Below, one piece after another: positions 1 through 64,000 of a stretch of 64,000 nt of DNA. The DNA lies in contig NZ_OBEH01000002.1 of the NCBI RefSeq assembly GCF_900215465.1, forward strand, positions 186,001-250,000, in the 5' to 3' direction. This stretch comes from Flagellimonas pacifica (lineage in GTDB: Bacteria > Bacteroidota > Bacteroidia > Flavobacteriales > Flavobacteriaceae). Position 1 is the first letter of the stretch, and each line of letters opens with the position of its first letter. Under the pieces are notes generated by a model. The model searched no databases. It had not been told where the DNA came from and saw only the letters and a program-made list of their open reading frames with translations. A program made the translations under genes and the position numbers.

Positions 1-414
1 AAGGTACAGAGTCGTAAAATTGTATTGACAAAGGACAAGATCAACGAGATTTCGGATGGACTTGCAGGACTTGAATCCGAAAACTTTTACCTCAAGCCCA
101 ACATTACCATCAAGGAAGTGGCAGAAACGTTGGGCACCAACAACAAATATATTTCCCTGTATCTCAACCGACATGCCGGAAAGGACTATTCGACCTATAT
201 CAACACCTTGCGTATCGACCACTTTATCCAAAAACTTACCGTCGACCCGACCTTTGTGAAAAGATATACCCTCGATGCCATGGCCCAGCAGTGTGGATAT
301 ACCAGTAACAAGGCACTCAACAAAGCCTGTAAAAGGTTATTGGGAAAGACATCTTCCCAACTATTGCAAGAGCATTCAGGTCCCAATTCCCGAAAAGGGA
401 CTTCCAGTTCCTGA
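1..414 (+). CDS. AraC-type HTH regulator, C-terminal part (partial at left edge)
   Basis: The reading frame is open from base 1, so the gene begins outside the window; only about 137 codons are visible. They contain two helix-turn-helix units typical of AraC DNA-binding domains: a first one around the stretch ITIKEVAETLGTNNKYISLY, and a second around YTLDAMAQQCGYTSNKALNKA followed by CKRLLGKTSSQ. In Bacteroidota such domains often end longer TPR/membrane or hybrid regulators, but the missing N-terminus prevents a choice. The tail after the HTH (about 14 residues, rich in Ser, Lys and Gly) is not conserved-looking, and its last codons overlap the first two repeated boxes of the array at 386-439. 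Its position just before a RiPP cluster makes it a candidate regulator of that cluster; this is inference. Confidence 0.75.
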   Translation, partial: KVQSRKIVLTKDKINEISDGLAGLESENFYLKPNITIKEVAETLGTNNKYISLYLNRHAGKDYSTYINTLRIDHFIQKLTVDPTFVKRYTLDAMAQQCGYTSNKALNKACKRLLGKTSSQLLQEHSGPNSRKGTSSS

Positions 415-439
415 AAAGGGCATTCCGACTTTCGGGAAA
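386..439 (+). promoter_or_regulatory. Array of three TTYC-NN-GAAA boxes upstream of the RiPP precursor
   Basis: Three near-palindromic 10-bp boxes occur at 386-395 (ATTCCCGAAA), 407-416 (GTTCCTGAAA) and 430-439 (TTTCGGGAAA), spaced 21 and 23 bp, about two helical turns. Similar boxes with 22 and 21 bp spacing lie at 8673-8725 upstream of the divergent lanB gene. This is a candidate operator for a shared regulator; AraC-family proteins commonly contact half-sites about 21 bp apart. The binding protein is inferred, not shown. Confidence 0.45.
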
Positions 440-511
440 GTGCCCAATCCCCTTTTCATGTACATTACTTCTTTGAATAGATTTGGGAGGTTAATCCTTA
501 AATATACTATC

Positions 512-649
512 ATGAAAAAATCAGAAGAAAAAAAGAAACATGAAGATCTGAAATTGGAAACCTTCAAGATTATGGAACTGTCCAGACCAGAGAAAATCCA
601 GGGAGGTGGTGATGGTGGTTGGACAATAAGAAAGGATAGGGACATGTAA
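512..649 (+). CDS. RiPP precursor peptide with GG leader, Cys-free core
   Basis: This is a 45-residue peptide beginning MKKSEEKKK. The central part, LKLETFKIMELSRPEKIQ, followed by Gly-Gly-Gly at 31-33, fits the Bacteroidota double-glycine leader family used for class I lanthipeptide-like products (LKL...I..L......I.GG). The C-terminal part DGGWTIRKDRDM has a second Gly-Gly at 35-36. Cleavage after either GG would leave 9-13 residues with one Thr, no Ser and no Cys. The start was chosen because ATG 512 begins the basic leader directly, although the frame is open further upstream. It sits immediately before the protease and C39 exporter genes and probably supplies their substrate. The core cannot form a lanthionine by itself; at most one Dhb from Thr38 is expected from the LanB pair. 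It could also be a signalling peptide rather than an antibiotic. Confidence 0.7.
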   Translation: MKKSEEKKKHEDLKLETFKIMELSRPEKIQGGGDGGWTIRKDRDM

Positions 650-684
650 TCAATTGAACATTTAAAAACTATTATCCATACTTT

Positions 685-2307
685 ATGACGAGGATACACA
701 AAACCCTGACCATTCCACTTATAGTACTGATTATAGGAGCATCCCAAGCCTGTGCGAAAAGGCAAAATCAAAGTTCCGAACAAACAGGATGGCAATTACT
801 TGACCGGGAACTGGACTCCATTCCCGGTATAAGCTTGGAAAAGGCCTATAGGGCAACCATCAGACCCAATGGTCAGGAAATTGTCGTGGCCCTTATCGAT
901 AGTCCCATTGACCTAGACCATCCAGATCTAAAACAACAGTTTTGGGTGAACGGGGATGAAATCCCAAATAACCAAATTGACGATGACGGGAACGGTTATG
1001 TGGATGACGTCCATGGATGGAACTATCTGGGATACGGAGATGGAAAGACCCTCCAATTTGCCAATTATGACTATGTGAGGGCAATAAGGAGGCTTTCCCC
1101 AAAATTTGAGGGATTGGACAGTACCCTGATAAAAGATACTGATTCCATCGAGAACCGGGTCTACAGAAGGGCATTGGAACTAATGGAAGCCGATATACCG
1201 GATATTGAAGGCGAACTTGGTTACTACACCGAAGAATTGGTTAACTTCAGGGAGTCCACCAAACTATTTGAAGCGGCCTATGATCCCATAACGGGACTTT
1301 TCAATGAATCCACCCTGGATTCCATGGAACCAAAGACCGAAAGGGAAAAAGAGCTATTGCCGATAGCAAAAGATTTCGCATACTATGGATGGTACCCCTC
1401 GTTGATGGAAAACTTCAAAAACCAAGGGGAGATGCGAAAGATAGTCTGCGCAAATTTGGATACCATACCACGGGCCTTGATAGGGGATGATATTTACGAC
1501 CTTTCCGATATCAGGGGAAATCCCATTGTCGATGCCCCGGAGGGTTGGATCACCCATGCGACCCAAGTAGCTGGAGTTATCGCGGCCACTAGGGACAATG
1601 GCACTGGCATCAAAGGGGTTTCCAACGCCATAAGGATAATGCCCTTGGTCATCTTTCCCGAACGTGGGCATGAAACGGACAAGGATTTGGCCAATGCCAT
1701 TCGGTATGCCGTAGACAATGGCGCCAAGATCATCAATTATAGCCATGGAAAGTATTTTGTGGAGCGGCCCGATTTCATTTGGGACGCGATCAAGTATGCG
1801 GAGGAACATGGTGTCCTGGTAGTAACGGCGGCCGGTAACGTCCCAAAGGATATTGATGTTAAGGAAAATTCACCATACCCGATCGACAACCCCGGAAATG
1901 GACCGGAACTGGCCACAAACCTTCTCCGGGTCGGGGCCTCGGGAAAATCCTTTAAATGGCCCAAGACCTCCTGGGGAAGCTATGGCCGTAAAAATGTGGA
2001 CATGTTCGCGCCAGGACAACGTATGCTCACCACCAATTCGGGTGACCGACCCTACTTCACCGTAGGGGGCTCATCCCTATCCTGTGCCCTGACATCCGGT
2101 GTAGCGGCCCTTCTTTGGTCACAATATCCCGACCTTGACCATAGGCAGGTCAAGACCATTCTCATGATAAGCGGAAACCGTGTCCATAGGAAAGTGGATA
2201 TCGGGGATGATGTATTCGTCAATTTTGAAGAACTTTCAGCGACCGGACGGATATTAAATGCGCATACCGCACTTCTGTTGGGACGTGAGGCAAGTTCCCT
2301 GGATTGA
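685..2307 (+). CDS. Subtilisin-like (S8) serine protease, probable lipoprotein
   Basis: This 540-residue protein has an N-terminal hydrophobic segment ending in ASQAC (Cys23), so it is probably an exported lipoprotein, though the lipobox is not canonical. The S8 triad is readable: Asp72 in IDSPIDLDHPDL, His291 in THATQVAGVIA and Ser464 in GGSSLSCALTSG, with the oxyanion Asn385 in VVTAAGN. About 170 residues of acidic/helical sequence are inserted between the Asp and His motifs, far more than in plain subtilases. It lies between the precursor and the exporter on the same strand, so a role as leader peptidase or in maturing the exported peptide is likely by analogy with LanP proteases. The exporter carries its own C39 peptidase, so two proteases serve one cluster. 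An unrelated housekeeping protease is the alternative. Confidence 0.85.
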   Translation: MTRIHKTLTIPLIVLIIGASQACAKRQNQSSEQTGWQLLDRELDSIPGISLEKAYRATIRPNGQEIVVALIDSPIDLDHPDLKQQFWVNGDEIPNNQIDDDGNGYVDDVHGWNYLGYGDGKTLQFANYDYVRAIRRLSPKFEGLDSTLIKDTDSIENRVYRRALELMEADIPDIEGELGYYTEELVNFRESTKLFEAAYDPITGLFNESTLDSMEPKTEREKELLPIAKDFAYYGWYPSLMENFKNQGEMRKIVCANLDTIPRALIGDDIYDLSDIRGNPIVDAPEGWITHATQVAGVIAATRDNGTGIKGVSNAIRIMPLVIFPERGHETDKDLANAIRYAVDNGAKIINYSHGKYFVERPDFIWDAIKYAEEHGVLVVTAAGNVPKDIDVKENSPYPIDNPGNGPELATNLLRVGASGKSFKWPKTSWGSYGRKNVDMFAPGQRMLTTNSGDRPYFTVGGSSLSCALTSGVAALLWSQYPDLDHRQVKTILMISGNRVHRKVDIGDDVFVNFEELSATGRILNAHTALLLGREASSLD

Positions 2308-2308
2308 A

Positions 2309-4492
2309 ATGAACAGATCGGTCTATCCTTTTTCACAACAATGGGATGCCATGGACTGCGGTCCTTCCTGTCTGGAAATGGTGGCCAAATACCATGGTAT
2401 CGAAACAAATCGGGCGCAATTGCGTCAATGGTGCCATCTGGGACCGAACGGTGCCTCATTTTCAGGTCTATCTGAAGCTGCGGAAAAGATCGGGTTCAAT
2501 AGCCTTTCCATTGGGATAGGGGCCGATCAGTTGGGAACCGTTCCAAAACCCTGTATCCTTCACTGGGAAAACAGGCATTTTGTGGTACTCTATGAATTTA
2601 AGAACGGTAGGGCGATCGTAGGCGACCCAGCGCAGGGAATCCGAAAGCTCCACCGAGATGAACTTGAGGCAAAATGGCTTCCCGATACAAATGCCAATAA
2701 AGGTTTTGTACTGCTACTGGAAGCAATGGGCGAACATATCCAACAATCAAATGCCCAACAGGAAGGCCGGCCGAAAGGTCTTTACCAATTATGGGAATAT
2801 TTTAAAAACTATAAAAAGGAAGGTGCCCAGTTGCTACTGGGCCTGATCTTTGGCAGTCTGACCCAATTGGCGCTCCCCTTCCTGACCCAGGCCATGGTCG
2901 ATCATGGGATCCGCTTTCAGGACATGCATTTTGTATATGTGGTCCTATTGGCCCAAACCATCTTTTTTGTGTCCCTGTCCTCTGTAGAGATCATCAGGGG
3001 ATGGATCTTGTTGCAGATTACCCAACAGGTAAACCTTCTCTTGGTGACGGACTTTTTGAAACGATTGTTACAACTTCCCATCGCTTTTTTCGATTCCAAA
3101 CATTCGGGCGATATCATCCAGCGGATCCAGGACAATCGAAAGGTCCAGGAGTTTGTGTCCTCCAAGAGCCTATCGGCACTTTTCAGTATGGTTACCCTTC
3201 TTGCCTTTGCCGTTGTCCTTTGGTACTATCAGATCTTTCTGGGTATACTGTTTCTATTGACCTTATTGTTATATGGGCTTTGGTCCCTATCGTTCCTGAG
3301 AAAACAGATGGGATGGGACCACCAACATTTCCAGAAGGAGTCGGAAACACAGCGTGCCATTTGGCAGTTGGTCAGGGGACTTACGGCCATCAAGCTCAAC
3401 AGGTCCGAGCAAAAAAGGCGTATGGAGTGGGCAAGGGTACAACAGAAGCTGTTCCATATCCAGCACAGGCAATTGTCCATTGCCCAAAAGCAGCGGTTCG
3501 GGGCAATGTTCATACATCAAATGGGTTCGTTGGTCCTATTGTTCCTATCCGCCAAATATGTTATCCATGGAGAACTGACCCTGGGCGCAATGCTCTCAAT
3601 ACAGTTCATTGTTGGGCAGGTGGGCCTACCACTTTCCAATATTGTCCAGTTCTTTGTGGAGGCCCAGTCTGCCGGACTGAGTCTGGAGCGGATGCAAGAA
3701 GTCCATTCCCATCCAAAGGAAACAACAGATGGGGTCCAAGTGGAAATGGGACAGAATATTTCCCTCAAGGACGTTTCCTTCCGTTACGGCCCAAAATCCT
3801 CTCCACTTGTCCTTGACAAGGTGAGCTTGACCATAGCGTATGGAAGAACGACTGCAATTGTGGGCACAAGTGGGAGTGGAAAGACGACCTTGCTCAAACT
3901 TTTATTGGGACATTATGATACCTACCAGGGCAAGATCAGATTGGGCAGCATCGATCTTAGGAAGCTGTCCAGGTCGGATTGGCGGGATACCTGTGGAGCG
4001 GTAATGCAGGAAGGATTTGTTTTTGAGGACACCCTGGTCTCCAATATTACGGAATCCGAAAAAGATGTCGTGGACGGACAACGACTGGAAACCGCCATTC
4101 AAATTTCCCAATTAGGGGACTTTTTGAAACAGTTGCCCCTTGGTCTGCGGACCAGGTTGGGAACAGATGGAATGAACCTGAGCGGAGGGGAACGTCAACG
4201 GGTATTGTTGGCTCGTGCGCTTTACAAATTACCCCGATTTTTCCTTCTGGACGAGGCGACCAGCGCCATGGACACCCAATTGGAGCACCGGGTCATGGAA
4301 GGACTGAAAAAATTCTACAAGGGACGTACAGTGCTTATCATTGCCCATAGGATGAGCACGGTGAGGGAGGCCGATCACATCGTGGTCCTTGAAAAGGGAA
4401 AAGTGGTCGAACAGGGAACCCATGAAGATCTGGTCAAGGCCAAACGACACTATTATGGGTTGGTAAAATATCAGTTGGAATCGGGAACATGA
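2309..4492 (+). CDS. Peptidase-containing ABC transporter (C39-TM-NBD)
   Basis: This 727-residue bacteriocin-type exporter cleaves double-glycine leaders and pumps the product across the inner membrane. An N-terminal C39 peptidase occupies about residues 1-130, with Cys17 in AMDCGPSCL, His90 in ENRHFVVLYE and Asp106 in VGDPAQG. It is followed by a six-helix ABC membrane domain (about 155-440) and a C-terminal ATPase with Walker A GTSGSGKTT, signature LSGGERQRV and Walker B FFLLDEATSAMD. ATG 2309 was chosen because it starts directly before the C39 domain and falls just after the protease stop; the frame is open from 2258, inside the protease gene. The stop overlaps the HlyD start by four bases, so the two are translationally coupled. 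The precursor with GG at 512-649 is its obvious substrate. Confidence 0.92.
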   Translation: MNRSVYPFSQQWDAMDCGPSCLEMVAKYHGIETNRAQLRQWCHLGPNGASFSGLSEAAEKIGFNSLSIGIGADQLGTVPKPCILHWENRHFVVLYEFKNGRAIVGDPAQGIRKLHRDELEAKWLPDTNANKGFVLLLEAMGEHIQQSNAQQEGRPKGLYQLWEYFKNYKKEGAQLLLGLIFGSLTQLALPFLTQAMVDHGIRFQDMHFVYVVLLAQTIFFVSLSSVEIIRGWILLQITQQVNLLLVTDFLKRLLQLPIAFFDSKHSGDIIQRIQDNRKVQEFVSSKSLSALFSMVTLLAFAVVLWYYQIFLGILFLLTLLLYGLWSLSFLRKQMGWDHQHFQKESETQRAIWQLVRGLTAIKLNRSEQKRRMEWARVQQKLFHIQHRQLSIAQKQRFGAMFIHQMGSLVLLFLSAKYVIHGELTLGAMLSIQFIVGQVGLPLSNIVQFFVEAQSAGLSLERMQEVHSHPKETTDGVQVEMGQNISLKDVSFRYGPKSSPLVLDKVSLTIAYGRTTAIVGTSGSGKTTLLKLLLGHYDTYQGKIRLGSIDLRKLSRSDWRDTCGAVMQEGFVFEDTLVSNITESEKDVVDGQRLETAIQISQLGDFLKQLPLGLRTRLGTDGMNLSGGERQRVLLARALYKLPRFFLLDEATSAMDTQLEHRVMEGLKKFYKGRTVLIIAHRMSTVREADHIVVLEKGKVVEQGTHEDLVKAKRHYYGLVKYQLESGT

Positions 4493-5757
4493 AAGGTCTA
4501 CGGGCGAACCACCATAAAGAACACTTTGGCCAGGTCCCAAATTTTTGGATTCGATGGGGCACATTGGTCATTGTGGGATCTGGCCTATTGCTGGCAGTCA
4601 TTGCCCATCTGATCTCCTATCCGGATATCGTGTCGGTAAATATCCAGCTTATGGGCAATGAGCCCATTGTCCACCTCTCGGCGCAGGTGGAAGGCCGAAT
4701 CAAGAAGTTCCATATCGATCAGGGCGGTACCATTGAAAAGGACCAAGTCCTGATGGAACTTGAAAACCCTGCCGAGATCCATGATGTTGTGGGACTAAAG
4801 ATGATCTTGGATACCATTGAAGGGATGGGATCGATATCCGTTCTTGAGGAGTCCAATGGCCTAAAATTGGGCAATATACGCCCCTATTTTCAGGCTTATA
4901 GGGATCTGTTGGTCCGAAAACAATTGTGGGACAGTTTACACCCAGGGAGAACCTATGACCGCTTGTCAAATGATAGGACCATGGAACTTTCCAAATGGAT
5001 CGGGGATTCAGAGATCTTGTTGGACGAACTGGAAATGGAGATCGTTTTGGGTGATAAAGAACTGCAGCGTTTTTCGACCCTTAAGGAGAAAGGGGTGGTG
5101 AGTGCTTCTGAATATGAGGAGCAGCTAAGGGCCCAGATCAATAGAAAGCAGGAACGGACCAGGTTGCGACAACGTATTTCCGAGACAAAGTTGATAATCT
5201 CTTCCCAAGAGGACATACGGCGGAAACAGGGTTTTGAGCTGGCAATGGAAGGAAAATTGTTGACCGACCGCATTGAGAATTCAAGAATGGAACTGCTCAG
5301 GGCCATCAAAGAATATGAACGCAACTATGTAATAAGATCTCCCATAGACGGAAGGGTCAATTGGCTGGTGCCAAAAACACCATATCAAAATGTTGGGCAA
5401 GGGGAGCCTTTGGTTGCCGTTATACCGAGTGGCTCCACCCGTGCATCCGGTCTAATGGAAGTACCTGCCATCAATAAGGGGAAAATAAAACCAGGGCAGG
5501 CCGTTCTTGTCCAGTTGGAGAATTTCCCGCAAGAAGAATATGGTGTATTAAAGGGGAGGGTAAGCTCCATTAACCGGGCTCCCCATCCCATTGACCGAAC
5601 CTATGGCGTAACCGTGACCTTTGACACATTGACAACAAGCTATGGAAAAGTACTTTCCTTGGAGGCCGCTTACTTGGGAAAGGGAAACATCATAACCGAG
5701 GAAATGAACCTTTGGCAACGGCTGTTTCGTGGAATACACCAAGGGCTCGTTAGATAA
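4489..5757 (+). CDS. HlyD-family membrane fusion (periplasmic adaptor) protein
   Basis: This 422-residue adaptor links the ABC exporter to an outer-membrane channel. It has one transmembrane segment near residues 22-46 (LVIVGSGLLLAVIAHLI), then a biotinyl-lipoyl-like strand (AQVEGRIKKFHIDQGGTIEKDQVLMELE). A long charged coiled-coil hairpin covers about 155-285, and the second lipoyl half (IRSPIDGRVNWLVPKTPYQNVGQGEPL) and beta-barrel domain follow. It overlaps the exporter by ATGA. No outer-membrane TolC-like gene lies beside it, so a chromosomal one must serve. Its stop is two bases from the convergent end of the lanB C-half gene. Confidence 0.9.
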   Translation: MKGLRANHHKEHFGQVPNFWIRWGTLVIVGSGLLLAVIAHLISYPDIVSVNIQLMGNEPIVHLSAQVEGRIKKFHIDQGGTIEKDQVLMELENPAEIHDVVGLKMILDTIEGMGSISVLEESNGLKLGNIRPYFQAYRDLLVRKQLWDSLHPGRTYDRLSNDRTMELSKWIGDSEILLDELEMEIVLGDKELQRFSTLKEKGVVSASEYEEQLRAQINRKQERTRLRQRISETKLIISSQEDIRRKQGFELAMEGKLLTDRIENSRMELLRAIKEYERNYVIRSPIDGRVNWLVPKTPYQNVGQGEPLVAVIPSGSTRASGLMEVPAINKGKIKPGQAVLVQLENFPQEEYGVLKGRVSSINRAPHPIDRTYGVTVTFDTLTTSYGKVLSLEAAYLGKGNIITEEMNLWQRLFRGIHQGLVR

Positions 5758-5759
5758 TT

Positions 5760-6566
5760 TCAAGCCCATTTACCATTTCTTGCCAATCGGGAGCGATAGG
5801 TCCTATCCAAGAACTCGTACAAAAGGAATTCCCATTGGCCATGGTCGGTCAAAAAGCATTTGTTGACCATCATATGCACAACATCCCGGACCAAATCGAA
5901 ATTGGTTTTTTCGTTGGTATATTCCAGTTGTCCAAGGACCATGGACATTTCTTTTAGGATGTTGGCCCCCTCTTGAACCCTTCCCAAGTTAGAGCTTCCA
6001 TCAATTATAATATCCCTATATGCCCTGGAAATGGATTTCTTGGCAGGCCCGGATCTTTTCAATCGTCGTCCGAAGAACCGATGCTGTTCCCTTACAAACA
6101 AATGCTGGTCCATGGGTTTGGGAAAAGCCTTTTCGAATAGGTAATGAACCATATCCATTAGGATTTTTAGCCGTTCTTTTTCTCCCAACTGTTGTCCAAA
6201 TAGGCAAAAAGCCCATTTACTTTGCAAATAAAAAAGGTCTTCGATCGTCCTGATGTTTGCCTGACCGTACCGCCCGATCTCTGGATGGTACTCTTGCCAC
6301 TCCATCTTCCATATCTGTCCAGCGTGCAAATAGGGTAACATCAAATCCGATAGATGTTGTCTTGATCGATCATCACCACATTCATCCGTCAAAATACGGA
6401 ACCGGAATTGCGGAAGTCCGTCCCAAAAGCGTACAAAGAACCATTTCCATCCATAGTACTTCGATCCTATGGACAGTACGGTAGGTGCCAACTCTTCCAT
6501 TAAAATTTTTTGAGTTATAACAGGTGTTCCCCAAATGAAAAGTGAAAGCCATTTTGTGTTTCTCAT
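5760..6566 (-). CDS. Split LanB, C-terminal (SpaB_C / elimination) protein
   Basis: This 268-residue protein matches the thiopeptide-type bacteriocin biosynthesis (SpaB C-terminal) family. Visible family signatures are KWFFVRFWDGLPQFRFRI, EWQEYHPEIGRYG and TIEDLFYLQSKWA. In class I lanthipeptide dehydratases this domain eliminates glutamate from glutamylated Ser/Thr to give Dha/Dhb. Here it is a separate protein whose start overlaps the end of the N-terminal half by four bases, as in split-LanB systems (thiopeptides, and pinensins of Chitinophaga). The commonly conserved HLRLR stretch reads QFRFR. Single small LanB-like proteins can instead be amino-acid ligases (PEARLs), but the adjacent full N-terminal half argues for a split dehydratase. 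Confidence 0.85.
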   Translation of the reverse strand: MRNTKWLSLFIWGTPVITQKILMEELAPTVLSIGSKYYGWKWFFVRFWDGLPQFRFRILTDECGDDRSRQHLSDLMLPYLHAGQIWKMEWQEYHPEIGRYGQANIRTIEDLFYLQSKWAFCLFGQQLGEKERLKILMDMVHYLFEKAFPKPMDQHLFVREQHRFFGRRLKRSGPAKKSISRAYRDIIIDGSSNLGRVQEGANILKEMSMVLGQLEYTNEKTNFDLVRDVVHMMVNKCFLTDHGQWEFLLYEFLDRTYRSRLARNGKWA

Positions 6567-8632
6567 TTGGAGGGTTTTTGAAAAAATGAAAATTGAAATT
6601 CACAGGAATAGGGTTGATGTCCGATGTCATTGACCAAGGGTTGGCCCGGGGGAATATATTCTTTAAAAACAATCGTGGCCTTGCCCAGACTGAGAACAAA
6701 GAGTCGCATGCACTCAAGGTTTCTTGTGTTCAGTACCAGGCTTTTGTCACCTTCCTCCCAAATAATCCTCTCCGGCAGGCCATAACTTTGGATAAATTCC
6801 GGCCATATTTTACAAAAGGTCGTGTTATCGGAAGCGGCCTTCTTTGCCATATCAAAAGCATTGTATTTAAAACGCCATGTCCTTTTGGACAATAGGATGT
6901 CCCCACAGATTACCCTGGGCATTATGGAAACCTCCCCTTCCAAAACGTCCCAGTCAAAATGGACATAGGCCGGTCTTCCCTGGTATTGGTGATCTCCCAA
7001 TAAACGATAAATGGCAGACGAGCTTCTGTAATGGTCATAGGAGGTGGTCAAATAGGGCTTGATTCTTTTGTCCGTCCGTTTATCAATTAATTTCAATTGA
7101 TCTCCATCATGTTGCAAGCATAGCGAATGGGTCGGAATATTGTCAACACGATTGTTTCGAGGCCCATTTTTGATGTGGAGTACCTGATCTCGCAATAATG
7201 GCCGCATCGCGATGTGCTTGGCCTTCCCTTCGGGTAGATAGGCCACTTCGGTTGTAAGCACATCGGTATCAAAATTGTTCTCATGATCCGTTATGGAACG
7301 TGCCCACTCCATGAAATCTTTCTTTCCCATGGCGTGCCGTGCATGTAGCACGGCCGCTGAAGAACCTCCAAATGAAAGTGGATGGCAATAGGATTTGTCA
7401 TCAATTTTCACCCATTCCACCACTCCGAAAAATGTAGGGCCAAATCCAAGTTCGGGTCGCTCAAACTGATCCAGACCGTCCCAATGCAAATGGATGTCCT
7501 TGGGATTATCCTTCGGGACGACTTTATCCTGTAACCATTGCCTGGCCGGTGAGGTCGGCTTTTCACTTTCATGTCGTTTTGGTTCCAGACCGAACTGATC
7601 AAGGTAGCTGCCCCTTGCTCTGTAACAACCAATGGGATAGCCCAATCCATATTCGGGATCCATTGCATCCACCAAACGGACTTTTTTATTACCATACAAA
7701 TGAAGGAACGCCTTGGAAAACTCTTGGTAGTCAGTATTGGTCCTATTGTATGAGAACAGGGAACACAACTCGTAAGCTCGTTGCAACTGATCCTTATAAG
7801 ACCTGTCCAACGTGGATGAATGGAACGAGGGATACATGTTGGTCTGGACCTTAATGGTATGGAAGTCATTGTCGCCCAATTGGATCTGTGCTGAATGGAA
7901 TATGGACGGTAAGGTGTTGGGGACCAAAAGCTTGTTTTCCACCAACTGTCCCAAATACAATTCCGCATTTTCGGTAGAATGCCCCATGTTTTCCAGTACG
8001 TGCAGCAGAAATCCACCTTTTGCCCCTGACCCGTCCATCATTTTCACAAGTATCCCAAGAGTTTCCGTTTTAGCGACCTCATGTACTATGGACACTTCAT
8101 TTTTTTCGCCATTGCCAAAATCATAAAACCTGTATCGGCCCTTGGTCTCAAACAACGTAGGGTTCACAAACCAGATCCTTCTCTTGTCGAAATTTTTCCA
8201 AACGGTTTCCTTTTTTTCAACGACGGAATGGATAATTGTATGGTCGTGAAAATCGTATCCAACAATGCGTTTTAACCGCGTTTTTGTTGCGAACGTGCCC
8301 AAGCTTGGGCCCGCAAAATTTCCAAAAGGGGTAGCGCGACTGCACATCCTGATACGGTATTTCAAAAGGGCAAACCAAATTTTTGGCAGTTTTTTCATGT
8401 TCCTTGTGGTAAGGCACCTCTCAATTTCCTTGGTCAGATGGGGTGAGGCATATTGAACGGCCCTTTTAAAAACCGGTTCGGACCACCATCCAGCTATTGT
8501 TTTTTTGGATGGCCTGCTCTCAAGAACGGAGTCCAGTTCGGAAACAGGGAAAAATGGGGAGCGGATGATGAACCTATTATCAATACAGAATCTGTGCTGT
8601 CGGTAATTCCCTGTGTTATCGATTGCTTCCAC
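6563..8632 (-). CDS. Split LanB, N-terminal (glutamylation) lantibiotic dehydratase
   Basis: This 689-residue protein has the hallmark of Lant_dehydr_N at residues 92-110 (YRIRMCSRATPFGNFAGPS). In characterised LanB enzymes this part transfers glutamate from glutamyl-tRNA to Ser/Thr of the precursor. The length fits an N-half alone; the elimination domain is encoded by the next gene, overlapping by four bases. The two genes run convergent to the precursor-protease-exporter operon and have their own upstream region with repeated boxes (8673-8725). The supposed substrate core contains just one Thr and no Ser, unusual for an enzyme of this class. No LanC cyclase is encoded anywhere in the window. 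Confidence 0.88.
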   Translation of the reverse strand: MEAIDNTGNYRQHRFCIDNRFIIRSPFFPVSELDSVLESRPSKKTIAGWWSEPVFKRAVQYASPHLTKEIERCLTTRNMKKLPKIWFALLKYRIRMCSRATPFGNFAGPSLGTFATKTRLKRIVGYDFHDHTIIHSVVEKKETVWKNFDKRRIWFVNPTLFETKGRYRFYDFGNGEKNEVSIVHEVAKTETLGILVKMMDGSGAKGGFLLHVLENMGHSTENAELYLGQLVENKLLVPNTLPSIFHSAQIQLGDNDFHTIKVQTNMYPSFHSSTLDRSYKDQLQRAYELCSLFSYNRTNTDYQEFSKAFLHLYGNKKVRLVDAMDPEYGLGYPIGCYRARGSYLDQFGLEPKRHESEKPTSPARQWLQDKVVPKDNPKDIHLHWDGLDQFERPELGFGPTFFGVVEWVKIDDKSYCHPLSFGGSSAAVLHARHAMGKKDFMEWARSITDHENNFDTDVLTTEVAYLPEGKAKHIAMRPLLRDQVLHIKNGPRNNRVDNIPTHSLCLQHDGDQLKLIDKRTDKRIKPYLTTSYDHYRSSSAIYRLLGDHQYQGRPAYVHFDWDVLEGEVSIMPRVICGDILLSKRTWRFKYNAFDMAKKAASDNTTFCKIWPEFIQSYGLPERIIWEEGDKSLVLNTRNLECMRLFVLSLGKATIVFKEYIPPGQPLVNDIGHQPYSCEFQFSFFQKPSK

Positions 8633-8672
8633 TGGCCTAGAATTTAGCCTTTTAGCCTATCTTGGACAACAC

Positions 8673-8725
8673 TTTCGGGAAACGGCTGGGTCCCTTTTGG
8701 GAAAACCGCATGGACTTTCAGGAAA
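8673..8725 (-). promoter_or_regulatory. Array of TTTC/T-NGG-AAA boxes upstream of lanB
   Basis: Boxes at 8673-8682 (TTTCGGGAAA), 8695-8704 (TTTTGGGAAA) and 8716-8725 (TTTCAGGAAA) are spaced 22 and 21 bp. A weaker fourth candidate follows near 8741. They lie in the 174-bp region between the divergent lanB and rteC starts and resemble the array upstream of the precursor (386-439). The sharing suggests a common regulator controlling both arms of the RiPP cluster; rteC could also be affected. Confidence 0.45.
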
Positions 8726-8806
8726 CCTGGGCAATGTCCCTTTTCCAAACCCATCGATGGTCACTAGATTTAATGTGGTCGGAAGGGATATTGCCGACCT
8801 TTCCAT

Positions 8807-9652
8807 ATGGAGTTTACCATCCTTTTAGAAGAATTCAATAAAGAACTGAGCGCTTTGCGGTCGGAAAAGTTGACCGTTTTGGAACGTGCCAACAGGGGTA
8901 TTGGGCTCTGCCAGAAAACGTTGGCGACCATGCGTTCCGAAATCCATGGAACGGGGCCAATGGACAGTCCCACGGAAATCAGGTTCTTTCGGGATATCAA
9001 ATCCATTCCCCTCGGCCAACTTGTTTATTACAATGAGGTCCGCCAGTGCGAGCTGCGCCTTCCCCAACTTGGAATGAAGCCCAAACTCCGGTATATCAGG
9101 GCAGAACGGGAACGTATCAACAACTTTCACAACGAAAACTTGGAGTTTTACCGTTATCTAAGGGAAGGAAGAAATGATAGGGACACCCAATTCTTTACCA
9201 GAAGATCATGGGTACAGTTTCCCATGGTTTCCTGTAATTATCGTTATGATGGTCTTTTTGAGACCTCGCACGATCTTCTCTATGCAAAATTCATGGGATT
9301 TGAGCGCTATGGAAACTATTTGCTGGAACTAGAGAACAATGTTCGGTCAATGAACAGGATCAAAACCAACGGTGCGATCAAAGACTTTGGTCAGTTCACC
9401 TTTACACAATCCCCCACTGCTGCCATGGAATTGATCTATGCGATGCGGGAGGCCAAGGTCATCAACCATGGGGATTTTGAGATTAGGGCCTTTGTCACAT
9501 TTTTTTGTGAAGCGTTCAATATCGAGATCAAGGATCCCTATGGCCTTTTCAAACAGATCTCGCAGCGAAAGACCAAGCGTTCAAAATTTCTTCAGCACCT
9601 TATGGATGCCCTTCTTAGCGCACTTGACAATAAGGACGGTTTTATCCCATAG
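8807..9652 (+). CDS. rteC: RteC-family ICE regulatory protein
   Basis: This 281-residue protein matches the RteC family of Bacteroidota conjugative transposons. It has a helical N-half (FTILLEEFNKELSAL...), a central region with FYRYLREG and YDGLFETSHDLLYAKFMGFERYGNYL, and a C-terminal helix-turn-helix-like part ending LFKQISQRKTKRSKFLQHLMDALL. In CTnDOT, RteC activates transcription of excision genes. The next plus-strand gene is a small HTH protein of the excisionase-like type, which fits that order. Divergent from lanB across 174 bp. Confidence 0.8.
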   Translation: MEFTILLEEFNKELSALRSEKLTVLERANRGIGLCQKTLATMRSEIHGTGPMDSPTEIRFFRDIKSIPLGQLVYYNEVRQCELRLPQLGMKPKLRYIRAERERINNFHNENLEFYRYLREGRNDRDTQFFTRRSWVQFPMVSCNYRYDGLFETSHDLLYAKFMGFERYGNYLLELENNVRSMNRIKTNGAIKDFGQFTFTQSPTAAMELIYAMREAKVINHGDFEIRAFVTFFCEAFNIEIKDPYGLFKQISQRKTKRSKFLQHLMDALLSALDNKDGFIP

Positions 9653-9854
9653 CTATCCTTTGGATATATTTTCAAACCATTGTCCCCAGGCTCCAATTTC
9701 CATTTCAAATAGGTCATTTTGGGCCATTTTGTCCCGGTTTCCCAGAATTTTCCGGAAAGTATCCTTTCGTTATCCAATGGATAGAAAGTTATTCCGGCCC
9801 TGCCCAAATTTGTCCCATAACCGCAAACACAGTTTTGCACTTAAATAACTTGAT

Positions 9855-10139
9855 ATGGGCGCATCCGTGGTCACCACCGAAGATTTAATGGATTTTAGAA
9901 AAAAACTCTTGGAAGAGTTCAAGGACCTTATGATGGAGCATACCCATCCCGTTCCCAAGACCTGGCTCCGTTCGGCAGATGTCATGGACCGCTTGGGCAT
10001 AAGCCATGGGACACTGCAGAAGCTGCGCAGCAAAAAGGTCATCCCAAGCTATAAGATCGAGGGCATCCTCTTTTACGATGCGATTGAAATCGACGCCATC
10101 CTGATGTCGAACAAGGTGCAAATGGAAGAGGTGGCATGA
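9855..10139 (+). CDS. Small HTH (Xis-like / HTH_17) DNA-binding protein
   Basis: This 94-residue protein has a MerR-like/excisionase helix-turn-helix around WLRSADVMDRLGISHGTLQKLRSKKVIPSYKIEGILFYDAIEIDAIL. This type is regularly found at the start of the replication/excision module in Bacteroidota ICEs, where the CTnDOT relative is an excision factor. It overlaps the next gene by four bases (ATGA), so they are co-translated. The N-terminal 40 residues are helical and charged. The assignment as excision factor rests on context with rteC. Confidence 0.65.
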   Translation: MGASVVTTEDLMDFRKKLLEEFKDLMMEHTHPVPKTWLRSADVMDRLGISHGTLQKLRSKKVIPSYKIEGILFYDAIEIDAILMSNKVQMEEVA

Positions 10140-10807
10140 ACTATATCCAGCACCTGAACGCTCGCCTTGTTGATTTTTATGATGATGACAGACTCCATCC
10201 AGGACATTTCTCCCTGTACATGGCCCTGTTCTTCTATTGGAACCTGCACCGTTTTACGGAGGAGTTCTTTGCCAACCGCACCGAGCTGATGAAAATGGCA
10301 AAGATCGGCTCGAAATCCACCTACCACCGGCTCCTAAAGGAGCTGCAGGATTTTGGGTTTATCGAATACCGACCGGCCAAAAGTCCGCACGAACTTTCCA
10401 TGGTAAAACTGTCCCAAAATTGTACCGATAGCGGTACACTGGTGGGACGCACCCGTACCATATTTGGGACGTACCGTCCCAAATCTGTACCGGATACCTT
10501 ATATATAAAACAATACAAACCTAATAAACGCTCTCTGGGAGCCAAGCCCAGAAGTCAATTGGAGGTTTTGGATTTTTTCAAGGAAAAAAAGTATGATCTG
10601 GAAGAGGCCTTCAAATTTTTCAACCACTACCAGGCCATTGGCTGGAGGATTGGCGGCAAGGTCGCCATCAAGGATTGGAAGGCGGCGTCCGATAACTGGA
10701 TGCTCAAAGCAAAGGAACTGGCCCATGAAAAAAAGAAAAAAAAAGCTGCCAATGGCAGTGACCATCTGATAACACAAACGGAAAAGGACTATGGACAACC
10801 CCTCTAA
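10136..10807 (+). CDS. Winged-helix replication-type protein of the ICE
   Basis: This 223-residue protein begins with a winged-helix-like domain (HFSLYMALFFYWNLHRF, then RTELMKMAKIGSKSTYHRLLKELQDFGFIEYRPAK), common in Bacteroidota mobile elements next to a DnaC-like ATPase. A basic low-complexity tail follows (EKKKKKAANG). It resembles DnaD/replication-initiation accessory proteins in architecture: DNA-binding N-domain, helical C-domain with FFKEKKYDLEEAFKFFNHYQAIGW. It overlaps the upstream HTH gene by 4 bases and the following ATPase gene by 17, so all three form an operon. The role in element replication is inferred. Confidence 0.6.
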   Translation: MNYIQHLNARLVDFYDDDRLHPGHFSLYMALFFYWNLHRFTEEFFANRTELMKMAKIGSKSTYHRLLKELQDFGFIEYRPAKSPHELSMVKLSQNCTDSGTLVGRTRTIFGTYRPKSVPDTLYIKQYKPNKRSLGAKPRSQLEVLDFFKEKKYDLEEAFKFFNHYQAIGWRIGGKVAIKDWKAASDNWMLKAKELAHEKKKKKAANGSDHLITQTEKDYGQPL

Positions 10808-11447
10808 GATAACCGAAGGTGGCGTGGTCTATTCCCTCGGGGAACTGAGCGGAAACCGTGTGGACTATGATTTCAAGAAGATCCTCATTTATCTGGGGGC
10901 CAAGGGCAGGCTGCTCTTTGGGAGGGATTTCAAGATCTATGATGAGGACAAAGAGATCCTGTTCAAGCTCTGCAACTATGCCATACGGGATTTCGGCACC
11001 TGCCGAAAACTGGGCATCGACCCGGACAAGGGCATCTTGCTCTCCGGTCCGGTGGGCTGTGGGAAGACCAGCCTGATGAAACTGCTCCGCCACCTGACGC
11101 CCCACTTCAAGCCCTACCAGGTGATACCCTGCCGGAACATCGCCTTCGCCTTCAACCATATTGGCCATCGTGTCATCGAGGATTACGGCAATGGCCAGTT
11201 TTACTGCTTTGATGACCTGGGGGTGGAACCGATGGGAAGGCATTTCGGGAAGGACTGCAACGTGATGGGCGAGATATTGCTCTCCCGCCACGAGCTGTTC
11301 CAGAATACGGGCATCCGTACCCATGCCACCACCAACCTGAACGCCCAGGAAATCGGGGAACGCTATGGGGCGCGGGTACGCAGCCGGATGCGGCAACTGT
11401 TCAACCTGGTGGCCTTTGATAAGGACACCAAGGACAAAAGGACGTAG
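10791..11447 (+). CDS. DnaC/IstB-like AAA+ ATPase (helicase loader type)
   Basis: This 218-residue protein has Walker A GPVGCGKTS (about residues 86-94), Walker B FYCFDDLG, a sensor-1 segment THATTNLN and an arginine-finger-like region RYGARVRSRMRQLFN. The order and short length fit DnaC/IstB-type helicase loaders. It begins inside the 3' end of the preceding winged-helix gene, so the two probably act together in element replication. Confidence 0.75.
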   Translation: MDNPSKITEGGVVYSLGELSGNRVDYDFKKILIYLGAKGRLLFGRDFKIYDEDKEILFKLCNYAIRDFGTCRKLGIDPDKGILLSGPVGCGKTSLMKLLRHLTPHFKPYQVIPCRNIAFAFNHIGHRVIEDYGNGQFYCFDDLGVEPMGRHFGKDCNVMGEILLSRHELFQNTGIRTHATTNLNAQEIGERYGARVRSRMRQLFNLVAFDKDTKDKRT

Positions 11448-11533
11448 GGATCATTGATCCATTTACTATAAAAATTAAGACTGAAATAATAGGGATTTTC
11501 GCCAATGCGGGAATTACAAAAACAAAATGAACA

Positions 11534-12658
11534 ATGAAAATAGCATCCTTTAACATCGAGAACCTTTTCCATCGGGACCATGCCCTTTTGGAGAAAAACC
11601 AAAGCGAAAACCTTAAGGCCTGGGTGGAGGAGTTCCACTTGCTCATGGGCCAGCCAACACGGGGTGAAAACCAGTTGGCCCGACTGAGGGAACTGGCCTT
11701 TCTCTTGGGCTTTTCCAACACGGTCAGGGAACCCTATCTGGTGATGCGCCGCAAAGGAGGGCAGTGTTATGTCAAGCCACAGGGGGTGGCCACCGAGAAA
11801 AGGGCCACCGCCAAGCTGGGTTGCAACGGATGGGTGGCCCTGAGAAGCGCGCCCTTGGAAGAAAGGGCGGTACGCCATAAACTTAGGACGGTTGCCGATG
11901 CGAAAGCTGATATCCTCTTGCTTCAGGAAGTGGAGGACCGAGCGGCACTTTTGGACTTCAACGTATTGCTCCAAAAAAAGCACCAATTGCACTATGACCA
12001 GATGCTGTTCACCGAGGGTACGGACGCCCATGGCAGGGGCATGGCGATTTTGGCACGAAACGGATACACTGTGGAATCCAGTGCTTCCCATGCGCATGTC
12101 AAATACGGGAGGTCCAAGACCCTGTTCGAAAAGGACTGTCCGGTTCATTTCCTGAAGACCCCTGATGGGGAAAGGCCGGTACTGATCAATGCCCATTTCA
12201 AGGGCCCGTCCGATACGGATGACCATCACGGCCTGCGCAAACGCCAGGCAGAATTTGTCGCGGGACTGTACTGCCATCATATCAAAAATGGAAACGAGCT
12301 GGTGCTCATCTGTGGAACGCTCAACGACCCAAGCTATGCTGATGCCCTATCGCCCCTGATCAGGGATACACAGCTCAAGGATATCTCCAAGCACGATGGG
12401 TTCGAGGTGGACCTGGATCATGGTCCGGATGCGGGCTATTTTCGGTTGGGGGCCTACCGAAAGGGGGTCAACATCAAGCAGGCGGACTACATGCTCTGTT
12501 CCCAGGCACTATTTGCACAGCTCCATGCCAGCGGGTTGCAACGAAGGGGAATGTGGTCCGGCAAAAAAGTACGCTGGAGGACCTATCCCCAGTTGCGGTC
12601 GAGGGAACAACAGGCCAGTGGACATCCCTTGTTGTGGGGCCAGTTCGACATTTTTTAG
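11534..12658 (+). CDS. Endonuclease/exonuclease/phosphatase (EEP) family protein
   Basis: This 374-residue protein starts with the family motif KIASFNIENLF. It continues with LLLQEVED (metal-binding Glu), GRGMAILARNG, LINAHFKGPSDTDD (Asn-x-His), and LICGTLNDPSYADALSPL in place of the usual GDFN. The C-terminal SDH motif reads SGH (Gly363-His364), so a normally conserved Asp is missing. A role in DNA processing on the ICE is possible, but the substrate (DNA or a phosphoester) cannot be read. It follows the replication genes by 86 bp and is convergent with the amidase gene. A stand-alone nuclease here is not a core conjugation gene and may be cargo. Confidence 0.75.
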   Translation: MKIASFNIENLFHRDHALLEKNQSENLKAWVEEFHLLMGQPTRGENQLARLRELAFLLGFSNTVREPYLVMRRKGGQCYVKPQGVATEKRATAKLGCNGWVALRSAPLEERAVRHKLRTVADAKADILLLQEVEDRAALLDFNVLLQKKHQLHYDQMLFTEGTDAHGRGMAILARNGYTVESSASHAHVKYGRSKTLFEKDCPVHFLKTPDGERPVLINAHFKGPSDTDDHHGLRKRQAEFVAGLYCHHIKNGNELVLICGTLNDPSYADALSPLIRDTQLKDISKHDGFEVDLDHGPDAGYFRLGAYRKGVNIKQADYMLCSQALFAQLHASGLQRRGMWSGKKVRWRTYPQLRSREQQASGHPLLWGQFDIF

Positions 12659-12739
12659 TTTTCTTCACGCTTTGTCCGCCTTTCCTTTAGAGATTGTATC
12701 AATTCCGATAGGATTTCCTTTATCAGCCTTGCGATTTCC

Positions 12740-13411
12740 CTAGTGAGCTCCAACATCTCGCAAATACTTAGAGATTGCCATTAGGATGGCCAATGCCATG
12801 GCACGGATGCCCCTCTCGGACTTGAGATAGTTGGACTCCTCGCCATTGGAGAGAAAGCCGAGTTCCAAAAGTACGGCCGGACATTGCAGTCTGTTGTCCC
12901 TGAGCACCTGAAAGTTGGCCTGTTTTATGCCCCGGTATTTAAGGTCCAACTGTTGATGCAATTCCACTGCAATCGTTTCGGCCAGTTTCACAGATGCTGC
13001 CCGAAAAGGAGGTTGTGCATTGGAAAAGGGCCGCCAGACAAATACCTCCAATCCTTGGGCCTCGGGGTTCGGGGCATGGTTACCGTGAAGCGATATAAAT
13101 AGATCAGCTTTTAAGCTGTGGCTCAACCGTCCCCGGTCCTTTAGCGAAATCAGGGTATCGGAATAGCGGGTCAGATAGAGTTGCAAGGGGTCCTCCAGCA
13201 CGGTTCGATTGAGCACAAGAATCTGCTGGGACAATTGGAATACAATGTCCTTTTCAAAACTGGCATCAATGGATGTGGCCCCGGTATCGGTTCCCCCATG
13301 GCCCGGGTCGATTACTATGATTGGTCGTACTTCCCGCTCCTGGGCGATTCCCACGGTTAGGACCATGGTCCAAATGAACAAACAAAGCCAAATAATTCTC
13401 TTGGATTTCAT
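12740..13411 (-). CDS. N-acetylmuramoyl-L-alanine amidase (Amidase_3), exported
   Basis: This is a zinc amidase that cleaves the stem peptide from peptidoglycan. The N-terminus MKSKRIIWLCLFIWTMVLTVGIAQ is a signal peptide, and ATG 13411 was chosen because it starts it; the open frame runs 20 codons further. Catalytic and metal residues appear in IDPGHGGTDTG, FEKDIVFQL, DLFISLHGNHA and VLLELGFLSNGEE. Position just before, and divergent from, the tra operon suggests it locally opens the cell wall for the conjugation machine. This is the role filled by lysozyme-like or amidase proteins in other ICEs. The shared intergenic region holds a 32-bp inverted repeat. Confidence 0.88.
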   Translation of the reverse strand: MKSKRIIWLCLFIWTMVLTVGIAQEREVRPIIVIDPGHGGTDTGATSIDASFEKDIVFQLSQQILVLNRTVLEDPLQLYLTRYSDTLISLKDRGRLSHSLKADLFISLHGNHAPNPEAQGLEVFVWRPFSNAQPPFRAASVKLAETIAVELHQQLDLKYRGIKQANFQVLRDNRLQCPAVLLELGFLSNGEESNYLKSERGIRAMALAILMAISKYLRDVGAH

Positions 13412-13468
13412 GTTGCCAGTTTTGTTTGTGCAATGTTCATCGATTTTTTGGATTTCATAAAGAATCGA

Positions 13469-13500
13469 CAATAATTAACTCCCTTGGCTGTTAATTATTG
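13469..13500. promoter_or_regulatory. Perfect 11-bp inverted repeat upstream of the tra operon
   Basis: CAATAATTAAC at 13469-13479 and its exact complement GTTAATTATTG at 13490-13500 are separated by 10 bp. The repeat sits between the divergent amidase (start 13411) and traE (start 13663) genes. It is AT-rich, has no T-tract, and looks like an operator for a dimeric regulator rather than a terminator. The cognate protein is unknown; RteC or another ICE regulator is possible. Confidence 0.5.
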
Positions 13501-13662
13501 ATTTTATTCCAGCAATTTCCCAAAAACGTTGAAGATTTGTCATTGAAATGTCCTGGGCTTCATCAGCCCGACGAAGGGGCAAAAGTTTATTCATCAATCA
13601 TTAATCAATGGCCTGGCCGAAGTCTCTTGGAAGGCAAGGCTGGGCCTTAACAACGAACCATC

Positions 13663-13956
13663 ATGAAAAACTATCAACGGATAGCACTGCTATCACTCTT
13701 TCTATTGACCGTTTTGCCGCTCCAGGCCCAGATCGGGGGCATCGAGGACTCCGTGGCCGAGATCTCGGATACCATCCGTGCCATCTTCCCCATCATCCTG
13801 GGAGTCATCTTCCTGATCGGCTTTTTGTTCAATGCAGGACACTTTTTTGGGGAGAACGCCGACCTCAAAAAGGGCATCACCCGCGTATTGGTCTTTGTCC
13901 TGATCGCCGGGGCGGTCGTCGGCATCTTTACCTATCTCATAACCTTGGTAGTATAG
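13663..13956 (+). CDS. traE: Conjugative transposon TraE-like protein (DUF4134)
   Basis: This 97-residue protein has a signal/first transmembrane segment (IALLSLFLLTVLPLQAQ), a short amphipathic stretch (IEDSVAEISDTIRAIFP) and two further membrane helices (IILGVIFLIGFLFNAGHFF, VLVFVLIAGAVVGIFTYLI). Its size, topology and position as first gene of the tra operon fit DUF4134/TraE, the VirB2-pilin-like or inner-membrane component. The next gene starts within its stop codon. Confidence 0.75.
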   Translation: MKNYQRIALLSLFLLTVLPLQAQIGGIEDSVAEISDTIRAIFPIILGVIFLIGFLFNAGHFFGENADLKKGITRVLVFVLIAGAVVGIFTYLITLVV

Positions 13957-14243
13957 TGAAGACGTATTCGATATATAGGGACATCAGGGCGAGGGCCCTT
14001 GTCTTCGCCCTGCCCGTGCCCCTATTCGCCCTCCAGATGTTGGGGGTCATCGCCTCGCTGCTGATCATCATCTTCTCCTTCAGTTTTACACTGATCTTCA
14101 CTGCTCTGGTATGCAATGGTGTCCTCTATATAGTCCTGTTAAAGTTCACCAATAGACCCGATATGCTGACCGTGGGCAGGGTATTCCCCAGGGCCATTTC
14201 CAACAAGAAAACAAATCTTTTGCGCTATGCCGATGAACCTTAA
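13956..14243 (+). CDS. traF: Conjugative transposon TraF-like protein (DUF4133)
   Basis: This 95-residue VirB3-like protein starts at GTG 13956, which shares its first base with the traE stop. The open frame continues upstream, but that part is antisense-like noise overlapping traE. Two adjacent hydrophobic helices (VFALPVPLFALQMLGVIASLLIIIF and FTLIFTALVCNGVLYIVLL) follow a basic N-terminus, as in DUF4133. It ends 17 bases inside the VirB4-type ATPase gene, the usual TraF-TraG order. Confidence 0.7.
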   Translation: MKTYSIYRDIRARALVFALPVPLFALQMLGVIASLLIIIFSFSFTLIFTALVCNGVLYIVLLKFTNRPDMLTVGRVFPRAISNKKTNLLRYADEP

Positions 14244-16656
14244 CGAGCATTATCCCTTGGTGGACATCGAGGGAAACCGGGCCTTTGCCAACAATGGCAA
14301 TATCATATTGTGCTACAAGTTGGAACTTCCTGAAATCTATTCCCTTTCGGAAAAGGACTTTGACGAGCTGCACGGGACCTGGTTCCAGGTGCTCAAATCA
14401 CTCCCTGCGGGAACGGTCGTCCATAGACAGGATATTTATCGGAAACAAGGGTATGATGCCGCAGGATTGCCCGACCGGACCTTTCTGGAACGGGCCACCC
14501 ATAAACATTTTAAGGGCAGGGAATATATGGGGCATTCGGCCCATCTCTTTTTTATCTGGCCGAGGAACAAGGGATTGAATCAGAGCAGGTACGTGAATCC
14601 TTTCAAATTGGTTCCCAGGACCCTCACTGGTGAACTATCGGATACCGCAAAATCCTTTATCCAAGCGGTCAGGGATGCAGTGGGCTTCCTTGCCAACAGT
14701 CCCAAGCTCGACTGCCGACCGATGAACCAAATGGAGATCCTTCAATTGACAGACTCCTATTTCAATGGGTACAATGAGGGCTTTGACACAAACATCCTTT
14801 TGGAAAGGGACAAAACGCAGGTCGGGGACCACCACTTTGGTGTTTTGGCCCTGAACAACGAGGCTTGTTTCGGGGAGACCGTACAGAGCAGTAGGCCCAA
14901 TCCGGCCTTGACCACGGATGATTTCAGCTTCCATCAGGGCTTTGTTGATGGGCTTGGACTGGCCCTTAACGAGGATCATATCATCAACTGTATCCTATAT
15001 CTGGACGACCGCCACAAATGGCGCAAACTCTTGGAAAAGCGGATTGGGGAGCTGGCTAAGAGCTCCAGTTTCGGTTCGCAGAACAAGGTACTGCACGGCA
15101 AGATCTCCCGTATCCTTGACCACATCAACCAAGATGATTCCTCACGTTTGGTGCGGGGTCAATTGAACCTGATATATTGGTGCAAGGAAGCGCGACGATT
15201 GGAAGCCATCGCCTCCAGGATAAAGGCGGAACTGAAGGAAGTGGATATAGTACCCTATGCCCCACGGGGCCATCAGCGTACCCAATATTTTCTGAACAGC
15301 TACTGGGGCTTTTCCCCCAACTTTCATGACAGCGACCTGTTTGTGATGGACCTCAAACATGCGCTCTGTCTCCAGGGTAATGTGACCAACTATAAATCTG
15401 ATGAAATCGGGGTCATTTTCAATGACCGCCAGCACAACATTCCCGTGCTGAAGGATGTCTGGGACGAGAGTAAAAAACGCATCAAGGCCCGGAACTTTGC
15501 GATTTTCGCCCCGACCGGAGAGGGCAAGTCCTTTCTGGCCAACAACATATTACGACAATACTATGAGCAAGGTGTTCGGCTGGTCCTCATCGATTTGGGC
15601 GGCAGTTATGCCAAGTTTGCCAAGCTCTATCCCGATGACCATAGCATCCTCCGCTACGAGCACGGAAAAAATCTGGGCATCAATCCCTTTTATATACCAA
15701 AAGCTGACGATGTCAGCCCCGAGCGGTTGGAGGACCTGATGGTGTTCCTGTTCGAACTGATGGGCGGTACCTCCAAACCCTCCAAAGGGGAGGCCGTGGC
15801 CCTCAAACGAATCCTGCATTCCTATTACCAGAAAGTCCCCAAGGACCATTCTTTGGGCGGATTTTATGGTTTTGTGGAATCCGACAGGGAAGAACTATTG
15901 GAAAGGCTGGGCATCGATACCACCTATTTTAATGTGACCAACTTTCTGCACATCCTTTCGGAATATGTCGGGGATGGACTGTACAGTTTTCTGTTCGAGG
16001 TGGACGGGGACCAATCCTACCGATTGGAGGACAAACATTTGATTGTCTTTGAGCTGGACGAGGTACGGGACAACAAGGAGGTGCTATCTGTGATGCTCAA
16101 ACTCATCAAGTCCGCTATCCAGCGCACCATTTGGCGGAACCGCTCCGAGCGGGGCATCATCCTCTTCGACGAGTTCGCCAAACAGCTCAAGTTCGAAAAC
16201 GTCCTCGAAAGTGTTGAGTTCTACTACCAGGCCATCCGTAAGCAGAATGGGGCCATTGGCATCATACTTCAGTCCATCAACCAATTGCCCGACAACTCCA
16301 CTTCGGCCAGCATTCTGGAGAACACCCAGGTCATCTATAGCCTTCGCAACGAAAAGGGCTATGGTGCACTGGCAAAAAGGCTCAACCTGACAAGCCATGA
16401 TTTGGACCAATTGCGCTCCATCCGAAACGACCTAAAGGGGGAACGCAAATACACAGAAATTTTCATCAAAATCGGCAGCGAGAGCAACATCTTCCGCTTG
16501 GAGGTCCCGCCCGAGGTCTATGCCGCCTACCTCACCGATGGCACCGAATCCGAGGCCATAATGGCCATTTACAATGAAGTGGGCAGTATGGAAACCGCCA
16601 TAAAGGAATTTCTCGACCCAACCAATAAATCATCAATCCAAAATCACAGATCATGA
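14227..16656 (+). CDS. traG: TraG-family conjugation ATPase (VirB4-like)
   Basis: This 809-residue ATPase energises assembly of the type IV secretion channel at the inner membrane. Walker A is FAPTGEGKSFL (about residues 427-437) and Walker B is RGIILFDEFAKQL (about 640-652), followed by the AIGIILQSINQLPD segment typical of VirB4/TraG proteins. The N-terminal half has the usual mixed fold without membrane helices. It overlaps traF by 17 bases and the following gene by four, so the operon is translationally coupled. Confidence 0.92.
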   Translation: MPMNLNEHYPLVDIEGNRAFANNGNIILCYKLELPEIYSLSEKDFDELHGTWFQVLKSLPAGTVVHRQDIYRKQGYDAAGLPDRTFLERATHKHFKGREYMGHSAHLFFIWPRNKGLNQSRYVNPFKLVPRTLTGELSDTAKSFIQAVRDAVGFLANSPKLDCRPMNQMEILQLTDSYFNGYNEGFDTNILLERDKTQVGDHHFGVLALNNEACFGETVQSSRPNPALTTDDFSFHQGFVDGLGLALNEDHIINCILYLDDRHKWRKLLEKRIGELAKSSSFGSQNKVLHGKISRILDHINQDDSSRLVRGQLNLIYWCKEARRLEAIASRIKAELKEVDIVPYAPRGHQRTQYFLNSYWGFSPNFHDSDLFVMDLKHALCLQGNVTNYKSDEIGVIFNDRQHNIPVLKDVWDESKKRIKARNFAIFAPTGEGKSFLANNILRQYYEQGVRLVLIDLGGSYAKFAKLYPDDHSILRYEHGKNLGINPFYIPKADDVSPERLEDLMVFLFELMGGTSKPSKGEAVALKRILHSYYQKVPKDHSLGGFYGFVESDREELLERLGIDTTYFNVTNFLHILSEYVGDGLYSFLFEVDGDQSYRLEDKHLIVFELDEVRDNKEVLSVMLKLIKSAIQRTIWRNRSERGIILFDEFAKQLKFENVLESVEFYYQAIRKQNGAIGIILQSINQLPDNSTSASILENTQVIYSLRNEKGYGALAKRLNLTSHDLDQLRSIRNDLKGERKYTEIFIKIGSESNIFRLEVPPEVYAAYLTDGTESEAIMAIYNEVGSMETAIKEFLDPTNKSSIQNHRS

Positions 16657-17234
16657 GGAAAAACACAAAAATCTTAATCGTCTTGACCCTTTTCTTTCTA
16701 ATGCCAAAAGGCCGCGGTGTGGCCCAGGGGATGCCGGTATATGATAACACCAACTTTGTCAGTCTGGTCAAGCAATTGGTGGAATCCGCCAAGCAGACCG
16801 TCGAACTGCTGAAGATGGTGGAGCACTTGCAAGAGGCCAAGGAAAAGTTGGAAAAGGTCAACAATGCGGTACGGCAGTACCAGGCCGTTCGGGACATCAC
16901 CCGTGACAACCAGCGATTGGTGGAATTGGTCCGGAACGATTTGAGGGAAATATTGAACTCACCATATATCCATCCCGACGAGGTGGGCATCATCTCACGC
17001 GACTTTGATGCAATCATCGAGAATTCCCTGAACCAATTGGAGTTCATGGGCCAGGTGTTGAGCAACGATTTTTTAAACATGACCGATGCGGAAAGGCTCT
17101 TCATATTGGAAGGGCATCGGGAAAAGACCCGCCAGATGGTGGCTGAAATCCGCATTAAAAGAAAGCGGTATGCGTTGGTCGTCTCCTTTCGGGAGATGCA
17201 GGACCGGATCAACAATCGGGAGACGAATTATTAG
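16653..17234 (+). CDS. VirB5/TraI-like exported conjugation protein
   Basis: This 193-residue protein has a signal peptide (ILIVLTLFFLMPKGRGVAQG). The mature part starts with VYDNTNFVSLVKQLVESAKQTVELLKM, which resembles the start of VirB5-type and Bacteroidota TraI (DUF4141) proteins. A long helical region with strong coiled-coil character (EHLQEAKEKLEKVNNAVRQY) follows. The position between the VirB4 ATPase and the VirB6-like TraJ supports a pilus-associated periplasmic role. The gene begins within the traG stop overlap (ATGA). Confidence 0.7.
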   Translation: MRKNTKILIVLTLFFLMPKGRGVAQGMPVYDNTNFVSLVKQLVESAKQTVELLKMVEHLQEAKEKLEKVNNAVRQYQAVRDITRDNQRLVELVRNDLREILNSPYIHPDEVGIISRDFDAIIENSLNQLEFMGQVLSNDFLNMTDAERLFILEGHREKTRQMVAEIRIKRKRYALVVSFREMQDRINNRETNY

Positions 17235-17242
17235 AAAAGAAC

Positions 17243-18076
17243 ATGTTTTTATCGATTGGACTTGAATATGTGGATGCGGTCTTCCAGACCATTAAGGACA
17301 GTGATTTTGCAACCTACGCGATTGGGGGCATGAAGGTCTTGGCCGTGCTGTTCTTTTTGATCAATATCCTCAAGAAATATTATGAGGGTGGGGCCAACCG
17401 AGAAGGGATCACTTGGGGACTGACCCCGCCCGACCTGATCAAAAACTTCGCCGTGGTCCTGGTGGTCATTTTTTCCACTGAAGTATTGAACGCTTTTGAT
17501 GCCATTTTAGTGGCTATAGAGGGACAATACCGGGGCACTGCTCCGATACTGCTCCCTTTACAGGTACAGGAACTGGCGATTGAGGAGGAAAGTACGGGCC
17601 TATTGGATGCGACCACCAAGGCTATGTCCCTGCTTTACGAATGGCTGGCGACCCCCTTTTTGGGCATTCGTACCCTGGCCTACGCTGGGGGACTGATCCT
17701 GTGGATGCTGGATTTGTTCATTTATCCTTTGTTTTTGGCGGAGCGGTATTTCCTTTTGGGGGTAATGCAGGCCTTCTTCCCCTTGGTCATAAGTATGGCG
17801 GTATTCGAGAAGTTCCGGGAGATGGGCTATCGTTTCTTCCGTTTGTACGCAGCGGTCTATATGATCGTACCGGCCTTTTTTTTGGTCAATGTATTTGTGA
17901 ACGAGCTCTACCAGGAGGTAACCGATAATTTCTGGCCCAACCTTTTCGGGACTGACTTTGGAAGTCAGCTCTTTGCTCCCATCATCGAACTGGCCGGGGT
18001 CGGCTTTATCATCCTGCTAAAGTTCAAGCTCTATAGAAGGGCGACCAGTTTCACGTTTAGGCTCTTTTCTAATTAG
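17243..18076 (+). CDS. traJ: TraJ-like polytopic membrane protein (VirB6/TrbL type)
   Basis: This 277-residue protein has about six hydrophobic segments, including MKVLAVLFFLINILKKY, DLIKNFAVVLVVIFST, LAYAGGLILWMLDLFIYPLFLAE, GVMQAFFPLVISMAVFE, RLYAAVYMIVPAFFLVNVFV and IIELAGVGFIILLKFKLY. The length, topology and place after the VirB5-like gene match the CTnDOT TraJ family, a VirB6-like inner-membrane channel component. Nine bases separate it from the upstream gene. Confidence 0.8.
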   Translation: MFLSIGLEYVDAVFQTIKDSDFATYAIGGMKVLAVLFFLINILKKYYEGGANREGITWGLTPPDLIKNFAVVLVVIFSTEVLNAFDAILVAIEGQYRGTAPILLPLQVQELAIEEESTGLLDATTKAMSLLYEWLATPFLGIRTLAYAGGLILWMLDLFIYPLFLAERYFLLGVMQAFFPLVISMAVFEKFREMGYRFFRLYAAVYMIVPAFFLVNVFVNELYQEVTDNFWPNLFGTDFGSQLFAPIIELAGVGFIILLKFKLYRRATSFTFRLFSN

Positions 18077-18086
18077 ATAAATACAT

Positions 18087-18710
18087 ATGAAAAATACGTA
18101 TAAAAATATCTCGGACATTTTACGATTGAACCGCTTTATTGTTTTGGCCGTGACCGCCCTCTGCCTACTGACCAGTGGGTTTTCGCTATGGATGGCACAT
18201 CAGGCCCAGCGGACTTTGTTGGAAAGTGCGTTTGCGGTCAATACCGATGGCTCGGTCATCCCGTTAAAGTTGGTCAAACAACGGGAGAACCTGGAAGTAG
18301 AGGCCCGCTCCCATCTACAGTTGTTCCACCAATATTTCTATGGCATCGATGAGAGTAACTATGAAAAAAATCTGGAAAAGGCCCTGTGGTTGGGGGACAG
18401 TTCGGTGGACGAGGCGTACCGCCAAAAACGGGCCGAGGGGGTCTACAACCGATTGTTGCAATATTCCCTTGTGGAAAAGATCATCGATATCGAAATCCAA
18501 CTGAACCTGTCCGATGAACCCTATGGATTTCAAGTGGAGACCCTCTTTGAGATTGATAGGGGATCCGTCACCGACGGCTACCAGCTCATCACTACGGGCA
18601 AGCTCATCCATGTGGACCGCCATTTCCCGAACAACACCCATGGGCTGTTGATCACGGATTTCTTTGAAAAGTCCTTGAGAAAACTGGAAAATCAAGATAA
18701 AGCGAAGTGA
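18087..18710 (+). CDS. traK: TraK-like conjugation protein (VirB8 type)
   Basis: This 207-residue bitopic protein has a short cytoplasmic N-terminus, one membrane helix (FIVLAVTALCLLTSGFSLWMA) and a periplasmic domain. The periplasmic part begins ...LLESAFAVNTDGSVIPLKLVKQRENLEVEARSHL and has the motif FYGIDESNYEKNLEKALWLGD found in TraK proteins. VirB8-like proteins bridge the inner-membrane complex to the outer core. It is in order between traJ and traM, one base from the traM start. Confidence 0.85.
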   Translation: MKNTYKNISDILRLNRFIVLAVTALCLLTSGFSLWMAHQAQRTLLESAFAVNTDGSVIPLKLVKQRENLEVEARSHLQLFHQYFYGIDESNYEKNLEKALWLGDSSVDEAYRQKRAEGVYNRLLQYSLVEKIIDIEIQLNLSDEPYGFQVETLFEIDRGSVTDGYQLITTGKLIHVDRHFPNNTHGLLITDFFEKSLRKLENQDKAK

Positions 18711-18711
18711 A

Positions 18712-19632
18712 ATGAAACAACAAAAGAACAAAATCATCTTCATCGGGGTCATTGTATCAGTCGTCCTACTCATGGTCTGGTACTATACCGGTGTGGTGGC
18801 CCAGGAAAACAGTGCCGAGGAAGAACTACGGCAAACCGAGGTGCCGACCTTAGAAGAACAGCAAAAGGAGTACAGCTCCAAATTGGAGGCTGTGAACGAT
18901 GTCAAAGAGGAAAAAGAGAGAACGGCCCCGAGTATCTACTCCGAAACCCAAATCGATTCCACGGGGCTGTACGACCCCGATCTGGAGGAGAAGAAACGAC
19001 AACAACTGGTGGACAGCATCTACCGGAATGGAAGGATAAACTACGCCGACACTTCCCATGATGTGGTTGTGAAAAATGTTCAAAAAGAGACCCAATCAAC
19101 TGCCCCATTGGCAAAGAAGACCCAAGAAATCAGGGACTTCACCGCGACCCATATCGCCTTCTTTGCCTCCTCACCCTTGGTGGAACTACAGAGAGTAAAT
19201 ATGGAAAAACTAGAGACCGATGCCTTTATCATTGTAGAGGTGAACGGGGAACAAACGGTGCGTCAAAATGAACGGTTGGAACTGCGATTGGCCGTGGATG
19301 CCGAAATCGGGGGCCATACTGTACCCAGGAACACGTTGCTGTATGGCTTCGTCACATTCCAACCGAATCGTGTGTTCCTCAATATCACCAATATTGAGCC
19401 CCGAAAGGTGTCCCTGAAGGCCTATGACCTTTTGGACGGTAACGAGGGCATCTATATCGAGAACAGTTTCCGGGCAGAGGCACAGCGGGAAGTGCTGGAC
19501 GATGTGGTCCAGGATATCAATGTGCCAGGGATGCCCCATGTCGGGGGCATCAAAAAGGTGTTCCGCCGCAACAACCGCAATGTGCGGGTTACAATAAGAA
19601 ATCAATATCAACTCGTCTTGAAAGGGTCATAA
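18712..19632 (+). CDS. traM: TraM-like conjugation protein (VirB10 type)
   Basis: This 306-residue protein has an N-terminal membrane anchor (KIIFIGVIVSVVLLMVWYYTG), a charged linker rich in Glu and Lys (about 45-110), and a C-terminal beta domain of the VirB10 type. That domain contains VNGEQTVRQNERLELRLAVDAEIGGHTVPRNTLLYGFVTF and DLLDGNEGIYIENSFRAEAQREV. It spans the periplasm to join the inner complex with the outer pore. It follows traK by one base. Confidence 0.85.
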   Translation: MKQQKNKIIFIGVIVSVVLLMVWYYTGVVAQENSAEEELRQTEVPTLEEQQKEYSSKLEAVNDVKEEKERTAPSIYSETQIDSTGLYDPDLEEKKRQQLVDSIYRNGRINYADTSHDVVVKNVQKETQSTAPLAKKTQEIRDFTATHIAFFASSPLVELQRVNMEKLETDAFIIVEVNGEQTVRQNERLELRLAVDAEIGGHTVPRNTLLYGFVTFQPNRVFLNITNIEPRKVSLKAYDLLDGNEGIYIENSFRAEAQREVLDDVVQDINVPGMPHVGGIKKVFRRNNRNVRVTIRNQYQLVLKGS

Positions 19633-19652
19633 ATCCATTAAATCTTAATCGC

Positions 19653-20459
19653 ATGAAAAAAATAATATTATTAGTGGTCGCGTTACCCATTTTTGGGAAG
19701 GCCCAAGAGAACCTTTATGCCAATGAGAGCCATGTGGTCACCCTCTTCTTTCCAAGTCCAATTCGACAGGCCTTGACCGGGGCGGAACATTTTACCTTCA
19801 GCTACAACCGGGATTCGGGACAGCATTTTGGAATCTTGCAAGCCAATAAAGGCGATGACAGCAACCTTTTGGTATTGACCGCGGACGGCCGAGCCTATGC
19901 CTATGGTCTATCGTATAGTAAACACCTGCCCATAACCCATCACTTTATAGAGGTTGGAGAAAGCATTGGCAGGGAAACCGAGACCAAAGTAACCTCGATT
20001 CCTCTAGTGTGTGATACCATCCCCAAAATCGAATTGACCAAACGAATTGATGCTGAAAAGGAAATGGTGGTAAAAGGTGCCGAATACGTATTGGGAAGAA
20101 AGACAGAAATTCTAAAGACCAAGCGCAAGAATGGTCTGATACTCCGATTGAAGGAGCTTTTCTATCATGCGGACCAGGTTTATGTCGAACTGGAAATCCA
20201 GAACCGCTCAGAGATCGATTTTGAGCTTGACATCTTGGAAATCTACAGGGTCAATGGTAAAAAAGGGAGACGTTCCTCCCACCAGAAATTGGAATTGAAA
20301 TCGATTTTTAAATACAACCAACCCCATATTGTTAGGTCGGGCCATGGTCATTGTTTTGTCCATGTGGTGCCCAAGTTTACCCTGGGGGATTCAGAAAAAT
20401 TGTTGGTGGAGCTCCATGAGAAAAAGGGGAGCCGAATAGTAAAAGTGCATTGGGATTGA
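19653..20459 (+). CDS. traN: TraN-like conjugation protein (VirB9 type)
   Basis: This 268-residue protein with signal peptide IILLVVALPIFGKAQ matches the TraN family of Bacteroidota ICEs. The N-terminal half has the VirB9-like strands (HVVTLFFPSPIRQALTGAEHFTFSYNRDSGQHFGILQANKGDDSNLLVLTADGRAYAYGLSY). The C-terminal half is a second beta domain (VYVELEIQNRSEIDFELDILEIYRVN...). It is the last gene of the visible tra operon; TraO, TraP and TraQ equivalents do not follow. Confidence 0.82.
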   Translation: MKKIILLVVALPIFGKAQENLYANESHVVTLFFPSPIRQALTGAEHFTFSYNRDSGQHFGILQANKGDDSNLLVLTADGRAYAYGLSYSKHLPITHHFIEVGESIGRETETKVTSIPLVCDTIPKIELTKRIDAEKEMVVKGAEYVLGRKTEILKTKRKNGLILRLKELFYHADQVYVELEIQNRSEIDFELDILEIYRVNGKKGRRSSHQKLELKSIFKYNQPHIVRSGHGHCFVHVVPKFTLGDSEKLLVELHEKKGSRIVKVHWD

Positions 20460-20522
20460 AGCTGTTTTGGATTTTAAACCAATGAATAGCGCACTATTGG
20501 TATCCATTGATAAACTACTTCA

Positions 20523-21386
20523 TCAAAAGCGTCTTCGACGGTATTTTGTCCTTTTTCTGGCCAACATTTGGTTTGCCCTACGGTTTAGGGCCATCTGGTT
20601 TCTTTTGTGGAGGAAGTTTTGATATTCATGGATCAATAGGGTGATATTTCCTGTCACCTCTTCCAAAGAGCCATTGGTACAAAGCGTCACAAAATAATCC
20701 CTGGCTATTCGAACGAGATAGGCCCTGTCCAGGGTTGACGATGGAATCAAGAACCACATTCGCTCTTGTTCCCCGAAATCAAAGAAAACAGGCACACTAC
20801 AATTGACCCATTCCTCTAGGATTCGGGATTCTTCAGGGAAATCCGTACAGGATATTCTTATATCCTTAATGGGCAAGGAGGAACCCTCTTGGATGACCTT
20901 GATAAAACGGGATCTGTCCTTAAGTCGTCTGGTGCCATCCACGACCCATGCAAGTTTGGGATAAAATGTATTTCGGGAACGGCGTTCCTCCGGATTCAAA
21001 TAGGAATGTTGGAATTCCAGTACCAGTCCGGTTTTCGTTTTGACATCAGCGATATGCTTTTCACCATTTTCACCGAACTGTACCACTTCCTGCCATTCCT
21101 CGGGAAAATGTCCCTTCCATGCGCGGTGCCATTCCGTTTCATTTTCCCACCAGTGGTCACAGTTTCTGTTCCCTTTATGCGCCCAATGGTGGATTTTAAC
21201 CTCCCCACATTTAGAAATCATTGTGGCCCCGCAGCCAGGACAAATGCCCTGTGCCCCTTTATGGGCCTCCTTTTTCTTTCCATGTACTAGGGCGTATTTC
21301 ATTTGCTGCTTTACTGTTGGTCCGTCCAATCGGCAAACACTCAGGTATTCATTTATTTGCCATTGAAAACCATATATCTTTTTCAA
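20523..21386 (-). CDS. CoiA-like nuclease-domain protein
   Basis: This 287-residue protein resembles the competence protein CoiA family. It has a small zinc-binding segment (CPGCGATMISKCG), then KIHHWAHK, ENETEWHRAWKGHFP and LVLEFQHSYLNPEERRSRNTFYPKLAWVVDGT, the last containing the Asp/Glu-x-Gln pattern of its nuclease fold. The C-terminus is very basic (RKRTKYRRRRF). It is common in Bacteroidota ICEs close to the tra genes, on the opposite strand. A role in DNA processing or recombination after transfer is inferred. Confidence 0.75.
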   Translation of the reverse strand: MKKIYGFQWQINEYLSVCRLDGPTVKQQMKYALVHGKKKEAHKGAQGICPGCGATMISKCGEVKIHHWAHKGNRNCDHWWENETEWHRAWKGHFPEEWQEVVQFGENGEKHIADVKTKTGLVLEFQHSYLNPEERRSRNTFYPKLAWVVDGTRRLKDRSRFIKVIQEGSSLPIKDIRISCTDFPEESRILEEWVNCSVPVFFDFGEQERMWFLIPSSTLDRAYLVRIARDYFVTLCTNGSLEEVTGNITLLIHEYQNFLHKRNQMALNRRANQMLARKRTKYRRRRF

Positions 21387-21438
21387 GTTAATGAATTAGG
21401 GAACAGTCCCGGGAAAATACAGGAAGATTTATCAACTA

Positions 21439-23322
21439 TCAGGCACCAGGGGACTTGAATGGAGCAATGTCTTTGATGGTATTGGGCAGTCCTTCTTCCC
21501 GATATTGGGAATATATGCGAAAATGTACCATTTCCATGGTGCTGGGCCAACTTATTTTCCAATGGATAAAGGCGCAGAGCAAAACTGATCTACGGAGTTC
21601 GTCCTCGGATTTTCCGTCAAGGAATTTCTCAAGTACCTGCGGCGAGGACCTATGGAAATCCAAGACTTTTGCATACAGTTGGAGATTTTCATCAATCAAT
21701 TGGGGGTCATAGGTTTCCATCACAGAAGGTTCAAGTTCTTGAAATTCCACATTGGGTAGGCATTCCTTTCTAAAAATGAACAGCGCATCCCGTATCCTTG
21801 GCAGACGCGGCAATGAAATTATGGGGATTTCCTTGAAATTGTTGGATTCCAAGCCTTTTAGGTCAAAGTCCGCCTTAAGCCTTTCCAAGTCTAGTCCCAG
21901 GGCCACGATAACATGGTCCTTATCGATTCCTAAGGCCTCGACACCCTTGAAAAGATCTTTCCGTTCCAATACATAGGTGCGGTCCTTTTTGAGCATAAGG
22001 GTTTGGGCAAAACCCTGTTTGATGTTGTCCCCGACGCGGTTTCCCAAAAACGTATCATAATCCATATAATGGGCCTGGGGTGCATTGCCGTAGGCATCCT
22101 TGGGAAAAACCATGGTGCCTCCCGTGATGAACCAATTGTCCAATTTCCCACTGTGCTTTTTATCTTGGATAAGTCTTTCAAAGAGCCCAAGATTGGCATT
22201 CACAATTTCGGAGGTCCGGTGATAAAATTGGGCCACTTTTTGCTCATCGACCTGCAGCTCAATCGCGTTTAGCTCGTATGCATTCTGCAATCGTTCCTCC
22301 AGCTCGTTCAGAAAATCAATGGGATAGGTCTTCCCATTACCCGAGGCCCATTCCCTGGTGATGAAATCCAACCCAAGGGCCTTCAACAGTTCTGGGTTGT
22401 CAAGGTGCTCTTCCACCAAACTCCGGAACATGGGGATGCCCTCGACCCAGCTTCTGATGGCCTGTTGGTCCTCGGGCAGTTGGGGAAAGTCCAAAGGGCG
22501 CATGGTGACCAGGTGCGGGTGTATCCTATACTGTCTGAGAAAGAGTACCGCCATGTAGGAGCTTATCCATTTTTTGATTTCCCCATCCGATTGCATTCCG
22601 CTAAGGCCGGGAAAGGGATACTTGCCCGAAATCCATTCATACTTAATGTCCCTAGGGTCCCTGACCTCATTGTAAAATGAGAATATCTGGCCCATACTCA
22701 AGGGTAACAATGGATAATCCGGGGGTTGGCTTGTAGTGTGCTTGAAAAGTTTATCGATAAGGGCATATTTCTTGAAATAGAGCAACATTCCACCCAGGGC
22801 ATAATGAAACTCAATGAATTTTTCACGGTCTTTGGTAGCCGCATCCACGGCTTCCCGGTTGGTCACGATGACTTCCGTACCCTGGCGTTCATATTCCCTT
22901 TCCGGTATCTCAAAGGAGAACCGGACATATTGATGTGCCCTTTCCCAATGATAGAAAACCATATCCTCATTGTTGAGCGTCAAGGCTAGGTACAGGTTCC
23001 GCCATATCCAGTTATAGGTCTGTTCAGAGACCTTGGACTTGGAAAACTCGCCCAAAAGCCAGATACTTCCCCCTGTGCGTGTCTCCAGATACTTGGTGGA
23101 AAAGTCCACTTGTTGACTGAGCACTTCCACGGCCTTGTAGACCATTTCGTAATAGGCATTGGGATAGACCACATAATCGCCAATGGTCTCCTCGCGCTTT
23201 TTTTTAAACTCGTCGTAAAAGAAGTTCGCGATGCTGCGCACCAAGGGATAGTTTTTCCTTTTGATGCCATTCAGGAAAATATCGGTCAAGGTTTCAAAAT
23301 AAACAAGATCAGTTTCTTTCAC
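21439..23322 (-). CDS. Uncharacterised 627-residue protein paired with a membrane protein
   Basis: I do not recognise a family. The protein is soluble, largely helical and acidic-aromatic, without a signal peptide, obvious membrane helix or nucleotide-binding loop. N-terminal stretches such as IFLNGIKRKNYPLVRSIANFFYDEF and WIWRNLYLALTLNNEDMVFYHWERA suggest helical repeats (TPR-like). The middle contains WFITGGTMVFPKDAYGNAPQAHYMDYDTFLGNRVGD, and the C-terminal part has HVIVALGLDLERL and FKEIPIISLPRLPRIRDALFIF. The start overlaps the end of the upstream 129-residue membrane gene by 14 bases, so they are co-translated. It belongs to an accessory block with an AbiGi-like gene and a phospholipase D-like gene, where defence functions are plausible but unproven. 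Confidence 0.7.
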   Translation of the reverse strand: MKETDLVYFETLTDIFLNGIKRKNYPLVRSIANFFYDEFKKKREETIGDYVVYPNAYYEMVYKAVEVLSQQVDFSTKYLETRTGGSIWLLGEFSKSKVSEQTYNWIWRNLYLALTLNNEDMVFYHWERAHQYVRFSFEIPEREYERQGTEVIVTNREAVDAATKDREKFIEFHYALGGMLLYFKKYALIDKLFKHTTSQPPDYPLLPLSMGQIFSFYNEVRDPRDIKYEWISGKYPFPGLSGMQSDGEIKKWISSYMAVLFLRQYRIHPHLVTMRPLDFPQLPEDQQAIRSWVEGIPMFRSLVEEHLDNPELLKALGLDFITREWASGNGKTYPIDFLNELEERLQNAYELNAIELQVDEQKVAQFYHRTSEIVNANLGLFERLIQDKKHSGKLDNWFITGGTMVFPKDAYGNAPQAHYMDYDTFLGNRVGDNIKQGFAQTLMLKKDRTYVLERKDLFKGVEALGIDKDHVIVALGLDLERLKADFDLKGLESNNFKEIPIISLPRLPRIRDALFIFRKECLPNVEFQELEPSVMETYDPQLIDENLQLYAKVLDFHRSSPQVLEKFLDGKSEDELRRSVLLCAFIHWKISWPSTMEMVHFRIYSQYREEGLPNTIKDIAPFKSPGA

Positions 23323-23698
23323 GGTGCTGTCGCATTAAATAGGAGGCCAATCTGGACGGTACATAATAGACAAAGATCCTGTTGACCAATAGAATAAAGG
23401 ACACCACCAAGGCCAAGGTCATCAGTATGACCAAAATGGCACCGGAATTATCGACAAGGAATCCCAAGTCATCGAACGGGGGCAATGGGGGCAGTTTGAG
23501 GGTCCAAAGAAAGAGCGCTATCAAACTGGCAGGCAATTGGATACGGAACCATCTTCTCCGTGGTTCACTTTCGAACAGTACAACAACCCGTACCGAATTA
23601 TAGGAATCGTCCAATTTGGCGATGACCTGGAGGATGATGGGGTAGGCCACTCCCAAAATGGAGATGATTATGGTCGCATACAATCCAATTTCATCCAT
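23309..23698 (-). CDS. Small three-helix membrane protein, partner of the 627-residue protein
   Basis: This 129-residue protein has three predicted membrane helices: IGLYATIIISILGVAYPIILQVIA, LPASLIALFLWTLKL and GAILVILMTLALVVSFILLVNRIFVYYV. A basic cytoplasmic loop (ESEPRRRWFRIQ) and tail (RLASYLMRQHRERN) flank them. It is translated first in a two-gene operon and overlaps the next gene by 14 bases. No family is recognised. Small membrane partners of large soluble sensor proteins are common in phage-defence modules, which is the main reason to note it. Confidence 0.65.
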   Translation of the reverse strand: MDEIGLYATIIISILGVAYPIILQVIAKLDDSYNSVRVVVLFESEPRRRWFRIQLPASLIALFLWTLKLPPLPPFDDLGFLVDNSGAILVILMTLALVVSFILLVNRIFVYYVPSRLASYLMRQHRERN

Positions 23699-23931
23699 TT
23701 GACTTTATGGTTTGGTTTCTTCTCATTTACACGGTCTTGAATTGTCAGTAAGGGATTAGACTTAATCTCTAAAAAACATTGACTTATACATGCCTTCCAA
23801 TACTTTTGACCATGGGAACAAAACTATACCCAACTCAATATACGGACAAAAGGGAAAGATTACTAATCTTTGGACCAAGTTATCATCCCCTAAGCGAAAT
23901 CCATTTTAAAGAGTATTGCATTGACTTGGAT

Positions 23932-24804
23932 TCATTCTTCGAATTGATGCTTTACCAAGGTTTTGATCTTGAGCTTGCCAGAAGCTTCCAGTTTTTGGAC
24001 CTGTTCTTGGGGGAACAATTGCTGCAGATAGGTCCGCATTTGGGGAATTTCATTTTCATGGGCCAGGACAATATGCGAAATCTGCTCAATGGATACGCTT
24101 AGGATGTTCTCCGGTTGGTTGAAATGGGGTTTTGGAGTGCCGGTCCATTTCTGGAAGTCCGCATTTTCCAGTCCTTTGAAATTTTTCTCAAAGATAAATC
24201 CCAAGTGGGCAAATCCCTTCCGCCATTCCCTTTCGTTGTAGGCAATCCGTACATCGCCATTTTTATTTTTCACCCTGTACGGTTTTGACAACAGTATTTG
24301 GTGATAGACATTTTCATGTGCCTTTCTGCTATACTTGGCAATGGCCGAAATCAGTTGGTCACTGGTCGTACTGTCGATGGAATTCACCAGTTCCCTCACT
24401 TCATCCAATAAGGGATTGAACGTTATCTGATCGGTTATTTTCGTGAAACCCTCAATTTGAGTAAAGGCCTTTAGGTCCTCCAGTAACTGTGGAATGATGG
24501 TCAAATCCACAAGCGTCTGTATTGCCCTGTCGATCTGGCTATTTTCATAAAGGTATATCACCGGGTTGATGTCCAGTTTCAAAGCGTCCTCCCGACGTAT
24601 CCCTATACCATAGTGCCCATAGTTGACCACCTCATGCTCCCCGATATCCCTGAACAAGAGATTACTGAAGGACACCATGGGGACCAAAATTCTTCTTCGC
24701 CCCAAGGACTCCATGGCGTAGGAAGCTTTGAACCCCTCTTTCAGAATTTTTTTGAGGATCTCAAAATTGTTGGTGAAATGCAGCAGCGTGTCCACTTGTT
24801 TCAT
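23932..24804 (-). CDS. AbiGi-like abortive infection family protein
   Basis: This 290-residue protein begins LLHFTNNFEILKKILKEGFKASYAMESLG and continues VPMVSFSNLLFRDIGEHEVVNYGHYGIGIRREDALKLDINPVIYLYE. This pattern fits the AbiGi family, the antitoxin-side protein named after the lactococcal AbiG phage-resistance system. The remainder is helical with WRKGFAHLGFIFEKNF and EQISHIVLAHENEIPQMRTYLQQLFP. No AbiGii-like toxin gene is adjacent; it stands alone between the uncharacterised pair and the PLD-like gene. It may act alone or be a remnant of a two-gene module. Confidence 0.6.
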   Translation of the reverse strand: MKQVDTLLHFTNNFEILKKILKEGFKASYAMESLGRRRILVPMVSFSNLLFRDIGEHEVVNYGHYGIGIRREDALKLDINPVIYLYENSQIDRAIQTLVDLTIIPQLLEDLKAFTQIEGFTKITDQITFNPLLDEVRELVNSIDSTTSDQLISAIAKYSRKAHENVYHQILLSKPYRVKNKNGDVRIAYNEREWRKGFAHLGFIFEKNFKGLENADFQKWTGTPKPHFNQPENILSVSIEQISHIVLAHENEIPQMRTYLQQLFPQEQVQKLEASGKLKIKTLVKHQFEE

Positions 24805-24920
24805 TGTTCCTTGAATTTAGGGTGCTTTGATTCGACACGTATTTGGAATTTCCATGCCAAGTCCAGTTCAAGATAGCATTCTTGGCCGATTTAAGGAACT
24901 AAAGCTTTTTGGTACTTCTA

Positions 24921-25673
24921 TTAGTTGAAGGGCTCCCTAAAGTAACGTTTCGCCAGGGCACTAAAATCCGATTCAGGAAATGGGGCCTCGTCCATTAGGT
25001 GTCGGAACTCCTCCAAGATCTTGGCCACGGACTCCTTGTCGGTCAGCCGTACCCGGGTCTCATGGTTGTACTTCGTACCGCTATGGGTAAAGTTGAGTGA
25101 GCCCAAATAGGCGATTCGGTCATCAATGATGTAGATCTTGCTGTGGAGGTAGTTGAACAGATATCCTTGGTCATCTTCACGGCTGATCATCCTTAAGGGG
25201 AACGGGGGCGAATAGGAATAGGAGTAAATACGGATGTTCCGGAAGCCCCTATGAATCAGATAGAGCATTACTGCCAAAACGGGCATTGCCACCAAAAGAT
25301 ACGCCATGGGCACGACCTTTTGATTCACCAATAAGTACCCGCCCAAAAGCATACCCAAGGCTGCCAGTACCCAGCATGCACAGAGTGCCTTCCGCAACAA
25401 TTTGCGCCGGTTCCGGGCCTTACCATCGATATGGACGTGCTGGTCAAGAATGTGATAGACTTCACTAAGTTCCTTGCCCTGGCCACCTTCGACCGTGACC
25501 AGTTCCACGGCCACCCCTTTTTGTCTTAGTTCCTTAAGACGGGTAATCAACAGTTTGGAAATGAACGGGGATACGATGCGTACTGATTCCCTAGCTGCGG
25601 TCAACTCCTCCATAAGCTTTTTACCGGCCCCTTTTCCGATATAGACATCACACTGTGCGTTGTTGACATACAT
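24921..25673 (-). CDS. Phospholipase D-like (HKD) membrane protein
   Basis: This 250-residue protein has a PLD-type N-terminal half (VYIGKGAGKKLMEELTAARESVRIVSPFISKLLITRLKELRQKGVAVELVTVEGG) without a clear HKD motif. Two closely spaced membrane helices follow (ALCACWVLAALGMLLGGYLLV, MAYLLVAMPVLAVMLYLIH), then a C-terminal half with the motif HSKIYIIDDRIAYLGSLNFTHSGTKYNHE (His-x-Lys-x5-Asp). Having one intact HKD and an internal membrane hairpin is unusual for nucleases such as Nuc. Superfamily members include DNases, helicase-linked nucleases and lipid enzymes, and the substrate cannot be told here. It lies in the ICE accessory block. Confidence 0.75.
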   Translation of the reverse strand: MYVNNAQCDVYIGKGAGKKLMEELTAARESVRIVSPFISKLLITRLKELRQKGVAVELVTVEGGQGKELSEVYHILDQHVHIDGKARNRRKLLRKALCACWVLAALGMLLGGYLLVNQKVVPMAYLLVAMPVLAVMLYLIHRGFRNIRIYSYSYSPPFPLRMISREDDQGYLFNYLHSKIYIIDDRIAYLGSLNFTHSGTKYNHETRVRLTDKESVAKILEEFRHLMDEAPFPESDFSALAKRYFREPFN

Positions 25674-25803
25674 AACATTTCGATTTTGTGTTCCCCATTA
25701 AAATTAGGGCGTTTCCAAAGGCCCGCCAACCGTTTTTTGACCGTCATTTATAAATTATCGGCAAATTTTTTCCGGTTTTGTTCATAAACGGCACCTTGTT
25801 GTT

Positions 25804-25831
25804 GAAAAGCCCCCGTTGCCGAGGGCCTTTT
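25804..25831 (-). terminator. Intrinsic terminator after parB
   Basis: A hairpin AAAAGCCC ... GGGCCTTTT with one bulge lies eight bases beyond the parB stop. Read on the minus strand it ends in a T-run. Confidence 0.6.
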
Positions 25832-25838
25832 GTAAAAC

Positions 25839-27380
25839 CTAACATTGCTCCTTGAGCTTTTGGATGCGCTCCTTGGTGCGCTTAATGCGCTTTCGGGCCA
25901 CCTGTCGCTGTTCCTTTTCAATGTCCTCGATCGGAACCGAGGGAACCGTTTCGGCCAGTTTTCGAAGGGCTATGCCCTCGATGAAAGTCGGTAAGCTGTG
26001 CTTCCATTTGGCAAAGGTGGTAAGCCTTACCATATGGGCCACCTGTGCTTCGGTCAGCTTTTCCATACGTTGGAGCATGGTCTTGTTGGCCACGCCAGAA
26101 CTCCATTTAAAGGCCTTGCCCAAGGTTTCCTGTACCTCCCAGGGAGCCGTGTTCCAGAGCCAGAGCCGTAGCAATAAGTTGTCCACGGGTTGTATGGAAA
26201 GCTTGTCCAATTGGTGCAGTTCCTGGGTTTCTGCAAGTGCTTCAATGATACGCTTATGCACCTTTTCGGCATCCAGCTCCAAGGCCCTCGATGCCCGTTC
26301 CTCGATTCGGACAATCTGCTCTTTCGGGGAGAGTTCCTGCATGGTACCCTTGGACCTTTGGGGCAGGTAGATTTTTTCCGGGTGGCCCTTACCGGAACCG
26401 TTGAGCCATAGGCCCTTCTTGGCTTGGTCATCATTGCCATTAAGTTCGAAATCCTCGTACTGTTCCAAAAGTTTGATGTTGTGCTTTTCGAGCAGTTTCA
26501 CCAAACCCTTGGGCAGCTCATCCGCATAGGGGCTGTAGATGAAATGTACGGGCTCCGCACCGTTGATGATTTCCTTGGCCCGTGCCATCAGTTGGGCCTG
26601 CACCTTCAATTCGTAACAGACCTTGTCAAAGCACTGGTCATCGGCCTCAATGTCGGGGAAGAGCCGTTCATTGGCCCCCGAACGTTTGCTGCAGCTGGTG
26701 CACGGTCCTGCTTTTTTGACCAGGTTTTCATTGCAGACATCAAAAGAGGCCTGTTCCAGTTTGCGGCTTATCTGCCGGTCGATAAAACGCTCCAGGGCCG
26801 CCTTGGATTTTATGCCGCCCACATGGTCCATGGCATTTTCGGCCAGTTCCTTTTGACCGTCCTTGGTGAGCCGTGCAACGATCAGTGCCTTGGCCAGGTT
26901 GATATGGTCCTTCAGAAAAGCATCCTTCCATGCTTTTATGAGCTGATTCAGGCTCAAGCGTTGGATGATAAAGGTCTCGGACTTTGCCAGTTTGGAGGCT
27001 AGGTCCGCCAGTGTGTACCTTTCGGTTTCCAACATCTGTTGGAGCGTCTCCGCCTCATGGAGCGGATGGACGTCCTCCCGTTCGAGGTTTTCGATAAGCT
27101 GTACCTCCAGCACCTCTTCGTCCGACAGCTCACGGATTTGTACCGGTACCTCGGTCAGTTTCGCCAGGGTCGCCGCCTTCAGTCGGCGTTCCCCACAGAC
27201 GAGTTGGTACCCTTCTTCAAAGGGCCTTACCAACAGCGGTTGCAGGATGCCCTTTTCCAGGATGCTCTGGGTGAGTTCCTTCAGGGCTTCGGTAGCAAAG
27301 ACCTTTCGGGGGTTCGACGTGCCGATGGCGATGTCCTGCAGGGGCAAGGTTCGCAACCGGGCTTTTGTTTGTGTTTCCAT
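25839..27380 (-). CDS. parB: ParB/RepB/Spo0J-family protein
   Basis: This 513-residue protein has an N-terminal ParB nuclease/CTPase-fold domain. Residues about 12-110 read LPLQDIAIGTSNPRKVF...ILQPLLVRPFEEGYQLVCGERRLKAATLAKL..., with the GERR motif. The helix-turn-helix region with TLADLASKLAKSETFIIQRLSLNQLI follows. A CXXC-type segment (CTSCSKRSGANERLF, with Cys further on) may bind metal. The long C-terminal half is helical and basic. No ParA lies next to it, so it may serve as a transcription or replication factor of the ICE instead of classical partitioning. Confidence 0.85.
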   Translation of the reverse strand: METQTKARLRTLPLQDIAIGTSNPRKVFATEALKELTQSILEKGILQPLLVRPFEEGYQLVCGERRLKAATLAKLTEVPVQIRELSDEEVLEVQLIENLEREDVHPLHEAETLQQMLETERYTLADLASKLAKSETFIIQRLSLNQLIKAWKDAFLKDHINLAKALIVARLTKDGQKELAENAMDHVGGIKSKAALERFIDRQISRKLEQASFDVCNENLVKKAGPCTSCSKRSGANERLFPDIEADDQCFDKVCYELKVQAQLMARAKEIINGAEPVHFIYSPYADELPKGLVKLLEKHNIKLLEQYEDFELNGNDDQAKKGLWLNGSGKGHPEKIYLPQRSKGTMQELSPKEQIVRIEERASRALELDAEKVHKRIIEALAETQELHQLDKLSIQPVDNLLLRLWLWNTAPWEVQETLGKAFKWSSGVANKTMLQRMEKLTEAQVAHMVRLTTFAKWKHSLPTFIEGIALRKLAETVPSVPIEDIEKEQRQVARKRIKRTKERIQKLKEQC

Positions 27381-27693
27381 AACAGAAAAATTTTAAATGA
27401 AACTTGTTTTTTGGGGTGCCCATCACGGGATGGCGCTGGCCCCTTTCAGCGCATGGAAAAAGGAAACCGTCCTTCGGAATAAGCCCACATGGATGGGGTA
27501 ATGAAAGACGGGAGGTATTGTCTTTCCTGTATGTAATAAAAGAACTGCCCCTGGCAGCGTTTCCGAAAGGTTTCCCAGCTTTGCGCCCAAAGGGACAGGG
27601 CCCTTGATGGCCGCCACAGGCTTTCATTCCATCATTTTACCGTTTTTGGAAATCCATCAACAAAACCCGTAGCATCCCCTGGACATTAAAACG
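27381..27693. other. Intergenic region between parB and the coupling protein
   Basis: This 313-bp stretch separates the parB start from the end of the VirD4-type gene. It presumably holds the parB promoter on the minus strand. I see no convincing ORF, RNA gene or long repeat in it. Confidence 0.4.
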
Positions 27694-29328
27694 TCAGCTT
27701 TGGCCACTTTTGAAAAGGGCCTGGGCCTCTTTGTGGATACGCTCAAAGTTGCGGGCAATCTCCGGGTCATCGGGGGCATATTTGGGCTGGGGCAGGCCCC
27801 GCTCCGGACGGGGTACCGGAAAGCGGATACGGCGGGACTTCCCATCGGAAAAGGCAAAGAACTCGCCCTGTTTCAAACGGAAGAAGGCATCCGAGCTTAC
27901 CTTGCTGACCTCCTTTTCGGATTTGGTGATGCGGGTGTCCGAACGGAAGGGGTCGACACCCTTGCTCACGGACTGGATGGGCTTTTTGACCATTTCAAAA
28001 AAGGCCTCAAAATACATCGCGGTGCCCGGGTCGTTCACCTTACCGAAAAACTGGTAGGAGAGGTTGGCCAATATCGCACGACTGGCCTTGTCGCCGTACA
28101 TCATGTCGTTCTGGTTCTTGTCCTGCATCACATAGACCGTACTGATGTCATAGCTCCGAAGGGTGGCCGGGATGCGGTGCATGTTGAGCAGGCGGATGGT
28201 GGGGGCCTCCTCTACCAGCATAAAGGAATGGTGCCGTCCCCGAACCGCCATCTGTTTGGTGATGGTATGGAGCAGGGTCGCGATGATGGGCGAGTAGGCA
28301 ATGTCGTATTTGGGATGGTTGACGATGGCCACTACTGAGGGATGGTCGGGGTTGTTGATGTCCAAGTCCAATTCGTCGGCGGAGAGGGCCATGAAGATGC
28401 GCTGGGTGCTGATCTTCTTCAGGGCATTGGCCAGGGTACTGAGCACCCCGGCGGTCTGCCGTTCGGATTCCTTTCCGGCGATAAAGGCATCGGCCATGGC
28501 CTTGGCCGTCAGGTCGGTACTGAGCCATTGGATAAGGCGTTTGGGGCTGAGGAACTGGTAGACCGCGATCAGGTGGGGCAGGGTGCAACAGCGTTCATAA
28601 TGGGTGCGCAGCATCCAGATCATCCCGCCCAAGAGCCCTTCCACCGCATCGTTGAAGAACTTGGTGGAACCCTGGGCCTGGCTGTCCCGTTGTTCCAGTA
28701 AATTCTCGATAAGGACGCGGGCCACCTCGTTCACGGATTCCTCATCGGGCAGGTAGCGGGGTGCAATGGGATTGACGCGCTTGTAGATGGTATCAAAGGA
28801 GACGATGTGCAGCGGTAGGCCCTCTTTTTGGAACAGCGGCCAGGCCAGTTCGGTGATCTCAAAGTGCTTGTAGTCGTGGATCACCCCGGCAAAGCCATGC
28901 CGGTGGAAATGCTTCAGCAACGCACGCACCACGGATTCCGTCTTCCCGCTCCCGGCTGAGCCGATGATGGAGACCCCACGGCGGATGTTCCTGAGCGTCA
29001 ACATACCGTTTCGGTGGCGCAACCGGGCCCGGTATTTGGCATCGACACCTTCCCGCTCCCCATAGGTGGCCACTAACAACAGTCCCAGCCCGTTCAGGAA
29101 CTGGGCGGGCAATACGGCCCAGAGCAGGATATGCGATGAGAGATGCCAGGGGAACCTTACGGCCAAATGGCCCCATATCGCCAGAAAGAGCAGCGCCAAT
29201 AATCCAAAGGTGTAGCAGAACCGAAAATGCAGCACCACTATGGAGAGGAACAAGAGCGGATAGGCCCACCCTTGGCCCCGCAGGTCCGGAAGATCAAAAG
29301 GTAATGTAGAAAGAAGTATCATGGGCAA
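27694..29328 (-). CDS. VirD4/TraG-type conjugative coupling protein
   Basis: This 544-residue coupling ATPase brings the relaxase-DNA complex to the secretion channel. It has N-terminal membrane helices (WAYPLLFLSIVVLHFRFCYTFGLLALLFLAIWGHLA and SHILLWAVLPAQFLNGLGLLLVATYG), Walker A IGSAGSGKTESVV, and a Walker B-like segment HSFMLVEEAPTIRL followed by STVYVMQDKNQND, as in T4SS-DNA-transfer proteins. It is directly upstream, on the minus strand, of accessory genes and downstream of the relaxase gene with a five-base gap, so mobilization genes form one operon: bfmA-relaxase-coupling protein. Confidence 0.9.
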   Translation of the reverse strand: MPMILLSTLPFDLPDLRGQGWAYPLLFLSIVVLHFRFCYTFGLLALLFLAIWGHLAVRFPWHLSSHILLWAVLPAQFLNGLGLLLVATYGEREGVDAKYRARLRHRNGMLTLRNIRRGVSIIGSAGSGKTESVVRALLKHFHRHGFAGVIHDYKHFEITELAWPLFQKEGLPLHIVSFDTIYKRVNPIAPRYLPDEESVNEVARVLIENLLEQRDSQAQGSTKFFNDAVEGLLGGMIWMLRTHYERCCTLPHLIAVYQFLSPKRLIQWLSTDLTAKAMADAFIAGKESERQTAGVLSTLANALKKISTQRIFMALSADELDLDINNPDHPSVVAIVNHPKYDIAYSPIIATLLHTITKQMAVRGRHHSFMLVEEAPTIRLLNMHRIPATLRSYDISTVYVMQDKNQNDMMYGDKASRAILANLSYQFFGKVNDPGTAMYFEAFFEMVKKPIQSVSKGVDPFRSDTRITKSEKEVSKVSSDAFFRLKQGEFFAFSDGKSRRIRFPVPRPERGLPQPKYAPDDPEIARNFERIHKEAQALFKSGQS

Positions 29329-29333
29329 GGATT

Positions 29334-30359
29334 TTAGACTCCGATGGAACTGGATTTTTGGGCGATGTCGATGCCCTTTTTGAGCTGCTCCAGGGTCTTT
29401 TTGGCCAGCTCCACCTTGCTCTTGGGGATATTGTGCAGGGGCACCTTGGCCCCGGCCTTGCCCAAGATCTTCAGGGCAGCGGCCCGCTCGTTGGTGGGCA
29501 GTTTTATGAGCTGTGCAAAAAAAGCCTTGGGATCCTTGTCCAAGAGGTTCCGGCCCTTGTAGCTTTCCACATAGTTGCGTTGGTGGCCAAAGGTGCGGTC
29601 AAAGGTCTTTTCGGCCTTTTCAAAGAACTCGTCCCGGCGAAAGCCCCGTTTTTCGGGCTTGCCGTTCAAATCCGCCTCGGATGCCTTATAGCTACTGCCC
29701 GGGGACAGGCTGTGCCGGTTGGTGACGTCCTTACGGCTCATCACGATGTGGACGTGCATCTGATGGCCCGGCTTTTTCATCCCTTCCTCGATGGGTTTGC
29801 CATCGATTTTATGGGGCATTTTTTCGAAAAACCGCTCAATCCGCCGTTGCATTTTTTGGCTATCGCCCTGCGATTCGCCCCGTTCCACCTTTCGGATATC
29901 GTTTTGGAGCTTTGCGATTTCTGCTTTATACTTCCGGTTCTCCTGGATCTCGCGGTCACGCCCCTTGTAGAGCCGTTGGTGCTCTATCTTGGCATAGTAC
30001 TTTATCCGGTCCACGGTCACAGGTTTTTCACGGTTGAAGGAGGCCGCATAGTCCTTCATCACCTCCCGCACATAGTGCCGCAAAAGGGCGGGGTCGTTGT
30101 TCATCGCCCGCAGCTCTTTTTGGCTGGGGTTGATGGTGATGGAATAGAACTTGGGCTCGGTCCTTTTGAGCCGGTCCGTATTGGCATCGATTTCCTGGAC
30201 TAAGGTCTTGGCATCCACGCGGTCATTGAACTGGTCAAAAAAGGGTTCCCGCAGTTCGTGGTGCTTTCCCTCGTTCTCCTTTTCGAGGTAGGCCACAAAA
30301 TCGGCCGAGCTCTGGGAGAAGGTATTGCCCATGTGTTGGCGGGTAATGGTGATGTACAT
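29334..30359 (-). CDS. Relaxase/mobilization protein (DUF5712, BtgB-like)
   Basis: This 341-residue protein fits the Bacteroidota DUF5712 / BtgB-type mobilization family. An N-terminal beta-alpha segment carries MYITITRQHMGNTFSQSSADFVAYLEKEN. A likely catalytic Tyr region is in EPKFYSITINPSQKELRAM, and a metal-binding-like HQMHVHIVMSRKDVTNRHSLSP follows about 200 residues in. The C-terminus is basic. It probably nicks the oriT candidate at 31065-31168, which lies just upstream of the operon. It ends five bases before the coupling-protein gene starts. The family is less studied than MobA/VirD2 relaxases, so the catalytic residues named are inference. Confidence 0.75.
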   Translation of the reverse strand: MYITITRQHMGNTFSQSSADFVAYLEKENEGKHHELREPFFDQFNDRVDAKTLVQEIDANTDRLKRTEPKFYSITINPSQKELRAMNNDPALLRHYVREVMKDYAASFNREKPVTVDRIKYYAKIEHQRLYKGRDREIQENRKYKAEIAKLQNDIRKVERGESQGDSQKMQRRIERFFEKMPHKIDGKPIEEGMKKPGHQMHVHIVMSRKDVTNRHSLSPGSSYKASEADLNGKPEKRGFRRDEFFEKAEKTFDRTFGHQRNYVESYKGRNLLDKDPKAFFAQLIKLPTNERAAALKILGKAGAKVPLHNIPKSKVELAKKTLEQLKKGIDIAQKSSSIGV

Positions 30360-30364
30360 AGTAC

Positions 30365-30949
30365 TTAAGTTTTATAGTGTTGTTTCAGTGCTTCGTATTC
30401 CTCCAGGGAAATCTCCAATTGCAGTTTGGGTCTGCCCAGACCGGGCCGTACTACCTTGATTTTTTTCAGGACCAAGTCGCCAAAACGCTCTTGGGCCTTG
30501 GCCAGTTCCCGTTCCGCATCGCGGCGCAGTTTGCGCTCGTCGATGAGTTGGAACTCCGCATCAAAATCCACTTGGTCCAGTTCGGGGAACTTGAAATCCT
30601 CTTGTTCTTCCGCTTCATTGCTTTGGGCCTTTGGCCCGCCGTCAAAGAGCAGTTCCATCATGGCCTTGGTGGGCAGCACCCCGTGCTTTTCCATGTCCCG
30701 AATGATGGCAATGGTGGCGTTGTTGCGCTTGTTGAAGAAGGTCTTGAGCTCCTTGAGGTAATCGATGACCAATCCCATCCGTCGACCCAAGCGGTCGTGC
30801 GGGGAGAGCTCGTTGTACTTGAAAAAGTCCAGCATCCCGGCCATCGCCTCCGAATGGGTCTTGAAGTACATGCGCGAAAAGGTCTGGAAGCGCACCGTGA
30901 CGGGCTTCTTGAACCTGATATTGCTGAACGTACTGGTCTTGGGTTCCAT
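30365..30949 (-). CDS. BfmA/BtgA-family mobilization protein
   Basis: This 194-residue accessory mobilization protein has an N-terminal ribbon-helix-helix-like part (VTVRFQTFSRMYFKTHSEAMAGMLDFFKYNELSP) and a helical middle (DYLKELKTFFNKRNNATIAIIRDMEKHGVLPTKAMMELLF). Its C-terminal segment ends KLQLEISLEEYEALKQHY. Relatives bind oriT and assist the relaxase. The relaxase gene follows by five bases and an oriT-like region lies upstream. A second diverged family member in element B (53536-54075) has the same layout, including TREMLERLFEG versus TKAMMELLFDG. Confidence 0.85.
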   Translation of the reverse strand: MEPKTSTFSNIRFKKPVTVRFQTFSRMYFKTHSEAMAGMLDFFKYNELSPHDRLGRRMGLVIDYLKELKTFFNKRNNATIAIIRDMEKHGVLPTKAMMELLFDGGPKAQSNEAEEQEDFKFPELDQVDFDAEFQLIDERKLRRDAERELAKAQERFGDLVLKKIKVVRPGLGRPKLQLEISLEEYEALKQHYKT

Positions 30950-31064
30950 TCCTGATCGTTAAAAATCTCTTTTGCCGCAAATCCGGGCCTGTTTCCGGGG
31001 GCTGTGGGCCCATTTGCCGCAAAGACCTTGGTTTCCCGAAGGCTTTTACACTGACTCCTTCGGA

Positions 31065-31168
31065 TTTAAACCGCTGTGGAACAGTGGTTTAAAAAGAAGC
31101 GCAAACTCGCAACGTGGGGTACCCGCGTTGCCCTCTTGCTATTCCATTTTCGTCCCGCAAAGCGGGAC
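31065..31168 (+). other. Candidate oriT of element A: three hairpins and a 14-nt core
   Basis: In order there are three parts. Hairpin 1 at 31065-31093 has a 12-bp stem with one wobble and 5-nt loop TGGAA. Hairpin 2 at 31109-31131 has the stem GCAACGTGGG/CCCGCGTTGC with loop GTA. Hairpin 3 at 31152-31168 is GTCCCGC-AAA-GCGGGAC. The 14-nt core GTTGCCCTCTTGCT (31127-31140) includes the end of hairpin 2 and is 11 nt from hairpin 3. The same plan occurs at 54171-54260. Both lie just upstream of a bfmA/btgA gene, where oriT is expected. Confidence 0.65.
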
Positions 31169-31378
31169 CGAAATTTTCACAGCCTACTTTGAAATTAGAT
31201 TGGTTGTCCATGATGAAAAAGGGATTTTTGGACTTTAAGACGGCAGGCCATGAAGATTTACGAAATGTTCAATCTTTTTTTGAAAACCATGGATTTTGTG
31301 CAACGGAAATAATGGGCATAAAAAAGCGGAACATTCAAAATGTCCCGTTTCCAAAATCGGTAATTGAGTTCCGGTCTG

Positions 31379-31828
31379 TCAAATCAAACCATTATCGGCA
31401 AAGCTGTAATAGTCGCCATTGGGCACTAGGATGATGTGGTCGAGCACCTTGATGTCCAACAGCTCGCCCGCTTTCTTTATCTTGTCGGTAAGATCCCTAT
31501 CGGGCTGACTGGGTTCCAACTTCCCCGATGGGTGCGAATGGCAAATGATACAGGCGACGGATGCGGTCTTGAGTGCCACCCCAACGAGCAACCGCACATC
31601 CACCATCGTACCCGTGATGCCCCCTGTGGAGAGTTGATAGATGCCCTTGACCTTGTTGCTGTTGTTGAGCAAAAGAACCTTAAAGGCTTCCTGCAATCCG
31701 ATGGTGTCCTTGTCCCAATGTTCGAAAAGTACTTCCGCAGCATCTCGGGAGCGGCTTATCTTTTGCCAAAAGGAAGCGGCTATCCGCTCTTTGTAGCTTA
31801 CTTTTATTTCGTTAACTTTCGTTGTCAT
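31379..31828 (-). CDS. RadC-like JAB-domain protein
   Basis: This 149-residue protein is of the RadC/JAB family, with the metal-binding motif ICHSHPSGKLEPSQPDRDLT and the segment LLLNNSNKVKGIYQLSTGGITGTMVDVRLL. It lacks the N-terminal helix-hairpin-helix of chromosomal RadC, as is usual for copies on mobile elements. ATG 31828 was chosen since the preceding open frame has no family similarity. Function is unclear; such genes accompany SSB and antirestriction genes in ICEs and may support establishment in a new host. Confidence 0.85.
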   Translation of the reverse strand: MTTKVNEIKVSYKERIAASFWQKISRSRDAAEVLFEHWDKDTIGLQEAFKVLLLNNSNKVKGIYQLSTGGITGTMVDVRLLVGVALKTASVACIICHSHPSGKLEPSQPDRDLTDKIKKAGELLDIKVLDHIILVPNGDYYSFADNGLI

Positions 31829-31916
31829 TGTTTTTAATGCTAATGATGTAATGTGATTTGTTAAAAATGATGATAGAGGGGGTGTTCCGGTCCAACGTAG
31901 CACCCCCTCGACCATG

Positions 31917-32294
31917 CTAGTATTCCGATGGCAATAACAAGGTGCCATTGATAAAGTAGAGGCGGATTTTTTCCAAGGGAAAATCCGTCAAGTGGTAGCC
32001 CTGAGTTTCAAAGACCAGCCCGTTGCCATCGCCGTAGGTGATGGAAGCGGCATAGCCCGTTCTCTCCCTTTCCGTTTCATCGTGCATCCTGAAATCCACG
32101 GTGATGAAACGGCTCTTTCCCATCAGGCTACGGGCAATGACCGAAGTGTCCGTTACCAGCCAAAAGCAGTCCGCCGCCTGTGCCAGATAGTGGATGCCCT
32201 CGGTATAATGGGTACGGATGAGCGGAATATGGTACAGGACTTCCGAGCCGTGGAAATGCTGTAAATTCTGATTAATGGTCATGGCTGTTTCCAT
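31917..32294 (-). CDS. DUF6876-like ICE protein
   Basis: This 125-residue protein from METAMTINQNLQHFHGSEVLYHIPLI. Motifs HYLAQAADCFWLVTDTSVIARSL, FITVDFRMHDETERERTGYAASITYGDGNGLVFETQGYHLTDFPLEKIRLYFINGTLLLPSEY match a small conserved family of Bacteroidota mobile elements, whose function is unknown. ATG 32294 was chosen because it lies eight bases after the upstream gene's stop; the longer open frame overlaps that gene. It is between RadC and SSB genes, suggesting an establishment or antirestriction-type role. Confidence 0.65.
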   Translation of the reverse strand: METAMTINQNLQHFHGSEVLYHIPLIRTHYTEGIHYLAQAADCFWLVTDTSVIARSLMGKSRFITVDFRMHDETERERTGYAASITYGDGNGLVFETQGYHLTDFPLEKIRLYFINGTLLLPSEY

Positions 32295-32301
32295 AGTATT
32301 G

Positions 32302-32505
32302 CTATTGGGTTTTAGGGTCATTGTCCTCGATAAAATCTTCATCCGTGACCCCATTGACCGCATGGTTCAATCGCTTCAGTTCCACCAAAAGGGCCGTGAG
32401 TTGACATTCCGCATAGGTATTTCCCTTTTGGGGTATATTCTTGATAAGGTGCTGCAGTCCACCCATAAGGGTTTCCGCTTGCCGTTTGAATTTTGTTGCA
32501 TTCAT
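32302..32505 (-). CDS. Small conserved-looking ICE protein (67 residues)
   Basis: A short acidic-tailed helical protein, MNATKFKRQAETLMGGLQHLIKNIPQ at the start and NHAVNGVTDEDFIEDNDPKTQ at the end. It fits tightly between ssb and the DUF6876-like gene on the same strand, with 7 bp to the latter, which supports it being real. No family or function is recognised. Confidence 0.5.
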   Translation of the reverse strand: MNATKFKRQAETLMGGLQHLIKNIPQKGNTYAECQLTALLVELKRLNHAVNGVTDEDFIEDNDPKTQ

Positions 32506-32582
32506 GTGTCCGTGCTTTTTGTGGTACTTGGGATAAACAGGGGATGCCCTTTGCAGGACACCCCTCGTCCAAATCCGAACCC

Positions 32583-33062
32583 CTATTTTTTGGTATCGTC
32601 TTTACCGTTTTCCGTTGTGGAATCCTTGTCGTTTGACTTGCCACCATTCTTGGTGGTGTCTGCATCTTTTTGTCCGCTTGTATCGTTGGACTTTGGGCTA
32701 GCTGCTTTCGGTTGGGCATTGCCGTTGGGCTTGCTCCCCAACAAAAGGACTTCATCCGCCACCACTTCCGTTACATAGCGTTGGCTGCCGTCCTTGTCCT
32801 CGTAGGAACGGGAACGGAGTTTCCCGATGACCCCGATTTCGCTCCCCTTGGAAGCATACTTCTCGATGATCTCAGCCGTCTTGCCCCAGGCCACGATGTT
32901 GTGCCAGTCCGTGCTTTCGACTTTCTGCCCTTTGGCGTTTCGGTAATACTCATTGGTGGCCAATGAAAAGCGCACCAACTTCTTTCCACTTTCCAATTCG
33001 GGTACGGTGATCTCGCCCCCGATGTTCCCGATCAACTGTACATGGTTTCTAAAACTGCTCAT
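32583..33062 (-). CDS. ssb: Single-stranded DNA-binding protein
   Basis: This 159-residue SSB has the OB-fold pattern HVQLIGNIGGEITVPELESGKKLVRFSLATNEYYRNAKGQKVESTDWHNIVAWGKTAEII...KGSEIGVIGKLRSRSYEDKDG. A low-complexity Asp/Lys/Ser/Asn-rich tail follows. The canonical acidic tip (DIPF) is absent; the C-terminus reads KDDTKK, so recruitment of host partners may differ. It binds the transferred single strand in the recipient. The upstream region carries GTGGAC inverted repeats. Confidence 0.9.
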   Translation of the reverse strand: MSSFRNHVQLIGNIGGEITVPELESGKKLVRFSLATNEYYRNAKGQKVESTDWHNIVAWGKTAEIIEKYASKGSEIGVIGKLRSRSYEDKDGSQRYVTEVVADEVLLLGSKPNGNAQPKAASPKSNDTSGQKDADTTKNGGKSNDKDSTTENGKDDTKK

Positions 33063-33079
33063 GATGAAATGATTTTAAT

Positions 33080-33101
33080 TGTCCACTTTTTTATGTGGAC
33101 A
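33080..33101. promoter_or_regulatory. TGTCCAC/GTGGACA inverted repeat upstream of ssb
   Basis: Seven-bp perfect arms (33080-33086 and 33095-33101) are separated by 8 bp of T-rich sequence, starting 18 bp before the ssb ATG. A second TGGACC/GGTCCA pair lies at 33126-33154 and another GTGGAC near 33300. This is a candidate operator for ssb and the downstream accessory operon. Confidence 0.4.
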
Positions 33102-33720
33102 GGGTTAATAAATTCCCTTGTTTTGTGGACCTTTTTCTTTGTTTTTTCGGTCCATTTTAAGGGGTGTTTGTTTGATTTCTTCCGTGCGCAGCACAATGGA
33201 TGAAGTGGGTTTTGTCAAGACTTTTGGACAGAAATCAGGAGGACGTCCGCGACGCCGTTTTTACCGAAGGGCTAAAAACAAGGAAGTGGAGACCTTATTT
33301 GTGGACAAAACCCGTCTCCGGTCTTGACAAGTTCCACAATGGTATTAGGAATTCCTCCAAACCCCTTTGCAAGGGAAGCGGACGGGAAGTCAAGCGACCG
33401 TGGCAATACAGGGTTTGGATTGGAATTGGTTATACCATGCCTGTTTTTCGATGCCCCGAAAAACAGCCAACGGCTTCATGCATTAGAAACCCCTTAAAAT
33501 GATTGGGGCAAGGGCCACGGTTTTTAGGAGTTACCGAGCAGGGCCGAAGTAGCCCTTGCCGGGAATGACGTAAAGAAAACCGGGGGTGTGCCCTTCCGAT
33601 TGGAAACTCTTTTAATATGAGATGGTCGCAATGGATATGACAGCGAAATCGCAAAGTAATTTGGCAGTTATAACCAGCGGGATAAAAAGAATCTTTTTTG
33701 GGCCTGGAAAAGTTAAACCG
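33102..33720. other. Long non-coding stretch upstream of ssb
   Basis: About 620 bp without a convincing gene; the open frames present have no coding character. It includes scattered GTGGAC motifs at its left end and probably the ssb-operon promoter on the minus strand. An unrecognised RNA is possible. Confidence 0.35.
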
Positions 33721-34128
33721 CTATCGCTTCCGGTTCAGCGGTGGGAGTTCCCCGAATAACTTGATATATTCAAAAAGCAACCTTTCTTCTTCCAGTTTCG
33801 GACTATTGATGGTGTACAGTTGAATGTACAACTGTTCCCTTGGGAAGGCCATGTTCAATTTTTCATTGGAATTGTACCGGCTGCCACCGGAGTGCTTGGT
33901 CCTGGAATGGAATATGCGCGACCTCAGTTGTAGCACCCTTTTTCTCAAATTATCACCTTTACCAATGTAGAGCCTACCTTCGACATCCACGCCCAAAACC
34001 CTTGGTACAGGCTTTACCATACCCTTATCCATGCAGAAGAGCCTATATACCCCAGGAGCGTTACCGATGTCGATAAATAGTTTGGAATCAAGGTCTTTGT
34101 CGCCAAGGCGATATGTATTTTGTAACAT
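33721..34128 (-). CDS. GIY-YIG-like nuclease-domain protein
   Basis: This 135-residue protein shows the diverged GIY...YIG pattern: GVYRLFCMDKG..., then GRLYIGKGDNLRKRVLQLRSRIF, a conserved Arg, and LEEERLLFEYIKLFGELPPLNRK, where the Glu and final Asn fit the family. Relatives include small endonucleases carried on mobile elements. It stands alone, and its role is not evident. Confidence 0.65.
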   Translation of the reverse strand: MLQNTYRLGDKDLDSKLFIDIGNAPGVYRLFCMDKGMVKPVPRVLGVDVEGRLYIGKGDNLRKRVLQLRSRIFHSRTKHSGGSRYNSNEKLNMAFPREQLYIQLYTINSPKLEEERLLFEYIKLFGELPPLNRKR

Positions 34129-34238
34129 ACAAATATGTTGGACATTACAATGTAAACATTTTACACAAGTTGCAAGATGTCTAAGTTGATGCCCAATATT
34201 TTGGAAACACTAGTGGTACGGACGCAAATGGGACAGGA

Positions 34239-34793
34239 TTATGGCCCATCCCCAAAAAGACCTGTCTGCATTGGTGCTTTAGCTTTTGGCTGTGATTGTG
34301 ATTCACTTTTCATACGATGCTTTAACGCTTTGCGCCGCTTTTCGTAAATCCATCTTCTAAGGTTGGTCAACAATCCTTTTTCATATTCGGACAGTTCTTT
34401 GGGGGCTATTTCGGCCATTACCTCTTGTTGATCTGCGCCCTTAAAGCGATGGGCATATTGCGCACCTGCCCAGGTATAGATGTTCACCCATTCGGATGGC
34501 AGGGGCGATTCAAAGGTCCGCGGCATCATATAGGCTATCATTTCCGGTATGGAGGCCATCATTTCCCCTTTATTAAGGCATAACAAGCGTGCAATGGGAA
34601 TATGGGAAAGAAGATCTTTGGGGATGGTGTCCTGCCACGCTGAAGGAAAAACGATAGTTGGTGCGGTTAGACAGTCCATAAAATCGAAGACAAAATCAGC
34701 GGTCTTTTTATGGGTGTCCGCGGGATTCTTTTGGGGAACGACGGGAATTACATCAAATCCAAAATCGAGTTGCAGTACTTCAGGCTTTTTCAT
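34239..34793 (-). CDS. Hypothetical protein (184 residues)
   Basis: No family is recognised. ATG 34793 starts MKKPEVLQLDFGFDVIPVVPQ; the open frame extends 22 codons upstream without support. Middle segments AYMMPRTFESPLPSEWVNIYTWAGAQYAHRF and SEYEKGLLTNLRRWIYEKRRKALKHRM suggest a folded soluble protein with a basic C-terminal tail. It precedes the toxin-antitoxin operon on the opposite strand. Confidence 0.55.
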   Translation of the reverse strand: MKKPEVLQLDFGFDVIPVVPQKNPADTHKKTADFVFDFMDCLTAPTIVFPSAWQDTIPKDLLSHIPIARLLCLNKGEMMASIPEMIAYMMPRTFESPLPSEWVNIYTWAGAQYAHRFKGADQQEVMAEIAPKELSEYEKGLLTNLRRWIYEKRRKALKHRMKSESQSQPKAKAPMQTGLFGDGP

Positions 34794-35044
34794 AAGGGTA
34801 GGTTTTTGGTGAAACAATATTTGGGCAAGCCAAAAACCCAAGACAAAATTTTGTCCCAAATTTTCAAGCGAAAAATTGGGGGAGACCTTTAAGGGGGACC
34901 GATTTTTTGTGCGGATAAATTTGAAAGCAAAGATTTTGTGGGTTTACCTTGCCCGATATATTGGGGAAGCATGGTACGCTACAATTCATTGCACAAAAAA
35001 AACTCAAAAACATATATGGTTTTCTCCAAGAATCCTGTATTTTT

Positions 35045-35060
35045 GTATCCAAATGGATAC
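35045..35060. promoter_or_regulatory. GTATCC-AAAT-GGATAC operator of the toxin-antitoxin pair
   Basis: A perfect 6-bp inverted repeat with 4-bp spacer ends 7 bp before the toxin ATG. Autoregulation by the antitoxin (HTH) is usual for HigBA/RelBE operons, so this is the likely operator. Confidence 0.55.
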
Positions 35061-35066
35061 ACTTGA

Positions 35067-35366
35067 ATGTACTTTATTGAGAAAACTACCGAATTCGATA
35101 GATGGCTGAAAAAATTGAAGGATTTACAGGCCAGGGCAAAGATTCTCTTTAGGATTCAAAGGATCGAGACCGATGGACACTTTGGGGACACCAAATCGGT
35201 CGGGGATGGAATAAAGGAACTGCGGATACATTTTGCCAAAGGGTACCGGGTTTACTTTGTGGAAAGGGGAGGCAAGATAATTTTGCTGTTGGTCGGTGGC
35301 GACAAGGCGACCCAACAAAGGGACATCAAAAAGGCCAAGGAAATCTGGAAACGATTAAAGAAATAG
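35067..35366 (+). CDS. RelE/HigB-like toxin of a type II TA system
   Basis: This 99-residue basic protein (EFDRWLKKLKDLQARAKILFRIQRIETDGHFGDTKSVGDGIKELRIHFAKGYRVYFVERGGKIILLLVGGDKATQQRDIKKAKEIWKRL) fits the 'addiction module killer' branch of the RelE/ParE superfamily. The core features ELRIHFAKGYRVYF and the GGDKATQQRDI end are typical. The antitoxin follows four bases after the stop, so the order is toxin first, as in higBA. Expected action is mRNA cleavage at the ribosome, by family. Confidence 0.88.
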   Translation: MYFIEKTTEFDRWLKKLKDLQARAKILFRIQRIETDGHFGDTKSVGDGIKELRIHFAKGYRVYFVERGGKIILLLVGGDKATQQRDIKKAKEIWKRLKK

Positions 35367-35370
35367 AAAC

Positions 35371-35655
35371 ATGGAAACTACAAAATTTGACATAGCGGAC
35401 TATTTGGACAGCAAGGAAATGATTGCGGAATACCTCAATACGGTTCTTGAAGAGGGGGACAATTCGGACGTTATTACCGCCATCGGGCATGTGGCTAAGG
35501 CCATAGGAATGACAAAGATATCCGAAGAGACGGGCCTCAGCAGGACCAGTCTCTACAAAGCCCTTTCGGATGGTGCAAAGCCACAGTTCTCCACCATCAT
35601 AAAGGTATTGCGGGCGATTGGCGGACAAGTACGGATTGACCCCATGTCGGTATAA
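35371..35655 (+). CDS. HigA-like addiction module antidote protein
   Basis: This 94-residue protein, FDIADYLDSKEMIAEYLNTVLEEGDNSDVITAIGHVAKAIGMTKISEETGLSRTSLYKALSDGAKPQFSTIIKVLRAIGG, fits the antidote family (TIGR02684-type) partnering the upstream toxin. The HTH is MTKISEETGLSRTSLYKALS. It likely binds the inverted repeat at 35045-35060. The module could stabilise the ICE in the host. Confidence 0.88.
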   Translation: METTKFDIADYLDSKEMIAEYLNTVLEEGDNSDVITAIGHVAKAIGMTKISEETGLSRTSLYKALSDGAKPQFSTIIKVLRAIGGQVRIDPMSV

Positions 35656-35868
35656 AATTTACCATGTCTCTACAGTAATATTACCTGAACAGACTTTCTT
35701 GGTCCCAAAAATACCGGAGGTTGATTTTTTAACCGCACGGGTACTTTGCTCTCAATCAACCACTTCACAACGAGTTTTGATTAGATATTAACATTTGCAC
35801 CATGCGCTGGCGTAAAAAAGTATCTTAGTGTTTGCAATTCGAATATGTAATCAAATAATGGTGCTGAA

Positions 35869-36468
35869 ATGAACCAAAACCAATCCATCAACAAGCCCCA
35901 ACCCATAGCAAAGGCCTTTGTCAGCTGCAGTCTTCGAAAAGAGGATGAGCCTTTTGTCGAATTTGTGGAAAAAATCCTTCAGCATTTTGGAATCCAGCCC
36001 ATGGGCACTGTGGGACGCCACTCCATAGCTCCTGTGCCCATTGTGGAACAGATGAAGAACAATATTCCCCTTTCAGATTTTTTGGTGGTAGCGGCGACAC
36101 CAAGATATGTGCAGAGGGATATGGCGAATAGTTCGAAATCCCTGTTCGGGCTTTCCGAAATGGTGCACGTCGAGGCAGGAATGGCCTATATGTCGGGGAA
36201 ACCTGTAGTTGTATTTGTAAAGGAAGGCACCGATGTCGGGAGTTTCCTGCCCAAGGTTACCCAGTACATCACTTTGGACGGCACCAATAAAAATGTTAGG
36301 GAACAATGGACCCAGATTGGGGGATTGTTGGCCAATGCCGTGGAGCGGGTAAAAAAGTTCAAAGAGGCGGAAGACCAAAAATCCTTTTGGAGAATGGTTA
36401 GGAACGGGTTGGCCATCGTAGGGGGAATCAAGGTTTTGGACTACATGACAAGAGAAGAGGAGGACTAA
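35869..36468 (+). CDS. TIR-like domain protein, first gene of a NACHT operon
   Basis: This 199-residue protein has a TIR/flavodoxin-like N-terminal fold. KAFVSCSLRKEDEPFVEFVEKILQHFGIQP resembles the first strand and helix of bacterial TIR domains. LSDFLVVAATPRY and SEMVHVEAGMAYMSGKPVVVFVKEG resemble the strand-helix-strand around the catalytic Glu, here Glu97 or Glu102. It could be an NADase, a nucleotide-binding sensor or a nucleoside-deoxyribosyltransferase-like domain. Tail residues about 150-199 are basic, with a mildly hydrophobic helix (RNGLAIVGGIKVLDYM). The 1414-residue nuclease-NACHT gene begins 23 bases after its stop, so the pair forms one operon. Confidence 0.6.
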   Translation: MNQNQSINKPQPIAKAFVSCSLRKEDEPFVEFVEKILQHFGIQPMGTVGRHSIAPVPIVEQMKNNIPLSDFLVVAATPRYVQRDMANSSKSLFGLSEMVHVEAGMAYMSGKPVVVFVKEGTDVGSFLPKVTQYITLDGTNKNVREQWTQIGGLLANAVERVKKFKEAEDQKSFWRMVRNGLAIVGGIKVLDYMTREEED

Positions 36469-36491
36469 ATTTTCAATGTGGTGCGAATCGA

Positions 36492-39400
36492 ATGGCAAAT
36501 GGTATCAACAACGGAAAATTCTTTGAGGAACAAGCTAAATTGTTCTTTACTAGGATTTTTGAACGTTTGGGATACGCCATATTGAAGGTGCGTCCGCAGA
36601 AGAGCGGAACCCAGGACGGGTTTGATATCCAATTTATGGTTTCTGAAGGTCTATTGGTTCGCAACATTTATGTGGAGTGCAAAGATTACAAGACCGACCC
36701 GGATTTTGGTCATATCTATGCGAAACTCCACGATTTGGAAACCTCTGGCTATTTTCTGAGCAAGAACGACATCGCAATATTCATAAGCCCAAGGTCCAAT
36801 TTTGGGAACCATAGAAATCCAGAAAAATCAGAGCGCACCTTTAATCGGAATAAGTATCCCTTTAAAATATGTCTCTTTGAAAAGGCCCACGGCATCGATA
36901 GGCTCTTTGCATTGGAACCTGAAATCTATGAAGCCGTATACGGACAACCCTTGTCATTTGAAATTGATGAGGAAAAAGAACTGGATAGGTTCAAAACACT
37001 CCTTCTATATAAGACCAAAGAAGAGGTTATTATTGCTACCGGAAGTAGGAAATCCAGATTTATTACCAATCTGACCAGGGAAAGCAATTATATACAAAGG
37101 GGGGTCACCCTAATCCAAGATCCCGAGACAGACGACAGGCACTTGTTCAACATTCTTAATAAAGAGGCGGCACTATTTGGCATAAAGGATGTTTTGCAAA
37201 ATATATTGAAAGATGCGGTTTGTTCTGGATTGGTATTGTTGGGCAATCCAGGGATGGGAAAGTCCATTGAACTTCAAGAACTGGCCATAGATTTTTGGGA
37301 ACAGCGGCAGCAACACCAGTGGGTCCCATTTTACAGGTCCGTTAAAAATTTTGGAAAACAAGACACCCTTGAGGATTTCTTGCCGCCTGACTGGAAGGAA
37401 ATCCCACAACTTTTGATAATTCTGGACGGTTTGGATGAGATTTCATATGGACAAGAGTTTCGTACCATGATTGAGAATTTTATCCAAAACCATGATTTGC
37501 AAAGTACGGTCAAATTTGTCATAAGCTGCCGGACCAACATCTATGAATCAAGTATTCGTGATATCACCAATTTCCGTTGCTGTACCCTGAACAGTCTGGC
37601 CTTCCAGCCAGCGTTGGATTATCTTTTCATCAAATACCAAATGCCGGCAGAAAAAAGTTATTACAATGAAATTGCCAAGGCGCAAAAGGAATTTTTTGAA
37701 AACCCCTACTATCTCAACCTTTTGGGTGAATATTATAAAGAGGAACAAAAATTACCCAGCAACAAGGCAGAGTTGATGGAGCGTTACGTTGCCAAACGGC
37801 TGCGCGATGATGAACGAACCAAAGGTAGGACACAGGATTTCGATACAGGGCAAGTACTACGTGCCTGCAAGAAGGTAGCTTTTACACTGGAGGCTATGCA
37901 AACCCGAAAGATTTCGGGAGAGCAACTGAATATGTTGTTGCTAGAAGTGAAGACCATGTTCATAACCTGCGGATTCGTAAAGAAGGTCTATAACGAGGAT
38001 TATTGGGAGTTTGAGCACCGTAATCTACAAGAATTTTTTGTGGCCAAGGCCCTTTATAATTTTGAAGCTGATAAAATAATCGAGTTCATTGCCTTGGATG
38101 ATGCCCGACCCAAGACCCATCCATCTTGGCTGAATTCTATTTCCTATTTGCTCAATCTTTTGGACGCCACCTCGGAAAAGATGCAAAAGCTGGTCCAATG
38201 GCTTTTGAACAACGATGCCACCGTCCTCTTCAAGGCTGATCGCTCCAGGATAAGCGATTCGATCCGAAGAGATGTTTTCCAAGGATATTTCAACAAACGT
38301 TGTAAGGAACAGACCCTATGGTTCCGAAAGTACGACCAAGAAACCAAGGAAATCGTAAGGTTTGCGGATTCCACTGTAAACAGGGGATACTTGATGGAGG
38401 AACTTAAGGATGAGCAAAACCATAGACGTACCCGCATTTCGGCCATGTCCCTGCTATCGCAGATGGACACTGCATTGATGGAGGAAGAGTTCAAGGAGGT
38501 ATTGCTGGGTTGTTTACAGGATCCTTTGGAAAAAGTGGATATGCATTTTAAGGCTGAAATTTTGCACACTATCCACGAGCAGGGTTTCTATAACTCCGCG
38601 GATTATCTTGCCAAGTTGGTAGCCTCTGTTTCCTACATCGACCATGAGCGTATCACCAGTGCACTCCTTCAATTGATTGTGGAAACGGATACGGATGATA
38701 ATTTGAACTACCTAAAGTCCATTGCCCCTTTGGTGGGAGGAACAAAACCGCGGAAGCATCAAACAAAGGATAAATACTCTACTGGGGAAAAGCGCTATTT
38801 CATCATGGCCTTATTGAACCTTCTGAAACCCAAAAATCAAGTGTTTGCACTGCAAGTGTTTTTTGAGCACAAGGATACATTACGATGGGAGCGGAAAGAT
38901 TTGACAAATCTGATTGACAATATGGCCCAAAACTACATTACTGAAAATGAGTTGTATGGATATACCGTGACATGGTTGATCAGTGCCTTGGAGAATAGGC
39001 GAATGACTTTTAGAAATGAGGAGTATGTAGTTACATTTTTTAAAAAGACCGGAACGGTGGACAAGGCCTTTAAAGACATCTATGAATCATCACTTGAGTT
39101 GGAAAACAAGCGTTACTTTTTGACCCATTTGGCTACTGATGCTACTTTGCCCATACTGATAAAGGACTTTCAAGACGGAACCATTGAAGAAAATGAACTG
39201 TATGTTTTTAGAAATGTTCTGGGAAGGGTGGATGTAGATCTTGCCCAAAGATTTGAACAACTGGTTTTAGGGGAGACCGATTATCGCTTGAAAGAAGATT
39301 TTATCGATGTGGAAATCAGGAAACAATGGCAGGAATACCATAAAACCAAAGAGCAAAGCTCTTTTGATCTGTTGTTTGATGCAGACAAATTAAAAAAGTT

Positions 39401-40736
39401 GGCTGGGGAATATTTTGCCTTGGCCGGAAAAGCCGAGTTGGGATGGGACGATATGCAGGATAACAAAGAGGAATTCTGGAATGATTTGGATTTGCAAAGG
39501 AAGTTCTTGCCATCGTTTCAGGAAATCGTCCATGACACCAAACGGGAGCAGGATGGGGCCATTACCCTTACCGATGTAAAACGGAATATAGATAATGACC
39601 TGTATCGCCTGTTCAAAATAAAGGGGGAGCTTACCAGCCAATCGAAAAAGGATATTGTGGAGCGACCCGAACATATTGCAAACATAAAGTCGTGGTGCTT
39701 GGAGAATGAGAAAAATGGGGACTTCAAGAATGCCCTGCAACAGTTCCAATCCAGAAATTATCTTATTTGCGAGATGTTATGGTTCTTTGGTAGAAGGTAC
39801 GGTGTCACCTATCAGGAGTCCACATATTTTGATATGCTCTGGATTGACTATCATTTGGAAAAAGGTGGTGTGGGGGGATATGACTACATATTGGAACAGG
39901 TAAGAACCGAAAAGGTCAAAATCAGAATCGTTGAAAATCTACGTGAGGGTGTGGAGGAACTCATCATTTTTGACAATCATGCGGAATTTGCCCTGTCCCA
40001 TGGCCTTAAAGAGGTATATCCATTGATAGCGGAATATTTGACAGATACTGGATTGAACCGCTATCGCCATTGGAAGTTATTGGAGTCCTATATCGAAACC
40101 ACGGGGGATGTCAAGTTGCTGAAGCAAATTCTTGAAAATGAAGCCCCTGTTGAGGATGACAACAGCCTGTACTGGGATGCTACTGTCCACTTGATCAATT
40201 TGGGCCAGAAAGATTTCGTTATTGAGAAGATTATGGAGGTACTTCAGAAAAACAAGGGGGGGATGGAAGAGTTGACCGTTATTAAACATTTGGTCAGGGC
40301 AGGGCACCCGAAGGCCCTAAAGTTTTTTAACGAATGGCTCAAGGAGGGCAACAGATATGACCGTAAGGAACACCGGTTTTTTAGTACTGTGGATTTTAGC
40401 AAGTTCTATTCTCCAGGCGCCATTGATGATATATTGGAATTGATAGAGATGTCGGTTTCAAAAGAAATAAAGGGGAATGATTACTTCGATCCCATTCGAA
40501 CCGTATATGAAATCCTGAAATCCTTTTATGAAAAGGCGGACCAAAACGATTTCACAAAATTTCTTTCAGGTTTGGAAAATTGCAAGCACCGATTGTCACA
40601 GAAACCGGGACTGGATATGTATTACATCCACGATATCATCAACGAGGCATGGGATGCCTATTTCAAAATGCGCTCAAAACCGTTGGCCTTTGCTGAAATA
40701 GCGGGAAGAATCGATGCAGCCAAATATGAGATTTAG
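36492..40736 (+). CDS. Nuclease-NACHT (STAND NTPase) protein, Avs/NLR-like
   Basis: This 1414-residue protein has an N-terminal PD-(D/E)xK-type nuclease domain (about 1-160; Glu13, Asp45 in QDGFDIQFMV, Glu62 and Lys64 in YVECKDYKT). A NACHT/STAND NTPase follows (about 225-560; Walker A LLGNPGMGKS at 249-258, Walker B LLIILDGLDEIS at 307-318, sensor-like ISCRTN at 345-350, winged-helix region with YWEFEHRNLQEFFVAKAL). A long helical-repeat C-terminus (about 600-1414) probably senses a trigger. This plan is that of bacterial NLR-like antiphage proteins (Avs, bNACHT). It follows a TIR-like gene in the same operon, an arrangement I do not recognise as a named system. It lies in ICE cargo near the integrase. 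Confidence 0.8.
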   Translation: MANGINNGKFFEEQAKLFFTRIFERLGYAILKVRPQKSGTQDGFDIQFMVSEGLLVRNIYVECKDYKTDPDFGHIYAKLHDLETSGYFLSKNDIAIFISPRSNFGNHRNPEKSERTFNRNKYPFKICLFEKAHGIDRLFALEPEIYEAVYGQPLSFEIDEEKELDRFKTLLLYKTKEEVIIATGSRKSRFITNLTRESNYIQRGVTLIQDPETDDRHLFNILNKEAALFGIKDVLQNILKDAVCSGLVLLGNPGMGKSIELQELAIDFWEQRQQHQWVPFYRSVKNFGKQDTLEDFLPPDWKEIPQLLIILDGLDEISYGQEFRTMIENFIQNHDLQSTVKFVISCRTNIYESSIRDITNFRCCTLNSLAFQPALDYLFIKYQMPAEKSYYNEIAKAQKEFFENPYYLNLLGEYYKEEQKLPSNKAELMERYVAKRLRDDERTKGRTQDFDTGQVLRACKKVAFTLEAMQTRKISGEQLNMLLLEVKTMFITCGFVKKVYNEDYWEFEHRNLQEFFVAKALYNFEADKIIEFIALDDARPKTHPSWLNSISYLLNLLDATSEKMQKLVQWLLNNDATVLFKADRSRISDSIRRDVFQGYFNKRCKEQTLWFRKYDQETKEIVRFADSTVNRGYLMEELKDEQNHRRTRISAMSLLSQMDTALMEEEFKEVLLGCLQDPLEKVDMHFKAEILHTIHEQGFYNSADYLAKLVASVSYIDHERITSALLQLIVETDTDDNLNYLKSIAPLVGGTKPRKHQTKDKYSTGEKRYFIMALLNLLKPKNQVFALQVFFEHKDTLRWERKDLTNLIDNMAQNYITENELYGYTVTWLISALENRRMTFRNEEYVVTFFKKTGTVDKAFKDIYESSLELENKRYFLTHLATDATLPILIKDFQDGTIEENELYVFRNVLGRVDVDLAQRFEQLVLGETDYRLKEDFIDVEIRKQWQEYHKTKEQSSFDLLFDADKLKKLAGEYFALAGKAELGWDDMQDNKEEFWNDLDLQRKFLPSFQEIVHDTKREQDGAITLTDVKRNIDNDLYRLFKIKGELTSQSKKDIVERPEHIANIKSWCLENEKNGDFKNALQQFQSRNYLICEMLWFFGRRYGVTYQESTYFDMLWIDYHLEKGGVGGYDYILEQVRTEKVKIRIVENLREGVEELIIFDNHAEFALSHGLKEVYPLIAEYLTDTGLNRYRHWKLLESYIETTGDVKLLKQILENEAPVEDDNSLYWDATVHLINLGQKDFVIEKIMEVLQKNKGGMEELTVIKHLVRAGHPKALKFFNEWLKEGNRYDRKEHRFFSTVDFSKFYSPGAIDDILELIEMSVSKEIKGNDYFDPIRTVYEILKSFYEKADQNDFTKFLSGLENCKHRLSQKPGLDMYYIHDIINEAWDAYFKMRSKPLAFAEIAGRIDAAKYEI

Positions 40737-40754
40737 CACTTATTGTAAAAGTAC

Positions 40755-41099
40755 CTAGTCTTTTTCCTTGAATCTCCTGGAGTTCCCTATGGCATACCCG
40801 ATCACGGAACCCAATAACGTACCAAGTGTTGATTCTGAAATTTTATCGACCCAAGCTAAGAGAACAATTGCAAAAAGTATCAAAAACACTATAAATGAAT
40901 CCTTGAAGAATCTTTTGTGCCAAAAGGATAAATTGTCCGTACTGAATGTCTTTTTGGCTTCCCATTCCTCTTTTTTGCCTTGGTTATAGGAGGTAATTAT
41001 TTTTTCAAGGTTGGTATCTTTCAGAAACTCTTTCAACACTTCCACCAATTCCTTGTTGGACGAGTTTTCCTCATTTTCAGGGTTGTTTTCTTCTGCCAT
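40755..41099 (-). CDS. Small two-helix membrane protein
   Basis: This 114-residue protein has an acidic N-terminus (MAEENNPENEENSSNKELVEVLKEFLKDTNLEKII), a charged middle, two membrane helices (FIVFLILFAIVLLAWVDKI and TLGTLLGSVIGYAIGNSRRF) and a basic end. No family is recognised. It ends 18 bases from the NACHT gene stop, convergent. It might be a separate gene of the NACHT neighbourhood (a membrane effector or immunity factor) or unrelated cargo. Confidence 0.6.
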   Translation of the reverse strand: MAEENNPENEENSSNKELVEVLKEFLKDTNLEKIITSYNQGKKEEWEAKKTFSTDNLSFWHKRFFKDSFIVFLILFAIVLLAWVDKISESTLGTLLGSVIGYAIGNSRRFKEKD

Positions 41100-41455
41100 G
41101 ATTTAAAGTTTAGTCAAACCAAGATAAGAAAGTGCAAATGAAAACCGGAAACGTTCAACTTAACATTAAAAATGAATAATTGCCATTAATTCGAAATCTG
41201 CAGGTAGTTTCTTTGAAATATGGCCAAGGATGTCCATCGGGAGATGGAGAAAATCAATGTCCTAGAAAGGGTGGAGTTTTATAAACTTAACTATTGATAA
41301 CTCTATCATAAAAGCTTTTGGTCACTAATTGCAACCTTTCCTTTTGACTTAAGTTCTTATTACTTGCAGTGAATCAGCTACTTTTATATCAAATAAATCA
41401 TCAGCCCGTAGATATTCAACCCGGGAACGTTGTGTAAACTGATAAAATTGATAAA
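41100..41455. other. Intergenic region between two membrane-protein genes
   Basis: About 355 bp, AT-rich, with divergent promoters expected for the genes on either side. A 25-codon open frame at 41220-41297 (MAKDVHREMEKIN...) has a protein-like composition but is too short to support. No RNA or repeat was seen. Confidence 0.35.
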
Positions 41456-43267
41456 TTGAAATTAAGGCAAATTTTTAGATGGCAATTTTACAAATACTAC
41501 TATCATAAGATTAGGAGAGAAAAACCCCTGGACTATATTTTTTTTGATGCCAAGGTCTTCTTAATGTTGTTAGCAATATTTCTAGTCGGGCTTTTTACGC
41601 TCTTTCCCTATAGTTTAAAACTAGAAATACCCACGATTCAAAGTCAAATCTACATTCTAGAATCAATTTTGCGAATAGTAAGTATTTTCATTGGTATTTC
41701 GTTTTCTTTTATCATACTGTCTTTCAATATTTTCTACAAGTACTTTGGCCGTTATGCTTTTTTGGATTTTTTCAAGATAAGGAGTGCCAAGGTCTGCTTG
41801 ACCCTATTAGTTACAACAATACTATTATTGATTTATACGATTTCATTTCTCAAAGAAACAAGCAATCCAATAGCCTACACAAACTTTCTTTTCATCTTTT
41901 CAATAGTTCTTTCAGTAGTAAGTTTTTTTTCAATATTTCCTTTTTTCATTAAGCTCTTAAGAAACTCTCAAAATCGGAAACATATATCCAAACTATTTGA
42001 TAAAATCGGCGGGGAAGATTATGTAATAAACAATTTCCTATCACGGGTAAAAGGCGATAAAGCGTCCTTCTACCATAAGGACCCGATTAACTTAATAAAT
42101 GAAATTGGTCTTTCGTCAATCAAAGAATTTGACAACAACACCTTTGAATTAATAAATGAAAAAATTTTGTCCTTTTTCAAGGACAGTGTTTCTGAACAAC
42201 TTGAAAAGGATGAGCACATTGACCTCATCGGACTTTACCATAATTTCATGGACCTATTATCTGACTTCTATGAATTATCACTTAAAGAGAGGAACGAGAA
42301 ATTTTCAAAAACAATTGTCAATACAAGATTTTCAATTGAATACGAGGTCTTGGAAAATTCAGACAACAAAATTTTTAGCGAGTTTAATGATTTTAAAGAT
42401 GAATACAGGCACTGGCAATTAAATTTTGATGTGGAGAAATTCTTTAAAAAAGCTGTTCAATACAACGAAGATGAAATATGCGAACTGTTGATTAACAATT
42501 ACATCTCTTTCGCTGGTAAGTCTATTGTTAAACTTTATCCAAAAGGACTTGAGTATTCTAAAAATAAACACTTTGAAGTAATTTTCGGGTTAGGTGCGAC
42601 ATTCGAGCCCTTAAAGATGTTCGCAAAATTGGCCGATATACTGTTCGCCAATGAAAGGTATTCATTGGGCCATCTGGTTTTTAACGCATTCCAGAGCATG
42701 GAGTATAAAATATTTGAGCTTAATACTACAAGCAATACAAAATGTGTGATATTCAGTGTACTGCATAATTATAAAAGAGATATTTATGAGCGATATTTAG
42801 ATTCCCCTAATTCAGATTATATAGGCTATGCTGATTTTCCGTTCAAAAATGGCGCACATATCAGAGAGAAGGTAAAGTGCAATTCAATTTATCTGGGATT
42901 ACTAGAAATTGTTGATTTACTTTTCTCAAAAAACAAGTTGAATAATGTTGTTCTTAACATTGTCAAGGCAGAAATGTTTCTCATGGCTGGAAAGAAGGAT
43001 TTTAATAATATCCTTTTGGATAGAACAATAGAAAAACTAAAAAAGCTATCCAAGCAGATTTCTAAAAATGATTCCGATTACAAAAAAGACCTGTACTTAA
43101 AATTGGAAAAGTATTTAAGCTATATTCAAGAAAGCTTAAAAGCCAATAAAGCCCCAAAAGAGCTAATTGAAAAAGTTGAAAAAACATTGAATACTTTCAA
43201 TCACAACGAAAGATTCCAGAAAGAACTTGATAAAAAAGGTTTTGTTTCAGATGAAAGAATAACTTAA
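41456..43267 (+). CDS. Uncharacterised four-helix membrane protein (603 residues)
   Basis: The N-terminal 170 residues hold four membrane helices (about 34-52, 66-92, 112-132 and 140-166). A soluble, Lys/Asp/Asn-rich C-terminal part of about 430 residues follows. No family is recognised. TTG 41456 is proposed as start: an in-frame stop lies at 41435, no ATG occurs before the first helix, and KLRQIFRWQFYKYYYHK makes a sensible basic N-terminus. The gene is clearly AT-richer than the ICE backbone, like element B, which suggests a separate acquisition. It lies between the NACHT operon and the integrase of element A. Confidence 0.65.
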   Translation: MKLRQIFRWQFYKYYYHKIRREKPLDYIFFDAKVFLMLLAIFLVGLFTLFPYSLKLEIPTIQSQIYILESILRIVSIFIGISFSFIILSFNIFYKYFGRYAFLDFFKIRSAKVCLTLLVTTILLLIYTISFLKETSNPIAYTNFLFIFSIVLSVVSFFSIFPFFIKLLRNSQNRKHISKLFDKIGGEDYVINNFLSRVKGDKASFYHKDPINLINEIGLSSIKEFDNNTFELINEKILSFFKDSVSEQLEKDEHIDLIGLYHNFMDLLSDFYELSLKERNEKFSKTIVNTRFSIEYEVLENSDNKIFSEFNDFKDEYRHWQLNFDVEKFFKKAVQYNEDEICELLINNYISFAGKSIVKLYPKGLEYSKNKHFEVIFGLGATFEPLKMFAKLADILFANERYSLGHLVFNAFQSMEYKIFELNTTSNTKCVIFSVLHNYKRDIYERYLDSPNSDYIGYADFPFKNGAHIREKVKCNSIYLGLLEIVDLLFSKNKLNNVVLNIVKAEMFLMAGKKDFNNILLDRTIEKLKKLSKQISKNDSDYKKDLYLKLEKYLSYIQESLKANKAPKELIEKVEKTLNTFNHNERFQKELDKKGFVSDERIT

Positions 43268-43358
43268 AAGGGGCGGACCCCAGCGGAGATTAACTTTTTG
43301 ACGGTATACAAAACCAATGAAGAATGTCTGACATTTCAAGAATATTTTATATGCCAAT

Positions 43359-44615
43359 TCAAGCTACAACCATGGCATTCGCTTCATCCAGCACTTCGTT
43401 AGTAAAGCTTTTCAAATAAATTTCAGTTGTTTTCAAGGATTTATGTCCAAGCCCTTCGCTGATAACATCTGTTGAGATGCCAAGATTTCGGGCTATGGTA
43501 GCCCAGGAATGGCGCATATGATAAGTGGTAAGCGTTGCATTGATTCCGGCATCCTTACCAATGATTTTAAGTTTTTTGTTGACCAAATCCCTATCCTTCA
43601 TATAATACTTGTAGTTTTCGGTAGAACCGTTGTATCCAATGGGGAAAACAAAGTCGTCCTCTTTTTTACCTGCAGTATAGTGAGATAATATTTCAAGAGC
43701 CTCCGGCGTAAGTTGTACGGATAGGGGGTCATCCGTTTTACTACGTCCATAGAAAACTCGATTTTGGATAATATCCCTTATGCGTAACTTCGCGAGATCA
43801 ATCAAGTTCATGCCCCTGCAATTGAACATGAACAACAGGTAATTTAAGGTGTGCCAGATGGTAGTATTTTCAGGATATTTGAGTTTTCGTAAACTATCGA
43901 TGTCCGACTTGGAGAGTGCCCTTTTTTTGGTCCGGGCAGTAGCGGGTATCTTATAAAACTTGAAGGCGTTTTTTGTTGGTACAAAGACCTCCTCAGAAAT
44001 AGCGCTATTGTAAAGGGCTCGAATTGCCCTTAAATAGGAACTGATGGTATTGGTGGCAATGCCCTTGGACCGATATTCAACTTCAAACTCCTTTAAAAAA
44101 GTGACGGTAATGTCATGTAGCGTTAAATCCTTTCCACCATTGAATTTGATTAGTGCTGTTACTCCTTGTTCATACCACTTTGCCGTTCCTGGCTTGTTCA
44201 CCTTATTTTTTCTTTGAATGATTACGTTTGACCACTCCTGCAAGGAGATGTCATTGGTCAATTCCCTCTGGAGGTTCGTGTTGAGTTTTTTGTTCCACAC
44301 TTTTTTAATGTTTTCTACCAGCAGTTTAACTGGAATATCATGTACAGTCGTTCCTAACTCGTGGATGAGTTTTTTTGCAGAATTATATTTGTCATACAAT
44401 TCTAGATTCGCTTTAACACAATCGAATCCCGAATTGTCCGGGTGGTTTTCTTTCAGTTGCATTCTCTTATCATCCCAGCCAGCTTTCGAGGTACGAAATG
44501 GTAAGCGTATACGTTTCCCTTGTTTATTATGCACACTAAGTACAACGGGATATAATCCTGTCTTTTTGTTTTGGGAGTGTTTTCTTGTATCTAGGAGGAG
44601 ACTTATTCTGGCCAT
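43359..44615 (-). CDS. int: Tyrosine recombinase (integrase) of element A
   Basis: This 418-residue Bacteroidota-type integrase has an N-terminal arm-binding domain (ARISLLLDTRKHSQNKKTGLYPVVLSV), a SAM-like core-binding domain (about 110-210) and a catalytic domain. Arg is in FNCRGMNLIDLAKL, the second motif is in TYHMRHSWATIARN, and the C-terminal motif is GLGHKSLKTTEIYLKSF with the nucleophile Tyr. It starts 184 bp from the 43-bp tRNA-Arg repeat (44799-44841), as expected for the enzyme that inserted the ICE. Two TGTGCCAGA repeats between gene and core may be its arm sites. Confidence 0.9.
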   Translation of the reverse strand: MARISLLLDTRKHSQNKKTGLYPVVLSVHNKQGKRIRLPFRTSKAGWDDKRMQLKENHPDNSGFDCVKANLELYDKYNSAKKLIHELGTTVHDIPVKLLVENIKKVWNKKLNTNLQRELTNDISLQEWSNVIIQRKNKVNKPGTAKWYEQGVTALIKFNGGKDLTLHDITVTFLKEFEVEYRSKGIATNTISSYLRAIRALYNSAISEEVFVPTKNAFKFYKIPATARTKKRALSKSDIDSLRKLKYPENTTIWHTLNYLLFMFNCRGMNLIDLAKLRIRDIIQNRVFYGRSKTDDPLSVQLTPEALEILSHYTAGKKEDDFVFPIGYNGSTENYKYYMKDRDLVNKKLKIIGKDAGINATLTTYHMRHSWATIARNLGISTDVISEGLGHKSLKTTEIYLKSFTNEVLDEANAMVVA

Positions 44616-44672
44616 TGTTAGTAATTTGTAGTATGTGAAGATAACAATTTAAAACGTATGCCTAAAGTAGTT

Positions 44673-44692
44673 TGTGCCAGATATGTGCCAGA
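44673..44692. repeat. Paired TGTGCCAGA repeats, candidate arm sites of element A integrase
   Basis: TGTGCCAGA occurs at 44673-44681 and 44684-44692, with starts 11 bp apart and in the same orientation, between the integrase start and the att core. Element B shows a parallel pair of different sequence with the same 11-bp spacing. Tyrosine integrases bind such arm sites; the assignment is inference. Confidence 0.45.
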
Positions 44693-44798
44693 AAATGGAT
44701 AAATATAGACGAGTTTAATTCAGTTTATTTAGTTTTTAAAATAGTTAAATAATTGTATTTCAATTAAATATGAATTAATCTAGTTGCACTTAGAATTA

Positions 44799-44841
44799 CT
44801 TCTAAGCAGACGGTCGAAGGTTCGAATCCTTCCGCGATCAC
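44799..44841 (+). repeat. 43-bp att repeat, 3' end of tRNA-Arg(UCU), left copy
   Basis: This is identical over 43 bp to 55660-55702. It matches the last part of a tRNA: anticodon loop CTTCTAA (anticodon TCT), 3' half of the anticodon stem GCAGA, T-arm GAAGG-TTCGAAT-CCTTC, acceptor 3' strand CGCGATC and discriminator A. The sequence before it does not pair with GCAGA, so this is not a full tRNA gene. It marks the junction of element A and element B. Confidence 0.85.
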
Positions 44842-44852
44842 GCATAAACACT

Positions 44853-44887
44853 GGCTTCTTAGCTTTTTAAGCTTTGAAGCCTTTTTT
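44853..44887 (+). terminator. Hairpin with T-run just inside element B
   Basis: The outer stem GGCTTC/GAAGCC (44853-44858 with 44876-44881) and inner stem AGCTT/AAGCT (44861-44865 with 44869-44873) are followed by a T-run. It is a good intrinsic terminator on the plus strand, downstream of the att repeat. It may end transcription entering from the tRNA side and insulate hsdR. Confidence 0.6.
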
Positions 44888-44888
44888 A

Positions 44889-44906
44889 TTTGCAAACTTT
44901 TTGCAA
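44889..44906. repeat. TTTGCAA pair at the left end of element B
   Basis: TTTGCAA at 44889-44895 and 44900-44906, starts 11 bp apart. The same pair with the same spacing and orientation is at 55532-55549 near the right end. These are candidate integrase arm-binding sites. Confidence 0.5.
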
Positions 44907-44963
44907 GCAACCTCTTTTTTTAACATTTCCTTAACAAAATCAAGTGATTTTTAAGCTAAAAAT

Positions 44964-47900
44964 CTAACTCCAATGCTCCTTAGTATAAGTGAGCATTTCT
45001 TTTGCTGTTAAAGCAATTGCGCTAGCGCTTCTTCTTATATAAAACTCGTCTTGTTTGCCTTTTTGGTTTAAAAATACTGGCTCGGGTGCTTTTTTCTTAA
45101 TACAGATTTTTGCCACAGCATTTTCTCCGATATTTTCAATTTCAATATTAACCAAACTATTAAAATGATTTCCTAAGAATTTGGCTAACAAATTATCAAA
45201 GTGTTTTAAAAAGGCATCTTTTTTGTCATCGTCTTTAAACGTTGGGAAATCGGTAGTATTTATTCCAATGATGTTGAAATTATCTTCCACACCTATTAAC
45301 AAAATGCCACCATTTGTATTTAAAAAAGCTGCTATGTTTTTAAATGCGGAATGCTCAATATGTGCCATTGGTTTTTTTTCTCTTAAGCAATAACGCAAGG
45401 ATGATTTAAACTCTATCTCTTTTGTTTCTCCATTGTTTATAATTTCTTGGACAGATTTATCACATAAAGAATCTTGCTTTCTACTCACAAATAGTTGCTC
45501 CTCTTTTAAAATTCTTTCAAAATCATCACAAAGCTGATTTGTAATCCCTTTTGTTTCTTTGATAAAAAACTCTCCTAATTCTTTTCGATTCCGATTAATA
45601 AACTTTCTGAAAATCTTATAGAAATCATCGTAAATTTCTTCTGTACCAAAAGCTGAGCCTTCATCTAAAATTTTAGCGATGACTCTTTTCCCTTTTGGAT
45701 CTTCTTTTACGAAATCAAATAACTTAGAGATTTTATTTTCAAAATCTTCAATTAATTTTTCAATTTCTGCTTCTTCTTGATTACGCTTTTCAATTACAGC
45801 CAATATGTGAAACTTGTATTGCTTACCAGCACCATAAGTTTCAGATTCTTCGTTTACTTTAGATTTCTTTTGAACAGTTATATACTCTATTGGTGCAATG
45901 ATTCCCGTTTTATTATCGTAGTAAACTTCTACGTCATCAAGAATTTCATCTGGCTTGTGTATGGTATTATATATAGTGTTGTACTTTCTCCAAAAAGCTA
46001 GAAAATATTCATAGGTATACTGTTCATCTAAATCTATTACGAATTCAATAAGATTAAGTATTTGGAAATATTTACCTACTTTACGTTTTAGTTTTTTTGC
46101 CTCGTCAGATTGCTTGTGTATATAATTTGTAAAGGCATCTGTAATTTCCTGAACTATAGTTATATCTTTTTCATCTTCACTTTCGGTATTATAATCTATA
46201 AACGTTTCATAATAGGTCTCAAAAAGTATATGTCCTTGCATTTCTGAAAAATGAGATTTTAATACCTTCTCATCCTCCAACGGATTGAAATCACTCACCA
46301 CAACATTGCTAAAATGCTCAAAGGCTTCTTGAATATTCTTTACGTTGATGTTTTTATAAGAGAAATCAACAATTTTACAATCGTTTTTATATTTCGTTTT
46401 TCTATTAACTCTTGATATCGTTTGTATAGCGTTTATTCCTCTAATTTCTTTGTCAAGAAAAAGCGTGTGTAATTTAGGCTCGTCAAAACCAGTTTGTAGT
46501 TTATCGACAACTATTATTAAACCATTTTTTTTAATAGCGAAGCTTTGTAAAACTTTAGCTTCCGTAAGTCCGCCATTTAATGTAGATGAAGCGGGATGGC
46601 TTTGCCCATCACTACTATATACAATGTAAACAGGTGCATCCTTAAAACGTTCATATTTAGATTCTTTTACGATATTCTTATAATACGAATCGACATGTTT
46701 TTTATACTTAATTGCAGAACTTATTGAAGACACCGCTAGCATAGTTTTAGCATACCCTCTAATATTATGGTAAACACTACTCACCAATCTTTCTACTATA
46801 AATTTAGAGATTGCTTCAATACGATTTTCATTTGCATATACCTTTTGTTTACGTATTCTGTACTTTCTTCCATATTCGTCCGTTCCTGTTTCTGTATTAT
46901 CTGGAATGGCCTCATAACCCATATCTCCTTCAAAACCTTCCAAATCGCTATCAGGCAATTCAAAATACATTTTTGATGATACTGGTACAATGCCTTTAAT
47001 TGGATTTAAGATATAACCGTCATCAATAGCATTTCGCATGGTATAGCTATCAAATGGAATCCAAATTTTTTCAGCTTCTGCGTACGTGTTGTATTCACCA
47101 AATCTAGCTAGAGTATGATCGCTTGGTGTTGCGGTGAAACCAATAATTAAGTTCTTCTTTTTGGTGGTTTCATTATTGAAGCTGCTTTGCAATTCATCAA
47201 ATAAACTAACCATTTCTAAATTTTGTGTACCACTATTAGAGCGATGTATTTCGTCTATTAAAAAGACTACGCGCATGTCACTTAACTTGCCTAACGTATC
47301 TTTATCCAACACATCGCGTATAGTGCCAAACTTTTGCAGGTTTACTACAACAACTCTAGTTTTAGATTCTAAAGCTTCTAGGAACGTTTTTTTATTATTG
47401 GCCTCTATGAACATTTTCTTATGAATGTTCATATTATGCATTTTGGTATCTAATTGGTCTCGTAGCTGTACGCGGTCAACCACTAACAATATTTTATCAT
47501 AAACAAAGGCTTTATCCTTGCGTAGGTCTTTTAATTGTAGTGCGGTCCAACCAATAATATTACTTTTACCAAAACCTGCTGCATACTGCAACAGTAGCGA
47601 ATACACATTTTTATTGTTTTGGTATTTGTTGCGTTTATCTACTAATTCTCGAATTTGAAGTTCACCCAACCCTTTATCTGCGAGTTCCTTTTTTAATTTA
47701 TTTAAAAAGTAGTCAGGCTCATTTTCGTGCTCTAAAAACTCGCTGATTTTGCCAACAATTTTATCAGTGCCGAATTTTTGTTTTGGTCTCGGGCTAATGA
47801 GTTTGCCATCATTATGCTTATATTCCTTTTGTTTGCTTCCTTCTTTTTTAATTAATTCGCGCTCAATAAAGTTGTAATAGAGAATTTCTTTCTCTATCAT

Positions 47901-48761
47901 TTCCTTACTGTAATGTGCCCGAAAAATTTCTTCAAATTTTTGTTGGCGCGTAGCGTTTACATTTTTTAATGGATAACTTTTAAAGTTTTTAGAAATGGCT
48001 ACTTGGTATTTATCATAATCATAAACACCGAACGTTTTTATGTCATCAAAATGTTGACTTATATTCCTAATGATATAGGTTTCGTTAACATCAGTTGATG
48101 TGATGTGAATGGCTTTTTCGAATATTTTTAAAAATTCCTTTTTTATGGTTTGTGAGGTATCATTACCATCTGCTAATTCTAGATAAGTGGTTACTGCTTT
48201 ATGATAATCTTTGGCGACTTTATTAACACCATTTTTACGAGCATTTTGACTGTTCCAATTAGATTTTAACTCACTATAGCCTAAAAAGATTCCATTAAGA
48301 AAGAAGGTGATATCTGGACGAAAGGAAAATACAATTTTGCCATTGTGTTTGTATGTATAGGGTAACTCTTGAACAACAGAAAAAATATTTTCTTCGAAGA
48401 ATTTATTTTCACCACTAACAGAACCACTAGGATAAAATAAATGCAGTTTATACCCTTTAAATGTAACAGAGCGGTTATTGTTAATGAATATTGCCATATT
48501 CATTGACGATTTTATCTTCTCGTTAAGAAAATCCATAAACTCCTTCATTAACGCTTTTTCGTTATTGGCAAATTTGGTTCGTAGTAGTTTACGGTAGTTA
48601 TCTTTGTTTAATGATGTTTCGCTTATAAACTCTTTTAAATCTTCTACTACAAAAAATTTAGGCGAAACCGTATTAGCTTTTACTTCTTTGTATCCTAAAC
48701 CATCAGTATTATTGGTAATAAAGTGGATAACATATTTATCTTGTAAATCTAATTCGTTCAT
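44964..48761 (-). CDS. hsdR: Type I restriction HsdR with C-terminal AlbA/Schlafen-like domain
   Basis: This 1265-residue protein is the motor and nuclease subunit of a type I R-M system. The N-terminal nuclease domain has Asp150 in FRPDITFFLNG and Glu164-Lys166 in YSELKSNW. The DEAD-like helicase has Walker A AAGFGKSN and LIDEIHRSNSG (DEIH), with later helicase motifs such as FTATPS and ISRVNRKTKYKN. Residues about 1112-1265 form an additional AlbA_2/Schlafen-type domain (EIEFKSSLRYCL, HSAFKNIAAFLNTNGGILLIGVEDN, EFYIRRSASAIAL), which classical HsdR lacks. It is the last gene of the fic-hsdM-hsdS-hsdR operon. Confidence 0.92.
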   Translation of the reverse strand: MNELDLQDKYVIHFITNNTDGLGYKEVKANTVSPKFFVVEDLKEFISETSLNKDNYRKLLRTKFANNEKALMKEFMDFLNEKIKSSMNMAIFINNNRSVTFKGYKLHLFYPSGSVSGENKFFEENIFSVVQELPYTYKHNGKIVFSFRPDITFFLNGIFLGYSELKSNWNSQNARKNGVNKVAKDYHKAVTTYLELADGNDTSQTIKKEFLKIFEKAIHITSTDVNETYIIRNISQHFDDIKTFGVYDYDKYQVAISKNFKSYPLKNVNATRQQKFEEIFRAHYSKEMIEKEILYYNFIERELIKKEGSKQKEYKHNDGKLISPRPKQKFGTDKIVGKISEFLEHENEPDYFLNKLKKELADKGLGELQIRELVDKRNKYQNNKNVYSLLLQYAAGFGKSNIIGWTALQLKDLRKDKAFVYDKILLVVDRVQLRDQLDTKMHNMNIHKKMFIEANNKKTFLEALESKTRVVVVNLQKFGTIRDVLDKDTLGKLSDMRVVFLIDEIHRSNSGTQNLEMVSLFDELQSSFNNETTKKKNLIIGFTATPSDHTLARFGEYNTYAEAEKIWIPFDSYTMRNAIDDGYILNPIKGIVPVSSKMYFELPDSDLEGFEGDMGYEAIPDNTETGTDEYGRKYRIRKQKVYANENRIEAISKFIVERLVSSVYHNIRGYAKTMLAVSSISSAIKYKKHVDSYYKNIVKESKYERFKDAPVYIVYSSDGQSHPASSTLNGGLTEAKVLQSFAIKKNGLIIVVDKLQTGFDEPKLHTLFLDKEIRGINAIQTISRVNRKTKYKNDCKIVDFSYKNINVKNIQEAFEHFSNVVVSDFNPLEDEKVLKSHFSEMQGHILFETYYETFIDYNTESEDEKDITIVQEITDAFTNYIHKQSDEAKKLKRKVGKYFQILNLIEFVIDLDEQYTYEYFLAFWRKYNTIYNTIHKPDEILDDVEVYYDNKTGIIAPIEYITVQKKSKVNEESETYGAGKQYKFHILAVIEKRNQEEAEIEKLIEDFENKISKLFDFVKEDPKGKRVIAKILDEGSAFGTEEIYDDFYKIFRKFINRNRKELGEFFIKETKGITNQLCDDFERILKEEQLFVSRKQDSLCDKSVQEIINNGETKEIEFKSSLRYCLREKKPMAHIEHSAFKNIAAFLNTNGGILLIGVEDNFNIIGINTTDFPTFKDDDKKDAFLKHFDNLLAKFLGNHFNSLVNIEIENIGENAVAKICIKKKAPEPVFLNQKGKQDEFYIRRSASAIALTAKEMLTYTKEHWS

Positions 48762-48766
48762 AAGTG

Positions 48767-50116
48767 TTAAGCAGTTACTTTAATTTTACCAATAACCACA
48801 TCGTTTATTAGGGTTTTACGAAGCTCTGTAAAAGTGGCTATTTGGGTTTCTATATTTTTAACAATAGCATCTATTTGTTGTGTTTTGACATCGAGATAGT
48901 TGGCTATTTCTTCTTGTTCTTTAATTGAATTAGGAATGCAAATTTCAAAATCATTAATCTTATCCATCTTCAAATTAATTCTAGTAAATCCTTTCCCCCG
49001 AACTAACATTTTCTCTCTGTAAGCTGATGATAACAATAACCAATTGAGATATTTAGGAACAATCTTTTTAGAGGTGATTCTAAAACCTTTACAAAAGCTA
49101 TTCAAATATGTTTCAGAATCTAAATCTTGAATCAGCAGTGCAGACTTGCCGATATCTTCATATCCTTCTGAACTCATTAAGAAGAATAAATCATTTTTTC
49201 TAATCTTATTTTGGGATTCATTTTCCTCAACTATCACTAAGCCCAAAGCATTTTTATCTATATAAGTATTAGATGCTACATTTGTAAAGGGTAAATATGT
49301 TTTACTTTTTCCATTGTTTTCTTGTTCAAAATCTTTCCCACTTTTACCTGATAAACCACTATATAATATTCCAACATCTTTCATTCGTATCGTTTCCCAA
49401 TGCTCTGGAATATTACTAATCCAATCAATATTACTTTGTTTAAATCTCACATTAGGGTTTAAACCTTTGGCTATAGCTTGATTTATTAGCGATTTTCTTA
49501 ATTCTTTATAGACTTCTATTTTTTGTTGTAATAAGCTTACTTTTTCATCTATGGCTTGGGTTTTCTGATCTAGATAATTGACGATTTGGGTTTGCTCTAT
49601 TTTTGAAGAAGGTAAGGGTATTACATAATTATCAATATCGTTCGGAGCAATATGAGGCACCATAGGATCAGTTTTTGATATTGTAATCCAATAGAGAAAA
49701 TTCTTTGATGCAATAGTGTAGAATAAAAAATTTGACAATAAATTACCTCTTGTTCTTAATCTTGTAACTCTTTGTAATAAGAGAATTGGTAAATCTTCAT
49801 GGCGTACTTTACAATAATTTTTACCAACTTTGGAACCATCCATTTGAATTAAAATATCTCCTTCGAATAATAAATACTTTTTGAGATAAGGCTCATACTT
49901 GTTCCAAAATACTGTGTTCTTCCAGTCAAACACTCCTTCCTTTACATTAATACCTCTTGCTAGTTTTATTCCTTTGTCAGAATACTCATTACTCTTGAAA
50001 GGATAACCTGTAAGTGAATTTGTAACAGATTTCAATCTTGTAATCTTCCAGTTTTTAGGAATTTTTTTTAAATAACCTATTTCAGTTTCTTTATACCCTT
50101 TGTATTCACTTATCAT
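48767..50116 (-). CDS. hsdS: Type I specificity subunit HsdS
   Basis: This 449-residue protein has two target-recognition domains separated by conserved helical spacers. IGYLKKIPKNWKITRLKSV opens the first and ISNIPEHWETIRMKDVG the second. The repeated spacer is seen as TQIVNYLDQKTQAIDEKVSLLQQKIEVYKELRKSLI and EEIANYLDVKTQQIDAIVKNIETQIATFTELRKTLI. It determines the bipartite DNA site. The start overlaps the hsdM end by four bases. The two TRDs differ, so the site is likely asymmetric. Confidence 0.92.
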   Translation of the reverse strand: MISEYKGYKETEIGYLKKIPKNWKITRLKSVTNSLTGYPFKSNEYSDKGIKLARGINVKEGVFDWKNTVFWNKYEPYLKKYLLFEGDILIQMDGSKVGKNYCKVRHEDLPILLLQRVTRLRTRGNLLSNFLFYTIASKNFLYWITISKTDPMVPHIAPNDIDNYVIPLPSSKIEQTQIVNYLDQKTQAIDEKVSLLQQKIEVYKELRKSLINQAIAKGLNPNVRFKQSNIDWISNIPEHWETIRMKDVGILYSGLSGKSGKDFEQENNGKSKTYLPFTNVASNTYIDKNALGLVIVEENESQNKIRKNDLFFLMSSEGYEDIGKSALLIQDLDSETYLNSFCKGFRITSKKIVPKYLNWLLLSSAYREKMLVRGKGFTRINLKMDKINDFEICIPNSIKEQEEIANYLDVKTQQIDAIVKNIETQIATFTELRKTLINDVVIGKIKVTA

Positions 50117-52218
50117 AGCTGTAAACTTTTTTCAAGTTTTACCAATTGATTTTCTAAATCGTTTAACTCTGCAACGATAGTTGTTACATCACGGAGTTGC
50201 TCAGGTTTATAAAATATTTTATTAAAGTTAAGCTCTATACCTACAACATTATCAACATAAACAAAAGGTTTACTAATGTACTTTTCCATAAAGTCAGCAA
50301 TACGTTTACCGTTTTCATTTTCGCTAGGCGAAAATGGTATAATCTCGTAATCTTTTTGGTAATCGGGTTCTAATTGGGCGGTAATAACAATTTGTGCTTC
50401 CTTTGTTTTAGTCGCTTTTTTATAGCTACTTTTTATTACTATTTTACCACAACCTAAAGCTGTTTGTTTACCATTAATAGTTTGTATTATAGTTTCGGCG
50501 TCTTTGTCGTAGGTATAACTTTCGCTTTCAGTTGTAACAGTAAGTTTATGTTCTTTGTAGTACAAATTGGCGAGTAAGGGCTTTATATAATTATCATTAT
50601 ATTCTTTTAGTGTGTTGTATTTATCCGAGTTAAATGTTGTAACGACAAAATCTGTTAGCTCAATTGTGTTGTTTTCATCGTCTATTTGCGTGATTTTTAT
50701 GGGTTCTAGTTTGGTAAATTTAGCTTTTACCGTGTCCCCTTGCCTATTTATTTTAGTTGGTAAATGTGCTTCATACGATTTTCCATTTTCATCAAGGTTA
50801 GTTAGAATAATCGCTTGTTTGTTATAGTAAAAATGCCATTTATCGAATACTCTGGTAAATCCGTTGTCCTCAAAATTGGTAAGTGTATCGACTATAATTT
50901 TACGCTGTTCGGGACGCATTTCATTACGCTTTTTACCCTTACTTTTCTTTAACTGAGTGTAATGTGCATCGGCATTTATCATTATAATTTTATCCCTGCG
51001 CTCTTTAGGTTTGTTTTTGTTGAATACCCATAAATAGGTGTAGATACCTGTGTTAAAAAATTCATCTTTAGGCAATTGTATGATGGCTTCTACGTAATCG
51101 TTATCGAAAAAGTACTTTCTAATAGTACTTTCACCACTGCCTGCATCTCCACTAAATAAGGTTGAACCATTATGTACTACAATAGCCAAACCTTTATCAT
51201 CAAGTTGAGATAAAATATGTTGCGTAAATAAAAATTGTCCGTCAGAAACTGAAGGTAAAGCTACAAATCGATCGGTTTCATCAGTTTCAATATCTTTTTT
51301 AAATCCTTTCCAGTCCACACCATATGGTGGATTGGCAACAATAATATTAAACTGTTTATCGCTAAATTTTTGTCCTGTCAAAGAGTTACCATATTCAATA
51401 ATCGAATCTTCCCTAAATCTACTTTCTATTTTGGCGAGTGCGTATAAGGTATCATTCCAGTCCTCACCAAATGTTTTAATTGGTCTGCTGTATCTTTGGT
51501 TGATTTTATCTTCTACACCAAATAGCATATTTCCTCCGCCACATGTTGGGTCATAAATGGTTAAAAACTTGCCATTATCTTTAATTTTCGAAAGGATGAT
51601 TTCAGAAATTAAGGATATTACATCATCGGGCGTATACTGTTCTCCAGCAGTTTCAGCGGAAATATCTGCCCATTTGCGTTTTATGTGTTCTTCAAGCGTT
51701 GTGATTTCTGAATTGTTGAAATCGACTAAATCTATCTCACTCCAAGATTTTACAGTAGAAAAAAGGATTTTCTTTTTCTTTAAAAGCCCACTAATACCAG
51801 AAATGTCAAGAAACTTAACTTCGTCATTCCCTTTGTCCACTCCTAACAAGTACTTAGTTTGTGCATCAAAAGCCTTTAGATAGTTATGATAATCTATTTC
51901 AAAAGTTTTATCATTCTCACAAATGTCAGATAGCTTTTTGTTTTTACGAATAATAAAATCGTTATAGCCTAGTCCGTTTTGTTCAAATTCATCAATAAAA
52001 TCTTCTAAGGCTTCTTTATCTAATTCAGAAACGGAATCCACTCCAAAATCTTTTACTAAGCTGTTGGCTTCTCGTATAAGTCTACTTTCAACCATTAACA
52101 ATGCGAAAAAAGGCATCATGTATTTTGGGAAATCACTCTGTTTTATACCTGCACCAATTAATAAGTCGGCTTTTTGCCAAATTTTTGGAACGTATTGTAA
52201 TATATTTTCGTTGGTCAT
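50113..52218 (-). CDS. hsdM: Type I modification subunit HsdM (N6-adenine methyltransferase)
   Basis: This 701-residue protein has SAM-binding motif I (YDPTCGGGNMLFG), the adenine-methyltransferase motif IV NPPYGVDW and the following GLAIVVHNGSTLFSG (motif VI-VIII region). The N-terminal helical domain resembles HsdM_N. It modifies host DNA at the HsdS-defined site. It starts eight bases from the fic stop, so fic is part of the same transcript, and overlaps hsdS by four bases. Confidence 0.92.
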   Translation of the reverse strand: MTNENILQYVPKIWQKADLLIGAGIKQSDFPKYMMPFFALLMVESRLIREANSLVKDFGVDSVSELDKEALEDFIDEFEQNGLGYNDFIIRKNKKLSDICENDKTFEIDYHNYLKAFDAQTKYLLGVDKGNDEVKFLDISGISGLLKKKKILFSTVKSWSEIDLVDFNNSEITTLEEHIKRKWADISAETAGEQYTPDDVISLISEIILSKIKDNGKFLTIYDPTCGGGNMLFGVEDKINQRYSRPIKTFGEDWNDTLYALAKIESRFREDSIIEYGNSLTGQKFSDKQFNIIVANPPYGVDWKGFKKDIETDETDRFVALPSVSDGQFLFTQHILSQLDDKGLAIVVHNGSTLFSGDAGSGESTIRKYFFDNDYVEAIIQLPKDEFFNTGIYTYLWVFNKNKPKERRDKIIMINADAHYTQLKKSKGKKRNEMRPEQRKIIVDTLTNFEDNGFTRVFDKWHFYYNKQAIILTNLDENGKSYEAHLPTKINRQGDTVKAKFTKLEPIKITQIDDENNTIELTDFVVTTFNSDKYNTLKEYNDNYIKPLLANLYYKEHKLTVTTESESYTYDKDAETIIQTINGKQTALGCGKIVIKSSYKKATKTKEAQIVITAQLEPDYQKDYEIIPFSPSENENGKRIADFMEKYISKPFVYVDNVVGIELNFNKIFYKPEQLRDVTTIVAELNDLENQLVKLEKSLQL

Positions 52219-52225
52219 TCTATTT

Positions 52226-53341
52226 TTAATTCTTTAAAATCTCGAATAATTTCACATTCAAAAACAAGTTTTCTACTCCCACTTTTTGAGATTTTAAAAC
52301 TCCAATTTTTTCTAGTTCTTGTAAATATTCGGCTGCTGTTTGTCTTTTGGCTATATTGTTATCTACTAAAAATTTAACCTTTGCATAGGGCTGTACAAAT
52401 AGTAATTCTATTAATTCTTTGGAATAAACCCTACTTGGCAAATTTGCTTTAGCATATCTTACGGTTTCATCCATCAATTCATTAATGGTATTTATCTTTT
52501 GCAAGGTGTATTTAGCAGTATCCTCAACACCTTTAAGCATAAATAATATCCAAGCTTCCCAATCATTATTCTCGGTAACACTTCTTATTTTTTGATAGTA
52601 CTCATTTTTATTCTCGATTATGTACTTACTTAGGTATAAAATAGGTGTGTCTAATAACTGCTTATCTACCAAGTATAAAATATTTAACACCCTTCCTGTT
52701 CTGCCGTTACCATCAAAAAAAGGATGTATCGCTTCAAATTGATAATGCATTACAGCTAGTTTTACTAAATCGTCAATACCCTTATCATCATGTATAAAGT
52801 TTTCTAAATTGTATAATAACTCTCTTATTAATTGTTCGCCTTCGGGTGGTGTATAAATAACTTCATTTGCGCTCATAATCCTCGTGCCAGGCGTATTTCT
52901 AATACCTGCATTATTTTCTTTAATTGTTTGTACAATTTTAATAATGGTATTTGTAGAAAGCGGACGTTCTTTTAACGAATTAAAGCCATCCCAAAGAGCC
53001 TGACGATACCTAAGTACTTCTTTCGTTTGTACATCCGTTGCGCTAATATTTGAGGAAAATGCTTTATACAAACTATCTTGAGTGGTTACAATATTCTCTA
53101 TTTCTGAACTGTCTTTCGCTTCTTGTAGTGTAATAGCATTTACCAGCATTGACTGATTTGGAATTTCGTCTGCTCTACCTTTAAGTTCAGCCAAAACCTT
53201 ATTTGCGGTTATTGCCTGTTTTAATATAGCTTTTGTTTCTATATCTATTGTTGGCGGTAATACGGGTAAACTGTTATAAGCTTGCTCTTTATTGTACATG
53301 GCTTCGACAAATGAATGTATATATGTCGATGATTTCGACAT
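52226..53341 (-). CDS. fic: Fic-domain protein (class II, N-terminal inhibitory helix)
   Basis: This 371-residue protein has the Fic core motif HPFFDGNGRTGR (His206) and the N-terminal inhibitory motif S-x-x-x-E-N (Ser78-Glu82-Asn83 in KDSSEIENI), which blocks ATP binding in class II Fic enzymes. A C-terminal winged-helix-like domain is suggested by KFLVDNNIAKRQTAAEYLQELEKIGVLK. Fic proteins AMPylate or otherwise modify target proteins. It is the first gene of the hsd operon, seven bases before hsdM. A regulatory or extra defence role beside the R-M enzymes is inferred. Its upstream region carries ATATATGTCGA-like AT-rich repeats. Confidence 0.9.
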   Translation of the reverse strand: MSKSSTYIHSFVEAMYNKEQAYNSLPVLPPTIDIETKAILKQAITANKVLAELKGRADEIPNQSMLVNAITLQEAKDSSEIENIVTTQDSLYKAFSSNISATDVQTKEVLRYRQALWDGFNSLKERPLSTNTIIKIVQTIKENNAGIRNTPGTRIMSANEVIYTPPEGEQLIRELLYNLENFIHDDKGIDDLVKLAVMHYQFEAIHPFFDGNGRTGRVLNILYLVDKQLLDTPILYLSKYIIENKNEYYQKIRSVTENNDWEAWILFMLKGVEDTAKYTLQKINTINELMDETVRYAKANLPSRVYSKELIELLFVQPYAKVKFLVDNNIAKRQTAAEYLQELEKIGVLKSQKVGVENLFLNVKLFEILKN

Positions 53342-53432
53342 AAGCCAAATATATGTCGAAATTTTAAATATACATCGACATTTGTTAAAAAGAAATTACC
53401 TATGAATGTAACTGGTTGGATATCAATAAACG

Positions 53433-53490
53433 TTTTTAAAGTAATGGATTCAGAGGTAGGTGTAGCGTAGAGAATCCGTTACTTTAAAAA
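53433..53490. repeat. Long inverted repeat (19-bp arms) between fic and bfmA
   Basis: Arms at 53433-53451 and 53472-53490 pair over 19 bp with one G-T wobble, around a 20-nt loop. It starts TTTTTAAAGTAA and ends TTACTTTAAAAA. The stem is AT-rich with no clean T-run after it on the minus strand, so it is not a standard terminator. Function unknown: an operator for fic, an attenuator, or a small transposable remnant. Confidence 0.55.
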
Positions 53491-53535
53491 TGAAACAAAC
53501 GAGCCTTAGGCGAGTGCGTTAGAAAAACAAAGAGG

Positions 53536-54075
53536 CTAAATCTTAAAAAACTCAGTCTTAAGATCTTCAAATTCTTCTTTTGAAATATCTAAGTGATAAT
53601 ATCCCTTTCCAAAGGTTTTATCAACATATACAACCTTTCTCAATATATTTTCAAATTTTCTTTTTAAAGCTTTCAATTCTTCTTTGGTGTAGTATATTTC
53701 ATTAGAATATTTACTTCGTAGTTTTTCAGTTTCTAATCTTGATGCTTCTATTTCTTCTTGTGAACGTTCAATATAAACAGGTTCTGGCTTCTCTATTCCC
53801 TCAAATAGTCTCTCTAACATCTCTCTTGTAGGTATGAGCTGCGTTTGCTCCATATTTTTTAATAGAGCTATTATATAATCCAACCGTCTATTTATAGCAA
53901 TCGTAGAAGCAAAAATAGGATGGGTCATAGTATCATAAGGAGATAAACCAGTGTCCTTAAAAAAGGCAATCATATATTCTAATGTTTCAGAATAATTTGG
54001 GCCAGTTTTTATTGAGTATTCCTTAAATTCTTCAAGTGTCTTTCTCCGTAGTCGAATTGTATTAAAATCATCCAT
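53536..54075 (-). CDS. BfmA/BtgA-family mobilization protein of element B
   Basis: This 179-residue protein has an N-terminal ribbon-helix-helix-like segment (NTIRLRRKTLEEFKEYSIKTGPNYSETLEYMIAFFKDTGLSP), a helical middle (RRLDYIIALLKNMEQTQLIPTREMLERLFEG) and the C-terminal part YYHLDISKEEFEDLKTEFFK. It parallels the ICE protein at 30365-30949 in layout. No relaxase gene follows, unlike in the ICE. An oriT-like region lies 130-185 bp upstream of its start. It may bind that oriT and recruit the ICE relaxase. Confidence 0.82.
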   Translation of the reverse strand: MDDFNTIRLRRKTLEEFKEYSIKTGPNYSETLEYMIAFFKDTGLSPYDTMTHPIFASTIAINRRLDYIIALLKNMEQTQLIPTREMLERLFEGIEKPEPVYIERSQEEIEASRLETEKLRSKYSNEIYYTKEELKALKRKFENILRKVVYVDKTFGKGYYHLDISKEEFEDLKTEFFKI

Positions 54076-54170
54076 ATTTTATGTAATTGTTACAATGAAT
54101 CCTTGATTTTAAAGGCTTTATTTTCATTTTTGCGTAAAAGCTTCAAAAACAAGAAATCAAAAATTGAGTT

Positions 54171-54260
54171 TATTTAATTGATTTTCAATTAAATATGTAA
54201 TAAGCAACATCGCGTAGCGTGTTGCCCTCTTGCTTTTCAAAACTCGTTCACAAAGTGAAC
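54171..54260 (+). other. Candidate oriT of element B: three hairpins and the same 14-nt core
   Basis: Hairpin 1 at 54171-54195 has perfect 11-bp arms and loop TTT. Hairpin 2 at 54204-54225 has stems GCAACA/TGTTGC and CGC/GCG, a bulged T and loop GTA. The core GTTGCCCTCTTGCT is at 54221-54234. Hairpin 3 at 54246-54260 is GTTCAC-AAA-GTGAAC, 11 nt after the core. Order, loops, core and spacing match 31065-31168, while the stems differ by compensating changes. Confidence 0.65.
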
Positions 54261-54291
54261 CAATTTTAAAAACATTATTTCGTTACCGAAA

Positions 54292-55509
54292 TTAGAAATT
54301 ACTCACCCTTTCATGATAGTTGTCTAACATGGTTGTGGGTAGTGATTTTAAATAGATTTGGGTAGTATCTAACTTACTATGTCCTAACATGGCAGAAATA
54401 GCCATAACAGGAATATTCTTAAGTAAAGCTTGTGTAGCAAAAGTGTGTCTAGAAACATAGGTAGTCAGCTTTTCTTCAATGCCACATAATTTTGCTATTT
54501 CTTTTAAACCTGCATTATATCTTTTACGTTCCCATGCAATTTCCCGTTCTTGAATTTCTAAAGAACTCCTCTTAATAATTGGGAATATATAATCTTGTTG
54601 AGATTTCCCATCTGTGTAAATACTAAGAATTTCTTTAAGAGTATCTGTAATTTTAATATCAAATAACTTACCTGTCTTTTTTCTTCTGAATTTTAACCTA
54701 CTATCAACTATGTTTTCAAGTTTGAGGTAAGCCATATCTGTAAAATTCATTCCATATAATAAGTATGAACAGATGAAATAGTTCCGATACCTAAACAAAG
54801 TGGTGTCTTTAGGAAGCTCTAAATCTACAATGCGTTTTATGTATTTAAAGTCTATTGCTCTTTTTTTAGTAGGTGTTTGTCGTATGGTATAATTAAAAAA
54901 TGGATAGGCTTCCCTGTCTATAAGCCCTTCTTTTATTCCTTTATTAAAAATAGCTCTGTACGATCTTAGATATGATGACAAACTGTTTAGACTATTACCC
55001 TTACTTAAATGATATTTTTCAAACTTTAGAATAAATGAATAGTTAAACTCATTAAATTTTAAATCTCGTCCATTCATAAATGTTCTTAGGATGCTTAAAG
55101 AACCTTTATAGCTTCTTGCTGTACCATATCTGTGTGATTTCTTCAAGTCTTCCACTAAAGAATAACCGTAACCTATAAATGAAACATACTTATGGTTTTT
55201 TACAATTCGGTTTTTAACATCATCAATAGACATGTAATGAAGCTTTTTTTCATCGTACAGTTTATTTATAATGTCGTTTGCCTTTGTTTTTTCTTTTAGT
55301 AGTAAATTATTTAATCTATGTACTGAATCTGCGTTTGGATAATTTTTTGTAATTTCAGTTTTTCTGGAGTTCCAGTATTTTTTGGGCACAGAAAATCCAG
55401 TAGAAATTGATGTAGTTTTTCGGAAGTGAGTAAGGCGTAAAATTATTGGAAAACTACCATCTTTTTTCTTTCTTCGAGTATCTAAAACGAGGCTCAAAAA
55501 CGTCTTCAT
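54292..55509 (-). CDS. int: Tyrosine recombinase (integrase) of element B
   Basis: This is a 405-residue integrase from ATG 55509 (MKTFLSLVLDTRRKKKDGSFPI), chosen because it aligns with the start of the element A integrase; the open frame continues to 55587. The catalytic domain has YVSRHTFATQALL and MLGHSKLDTTQIYLKSL with the Tyr nucleophile. The first catalytic Arg position reads LYGMNFTDMAYL where the element A enzyme reads CRGMNLIDLAKL, so Arg I is replaced by Tyr, comparable to IntDOT-type enzymes that lack this Arg. It lies about 150 bp from the right att repeat. Confidence 0.88.
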   Translation of the reverse strand: MKTFLSLVLDTRRKKKDGSFPIILRLTHFRKTTSISTGFSVPKKYWNSRKTEITKNYPNADSVHRLNNLLLKEKTKANDIINKLYDEKKLHYMSIDDVKNRIVKNHKYVSFIGYGYSLVEDLKKSHRYGTARSYKGSLSILRTFMNGRDLKFNEFNYSFILKFEKYHLSKGNSLNSLSSYLRSYRAIFNKGIKEGLIDREAYPFFNYTIRQTPTKKRAIDFKYIKRIVDLELPKDTTLFRYRNYFICSYLLYGMNFTDMAYLKLENIVDSRLKFRRKKTGKLFDIKITDTLKEILSIYTDGKSQQDYIFPIIKRSSLEIQEREIAWERKRYNAGLKEIAKLCGIEEKLTTYVSRHTFATQALLKNIPVMAISAMLGHSKLDTTQIYLKSLPTTMLDNYHERVSNF

Positions 55510-55531
55510 ACTCTCGAAGTTAAGAAAAAAA

Positions 55532-55549
55532 TTTGCAAACAATTTGCAA
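55532..55549. repeat. TTTGCAA pair at the right end of element B
   Basis: TTTGCAA at 55532-55538 and 55543-55549, starts 11 bp apart, 23 bp upstream of the integrase start. It matches the pair at 44889-44906 in sequence, spacing and orientation. Candidate arm-type sites that define the ends of element B. Confidence 0.5.
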
Positions 55550-55659
55550 CATTTTATTTGATTCCAAATAAATAGATTTGAAACCAAATTTTATTAAAAC
55601 ACTATTTTACAGGTAATTAAATAGGTGTTTTTAAATTTTTACTTCATGTCTAAAAAGGG

Positions 55660-55702
55660 CTTCTAAGCAGACGGTCGAAGGTTCGAATCCTTCCGCGATC
55701 AC
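55660..55702 (+). repeat. 43-bp att repeat, 3' end of tRNA-Arg(UCU), right copy
   Basis: Identical to 44799-44841. The preceding bases (AAGGG) do not complete the anticodon stem, so this too is a tRNA 3' fragment. It is the boundary between element B and the resident chromosome. Confidence 0.85.
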
Positions 55703-55707
55703 AGCTA

Positions 55708-55742
55708 AAAAAACCTTGGTTCTACTGAGGTTTTTTCTTTTT
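55708..55742 (+). terminator. Terminator downstream of the right att repeat
   Basis: AAAAAACCT (55708-55716) pairs with AGGTTTTTT (55728-55736) around an 11-nt loop, followed by more T. It is probably the original terminator of the tRNA-Arg gene, now separated from the tRNA body by the inserted elements. It also works, read on the minus strand, for the neighbouring AraC gene. Confidence 0.65.
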
Positions 55743-55789
55743 TATCAAATTTTAAGGGATTGGGTTTTGGGCAATGGATTGAGCAAGCA

Positions 55790-56662
55790 TTAATAAATAT
55801 TTTTTGTTCCAGTAAAGTTTTCCCTAAATTCTTTTGGGGTGCAGCCTTGTTTCTTTTTAAAGACCCTGTTGAAGTTAGAAATATTGTTAAATCCGCATTG
55901 AAAGCATATTTCTGAGATGCCATCGTTGGTTTCTATCAATTTTCTTATGGCATATCCCAATCTTAAATCGTTCACAAATTCAGTGAACGTTTTTCCTGTT
56001 CGCTGCTTAATTAATCTGCTAAAGGAAATAACGGTCATATTTACTTCTGATGCTGCTGTTTCTATCTTGATTTTTTGAGCATAATTACCCTTTATGTAGT
56101 TGTAGACCTTTTCAATTCGTTTGCTGTTATGAAAATCGTTTTGGTTTTCGAACGAGATTGTGGTCAATAGTTTTTTGTTTCTGGAGATGGCAAGATCATA
56201 CAGTAGTGATTGGAAATCAAGAAAGTTGTCAAAACCACTTTTCTGACTAATAAGGGCAAGTTTTTCCTCAACGTTCTTTGCAGTGTCATATGAAAAAAGA
56301 ATACCGTGGTTAGCTTGTCTGAACAAATCCTTTATAGGTTTGAAAATGTTTTTGTTCAACATTTGATCATCAAACAAATATCTGGGGAATTGGATGGTTA
56401 TTTCATGTAAGGTCTCAGATGGGTCATTTTTATAGTCTTCCCAAGCATGGTGCATATTTGGACCTACCATTACTAATTCGTAATCCTCTATTTCTCCGAT
56501 ATGGTCACCTACAACTCTTCTGGCTCCTTTTGCATTTCGTATAAAATTAATTTCAAATTCTGGATGAAAGTGTATTGGAAAGTCAAAATTGTTTCGCTTC
56601 CGGTCAAATACTAAAAAGCAATCGTTTTCCTTTAAAGGGGTGATTTCTCGATGTGTTTTCAT
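55790..56662 (-). CDS. AraC-family regulator with cupin sensor domain
   Basis: This 290-residue protein has an N-terminal cupin-like domain (FDFPIHFHPEFEINFIRNAKGARRVVGDHIGEIEDYELVMVGPNMHHAWE, sugar-sensing type) and a C-terminal AraC HTH pair (IETAASEVNMTVISFSRLIKQRTGKTFTEFVNDLRLGYAIRKLIETNDGISEICFQCGFNNISNFNRVFKKKQGCTPKEFRE). It is divergent from the susC operon, so it probably controls it in response to a saccharide. It belongs to the resident chromosome beyond the att repeat. Confidence 0.9.
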   Translation of the reverse strand: MKTHREITPLKENDCFLVFDRKRNNFDFPIHFHPEFEINFIRNAKGARRVVGDHIGEIEDYELVMVGPNMHHAWEDYKNDPSETLHEITIQFPRYLFDDQMLNKNIFKPIKDLFRQANHGILFSYDTAKNVEEKLALISQKSGFDNFLDFQSLLYDLAISRNKKLLTTISFENQNDFHNSKRIEKVYNYIKGNYAQKIKIETAASEVNMTVISFSRLIKQRTGKTFTEFVNDLRLGYAIRKLIETNDGISEICFQCGFNNISNFNRVFKKKQGCTPKEFRENFTGTKNIY

Positions 56663-57007
56663 CTGTTTTGTATAGTATAATGATATAAAAGTACATATAA
56701 ATATTCGTTAAGATATATCAGGGTATAAAAAAATGAGAATATAAGTTTAGGTTAAAATATTAATAAACAGAATGTTAATGAATTTGGTATTATAATAAAA
56801 TTCTTATTAAATGTATTTAGTACGTTTGTTTTGATGTAATAGTATCATTATATGATATAAAAATATTTATAACTAGTGTGATAGTGATTATAGATTTGAA
56901 GACGTGATTTTTTTGTTAACAAATGGTAAAATCTAATGGAGTGGTTTTTACTGATTTGTTCAAACTAAATAATCAAAATAAACAGGAATACAAATCAAAC
57001 ACGAATT
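56663..57007. promoter_or_regulatory. Divergent control region of the PUL with inverted repeat
   Basis: This 345-bp AT-rich intergenic region lies between the AraC gene and susC. It contains TATCAT-TAT-ATGATA at 56843-56857. The flanking string ATGATATAAAA occurs both there and at 56680-56690 near the AraC start, suggesting two sites for one regulator. No ORF or RNA gene was recognised. Confidence 0.4.
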
Positions 57008-60007
57008 ATGAAAAAAAATCTTAAATCTGTTTTAACAACAATACTCTTTGCCCTTTGTTGTATGGCTTTTGGGCAAGAAGTAGTGGTTACCGGTACAGTT
57101 ACTGATGACCTTAACGATCCGTTGCCTGGAGCCAACGTAGTTGTAAAAGGAACAACTAACGGAGTGCAAACTGATTTTGACGGGAATTTTACTATTAATG
57201 CGGATTCGAATACAATTTTGGTAATTTCTTATCTAGGTTACACAACCAAAGAAATCCCAGTTAATGGGCAAACACAATTAACAATTAGTTTGGCACAGAA
57301 TACTTCTAACCTGGATGAAGTTGTATTGGTAGGTTATGGTTCTGTAAAAAAGAGCGATTTAACAGGCTCTGTAGCATCGGTAGATGCCGATGATTTAAAC
57401 GCAATACCCGTAAGTTCCATAGATCAGGCCCTTCAGGGAAGGGCCAGTGGTGTAAGTGTAATCCAGAATAGTGGTATCCCTGGAGCGCCAACTACAATTA
57501 GAATTAGGGGTACAAATTCCATCCAAGGAGGGAATAAACCTTTGGTTATTGTTGATGGTTTTCCAGTTGTTGGTGGATTGGATGGGATAAATCCTGCTGA
57601 TATTGAAAGTATTGAAATTTTAAAAGACGCTTCATCTACGGCCATTTATGGTGCAAGAGGTACCAATGGTGTTATTCTTGTATCCACTAAGAAAGGTAAA
57701 GATGGTAGATTTTCCATAGACTTGGATAGTTACTACGGAATACAGGAGCAAGCCAAAAAATTGGATTTGCTAAATGCTGAACAGTTTGTAGAAATTGCCA
57801 ACGAAAGAGCAACCAACGATGGCGAAGCTGGGCTATATTTTCCAAACGCCTCTGCGGTTTCAAATACTGACTGGATAGACGAACTTTTTGATGCCTCTCC
57901 CGTACAGAGTCACACTATTACCTTAACAGCTGGTAATGAGCGTGTAAAAACTTCACAGTCCTTCAATTATTTCAACCAAGATGGGATTCTTAAGAACAGT
58001 GGTTTTGAAAGGGTGACCTTCCGTAATAATACGGAAGCGAAAATGAGCGACTGGTTGACTGTGGGCAACAGCTTGATTTTGTCTCGATCAGACAGACAAT
58101 ATAGTGGGGATGGTGGTAATAGGGCAGTTAGTGAAGCACATATTGCATCTCCAACGGAGTCTGTTTACAATACTGATGGCACCTATAATGATATTACTGA
58201 AAATGATTATTCGGATCTAGATTATGCCCCGGGAGCTTTGGACAATCCAATGAAGTGGATCAATGAATATGATGATGAGATACTGAGCACCAGAATTTTT
58301 GACAATTTCTATGGGTTGTTCACCTTGGCTCCGGGCCTAACCTTTAAATCTTCTATTGGAGTCGATTATACTACAACACAAACCAAAAGATATATAGGAA
58401 GGGAACTTTTGGATGGTGCTCCTGCAGGAAAAGCATTTCGAGGTTCAACGGAAAGTTATTCAGTATTGAACGAGAATATACTTAACTACAACAAAGAATT
58501 TGGAGCTCACAGGATAGATGCCATATTAGGTTACAACTGGCAGAAATTTAGAAGTACCTTTATCTCTGCTTCATCTTTCGATTTTGTTACAGATTTGCTT
58601 GGCGCCGAAGTACTTGAAGATGGAGCTTCTCCACAAGTGCCTAGATCGGGAAATACAGAATGGGGACTAGCATCGCTATTGGGCAGGGTCAACTATTCTT
58701 ATATGGACAAATACTTATTCACCGTAACTGCCCGTTCAGATTGGTCGTCTCGTTTTGCTGAAGGAAAGCAAAGGGCAACCTTCCCATCTGCAGCATTTGC
58801 TTGGAAAGTATCCAACGAAGATTTTATGGAAAATGTTGATTGGATTTCAAACCTTAAAGCAAGGCTTAGCTGGGGTATTACAGGTAATCAGGCGGTAAGT
58901 CCATTCCAGACATGGTCCAGTGTTGAATCTGCTCCTGTTGTTTTGGGTGGTGCTTTGGGTGTTGGTTTTGTGCCCGGCGCACCTGCTAATCCAGATCTAA
59001 AATGGGAGACCACCGAACAATATGACTTTGGATTGGATTTTGGACTACTAAATAATAGGTTGCGCTTTACTTTTGACTACTACTACAAAAAGACTACTGA
59101 TTTGTTGGCGCAGGTAAATCTGCCATCTTCAGTTGGATTTATCTCAATTACCCAAAACATTGGGGAAATGGAGAATAAAGGTTTGGAATTTAGTATTGAT
59201 GCCAACGTGGTGAACAATGAAGATTTTAGCTGGGATTCTTCCTTTCAACTATCAAGAAACCGAAACAAGGTTTTAAAGCTTAGCAGAGGTGCAGATATTT
59301 TTCCAGGTAGAGTTACCAATCTGATTTCTGATTTCCACATTATAAGGGAAGGACTTCCGATATCCACTTTCTACGGTTATGTAAATGACGGATATACTGA
59401 TGAAGGGCAAAACCAATTCTTGGATATTGGTGGCTCAGATAGCGAAGGCAATTTTGTGCCAGGTCCTGATGGAGAAATCAATGAGAATGATAGAAGGGTA
59501 ATTGGCTCTCCTCATCCAGATTTCACCTTTGGTTTGGGTAATACTTTTACTTATAAGAACTTTTCATTGAATGTGTTTTTAGAAGGAGCACAAGGCTTTG
59601 ATATTGTTTGGGGCAGGAAATTTATATTGAGAAACTCCTTTCAGAGAGGTGCCAATCAATTAACAGAAGTATTGAATCGTTGGACACCTACAAATACGAC
59701 CAACGCCTCTAGCCCGATAATTTCGCAAACCAATGATTTCAGAGGTTCTTCTGAATTTGTGGAGGACGGTTCCTATATTAAGATTAGAACCATTAACCTG
59801 GCATATAACATCCCAACAGATAAGTTTTCATGGTTGAACAATGCGCAAGTGTACATTAATGCGCAAAATCTGTTCACATTCACTAATTATTCTGGATATG
59901 ATCCAGAGGTTAGCGCGTTTGGAGACGGTGACTTGCGTTTAGGGGTGGATAACAATGTTTACCCTAGCACTAAGGTCATCTCAATGGGATTAAGAGTAGG
60001 TATTTAA
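57008..60007 (+). CDS. SusC/RagA-like TonB-dependent outer membrane transporter
   Basis: This 999-residue protein has a signal peptide (SVLTTILFALCCMAFGQ), a carboxypeptidase-regulatory-like domain (VTGTVTDDLNDPLPGANVVVKGTTNGVQTDFDGNFTI), then the plug domain (NLDEVVLVGYGSVKKSDLTGSVASV ... PLVIVDGFPV ... ILKDASSTAIYGARGTNGVILVSTKKG) and a long beta barrel. It imports oligosaccharides with its SusD partner, 18 bp downstream. Substrate cannot be read, but the sulfatase next door suggests a sulfated polysaccharide. Confidence 0.95.
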   Translation: MKKNLKSVLTTILFALCCMAFGQEVVVTGTVTDDLNDPLPGANVVVKGTTNGVQTDFDGNFTINADSNTILVISYLGYTTKEIPVNGQTQLTISLAQNTSNLDEVVLVGYGSVKKSDLTGSVASVDADDLNAIPVSSIDQALQGRASGVSVIQNSGIPGAPTTIRIRGTNSIQGGNKPLVIVDGFPVVGGLDGINPADIESIEILKDASSTAIYGARGTNGVILVSTKKGKDGRFSIDLDSYYGIQEQAKKLDLLNAEQFVEIANERATNDGEAGLYFPNASAVSNTDWIDELFDASPVQSHTITLTAGNERVKTSQSFNYFNQDGILKNSGFERVTFRNNTEAKMSDWLTVGNSLILSRSDRQYSGDGGNRAVSEAHIASPTESVYNTDGTYNDITENDYSDLDYAPGALDNPMKWINEYDDEILSTRIFDNFYGLFTLAPGLTFKSSIGVDYTTTQTKRYIGRELLDGAPAGKAFRGSTESYSVLNENILNYNKEFGAHRIDAILGYNWQKFRSTFISASSFDFVTDLLGAEVLEDGASPQVPRSGNTEWGLASLLGRVNYSYMDKYLFTVTARSDWSSRFAEGKQRATFPSAAFAWKVSNEDFMENVDWISNLKARLSWGITGNQAVSPFQTWSSVESAPVVLGGALGVGFVPGAPANPDLKWETTEQYDFGLDFGLLNNRLRFTFDYYYKKTTDLLAQVNLPSSVGFISITQNIGEMENKGLEFSIDANVVNNEDFSWDSSFQLSRNRNKVLKLSRGADIFPGRVTNLISDFHIIREGLPISTFYGYVNDGYTDEGQNQFLDIGGSDSEGNFVPGPDGEINENDRRVIGSPHPDFTFGLGNTFTYKNFSLNVFLEGAQGFDIVWGRKFILRNSFQRGANQLTEVLNRWTPTNTTNASSPIISQTNDFRGSSEFVEDGSYIKIRTINLAYNIPTDKFSWLNNAQVYINAQNLFTFTNYSGYDPEVSAFGDGDLRLGVDNNVYPSTKVISMGLRVGI

Positions 60008-60025
60008 TTAAAAAAAATCAGAAAA

Positions 60026-61492
60026 ATGAAAACAAAATTTATTTTAATCTTTTTTGGGTTATCCTTGGTTTTCGCATCTTGTGAAGATGTGTATACTGAA
60101 GAACCAAGTGCATTTTTGGCACCTGAAGATTTAAATTCCGAAGGAGGGGCATTAGCCTTATTAAAAGGCGCGTATGCCGGACTACAGTTACGTAGCTATT
60201 ATCAGCAGGATTTTTTAATGCAGGCAGAAGTGCGCAGTGAATATATGATGGCTCGAGGAAGTTGGGCAGATGTTGGACGTTATGATCTGGTTGCAAGAAG
60301 TAGAAGTAGGATCAATGATGCATGGGATGACATGTACAATGCTGTCAATAGAGCCAATACAGTGATTGCCACCGTACCGGATTTGGATATTGATGAGGCA
60401 CTTAAAACGCAGTTTGTGGCCGAGGCGAAAGCATTAAGAGGGTTGCATTATTTTAATATTGTACGTTCTTGGGGAGCTGTGCCCTTACGTTTAGAACCTT
60501 TGGAGAGCTTGGACAATATTGCCTTGGGCAAGTCTAACGTAGATGCAATTTATGACCAGATAATCTTGGACCTAACAGATGCAATCAACTCCAATGCATT
60601 GCCCGCAACCTTTACTGGTGGTGACCAGGGCAGATTGGGTCTACATGCAGTTAAGGCAATTTTGGCCCATGTGCATTTAACACTGGGCAACTACGCAGAG
60701 AGCGCAGCTGTTTCAAAAGAAGTTATCGATTCTGGCGAATTTCAATTGGAGCCAGATTTGGCCACGGTATTTTCTCCAGAAGATGGGGCTACCCATTCCG
60801 GTGAAATGCTTTCTGTTGTTTGGGTAAGAGAAGGCAGCAGTGGTATGAGGTTGCTTAGCTTTATGCACAACTCAAGCTTGGGTTATTCATCTGCAGGGTG
60901 GAGAGTATTATTGGGCAATTTGGATGCTCCGGTCATAACTTCGCAATGGGATGATACAGATTTGAGAAAGAACTTCAGTCTATACAATACACCTGAAGAG
61001 GTGGCAGTATTATCTTCCAGTATTCCAATGTTGTTTAAAAAATACATCGATAGCAATGGCGCCGGACAAAATGCTCATGGCAATAACCAATCTATATATC
61101 GATATGCGGATATATTGACCATGTATGCTTGGGCGGATGCTATGGCCAATGGAACCCCGTCAGCGGATGCCTATGAAGCTCTGAACCAAGTTCGCCGTAG
61201 AGGATATGGGGTGGATATTACAACTCCAGATGCAGGTATAGACTATACGGGCCTAAGCCAAGACGAATTTATGGATGCTGTTTGGAACGAAAGAGCATGG
61301 GAATTTATTTTGGAAGGTAAGCGTTGGTATGATATGAAATTGATGCCAAAAGCCAAGGCTATTGGATTGATCAATGGTGCCAATCTAGGTGAATTCTTTG
61401 AAGACGATAAAGATTGGTTATATCCAATTCCACAACAAGAGATTGATAATAACGATGAGTTGACCAATGCAGATCAGAACCCTGGGTACTAA
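60026..61492 (+). CDS. SusD/RagB-like surface glycan-binding lipoprotein
   Basis: This 488-residue protein has a lipoprotein signal (FILIFFGLSLVFASC) followed by EDVYTEEPSAFLAPEDLNSEGGALALLKGAYAGLQ. TPR-like helices are seen in DDMYNAVNRANTVIATVP and AEAKALRGLHYFNIVRSWGAVPL, and the C-terminal hallmark is WNERAWEFILEGKRWYDMKLM. It caps the SusC transporter and captures the glycan. It is followed by a terminator. Confidence 0.95.
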   Translation: MKTKFILIFFGLSLVFASCEDVYTEEPSAFLAPEDLNSEGGALALLKGAYAGLQLRSYYQQDFLMQAEVRSEYMMARGSWADVGRYDLVARSRSRINDAWDDMYNAVNRANTVIATVPDLDIDEALKTQFVAEAKALRGLHYFNIVRSWGAVPLRLEPLESLDNIALGKSNVDAIYDQIILDLTDAINSNALPATFTGGDQGRLGLHAVKAILAHVHLTLGNYAESAAVSKEVIDSGEFQLEPDLATVFSPEDGATHSGEMLSVVWVREGSSGMRLLSFMHNSSLGYSSAGWRVLLGNLDAPVITSQWDDTDLRKNFSLYNTPEEVAVLSSSIPMLFKKYIDSNGAGQNAHGNNQSIYRYADILTMYAWADAMANGTPSADAYEALNQVRRRGYGVDITTPDAGIDYTGLSQDEFMDAVWNERAWEFILEGKRWYDMKLMPKAKAIGLINGANLGEFFEDDKDWLYPIPQQEIDNNDELTNADQNPGY

Positions 61493-61529
61493 AATTTAGT
61501 TTGAGTTAGTTTAGTTTAATTCATGTGAA

Positions 61530-61562
61530 AACGACCCGGCATAAAAACTGGGTTGTTTTTTC
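61530..61562 (+). terminator. Intrinsic terminator after the susCD pair
   Basis: AACGACCC (61530-61537) pairs with GGGTTGTT (61550-61557) with one G-T wobble and is followed by a T-run. It separates susCD from the sulfatase gene, which probably has its own promoter or is reached by read-through. Confidence 0.7.
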
Positions 61563-61673
61563 TGTTTTCTTTTGAAATAGGACAATTCAGCATATCAACT
61601 ATCTGTGTAACCCAAAGTTCTCATATATTGAATAAGTATTTAAAAATACTTTTCATCAAAAACGAAACATAAT

Positions 61674-63242
61674 ATGGAAGAAAAAATGAAAAAGAGTACT
61701 ACTTTGAATATTCTTATTCTTTGCATGGTTGCTGTTTGCGGACTATATGGGCAGGAAGAAAATAGACCCAATATCATTTTTATAATGTCCGACGATCACG
61801 CGTCGCATGCCATAAGTGCTTACGGTGGCATTTACAAAGATGTGGCTCCAACGCCAAACATAGACAGATTGGCAAAAGAGGGCATGCTCTTTAACAATGC
61901 ATTTTGCACCAATAGTATTTGTGGCCCCAGTAGGGCGTCTATTTTAACCGGAAAGTACAGCCATCAAAATGGATTTTATAAAAACGAGGGAGGAGATCCT
62001 TTTGATGGAAGCCAAGAAACATTTCCAAAAACCTTGCAAAAAGAGGGGTATACCACTGCTATTATTGGCAAATGGCATTTGTGGAGTGAACCTACAGGGT
62101 TTGACTATTTTAAATACCATACCCTAAATGGAGAACAGGGAAGCTATTGGAATCCTGTATACAATGACAATGGGGAATATGTGCAGGAGGAAGGATATGC
62201 AACTAACCTAACAGGTGATTTTGCTTTGGATTGGCTTAAAAATAAGCGGGACAGATCCAAACCGTTCATGCTCATGTTCCAGTTTAAGGCCCCTCACAGA
62301 CCATGGTACCCAGATGGTAAATACGAAAAATTGTTTGATGGGGTGGAAATGCCTTATCCGGAAACTTTCAATGATGACTACTCCACCAGGAAACTAACCG
62401 CTGGGAAGACCATGATGACCATTGAAAACCATTTGACCAACAAAGATCTTAAACTGCCTCGCCCATCAGGGATGTTGGATGAGGAATTTAAAAAATGGCA
62501 ACGGTTGGGCGACAAGGGAGAGCATGTTTCACCTTCCGATACCTTAAAAGGGATGGATTTAAAGAAATGGAAATACCAACGCTATATAAAAGATTATCTG
62601 GCATGCATTAGGTCTGTGGATGATAATATTGGAAGGCTTTTAGAGTATTTGGATGAAAGTGGATTGGGAGAAAATACTATAGTGATCTACACTGCAGATC
62701 AAGGTTTTTATTTGGGTGATCATGGATGGTACGACAAACGATTCATGTATGAACAATCCTTGAGAATGCCGTTCATTGCCAGATACCCCAAAAAGATAAA
62801 GACAGGACAAAAAAGCAATGCTACAATTTTAAATGTTGATTTCGCCCCAACCATTTTGGATATGGCCGGAGTTACACCTTCCAAGAACATTCAGGGGAAG
62901 AGCTTTGTTCCCTTGCTAACAAGTGAGTCAGAAGAAGATTTTAGGGAAGAAATGTACTATCACTATTATGAGTATCCCAAATGGCATAATGTACAACCAC
63001 ATTACGGCATTAGGACAAATAGGTACAAATTAATTCACTACTACTATAATATTGATGTCTGGGAACTCTACGATTTGGAAAAAGACCCCAACGAAATGAA
63101 GAATATATATGGTGCCGAAGGAACCAAATCGCTCGTACGAAAATTAAAAAAGAGGTTAAAAGCACTTCAAAAGGAATATGGGGATAATATTTCATTATCT
63201 GAAATGAGAGAAGTTACCGATAGAGGAAGGGTAGAATACTAA
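61674..63242 (+). CDS. Exported S1-type sulfatase (formylglycine, Cys-type)
   Basis: This 522-residue protein has a signal peptide (LNILILCMVAVCGLYGQ); the second ATG at 61686 (MKKSTTLN) may be the true start. The sulfatase signature is SICGPSRASILTG, whose Cys becomes formylglycine, with metal-binding NIIFIMSDDHASHA and YTADQGFYLGDHGWYDK, and GKWHL. The C-terminus DVWELYDLEKDPNEMKNIY is typical of the family (N-sulfoglucosamine/arylsulfatase-like S1). It removes sulfate from a polysaccharide such as an algal or animal glycan before uptake by the adjacent susCD. Confidence 0.92.
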   Translation: MEEKMKKSTTLNILILCMVAVCGLYGQEENRPNIIFIMSDDHASHAISAYGGIYKDVAPTPNIDRLAKEGMLFNNAFCTNSICGPSRASILTGKYSHQNGFYKNEGGDPFDGSQETFPKTLQKEGYTTAIIGKWHLWSEPTGFDYFKYHTLNGEQGSYWNPVYNDNGEYVQEEGYATNLTGDFALDWLKNKRDRSKPFMLMFQFKAPHRPWYPDGKYEKLFDGVEMPYPETFNDDYSTRKLTAGKTMMTIENHLTNKDLKLPRPSGMLDEEFKKWQRLGDKGEHVSPSDTLKGMDLKKWKYQRYIKDYLACIRSVDDNIGRLLEYLDESGLGENTIVIYTADQGFYLGDHGWYDKRFMYEQSLRMPFIARYPKKIKTGQKSNATILNVDFAPTILDMAGVTPSKNIQGKSFVPLLTSESEEDFREEMYYHYYEYPKWHNVQPHYGIRTNRYKLIHYYYNIDVWELYDLEKDPNEMKNIYGAEGTKSLVRKLKKRLKALQKEYGDNISLSEMREVTDRGRVEY

Positions 63243-63256
63243 AAGAAACTAAAAAT

Positions 63257-64000
63257 ATGATGCGACAGCTTTTAATAATGTTATTGGCAACCTGTTTGTT
63301 GGCTTGTACTTCAAAAAATAACGAACCCCAACCAACCGTGTTTTGGGATTTTAGTACCAACAACTCATTGGAAAGCACAGGGAAGGCCAGTTATAAATTA
63401 ATCAAGGGAAATGACTTGGTATCGTTTAAAAAAGATGAAACCACAGACTACCTGAATATAGAAGAGGGAGGCTATCTCTACATCCCAAGAAAAGATTGTC
63501 CCGCCTTAAATTTTCATGGGGAAAATTCCAAGTTCACCATAGTGGCAAAGATAAATCGACGTGAAAAATCTTACGAACAATGCGAAGCCATTGCAGGGAT
63601 GTGGAACGAAACCCGTAAAAAAAGACAATACTATCTATTCCTGAATCTGCTACAAAAAGAAAGTGGGGATCAGGTATGTGGTCATATTTCGGATGTAGGA
63701 GGTCCCACGCCGGGTCATAAATGGGCTAGGGATGCTTCAATAGGGCAAACATCCATTGCATATGGAGAATGGGTTACGGTAGCATTCAGTTTTGATGGCC
63801 AGTATGCCAAATCCTATTTAAATGGAAAGTTGGATGTAAGGGAAGGACTTAATCCGTACAAATTTGAACATCAACTTTTTGATGGTGGGGAAGATGGTTC
63901 TGATTTCACTGTGGGAGCCGTAGATCGTTTAGGGGAAATCGGAAATTTTTTTGTTGGTGGAATCGCAAAACTGGCTGTTTATGATAAGGCTTTGTCTGAA
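63257..64000 (+). CDS. LamG-like (concanavalin A-fold) lipoprotein, partial at right edge
   Basis: Open from ATG 63257 to the window end (248 codons seen). A lipoprotein signal (LLIMLLATCLLAC) is followed by a beta-sandwich domain with VFWDFSTNNSLESTGKASYKLI, YGEWVTVAFSFDGQYAKSYLNGKLD and FFVGGIAKLAVYDKALS, the pattern of LamG/laminin-like carbohydrate-binding domains. It begins 15 bp after the sulfatase stop, so it is in the same operon. A further catalytic domain may lie beyond the edge. Confidence 0.75.
   Translation, partial: MMRQLLIMLLATCLLACTSKNNEPQPTVFWDFSTNNSLESTGKASYKLIKGNDLVSFKKDETTDYLNIEEGGYLYIPRKDCPALNFHGENSKFTIVAKINRREKSYEQCEAIAGMWNETRKKRQYYLFLNLLQKESGDQVCGHISDVGGPTPGHKWARDASIGQTSIAYGEWVTVAFSFDGQYAKSYLNGKLDVREGLNPYKFEHQLFDGGEDGSDFTVGAVDRLGEIGNFFVGGIAKLAVYDKALSE

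Follow-up and report, generated by a model that had tools for sequence, protein, structure and literature searches.

The closest described counterparts of element B, a 10.86-kb island in Flagellimonas pacifica, are the iOriT or relaxase-less IMEs (MGIVflInd1 and its kin), which, in the sections of PMC5704250 and PMC11389934 that treat them, likewise carry their own tyrosine integrase and an ICE-related oriT and lack relaxase and channel genes. As described in those sections, they belong to Proteobacteria or Firmicutes and use a MOBH relaxase, whereas element B is compact (10.9 kb), is found in Bacteroidota and is predicted to use a MOBB relaxase; its site matches that of the ICE by structure and a short string, not by long identity. 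The part of the 2017 review (PMC5704250) that covers relaxase-less IMEs names them for Firmicutes and Proteobacteria. It also includes MGIVchHai6 and MGIVmi1, which have no relaxase and encode a relaxosome accessory protein related to that of the helper (MobI; BfmA in element B), although their proteins, helpers and hosts are unrelated to those of element B, and their oriT is called unidentified there, whereas a site is proposed for element B. The Bacteroidetes IMEs in the corresponding part of that review (Tn4555, NBU1, NBU2 and Tn4399) are small and moved by ICEs, as we propose for element B, but encode their own MobP relaxase. In the btgA/btgB module of Bacteroides plasmids (pBFTM10 type; PMC10865816), btgA lies, in two plasmid records, upstream of a gene matched by the ICE DUF5712 relaxase; unlike element B, this module has a relaxase, is carried by plasmids of gut species and differs in its hairpin letters. 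A text search, with most subscription journals outside its reach, found no literature on DUF5712 and, among the titles and opening lines of abstracts listed, no description of the oriT presented here.

The window, meaning the whole stretch of DNA analysed, comprises 64,000 nt of the forward strand of F. pacifica (GCF_900215465.1, NZ_OBEH01000002.1 positions 186,001-250,000; genome size 4.44 Mb). It contains the following genes and boundaries of a predicted ICE and of element B.

14227..20459, + strand: ICE conjugation genes, with TraG ATPase (14227-16656), TraK (18087-18710), TraM (18712-19632) and TraN (19653-20459)
27694..29328, - strand: coupling protein (VirD4/TraG type) of the ICE (PF10412, PF02534)
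29334..30359, - strand: DUF5712 / MobB (MOBB) relaxase of the ICE (341 aa)
30365..30949, - strand: bfmA of the ICE (194 aa; NF041200, E 2.2e-17)
43359..44615, - strand: tyrosine integrase (PF00589), probably belonging to the ICE segment and adjoining the left att repeat
44799..44841, + strand: att repeat, left end of element B, 3' part of tRNA-Arg(TCT) (direct repeat D2)
44842..55702: element B, a relaxase-less island carrying integrase, type I RM, Fic and bfmA genes and a predicted oriT
44964..53341, - strand: cargo of element B, with HsdR (44964-48761), HsdS (48767-50116), HsdM (50113-52218) and a SoFic-like Fic (52226-53341)
53536..54075, - strand: element B bfmA (179 aa; NF041200, E 4.1e-20), whose product is predicted to bind oriT as an accessory protein
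54292..55587, - strand: tyrosine integrase of element B (431 aa; PF00589, PF13102, PF17293)
55660..55702, + strand: att repeat, right end of element B (direct repeat)

The conjugation block scored above the cut-off for TIGR03783, and matched TIGR03781, TIGR03779 and TIGR03780 at E 2.9e-19 or better, below their cut-offs; the ICE relaxase has the HUH relaxase fold. The att repeats of element B have 0 mismatches over 30 nt, and tRNA-Arg, disrupted and intact, was located approximately 86 kb to the left of the att repeat. Element B thus resembles the iOriT / MGI class in its own integrase and att repeats and, as judged by sequence and structure only, in an oriT related to that of a helper. The initial annotation had described it as lacking a relaxase, and indeed no relaxase, coupling or channel gene was detected among its six genes by Pfam or NCBIfam, while PF03432 had no match on its contig and PF01076 none in its genome. 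Its BfmA is a member of the BfmA/BtgA family (71.8 bits against NF041200, cut-off 24) with 25-30% identity to the ICE BfmA; a fold search against the PDB returned best matches with E >1, none significant.

Upstream of each bfmA gene, three hairpins follow one another in the same order.

31065..31093, + strand: predicted ICE oriT, hairpin 1, AT-ended, 13-bp stem (sequence; minimum-energy ssDNA fold)
31109..31131, + strand: predicted ICE oriT, hairpin 2, GCAACGTGGG-GTA-CCCGCGTTGC, covarying core (sequence, fold, covariation in 59 relatives)
31132..31140, + strand: predicted ICE oriT, 9-mer CCTCTTGCT, predicted nick region (unchanged in all 59 rows of set A2)
31152..31168, + strand: predicted ICE oriT, hairpin 3, GTCCCGC-AAA-GCGGGAC (sequence, fold)
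54171..54195, + strand: predicted element B oriT, hairpin 1 (sequence, fold)
54204..54225, + strand: predicted element B oriT, hairpin 2, GCAACA-T-CGC-GTA-GCG-TGTTGC (sequence, fold, covariation)
54226..54234, + strand: predicted element B oriT, CCTCTTGCT, predicted nick region (sequence, A2 rows)
54246..54260, + strand: predicted element B oriT, hairpin 3, GTTCAC-AAA-GTGAAC (sequence, fold)

These hairpins can be read directly from the sequence, and all three are held in the minimum-energy ssDNA fold of each region (z -6.6 and -5.5), with 0/200 shuffles folding as well for either region. The other features claimed in the initial annotation were likewise present: a 14-nt string is equally placed in both copies (31127-31140 in the ICE, 54221-54234 in element B) with hairpin 3 beginning 11 nt later, and the stems exchange GGG/CCC for CGC/GCG and GTCCCGC for GTTCAC. 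Both sites are also upstream of bfmA as claimed, hairpin 1 and the 14-mer being 116 bp and 178 bp from the ICE bfmA start (30949) and 96 bp and 146 bp from that of element B (54075). The exact 14-mer occurs twice in the entire genome, in these two regions, and its reversed control not at all. With 3 mismatches it matched five times in the window against 4.9 expected, which is chance level, so that the signal consists of the exact string together with the structure.

Selection on structure, which had been proposed from the two window copies, was supported by compensatory stem changes in the 59 relatives of set A2, in which hairpin 2 covaries (66 double-change cells compared to 20.9 in shuffles, reached in 0/500). 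A second measure, the number of further pair types, gave 11 against 9.6, and 68/500 shuffles reached 11. Directly after hairpin 2, CCTCTTGCT was unchanged in all 59 rows, having itself belonged to the search seed of this run. The region therefore has an inverted repeat with conserved pairing adjoining a conserved nick-like tail. As a common string the 14-mer held for the two window copies, but its GTTGC arm varies in relatives (GTTAC, GCTAC, GTTAT or GTTGT) and CCTCTTGCT alone is invariant. Four of 22 exact 14-mer matches in the 299 genomes of the family survey (L006, L007, L011 and L013) were set aside as chance, the hairpin being absent as judged by eye. Hairpin 3 had a stem of at least 7 bp at 57% of 37 relaxase-bearing sites compared to 0.5% in shuffles, and hairpin 1 was weakly above shuffles (at least 7 bp in 22% vs 4%, in ICEs).

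From this survey, the 150 best-scoring sites of the oriT model R1 were analysed; R1 was built partly from the surveyed genomes, and taking the top scores favours intact sites. At 82 of the 150 a DUF5712 relaxase gene lies 509-838 bp away on the expected side, a fixed distance showing that placement is not random, and genomes that have the site tend to be those that have the relaxase (Fisher p 1e-47). The relaxase operon that accompanies oriT in conjugative elements was thus found at these 82 sites and in the window ICE, and not at the other 68. One of the latter, L249, was subsequently removed from the relaxase-less group (sites with no DUF5712 gene beside them), as a divergent bfmA-mobB-coupling-protein operon lies 1.5 kb off on its other side, leaving 67, of which 66 are additional to that of element B. 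Six of the 67 have a short flank (<1.8 kb on one side), with just 651 nt on the bfmA side of G133:C9.

A like site in the same place was found in nine of 11 distant DUF5712 plasmids, these being 11 of 120 matching records; the records from Hymenobacter and Fibrella had none. Against simple letter shuffles two sites stood at 5/200 (L318 and L327, which are much alike) and one at 2/200, and the sites of L320 and L321 are identical. PLSDB relaxase typing assigned six of the 11 plasmids to MOBB and pBUN1 to MOBV, with four untyped. Two of the sites lie beside Bacteroides btgA-type genes, in records that from their gene names appear to be of the pBFTM10 type; there a hairpin with one mismatch and CCTCTTGCTATTC is located 161 bp upstream of btgA, and the relaxase gene behind btgA is annotated as btgB in one of the two records and, in the second, as a DUF5712 family protein. 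The ICE BfmA protein and ICE oriT DNA found no match among plasmids, and the BfmA of element B and the 19-mer found none among viral contigs. Given the covariation, the proximity to the relaxase, the co-occurrence by genome and the nine of 11 plasmids, the hairpin with CCTCTTGCT is very probably the oriT of MOBB (DUF5712) relaxases.

Of 18 bfmA genes examined that have no link to the exact 14-mer, 17 have a site 157-317 bp upstream, so that the search of relatives, set beforehand as the check that could refute the proposal, again gave non-random placement. These 18 came from 20 listed genes, and R1 sites were later found beside the two G125 fragments left out (2678522 and 3133312); the bfmA of L057 had no site within the 469 bp available before the contig end. 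Because the scan reported only matches with at least 6/9 tail letters and at least 5/6 pairs, the pairing seen in it does not count as independent evidence. Accessory proteins of the BfmA kind often autoregulate, and this placement would also suit an operator or attenuator of bfmA in place of an oriT. We consider this very improbable, since the same hairpin and tail occur at 36/67 relaxase-less sites with no bfmA found within 1 kb, and a hairpin followed by a fixed single-stranded tail is the known plan of an oriT. Rfam at gathering scores also had no match over the site region of the window.

Among the 67 relaxase-less sites, bfmA is kept at 31 and a related integrase is near 43. Element B is one of eight such loci in which 21-188 nt separate the end of the integrase gene from the site, as might be expected were the structure the recombination site of the integrase. 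This reading is barely tenable, because the att repeats of the window are elsewhere (44799 and 55660), the ICE copy is approximately 12 kb from its probable own integrase, and no related integrase is in the fetched flank at 24/67 sites.

All 67 sites have the exact CCTCTTGCT and at least 5/6 outer pairs, which argues against element B being a decayed ICE or IME that has lost its relaxase, with oriT and bfmA as relics on the way out; taken alone this argument counts for little, because the sites sampled are those that scored best and mixed arms from different loci still reach 5/6 in 85-91%. Decay would account for an in-frame stop in a relaxase-less bfmA of the same genome (C10:56817), for BfmA frames of <120 aa beside 5/31 relaxase-less sites, and for a weaker hairpin 3 (at least 6 bp in 15-21% of relaxase-less copies vs 68% in ICEs). 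The bfmA of element B is nevertheless open, and its nearest relatives in A4 are L236 (55%), L148 (52%) and L252 and L045 (both 42%), not the bfmA of the neighbouring ICE; L236, L252 and L045, the three of these examined for a relaxase, are relaxase-less. Moreover, the BfmAs of relaxase-less loci cluster on the tree (9 changes compared to 31 when shuffled), and five other loci share the int-oriT-bfmA arrangement seen in element B. A relic therefore seems unlikely to us.

Other relaxases were sought around the 68 sites without a paired one. A PF03432 search reaching 40 kb from each of them, or as far as the contig extends, found nothing; Mob_Pre gave one match below threshold (E 8.5e-4), 3.9 kb from G266:C27:259819. 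Pfam searches of 133 and 132 neighbouring ORFs gave no relaxase among the 25 commonest families per batch, a view in which rarer families would be hidden. Nineteen of the 68 are in genomes in which no DUF5712 was found and thus currently lack a visible helper.

Our best reading, drawn from sequence comparison, is that element B would use a DUF5712 relaxase in trans, which fits the existence of 67 relaxase-less copies. The initial annotation had named the neighbouring ICE as helper, a choice left unsupported over other DUF5712 elements: the genome has two more DUF5712 relaxases, and the stem arms of relaxase-less sites were no closer to those of co-resident ICEs than chance (mean 6.98/8 vs 6.92, p 0.38; 42 sites in 21 genomes, the ICE stretches L283 and L293 giving no exact site). 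Arm matching was accordingly dropped as evidence for this partnership. Element B might instead move in cis only, in tandem with the ICE at a shared tRNA-Arg and as part of an ICE-B composite that excises and transfers from the ICE oriT; in favour of this, the left att repeat of element B lies right next to the integrase on the ICE side, and a single tRNA-Arg is the source of the two att copies. As the sole route this is quite unlikely, for it leaves unexplained the oriT-like site and bfmA of element B itself as well as the other relaxase-less sites, none of which has a DUF5712 gene beside it and 43/67 of which are near a related integrase. Transfer in cis may be an additional route.

From the sequences compared, both regions thus very likely belong to one family of transfer origins, predicted to be read by DUF5712 (MOBB, BtgB-type) relaxases, and element B is a relaxase-less island that would be mobilised in trans by an ICE relaxase, a reading that we consider likely as a whole. 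The integrase of element B would cut the element out as a circle, and BfmA of element B or of the ICE would bind the site and help to melt or bend it. A DUF5712 relaxase in the cell would then bind hairpin 2 on the + strand and nick in or just after CCTCTTGCT, and the strand would pass via the ICE coupling protein and mating channel, integrase side first and the bfmA and restriction genes last, before the integrase inserts element B into a tRNA-Arg gene. Pairing would matter more in the stem than the letters themselves, and any DUF5712 helper could therefore serve, the neighbouring ICE being one of them.

On a wider view, about which we are evenly divided, the DUF5712/BtgB relaxases of Bacteroidota as a whole, those of gut Bacteroides as well as those of marine Flavobacteriaceae, would read one structural oriT code of drifting paired arms plus CCTCTTGCT. 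A guild of relaxase-less islands, nearly as numerous as the ICEs, would live on this code and use it to spread restriction and Fic cargo, BfmA serving as an adaptor that the islands bring along and that stays within lineages of its own. The structure and 9-mer provide a searchable oriT candidate for a relaxase family whose Pfam model still says 'unknown function'. Since the relevant part of the 2017 review names Firmicutes and Proteobacteria, a large set in Bacteroidota would add a phylum to that list of hosts of relaxase-less IMEs. Of the 150 best-scoring copies, nearly half (67) are at loci without a DUF5712 relaxase, and a search based on relaxases would not class these loci as mobile; with them included, a dependency network of helpers and hitchers could cover the restriction, Fic and other cargo of these islands.

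The left part of the window, which lies in a genome of 4.44 Mb, holds the ICE segment, a predicted conjugative element that also carries TraG and TraK/M/N-like genes, and the right part holds element B, a neighbouring 10.86-kb island.

27694-29328, coupling protein, ICE segment
29334-30359, DUF5712 relaxase, ICE segment
30365-30949, bfmA, ICE segment
31065-31168, three-hairpin region, predicted oriT of the ICE
44799-44841 and 55660-55702, 43-nt direct repeat flanking element B, corresponding to the 3' part of tRNA-Arg(TCT)
54171-54260, three-hairpin region, predicted oriT of element B

Between the repeats are genes for HsdR, HsdS, HsdM, a SoFic-like Fic protein, BfmA and a tyrosine integrase; neither a relaxase nor a coupling protein is among them, as the initial annotation had stated for the relaxase. 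Approximately 86 kb to the left on the contig (G000:C7:144.9-145.1 kb, locus L186 of the F. pacifica genome), a disrupted tRNA-Arg(TCT) 5' half is followed by an intact tRNA-Arg. Because of this pair and the tRNA-Arg-derived repeats, the ICE segment and element B are very probably placed in tandem at a tRNA-Arg gene. The L186 hot spot is arranged as if a replacement gene had been brought by an element. The ICE segment also encodes a 1414-aa NACHT/STAND protein (36492-40736), possibly a defence gene. A 34-nt copy (82%) of element B hairpin 1 (54170-54203) is located at 44745-44778, on the outer side of the left att repeat and 20 nt from it; it could represent either a protein-binding site common to both places or a chance resemblance of AT-rich sequence.

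A base-by-base reading agreed with the three hairpins originally described in both elements, and folding supported both regions (z -6.56 and -5.51, 0 of 200 shuffles). Hairpin 2 is followed by the constant 9-mer CCTCTTGCT, and an exact 14-mer common to the two regions overlaps both. Among 299 genomes of the same family, this 14-mer gave 22 matches, versus 1 for a reversed control, and the hairpin was present at 18 of the 22. These 18 sites are spread over 13 genomes. Genes for BfmA, DUF5712 and a coupling protein follow downstream at eight of them, bfmA is the only one of the three at element B, and the other 9 show neither bfmA nor DUF5712. A converse scan covered the sequence upstream of 18 of the 20 bfmA matches in the same 13 genomes that are not tied to an exact 14-mer, two fragments being omitted. 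The predicted location upstream of bfmA held for 17 of the 18, with the hairpin and exact CCTCTTGCT 157-317 bp upstream and varied arms (e.g. GTAAC/GTTAC, GTAGC/GCTAC, ATAAC/GTTAT); the 18th had no hairpin with CCTCTTGCT in the 469 bp up to the contig end.

Compensating stem changes, claimed from the two regions, were borne out in an alignment of 59 distinct hairpin 2 and tail sequences. For 49 rows the search seeds had set part of the 3' arm in advance, and the remaining 10 came from a scan requiring 5 of 6 outer pairs. In this alignment 96.2% of cells paired (85.6% when shuffled), with 66 double-change cells (20.9 shuffled) and 6 pairs with double changes (3.2 shuffled). These values were matched by 0 of 500 shuffles, a fifth measure, further pair types, was reached by 68 of 500, and slid partners paired in 20-48%. 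The pair at columns 23-32, unconstrained by the search in all rows, was CG 36, GC 13 and UA 4 times, and the pair at columns 21-33, unconstrained in the seeded 49 rows, was AU 34, GC 21 and CG 2 times. The hairpin structure is under selection.

A covariance model built from hairpin 2 and tail, and trained on some of the draft assemblies surveyed, matched 107 of the 299 genomes, of which 99 had a strong best match and held 255 matches. DUF5712 was found at 131 places, some being fragments, in 83 of these genomes; a strong site was present in 79 of the 83, versus 20 of the 216 genomes lacking DUF5712 (Fisher p 1e-47), and in 86 of 90 bfmA genomes. For 82 of the 150 best-scoring sites, a DUF5712 match with the expected strand and side was located at a distance of 509-838 bp. 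Since only 9 of 296 genomes from across the phylum matched, seven of them from the same family, the model as built is family-specific. F. pacifica itself has nine sites, with DUF5712 beside three. Two further predicted oriTs there (G000:C5:100358 and 107244) are on the same strand, 6.9 kb apart, with no DUF5712 nearby.

The other 68 best sites had no paired DUF5712. One of them (L249, G021:C1:3473164) has a divergent relaxase operon nearby, bfmA-mobB-coupling protein, opposite in side and strand to the predicted oriT, leaving 67 counted as relaxase-less: they lack an adjacent DUF5712 match, have no PF03432 match up to 40 kb away (or as far as the contig extends), and show no Mob_Pre match that exceeds the cut-off. 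A bfmA gene lies no more than 1 kb away at 31 of the 67 and is lacking at 36; a related integrase was found in the fetched flank of 43, within 8 kb in 42. Eight loci including element B, six with bfmA, share the plan of a minus-strand integrase 21-188 nt to the right, and at 18 loci the integrase is to the left. In 12 of the 67 loci (e.g. L027, L255, L257), a CCCTTAG(TTTT) stretch no more than 30 nt downstream of CCTCTTGCT replaces hairpin 3, perhaps forming a second class of oriT flank. At L058 (G000:C10:56817-57196), a bfmA with an in-frame TGA adjoins an intact predicted oriT without relaxase. Fic-domain proteins were the commonest family in one batch of ORFs near relaxase-less sites (6 of 133; 2 of 132 in the other batch), as counted without a control set.

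A 19-mer scan of named genomes, a second sample overlapping the 299 and not independent of them, gave at least 118 stretches, and nearly all of the 80 titles listed were Flavobacteriaceae. Five or more of the 6 outer pairs formed in 114 of 116 stretches, and the 92 with enough flank comprised 57 with and 35 without a relaxase (15 with bfmA, 20 without).

In oriTs known from several relaxase families, a hairpin is followed by about 8 unpaired bases and then the nick. By analogy, the relaxase would nick the + strand within CCTCTTGCT or immediately 3' of it, and transfer of element B would then begin with the integrase side and end with bfmA and the restriction genes. Pairing through several letter sets fits a relaxase that would read hairpin shape and tail. 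Because the stem arms of relaxase-less sites did not match those of co-resident ICEs, the sequences argue for a shared oriT code rather than pairwise helper matching.

Integrated elements that lack a relaxase but carry an oriT resembling a helper's (iOriT, MGI) are known, and section 3.2 of PMC5704250 names them for Firmicutes and Proteobacteria. Of the elements described there, MGIVchHai6 and MGIVmi1, which encode an accessory protein and lack a relaxase, are nearest in design to element B. No description of a MOBB oriT or of a relaxase-less set was found in the literature searched, most subscription journals being outside its scope. New here are a proposed MOBB oriT, whose range would extend from marine Flavobacteriaceae in the direction of gut Bacteroides, and a large collection of relaxase-less sites, of which many come with bfmA and an integrase. 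On a BfmA tree (67 with relaxase, 38 without), a quick tree with several long branches and near-copies that favour clustering, 9 changes were counted versus 31 shuffled, at least 5 being forced by well-supported branches. BfmAs from relaxase-less loci form their own groups, and this separate grouping speaks for relaxase-less elements that would be established hitchers rather than fresh ruins.
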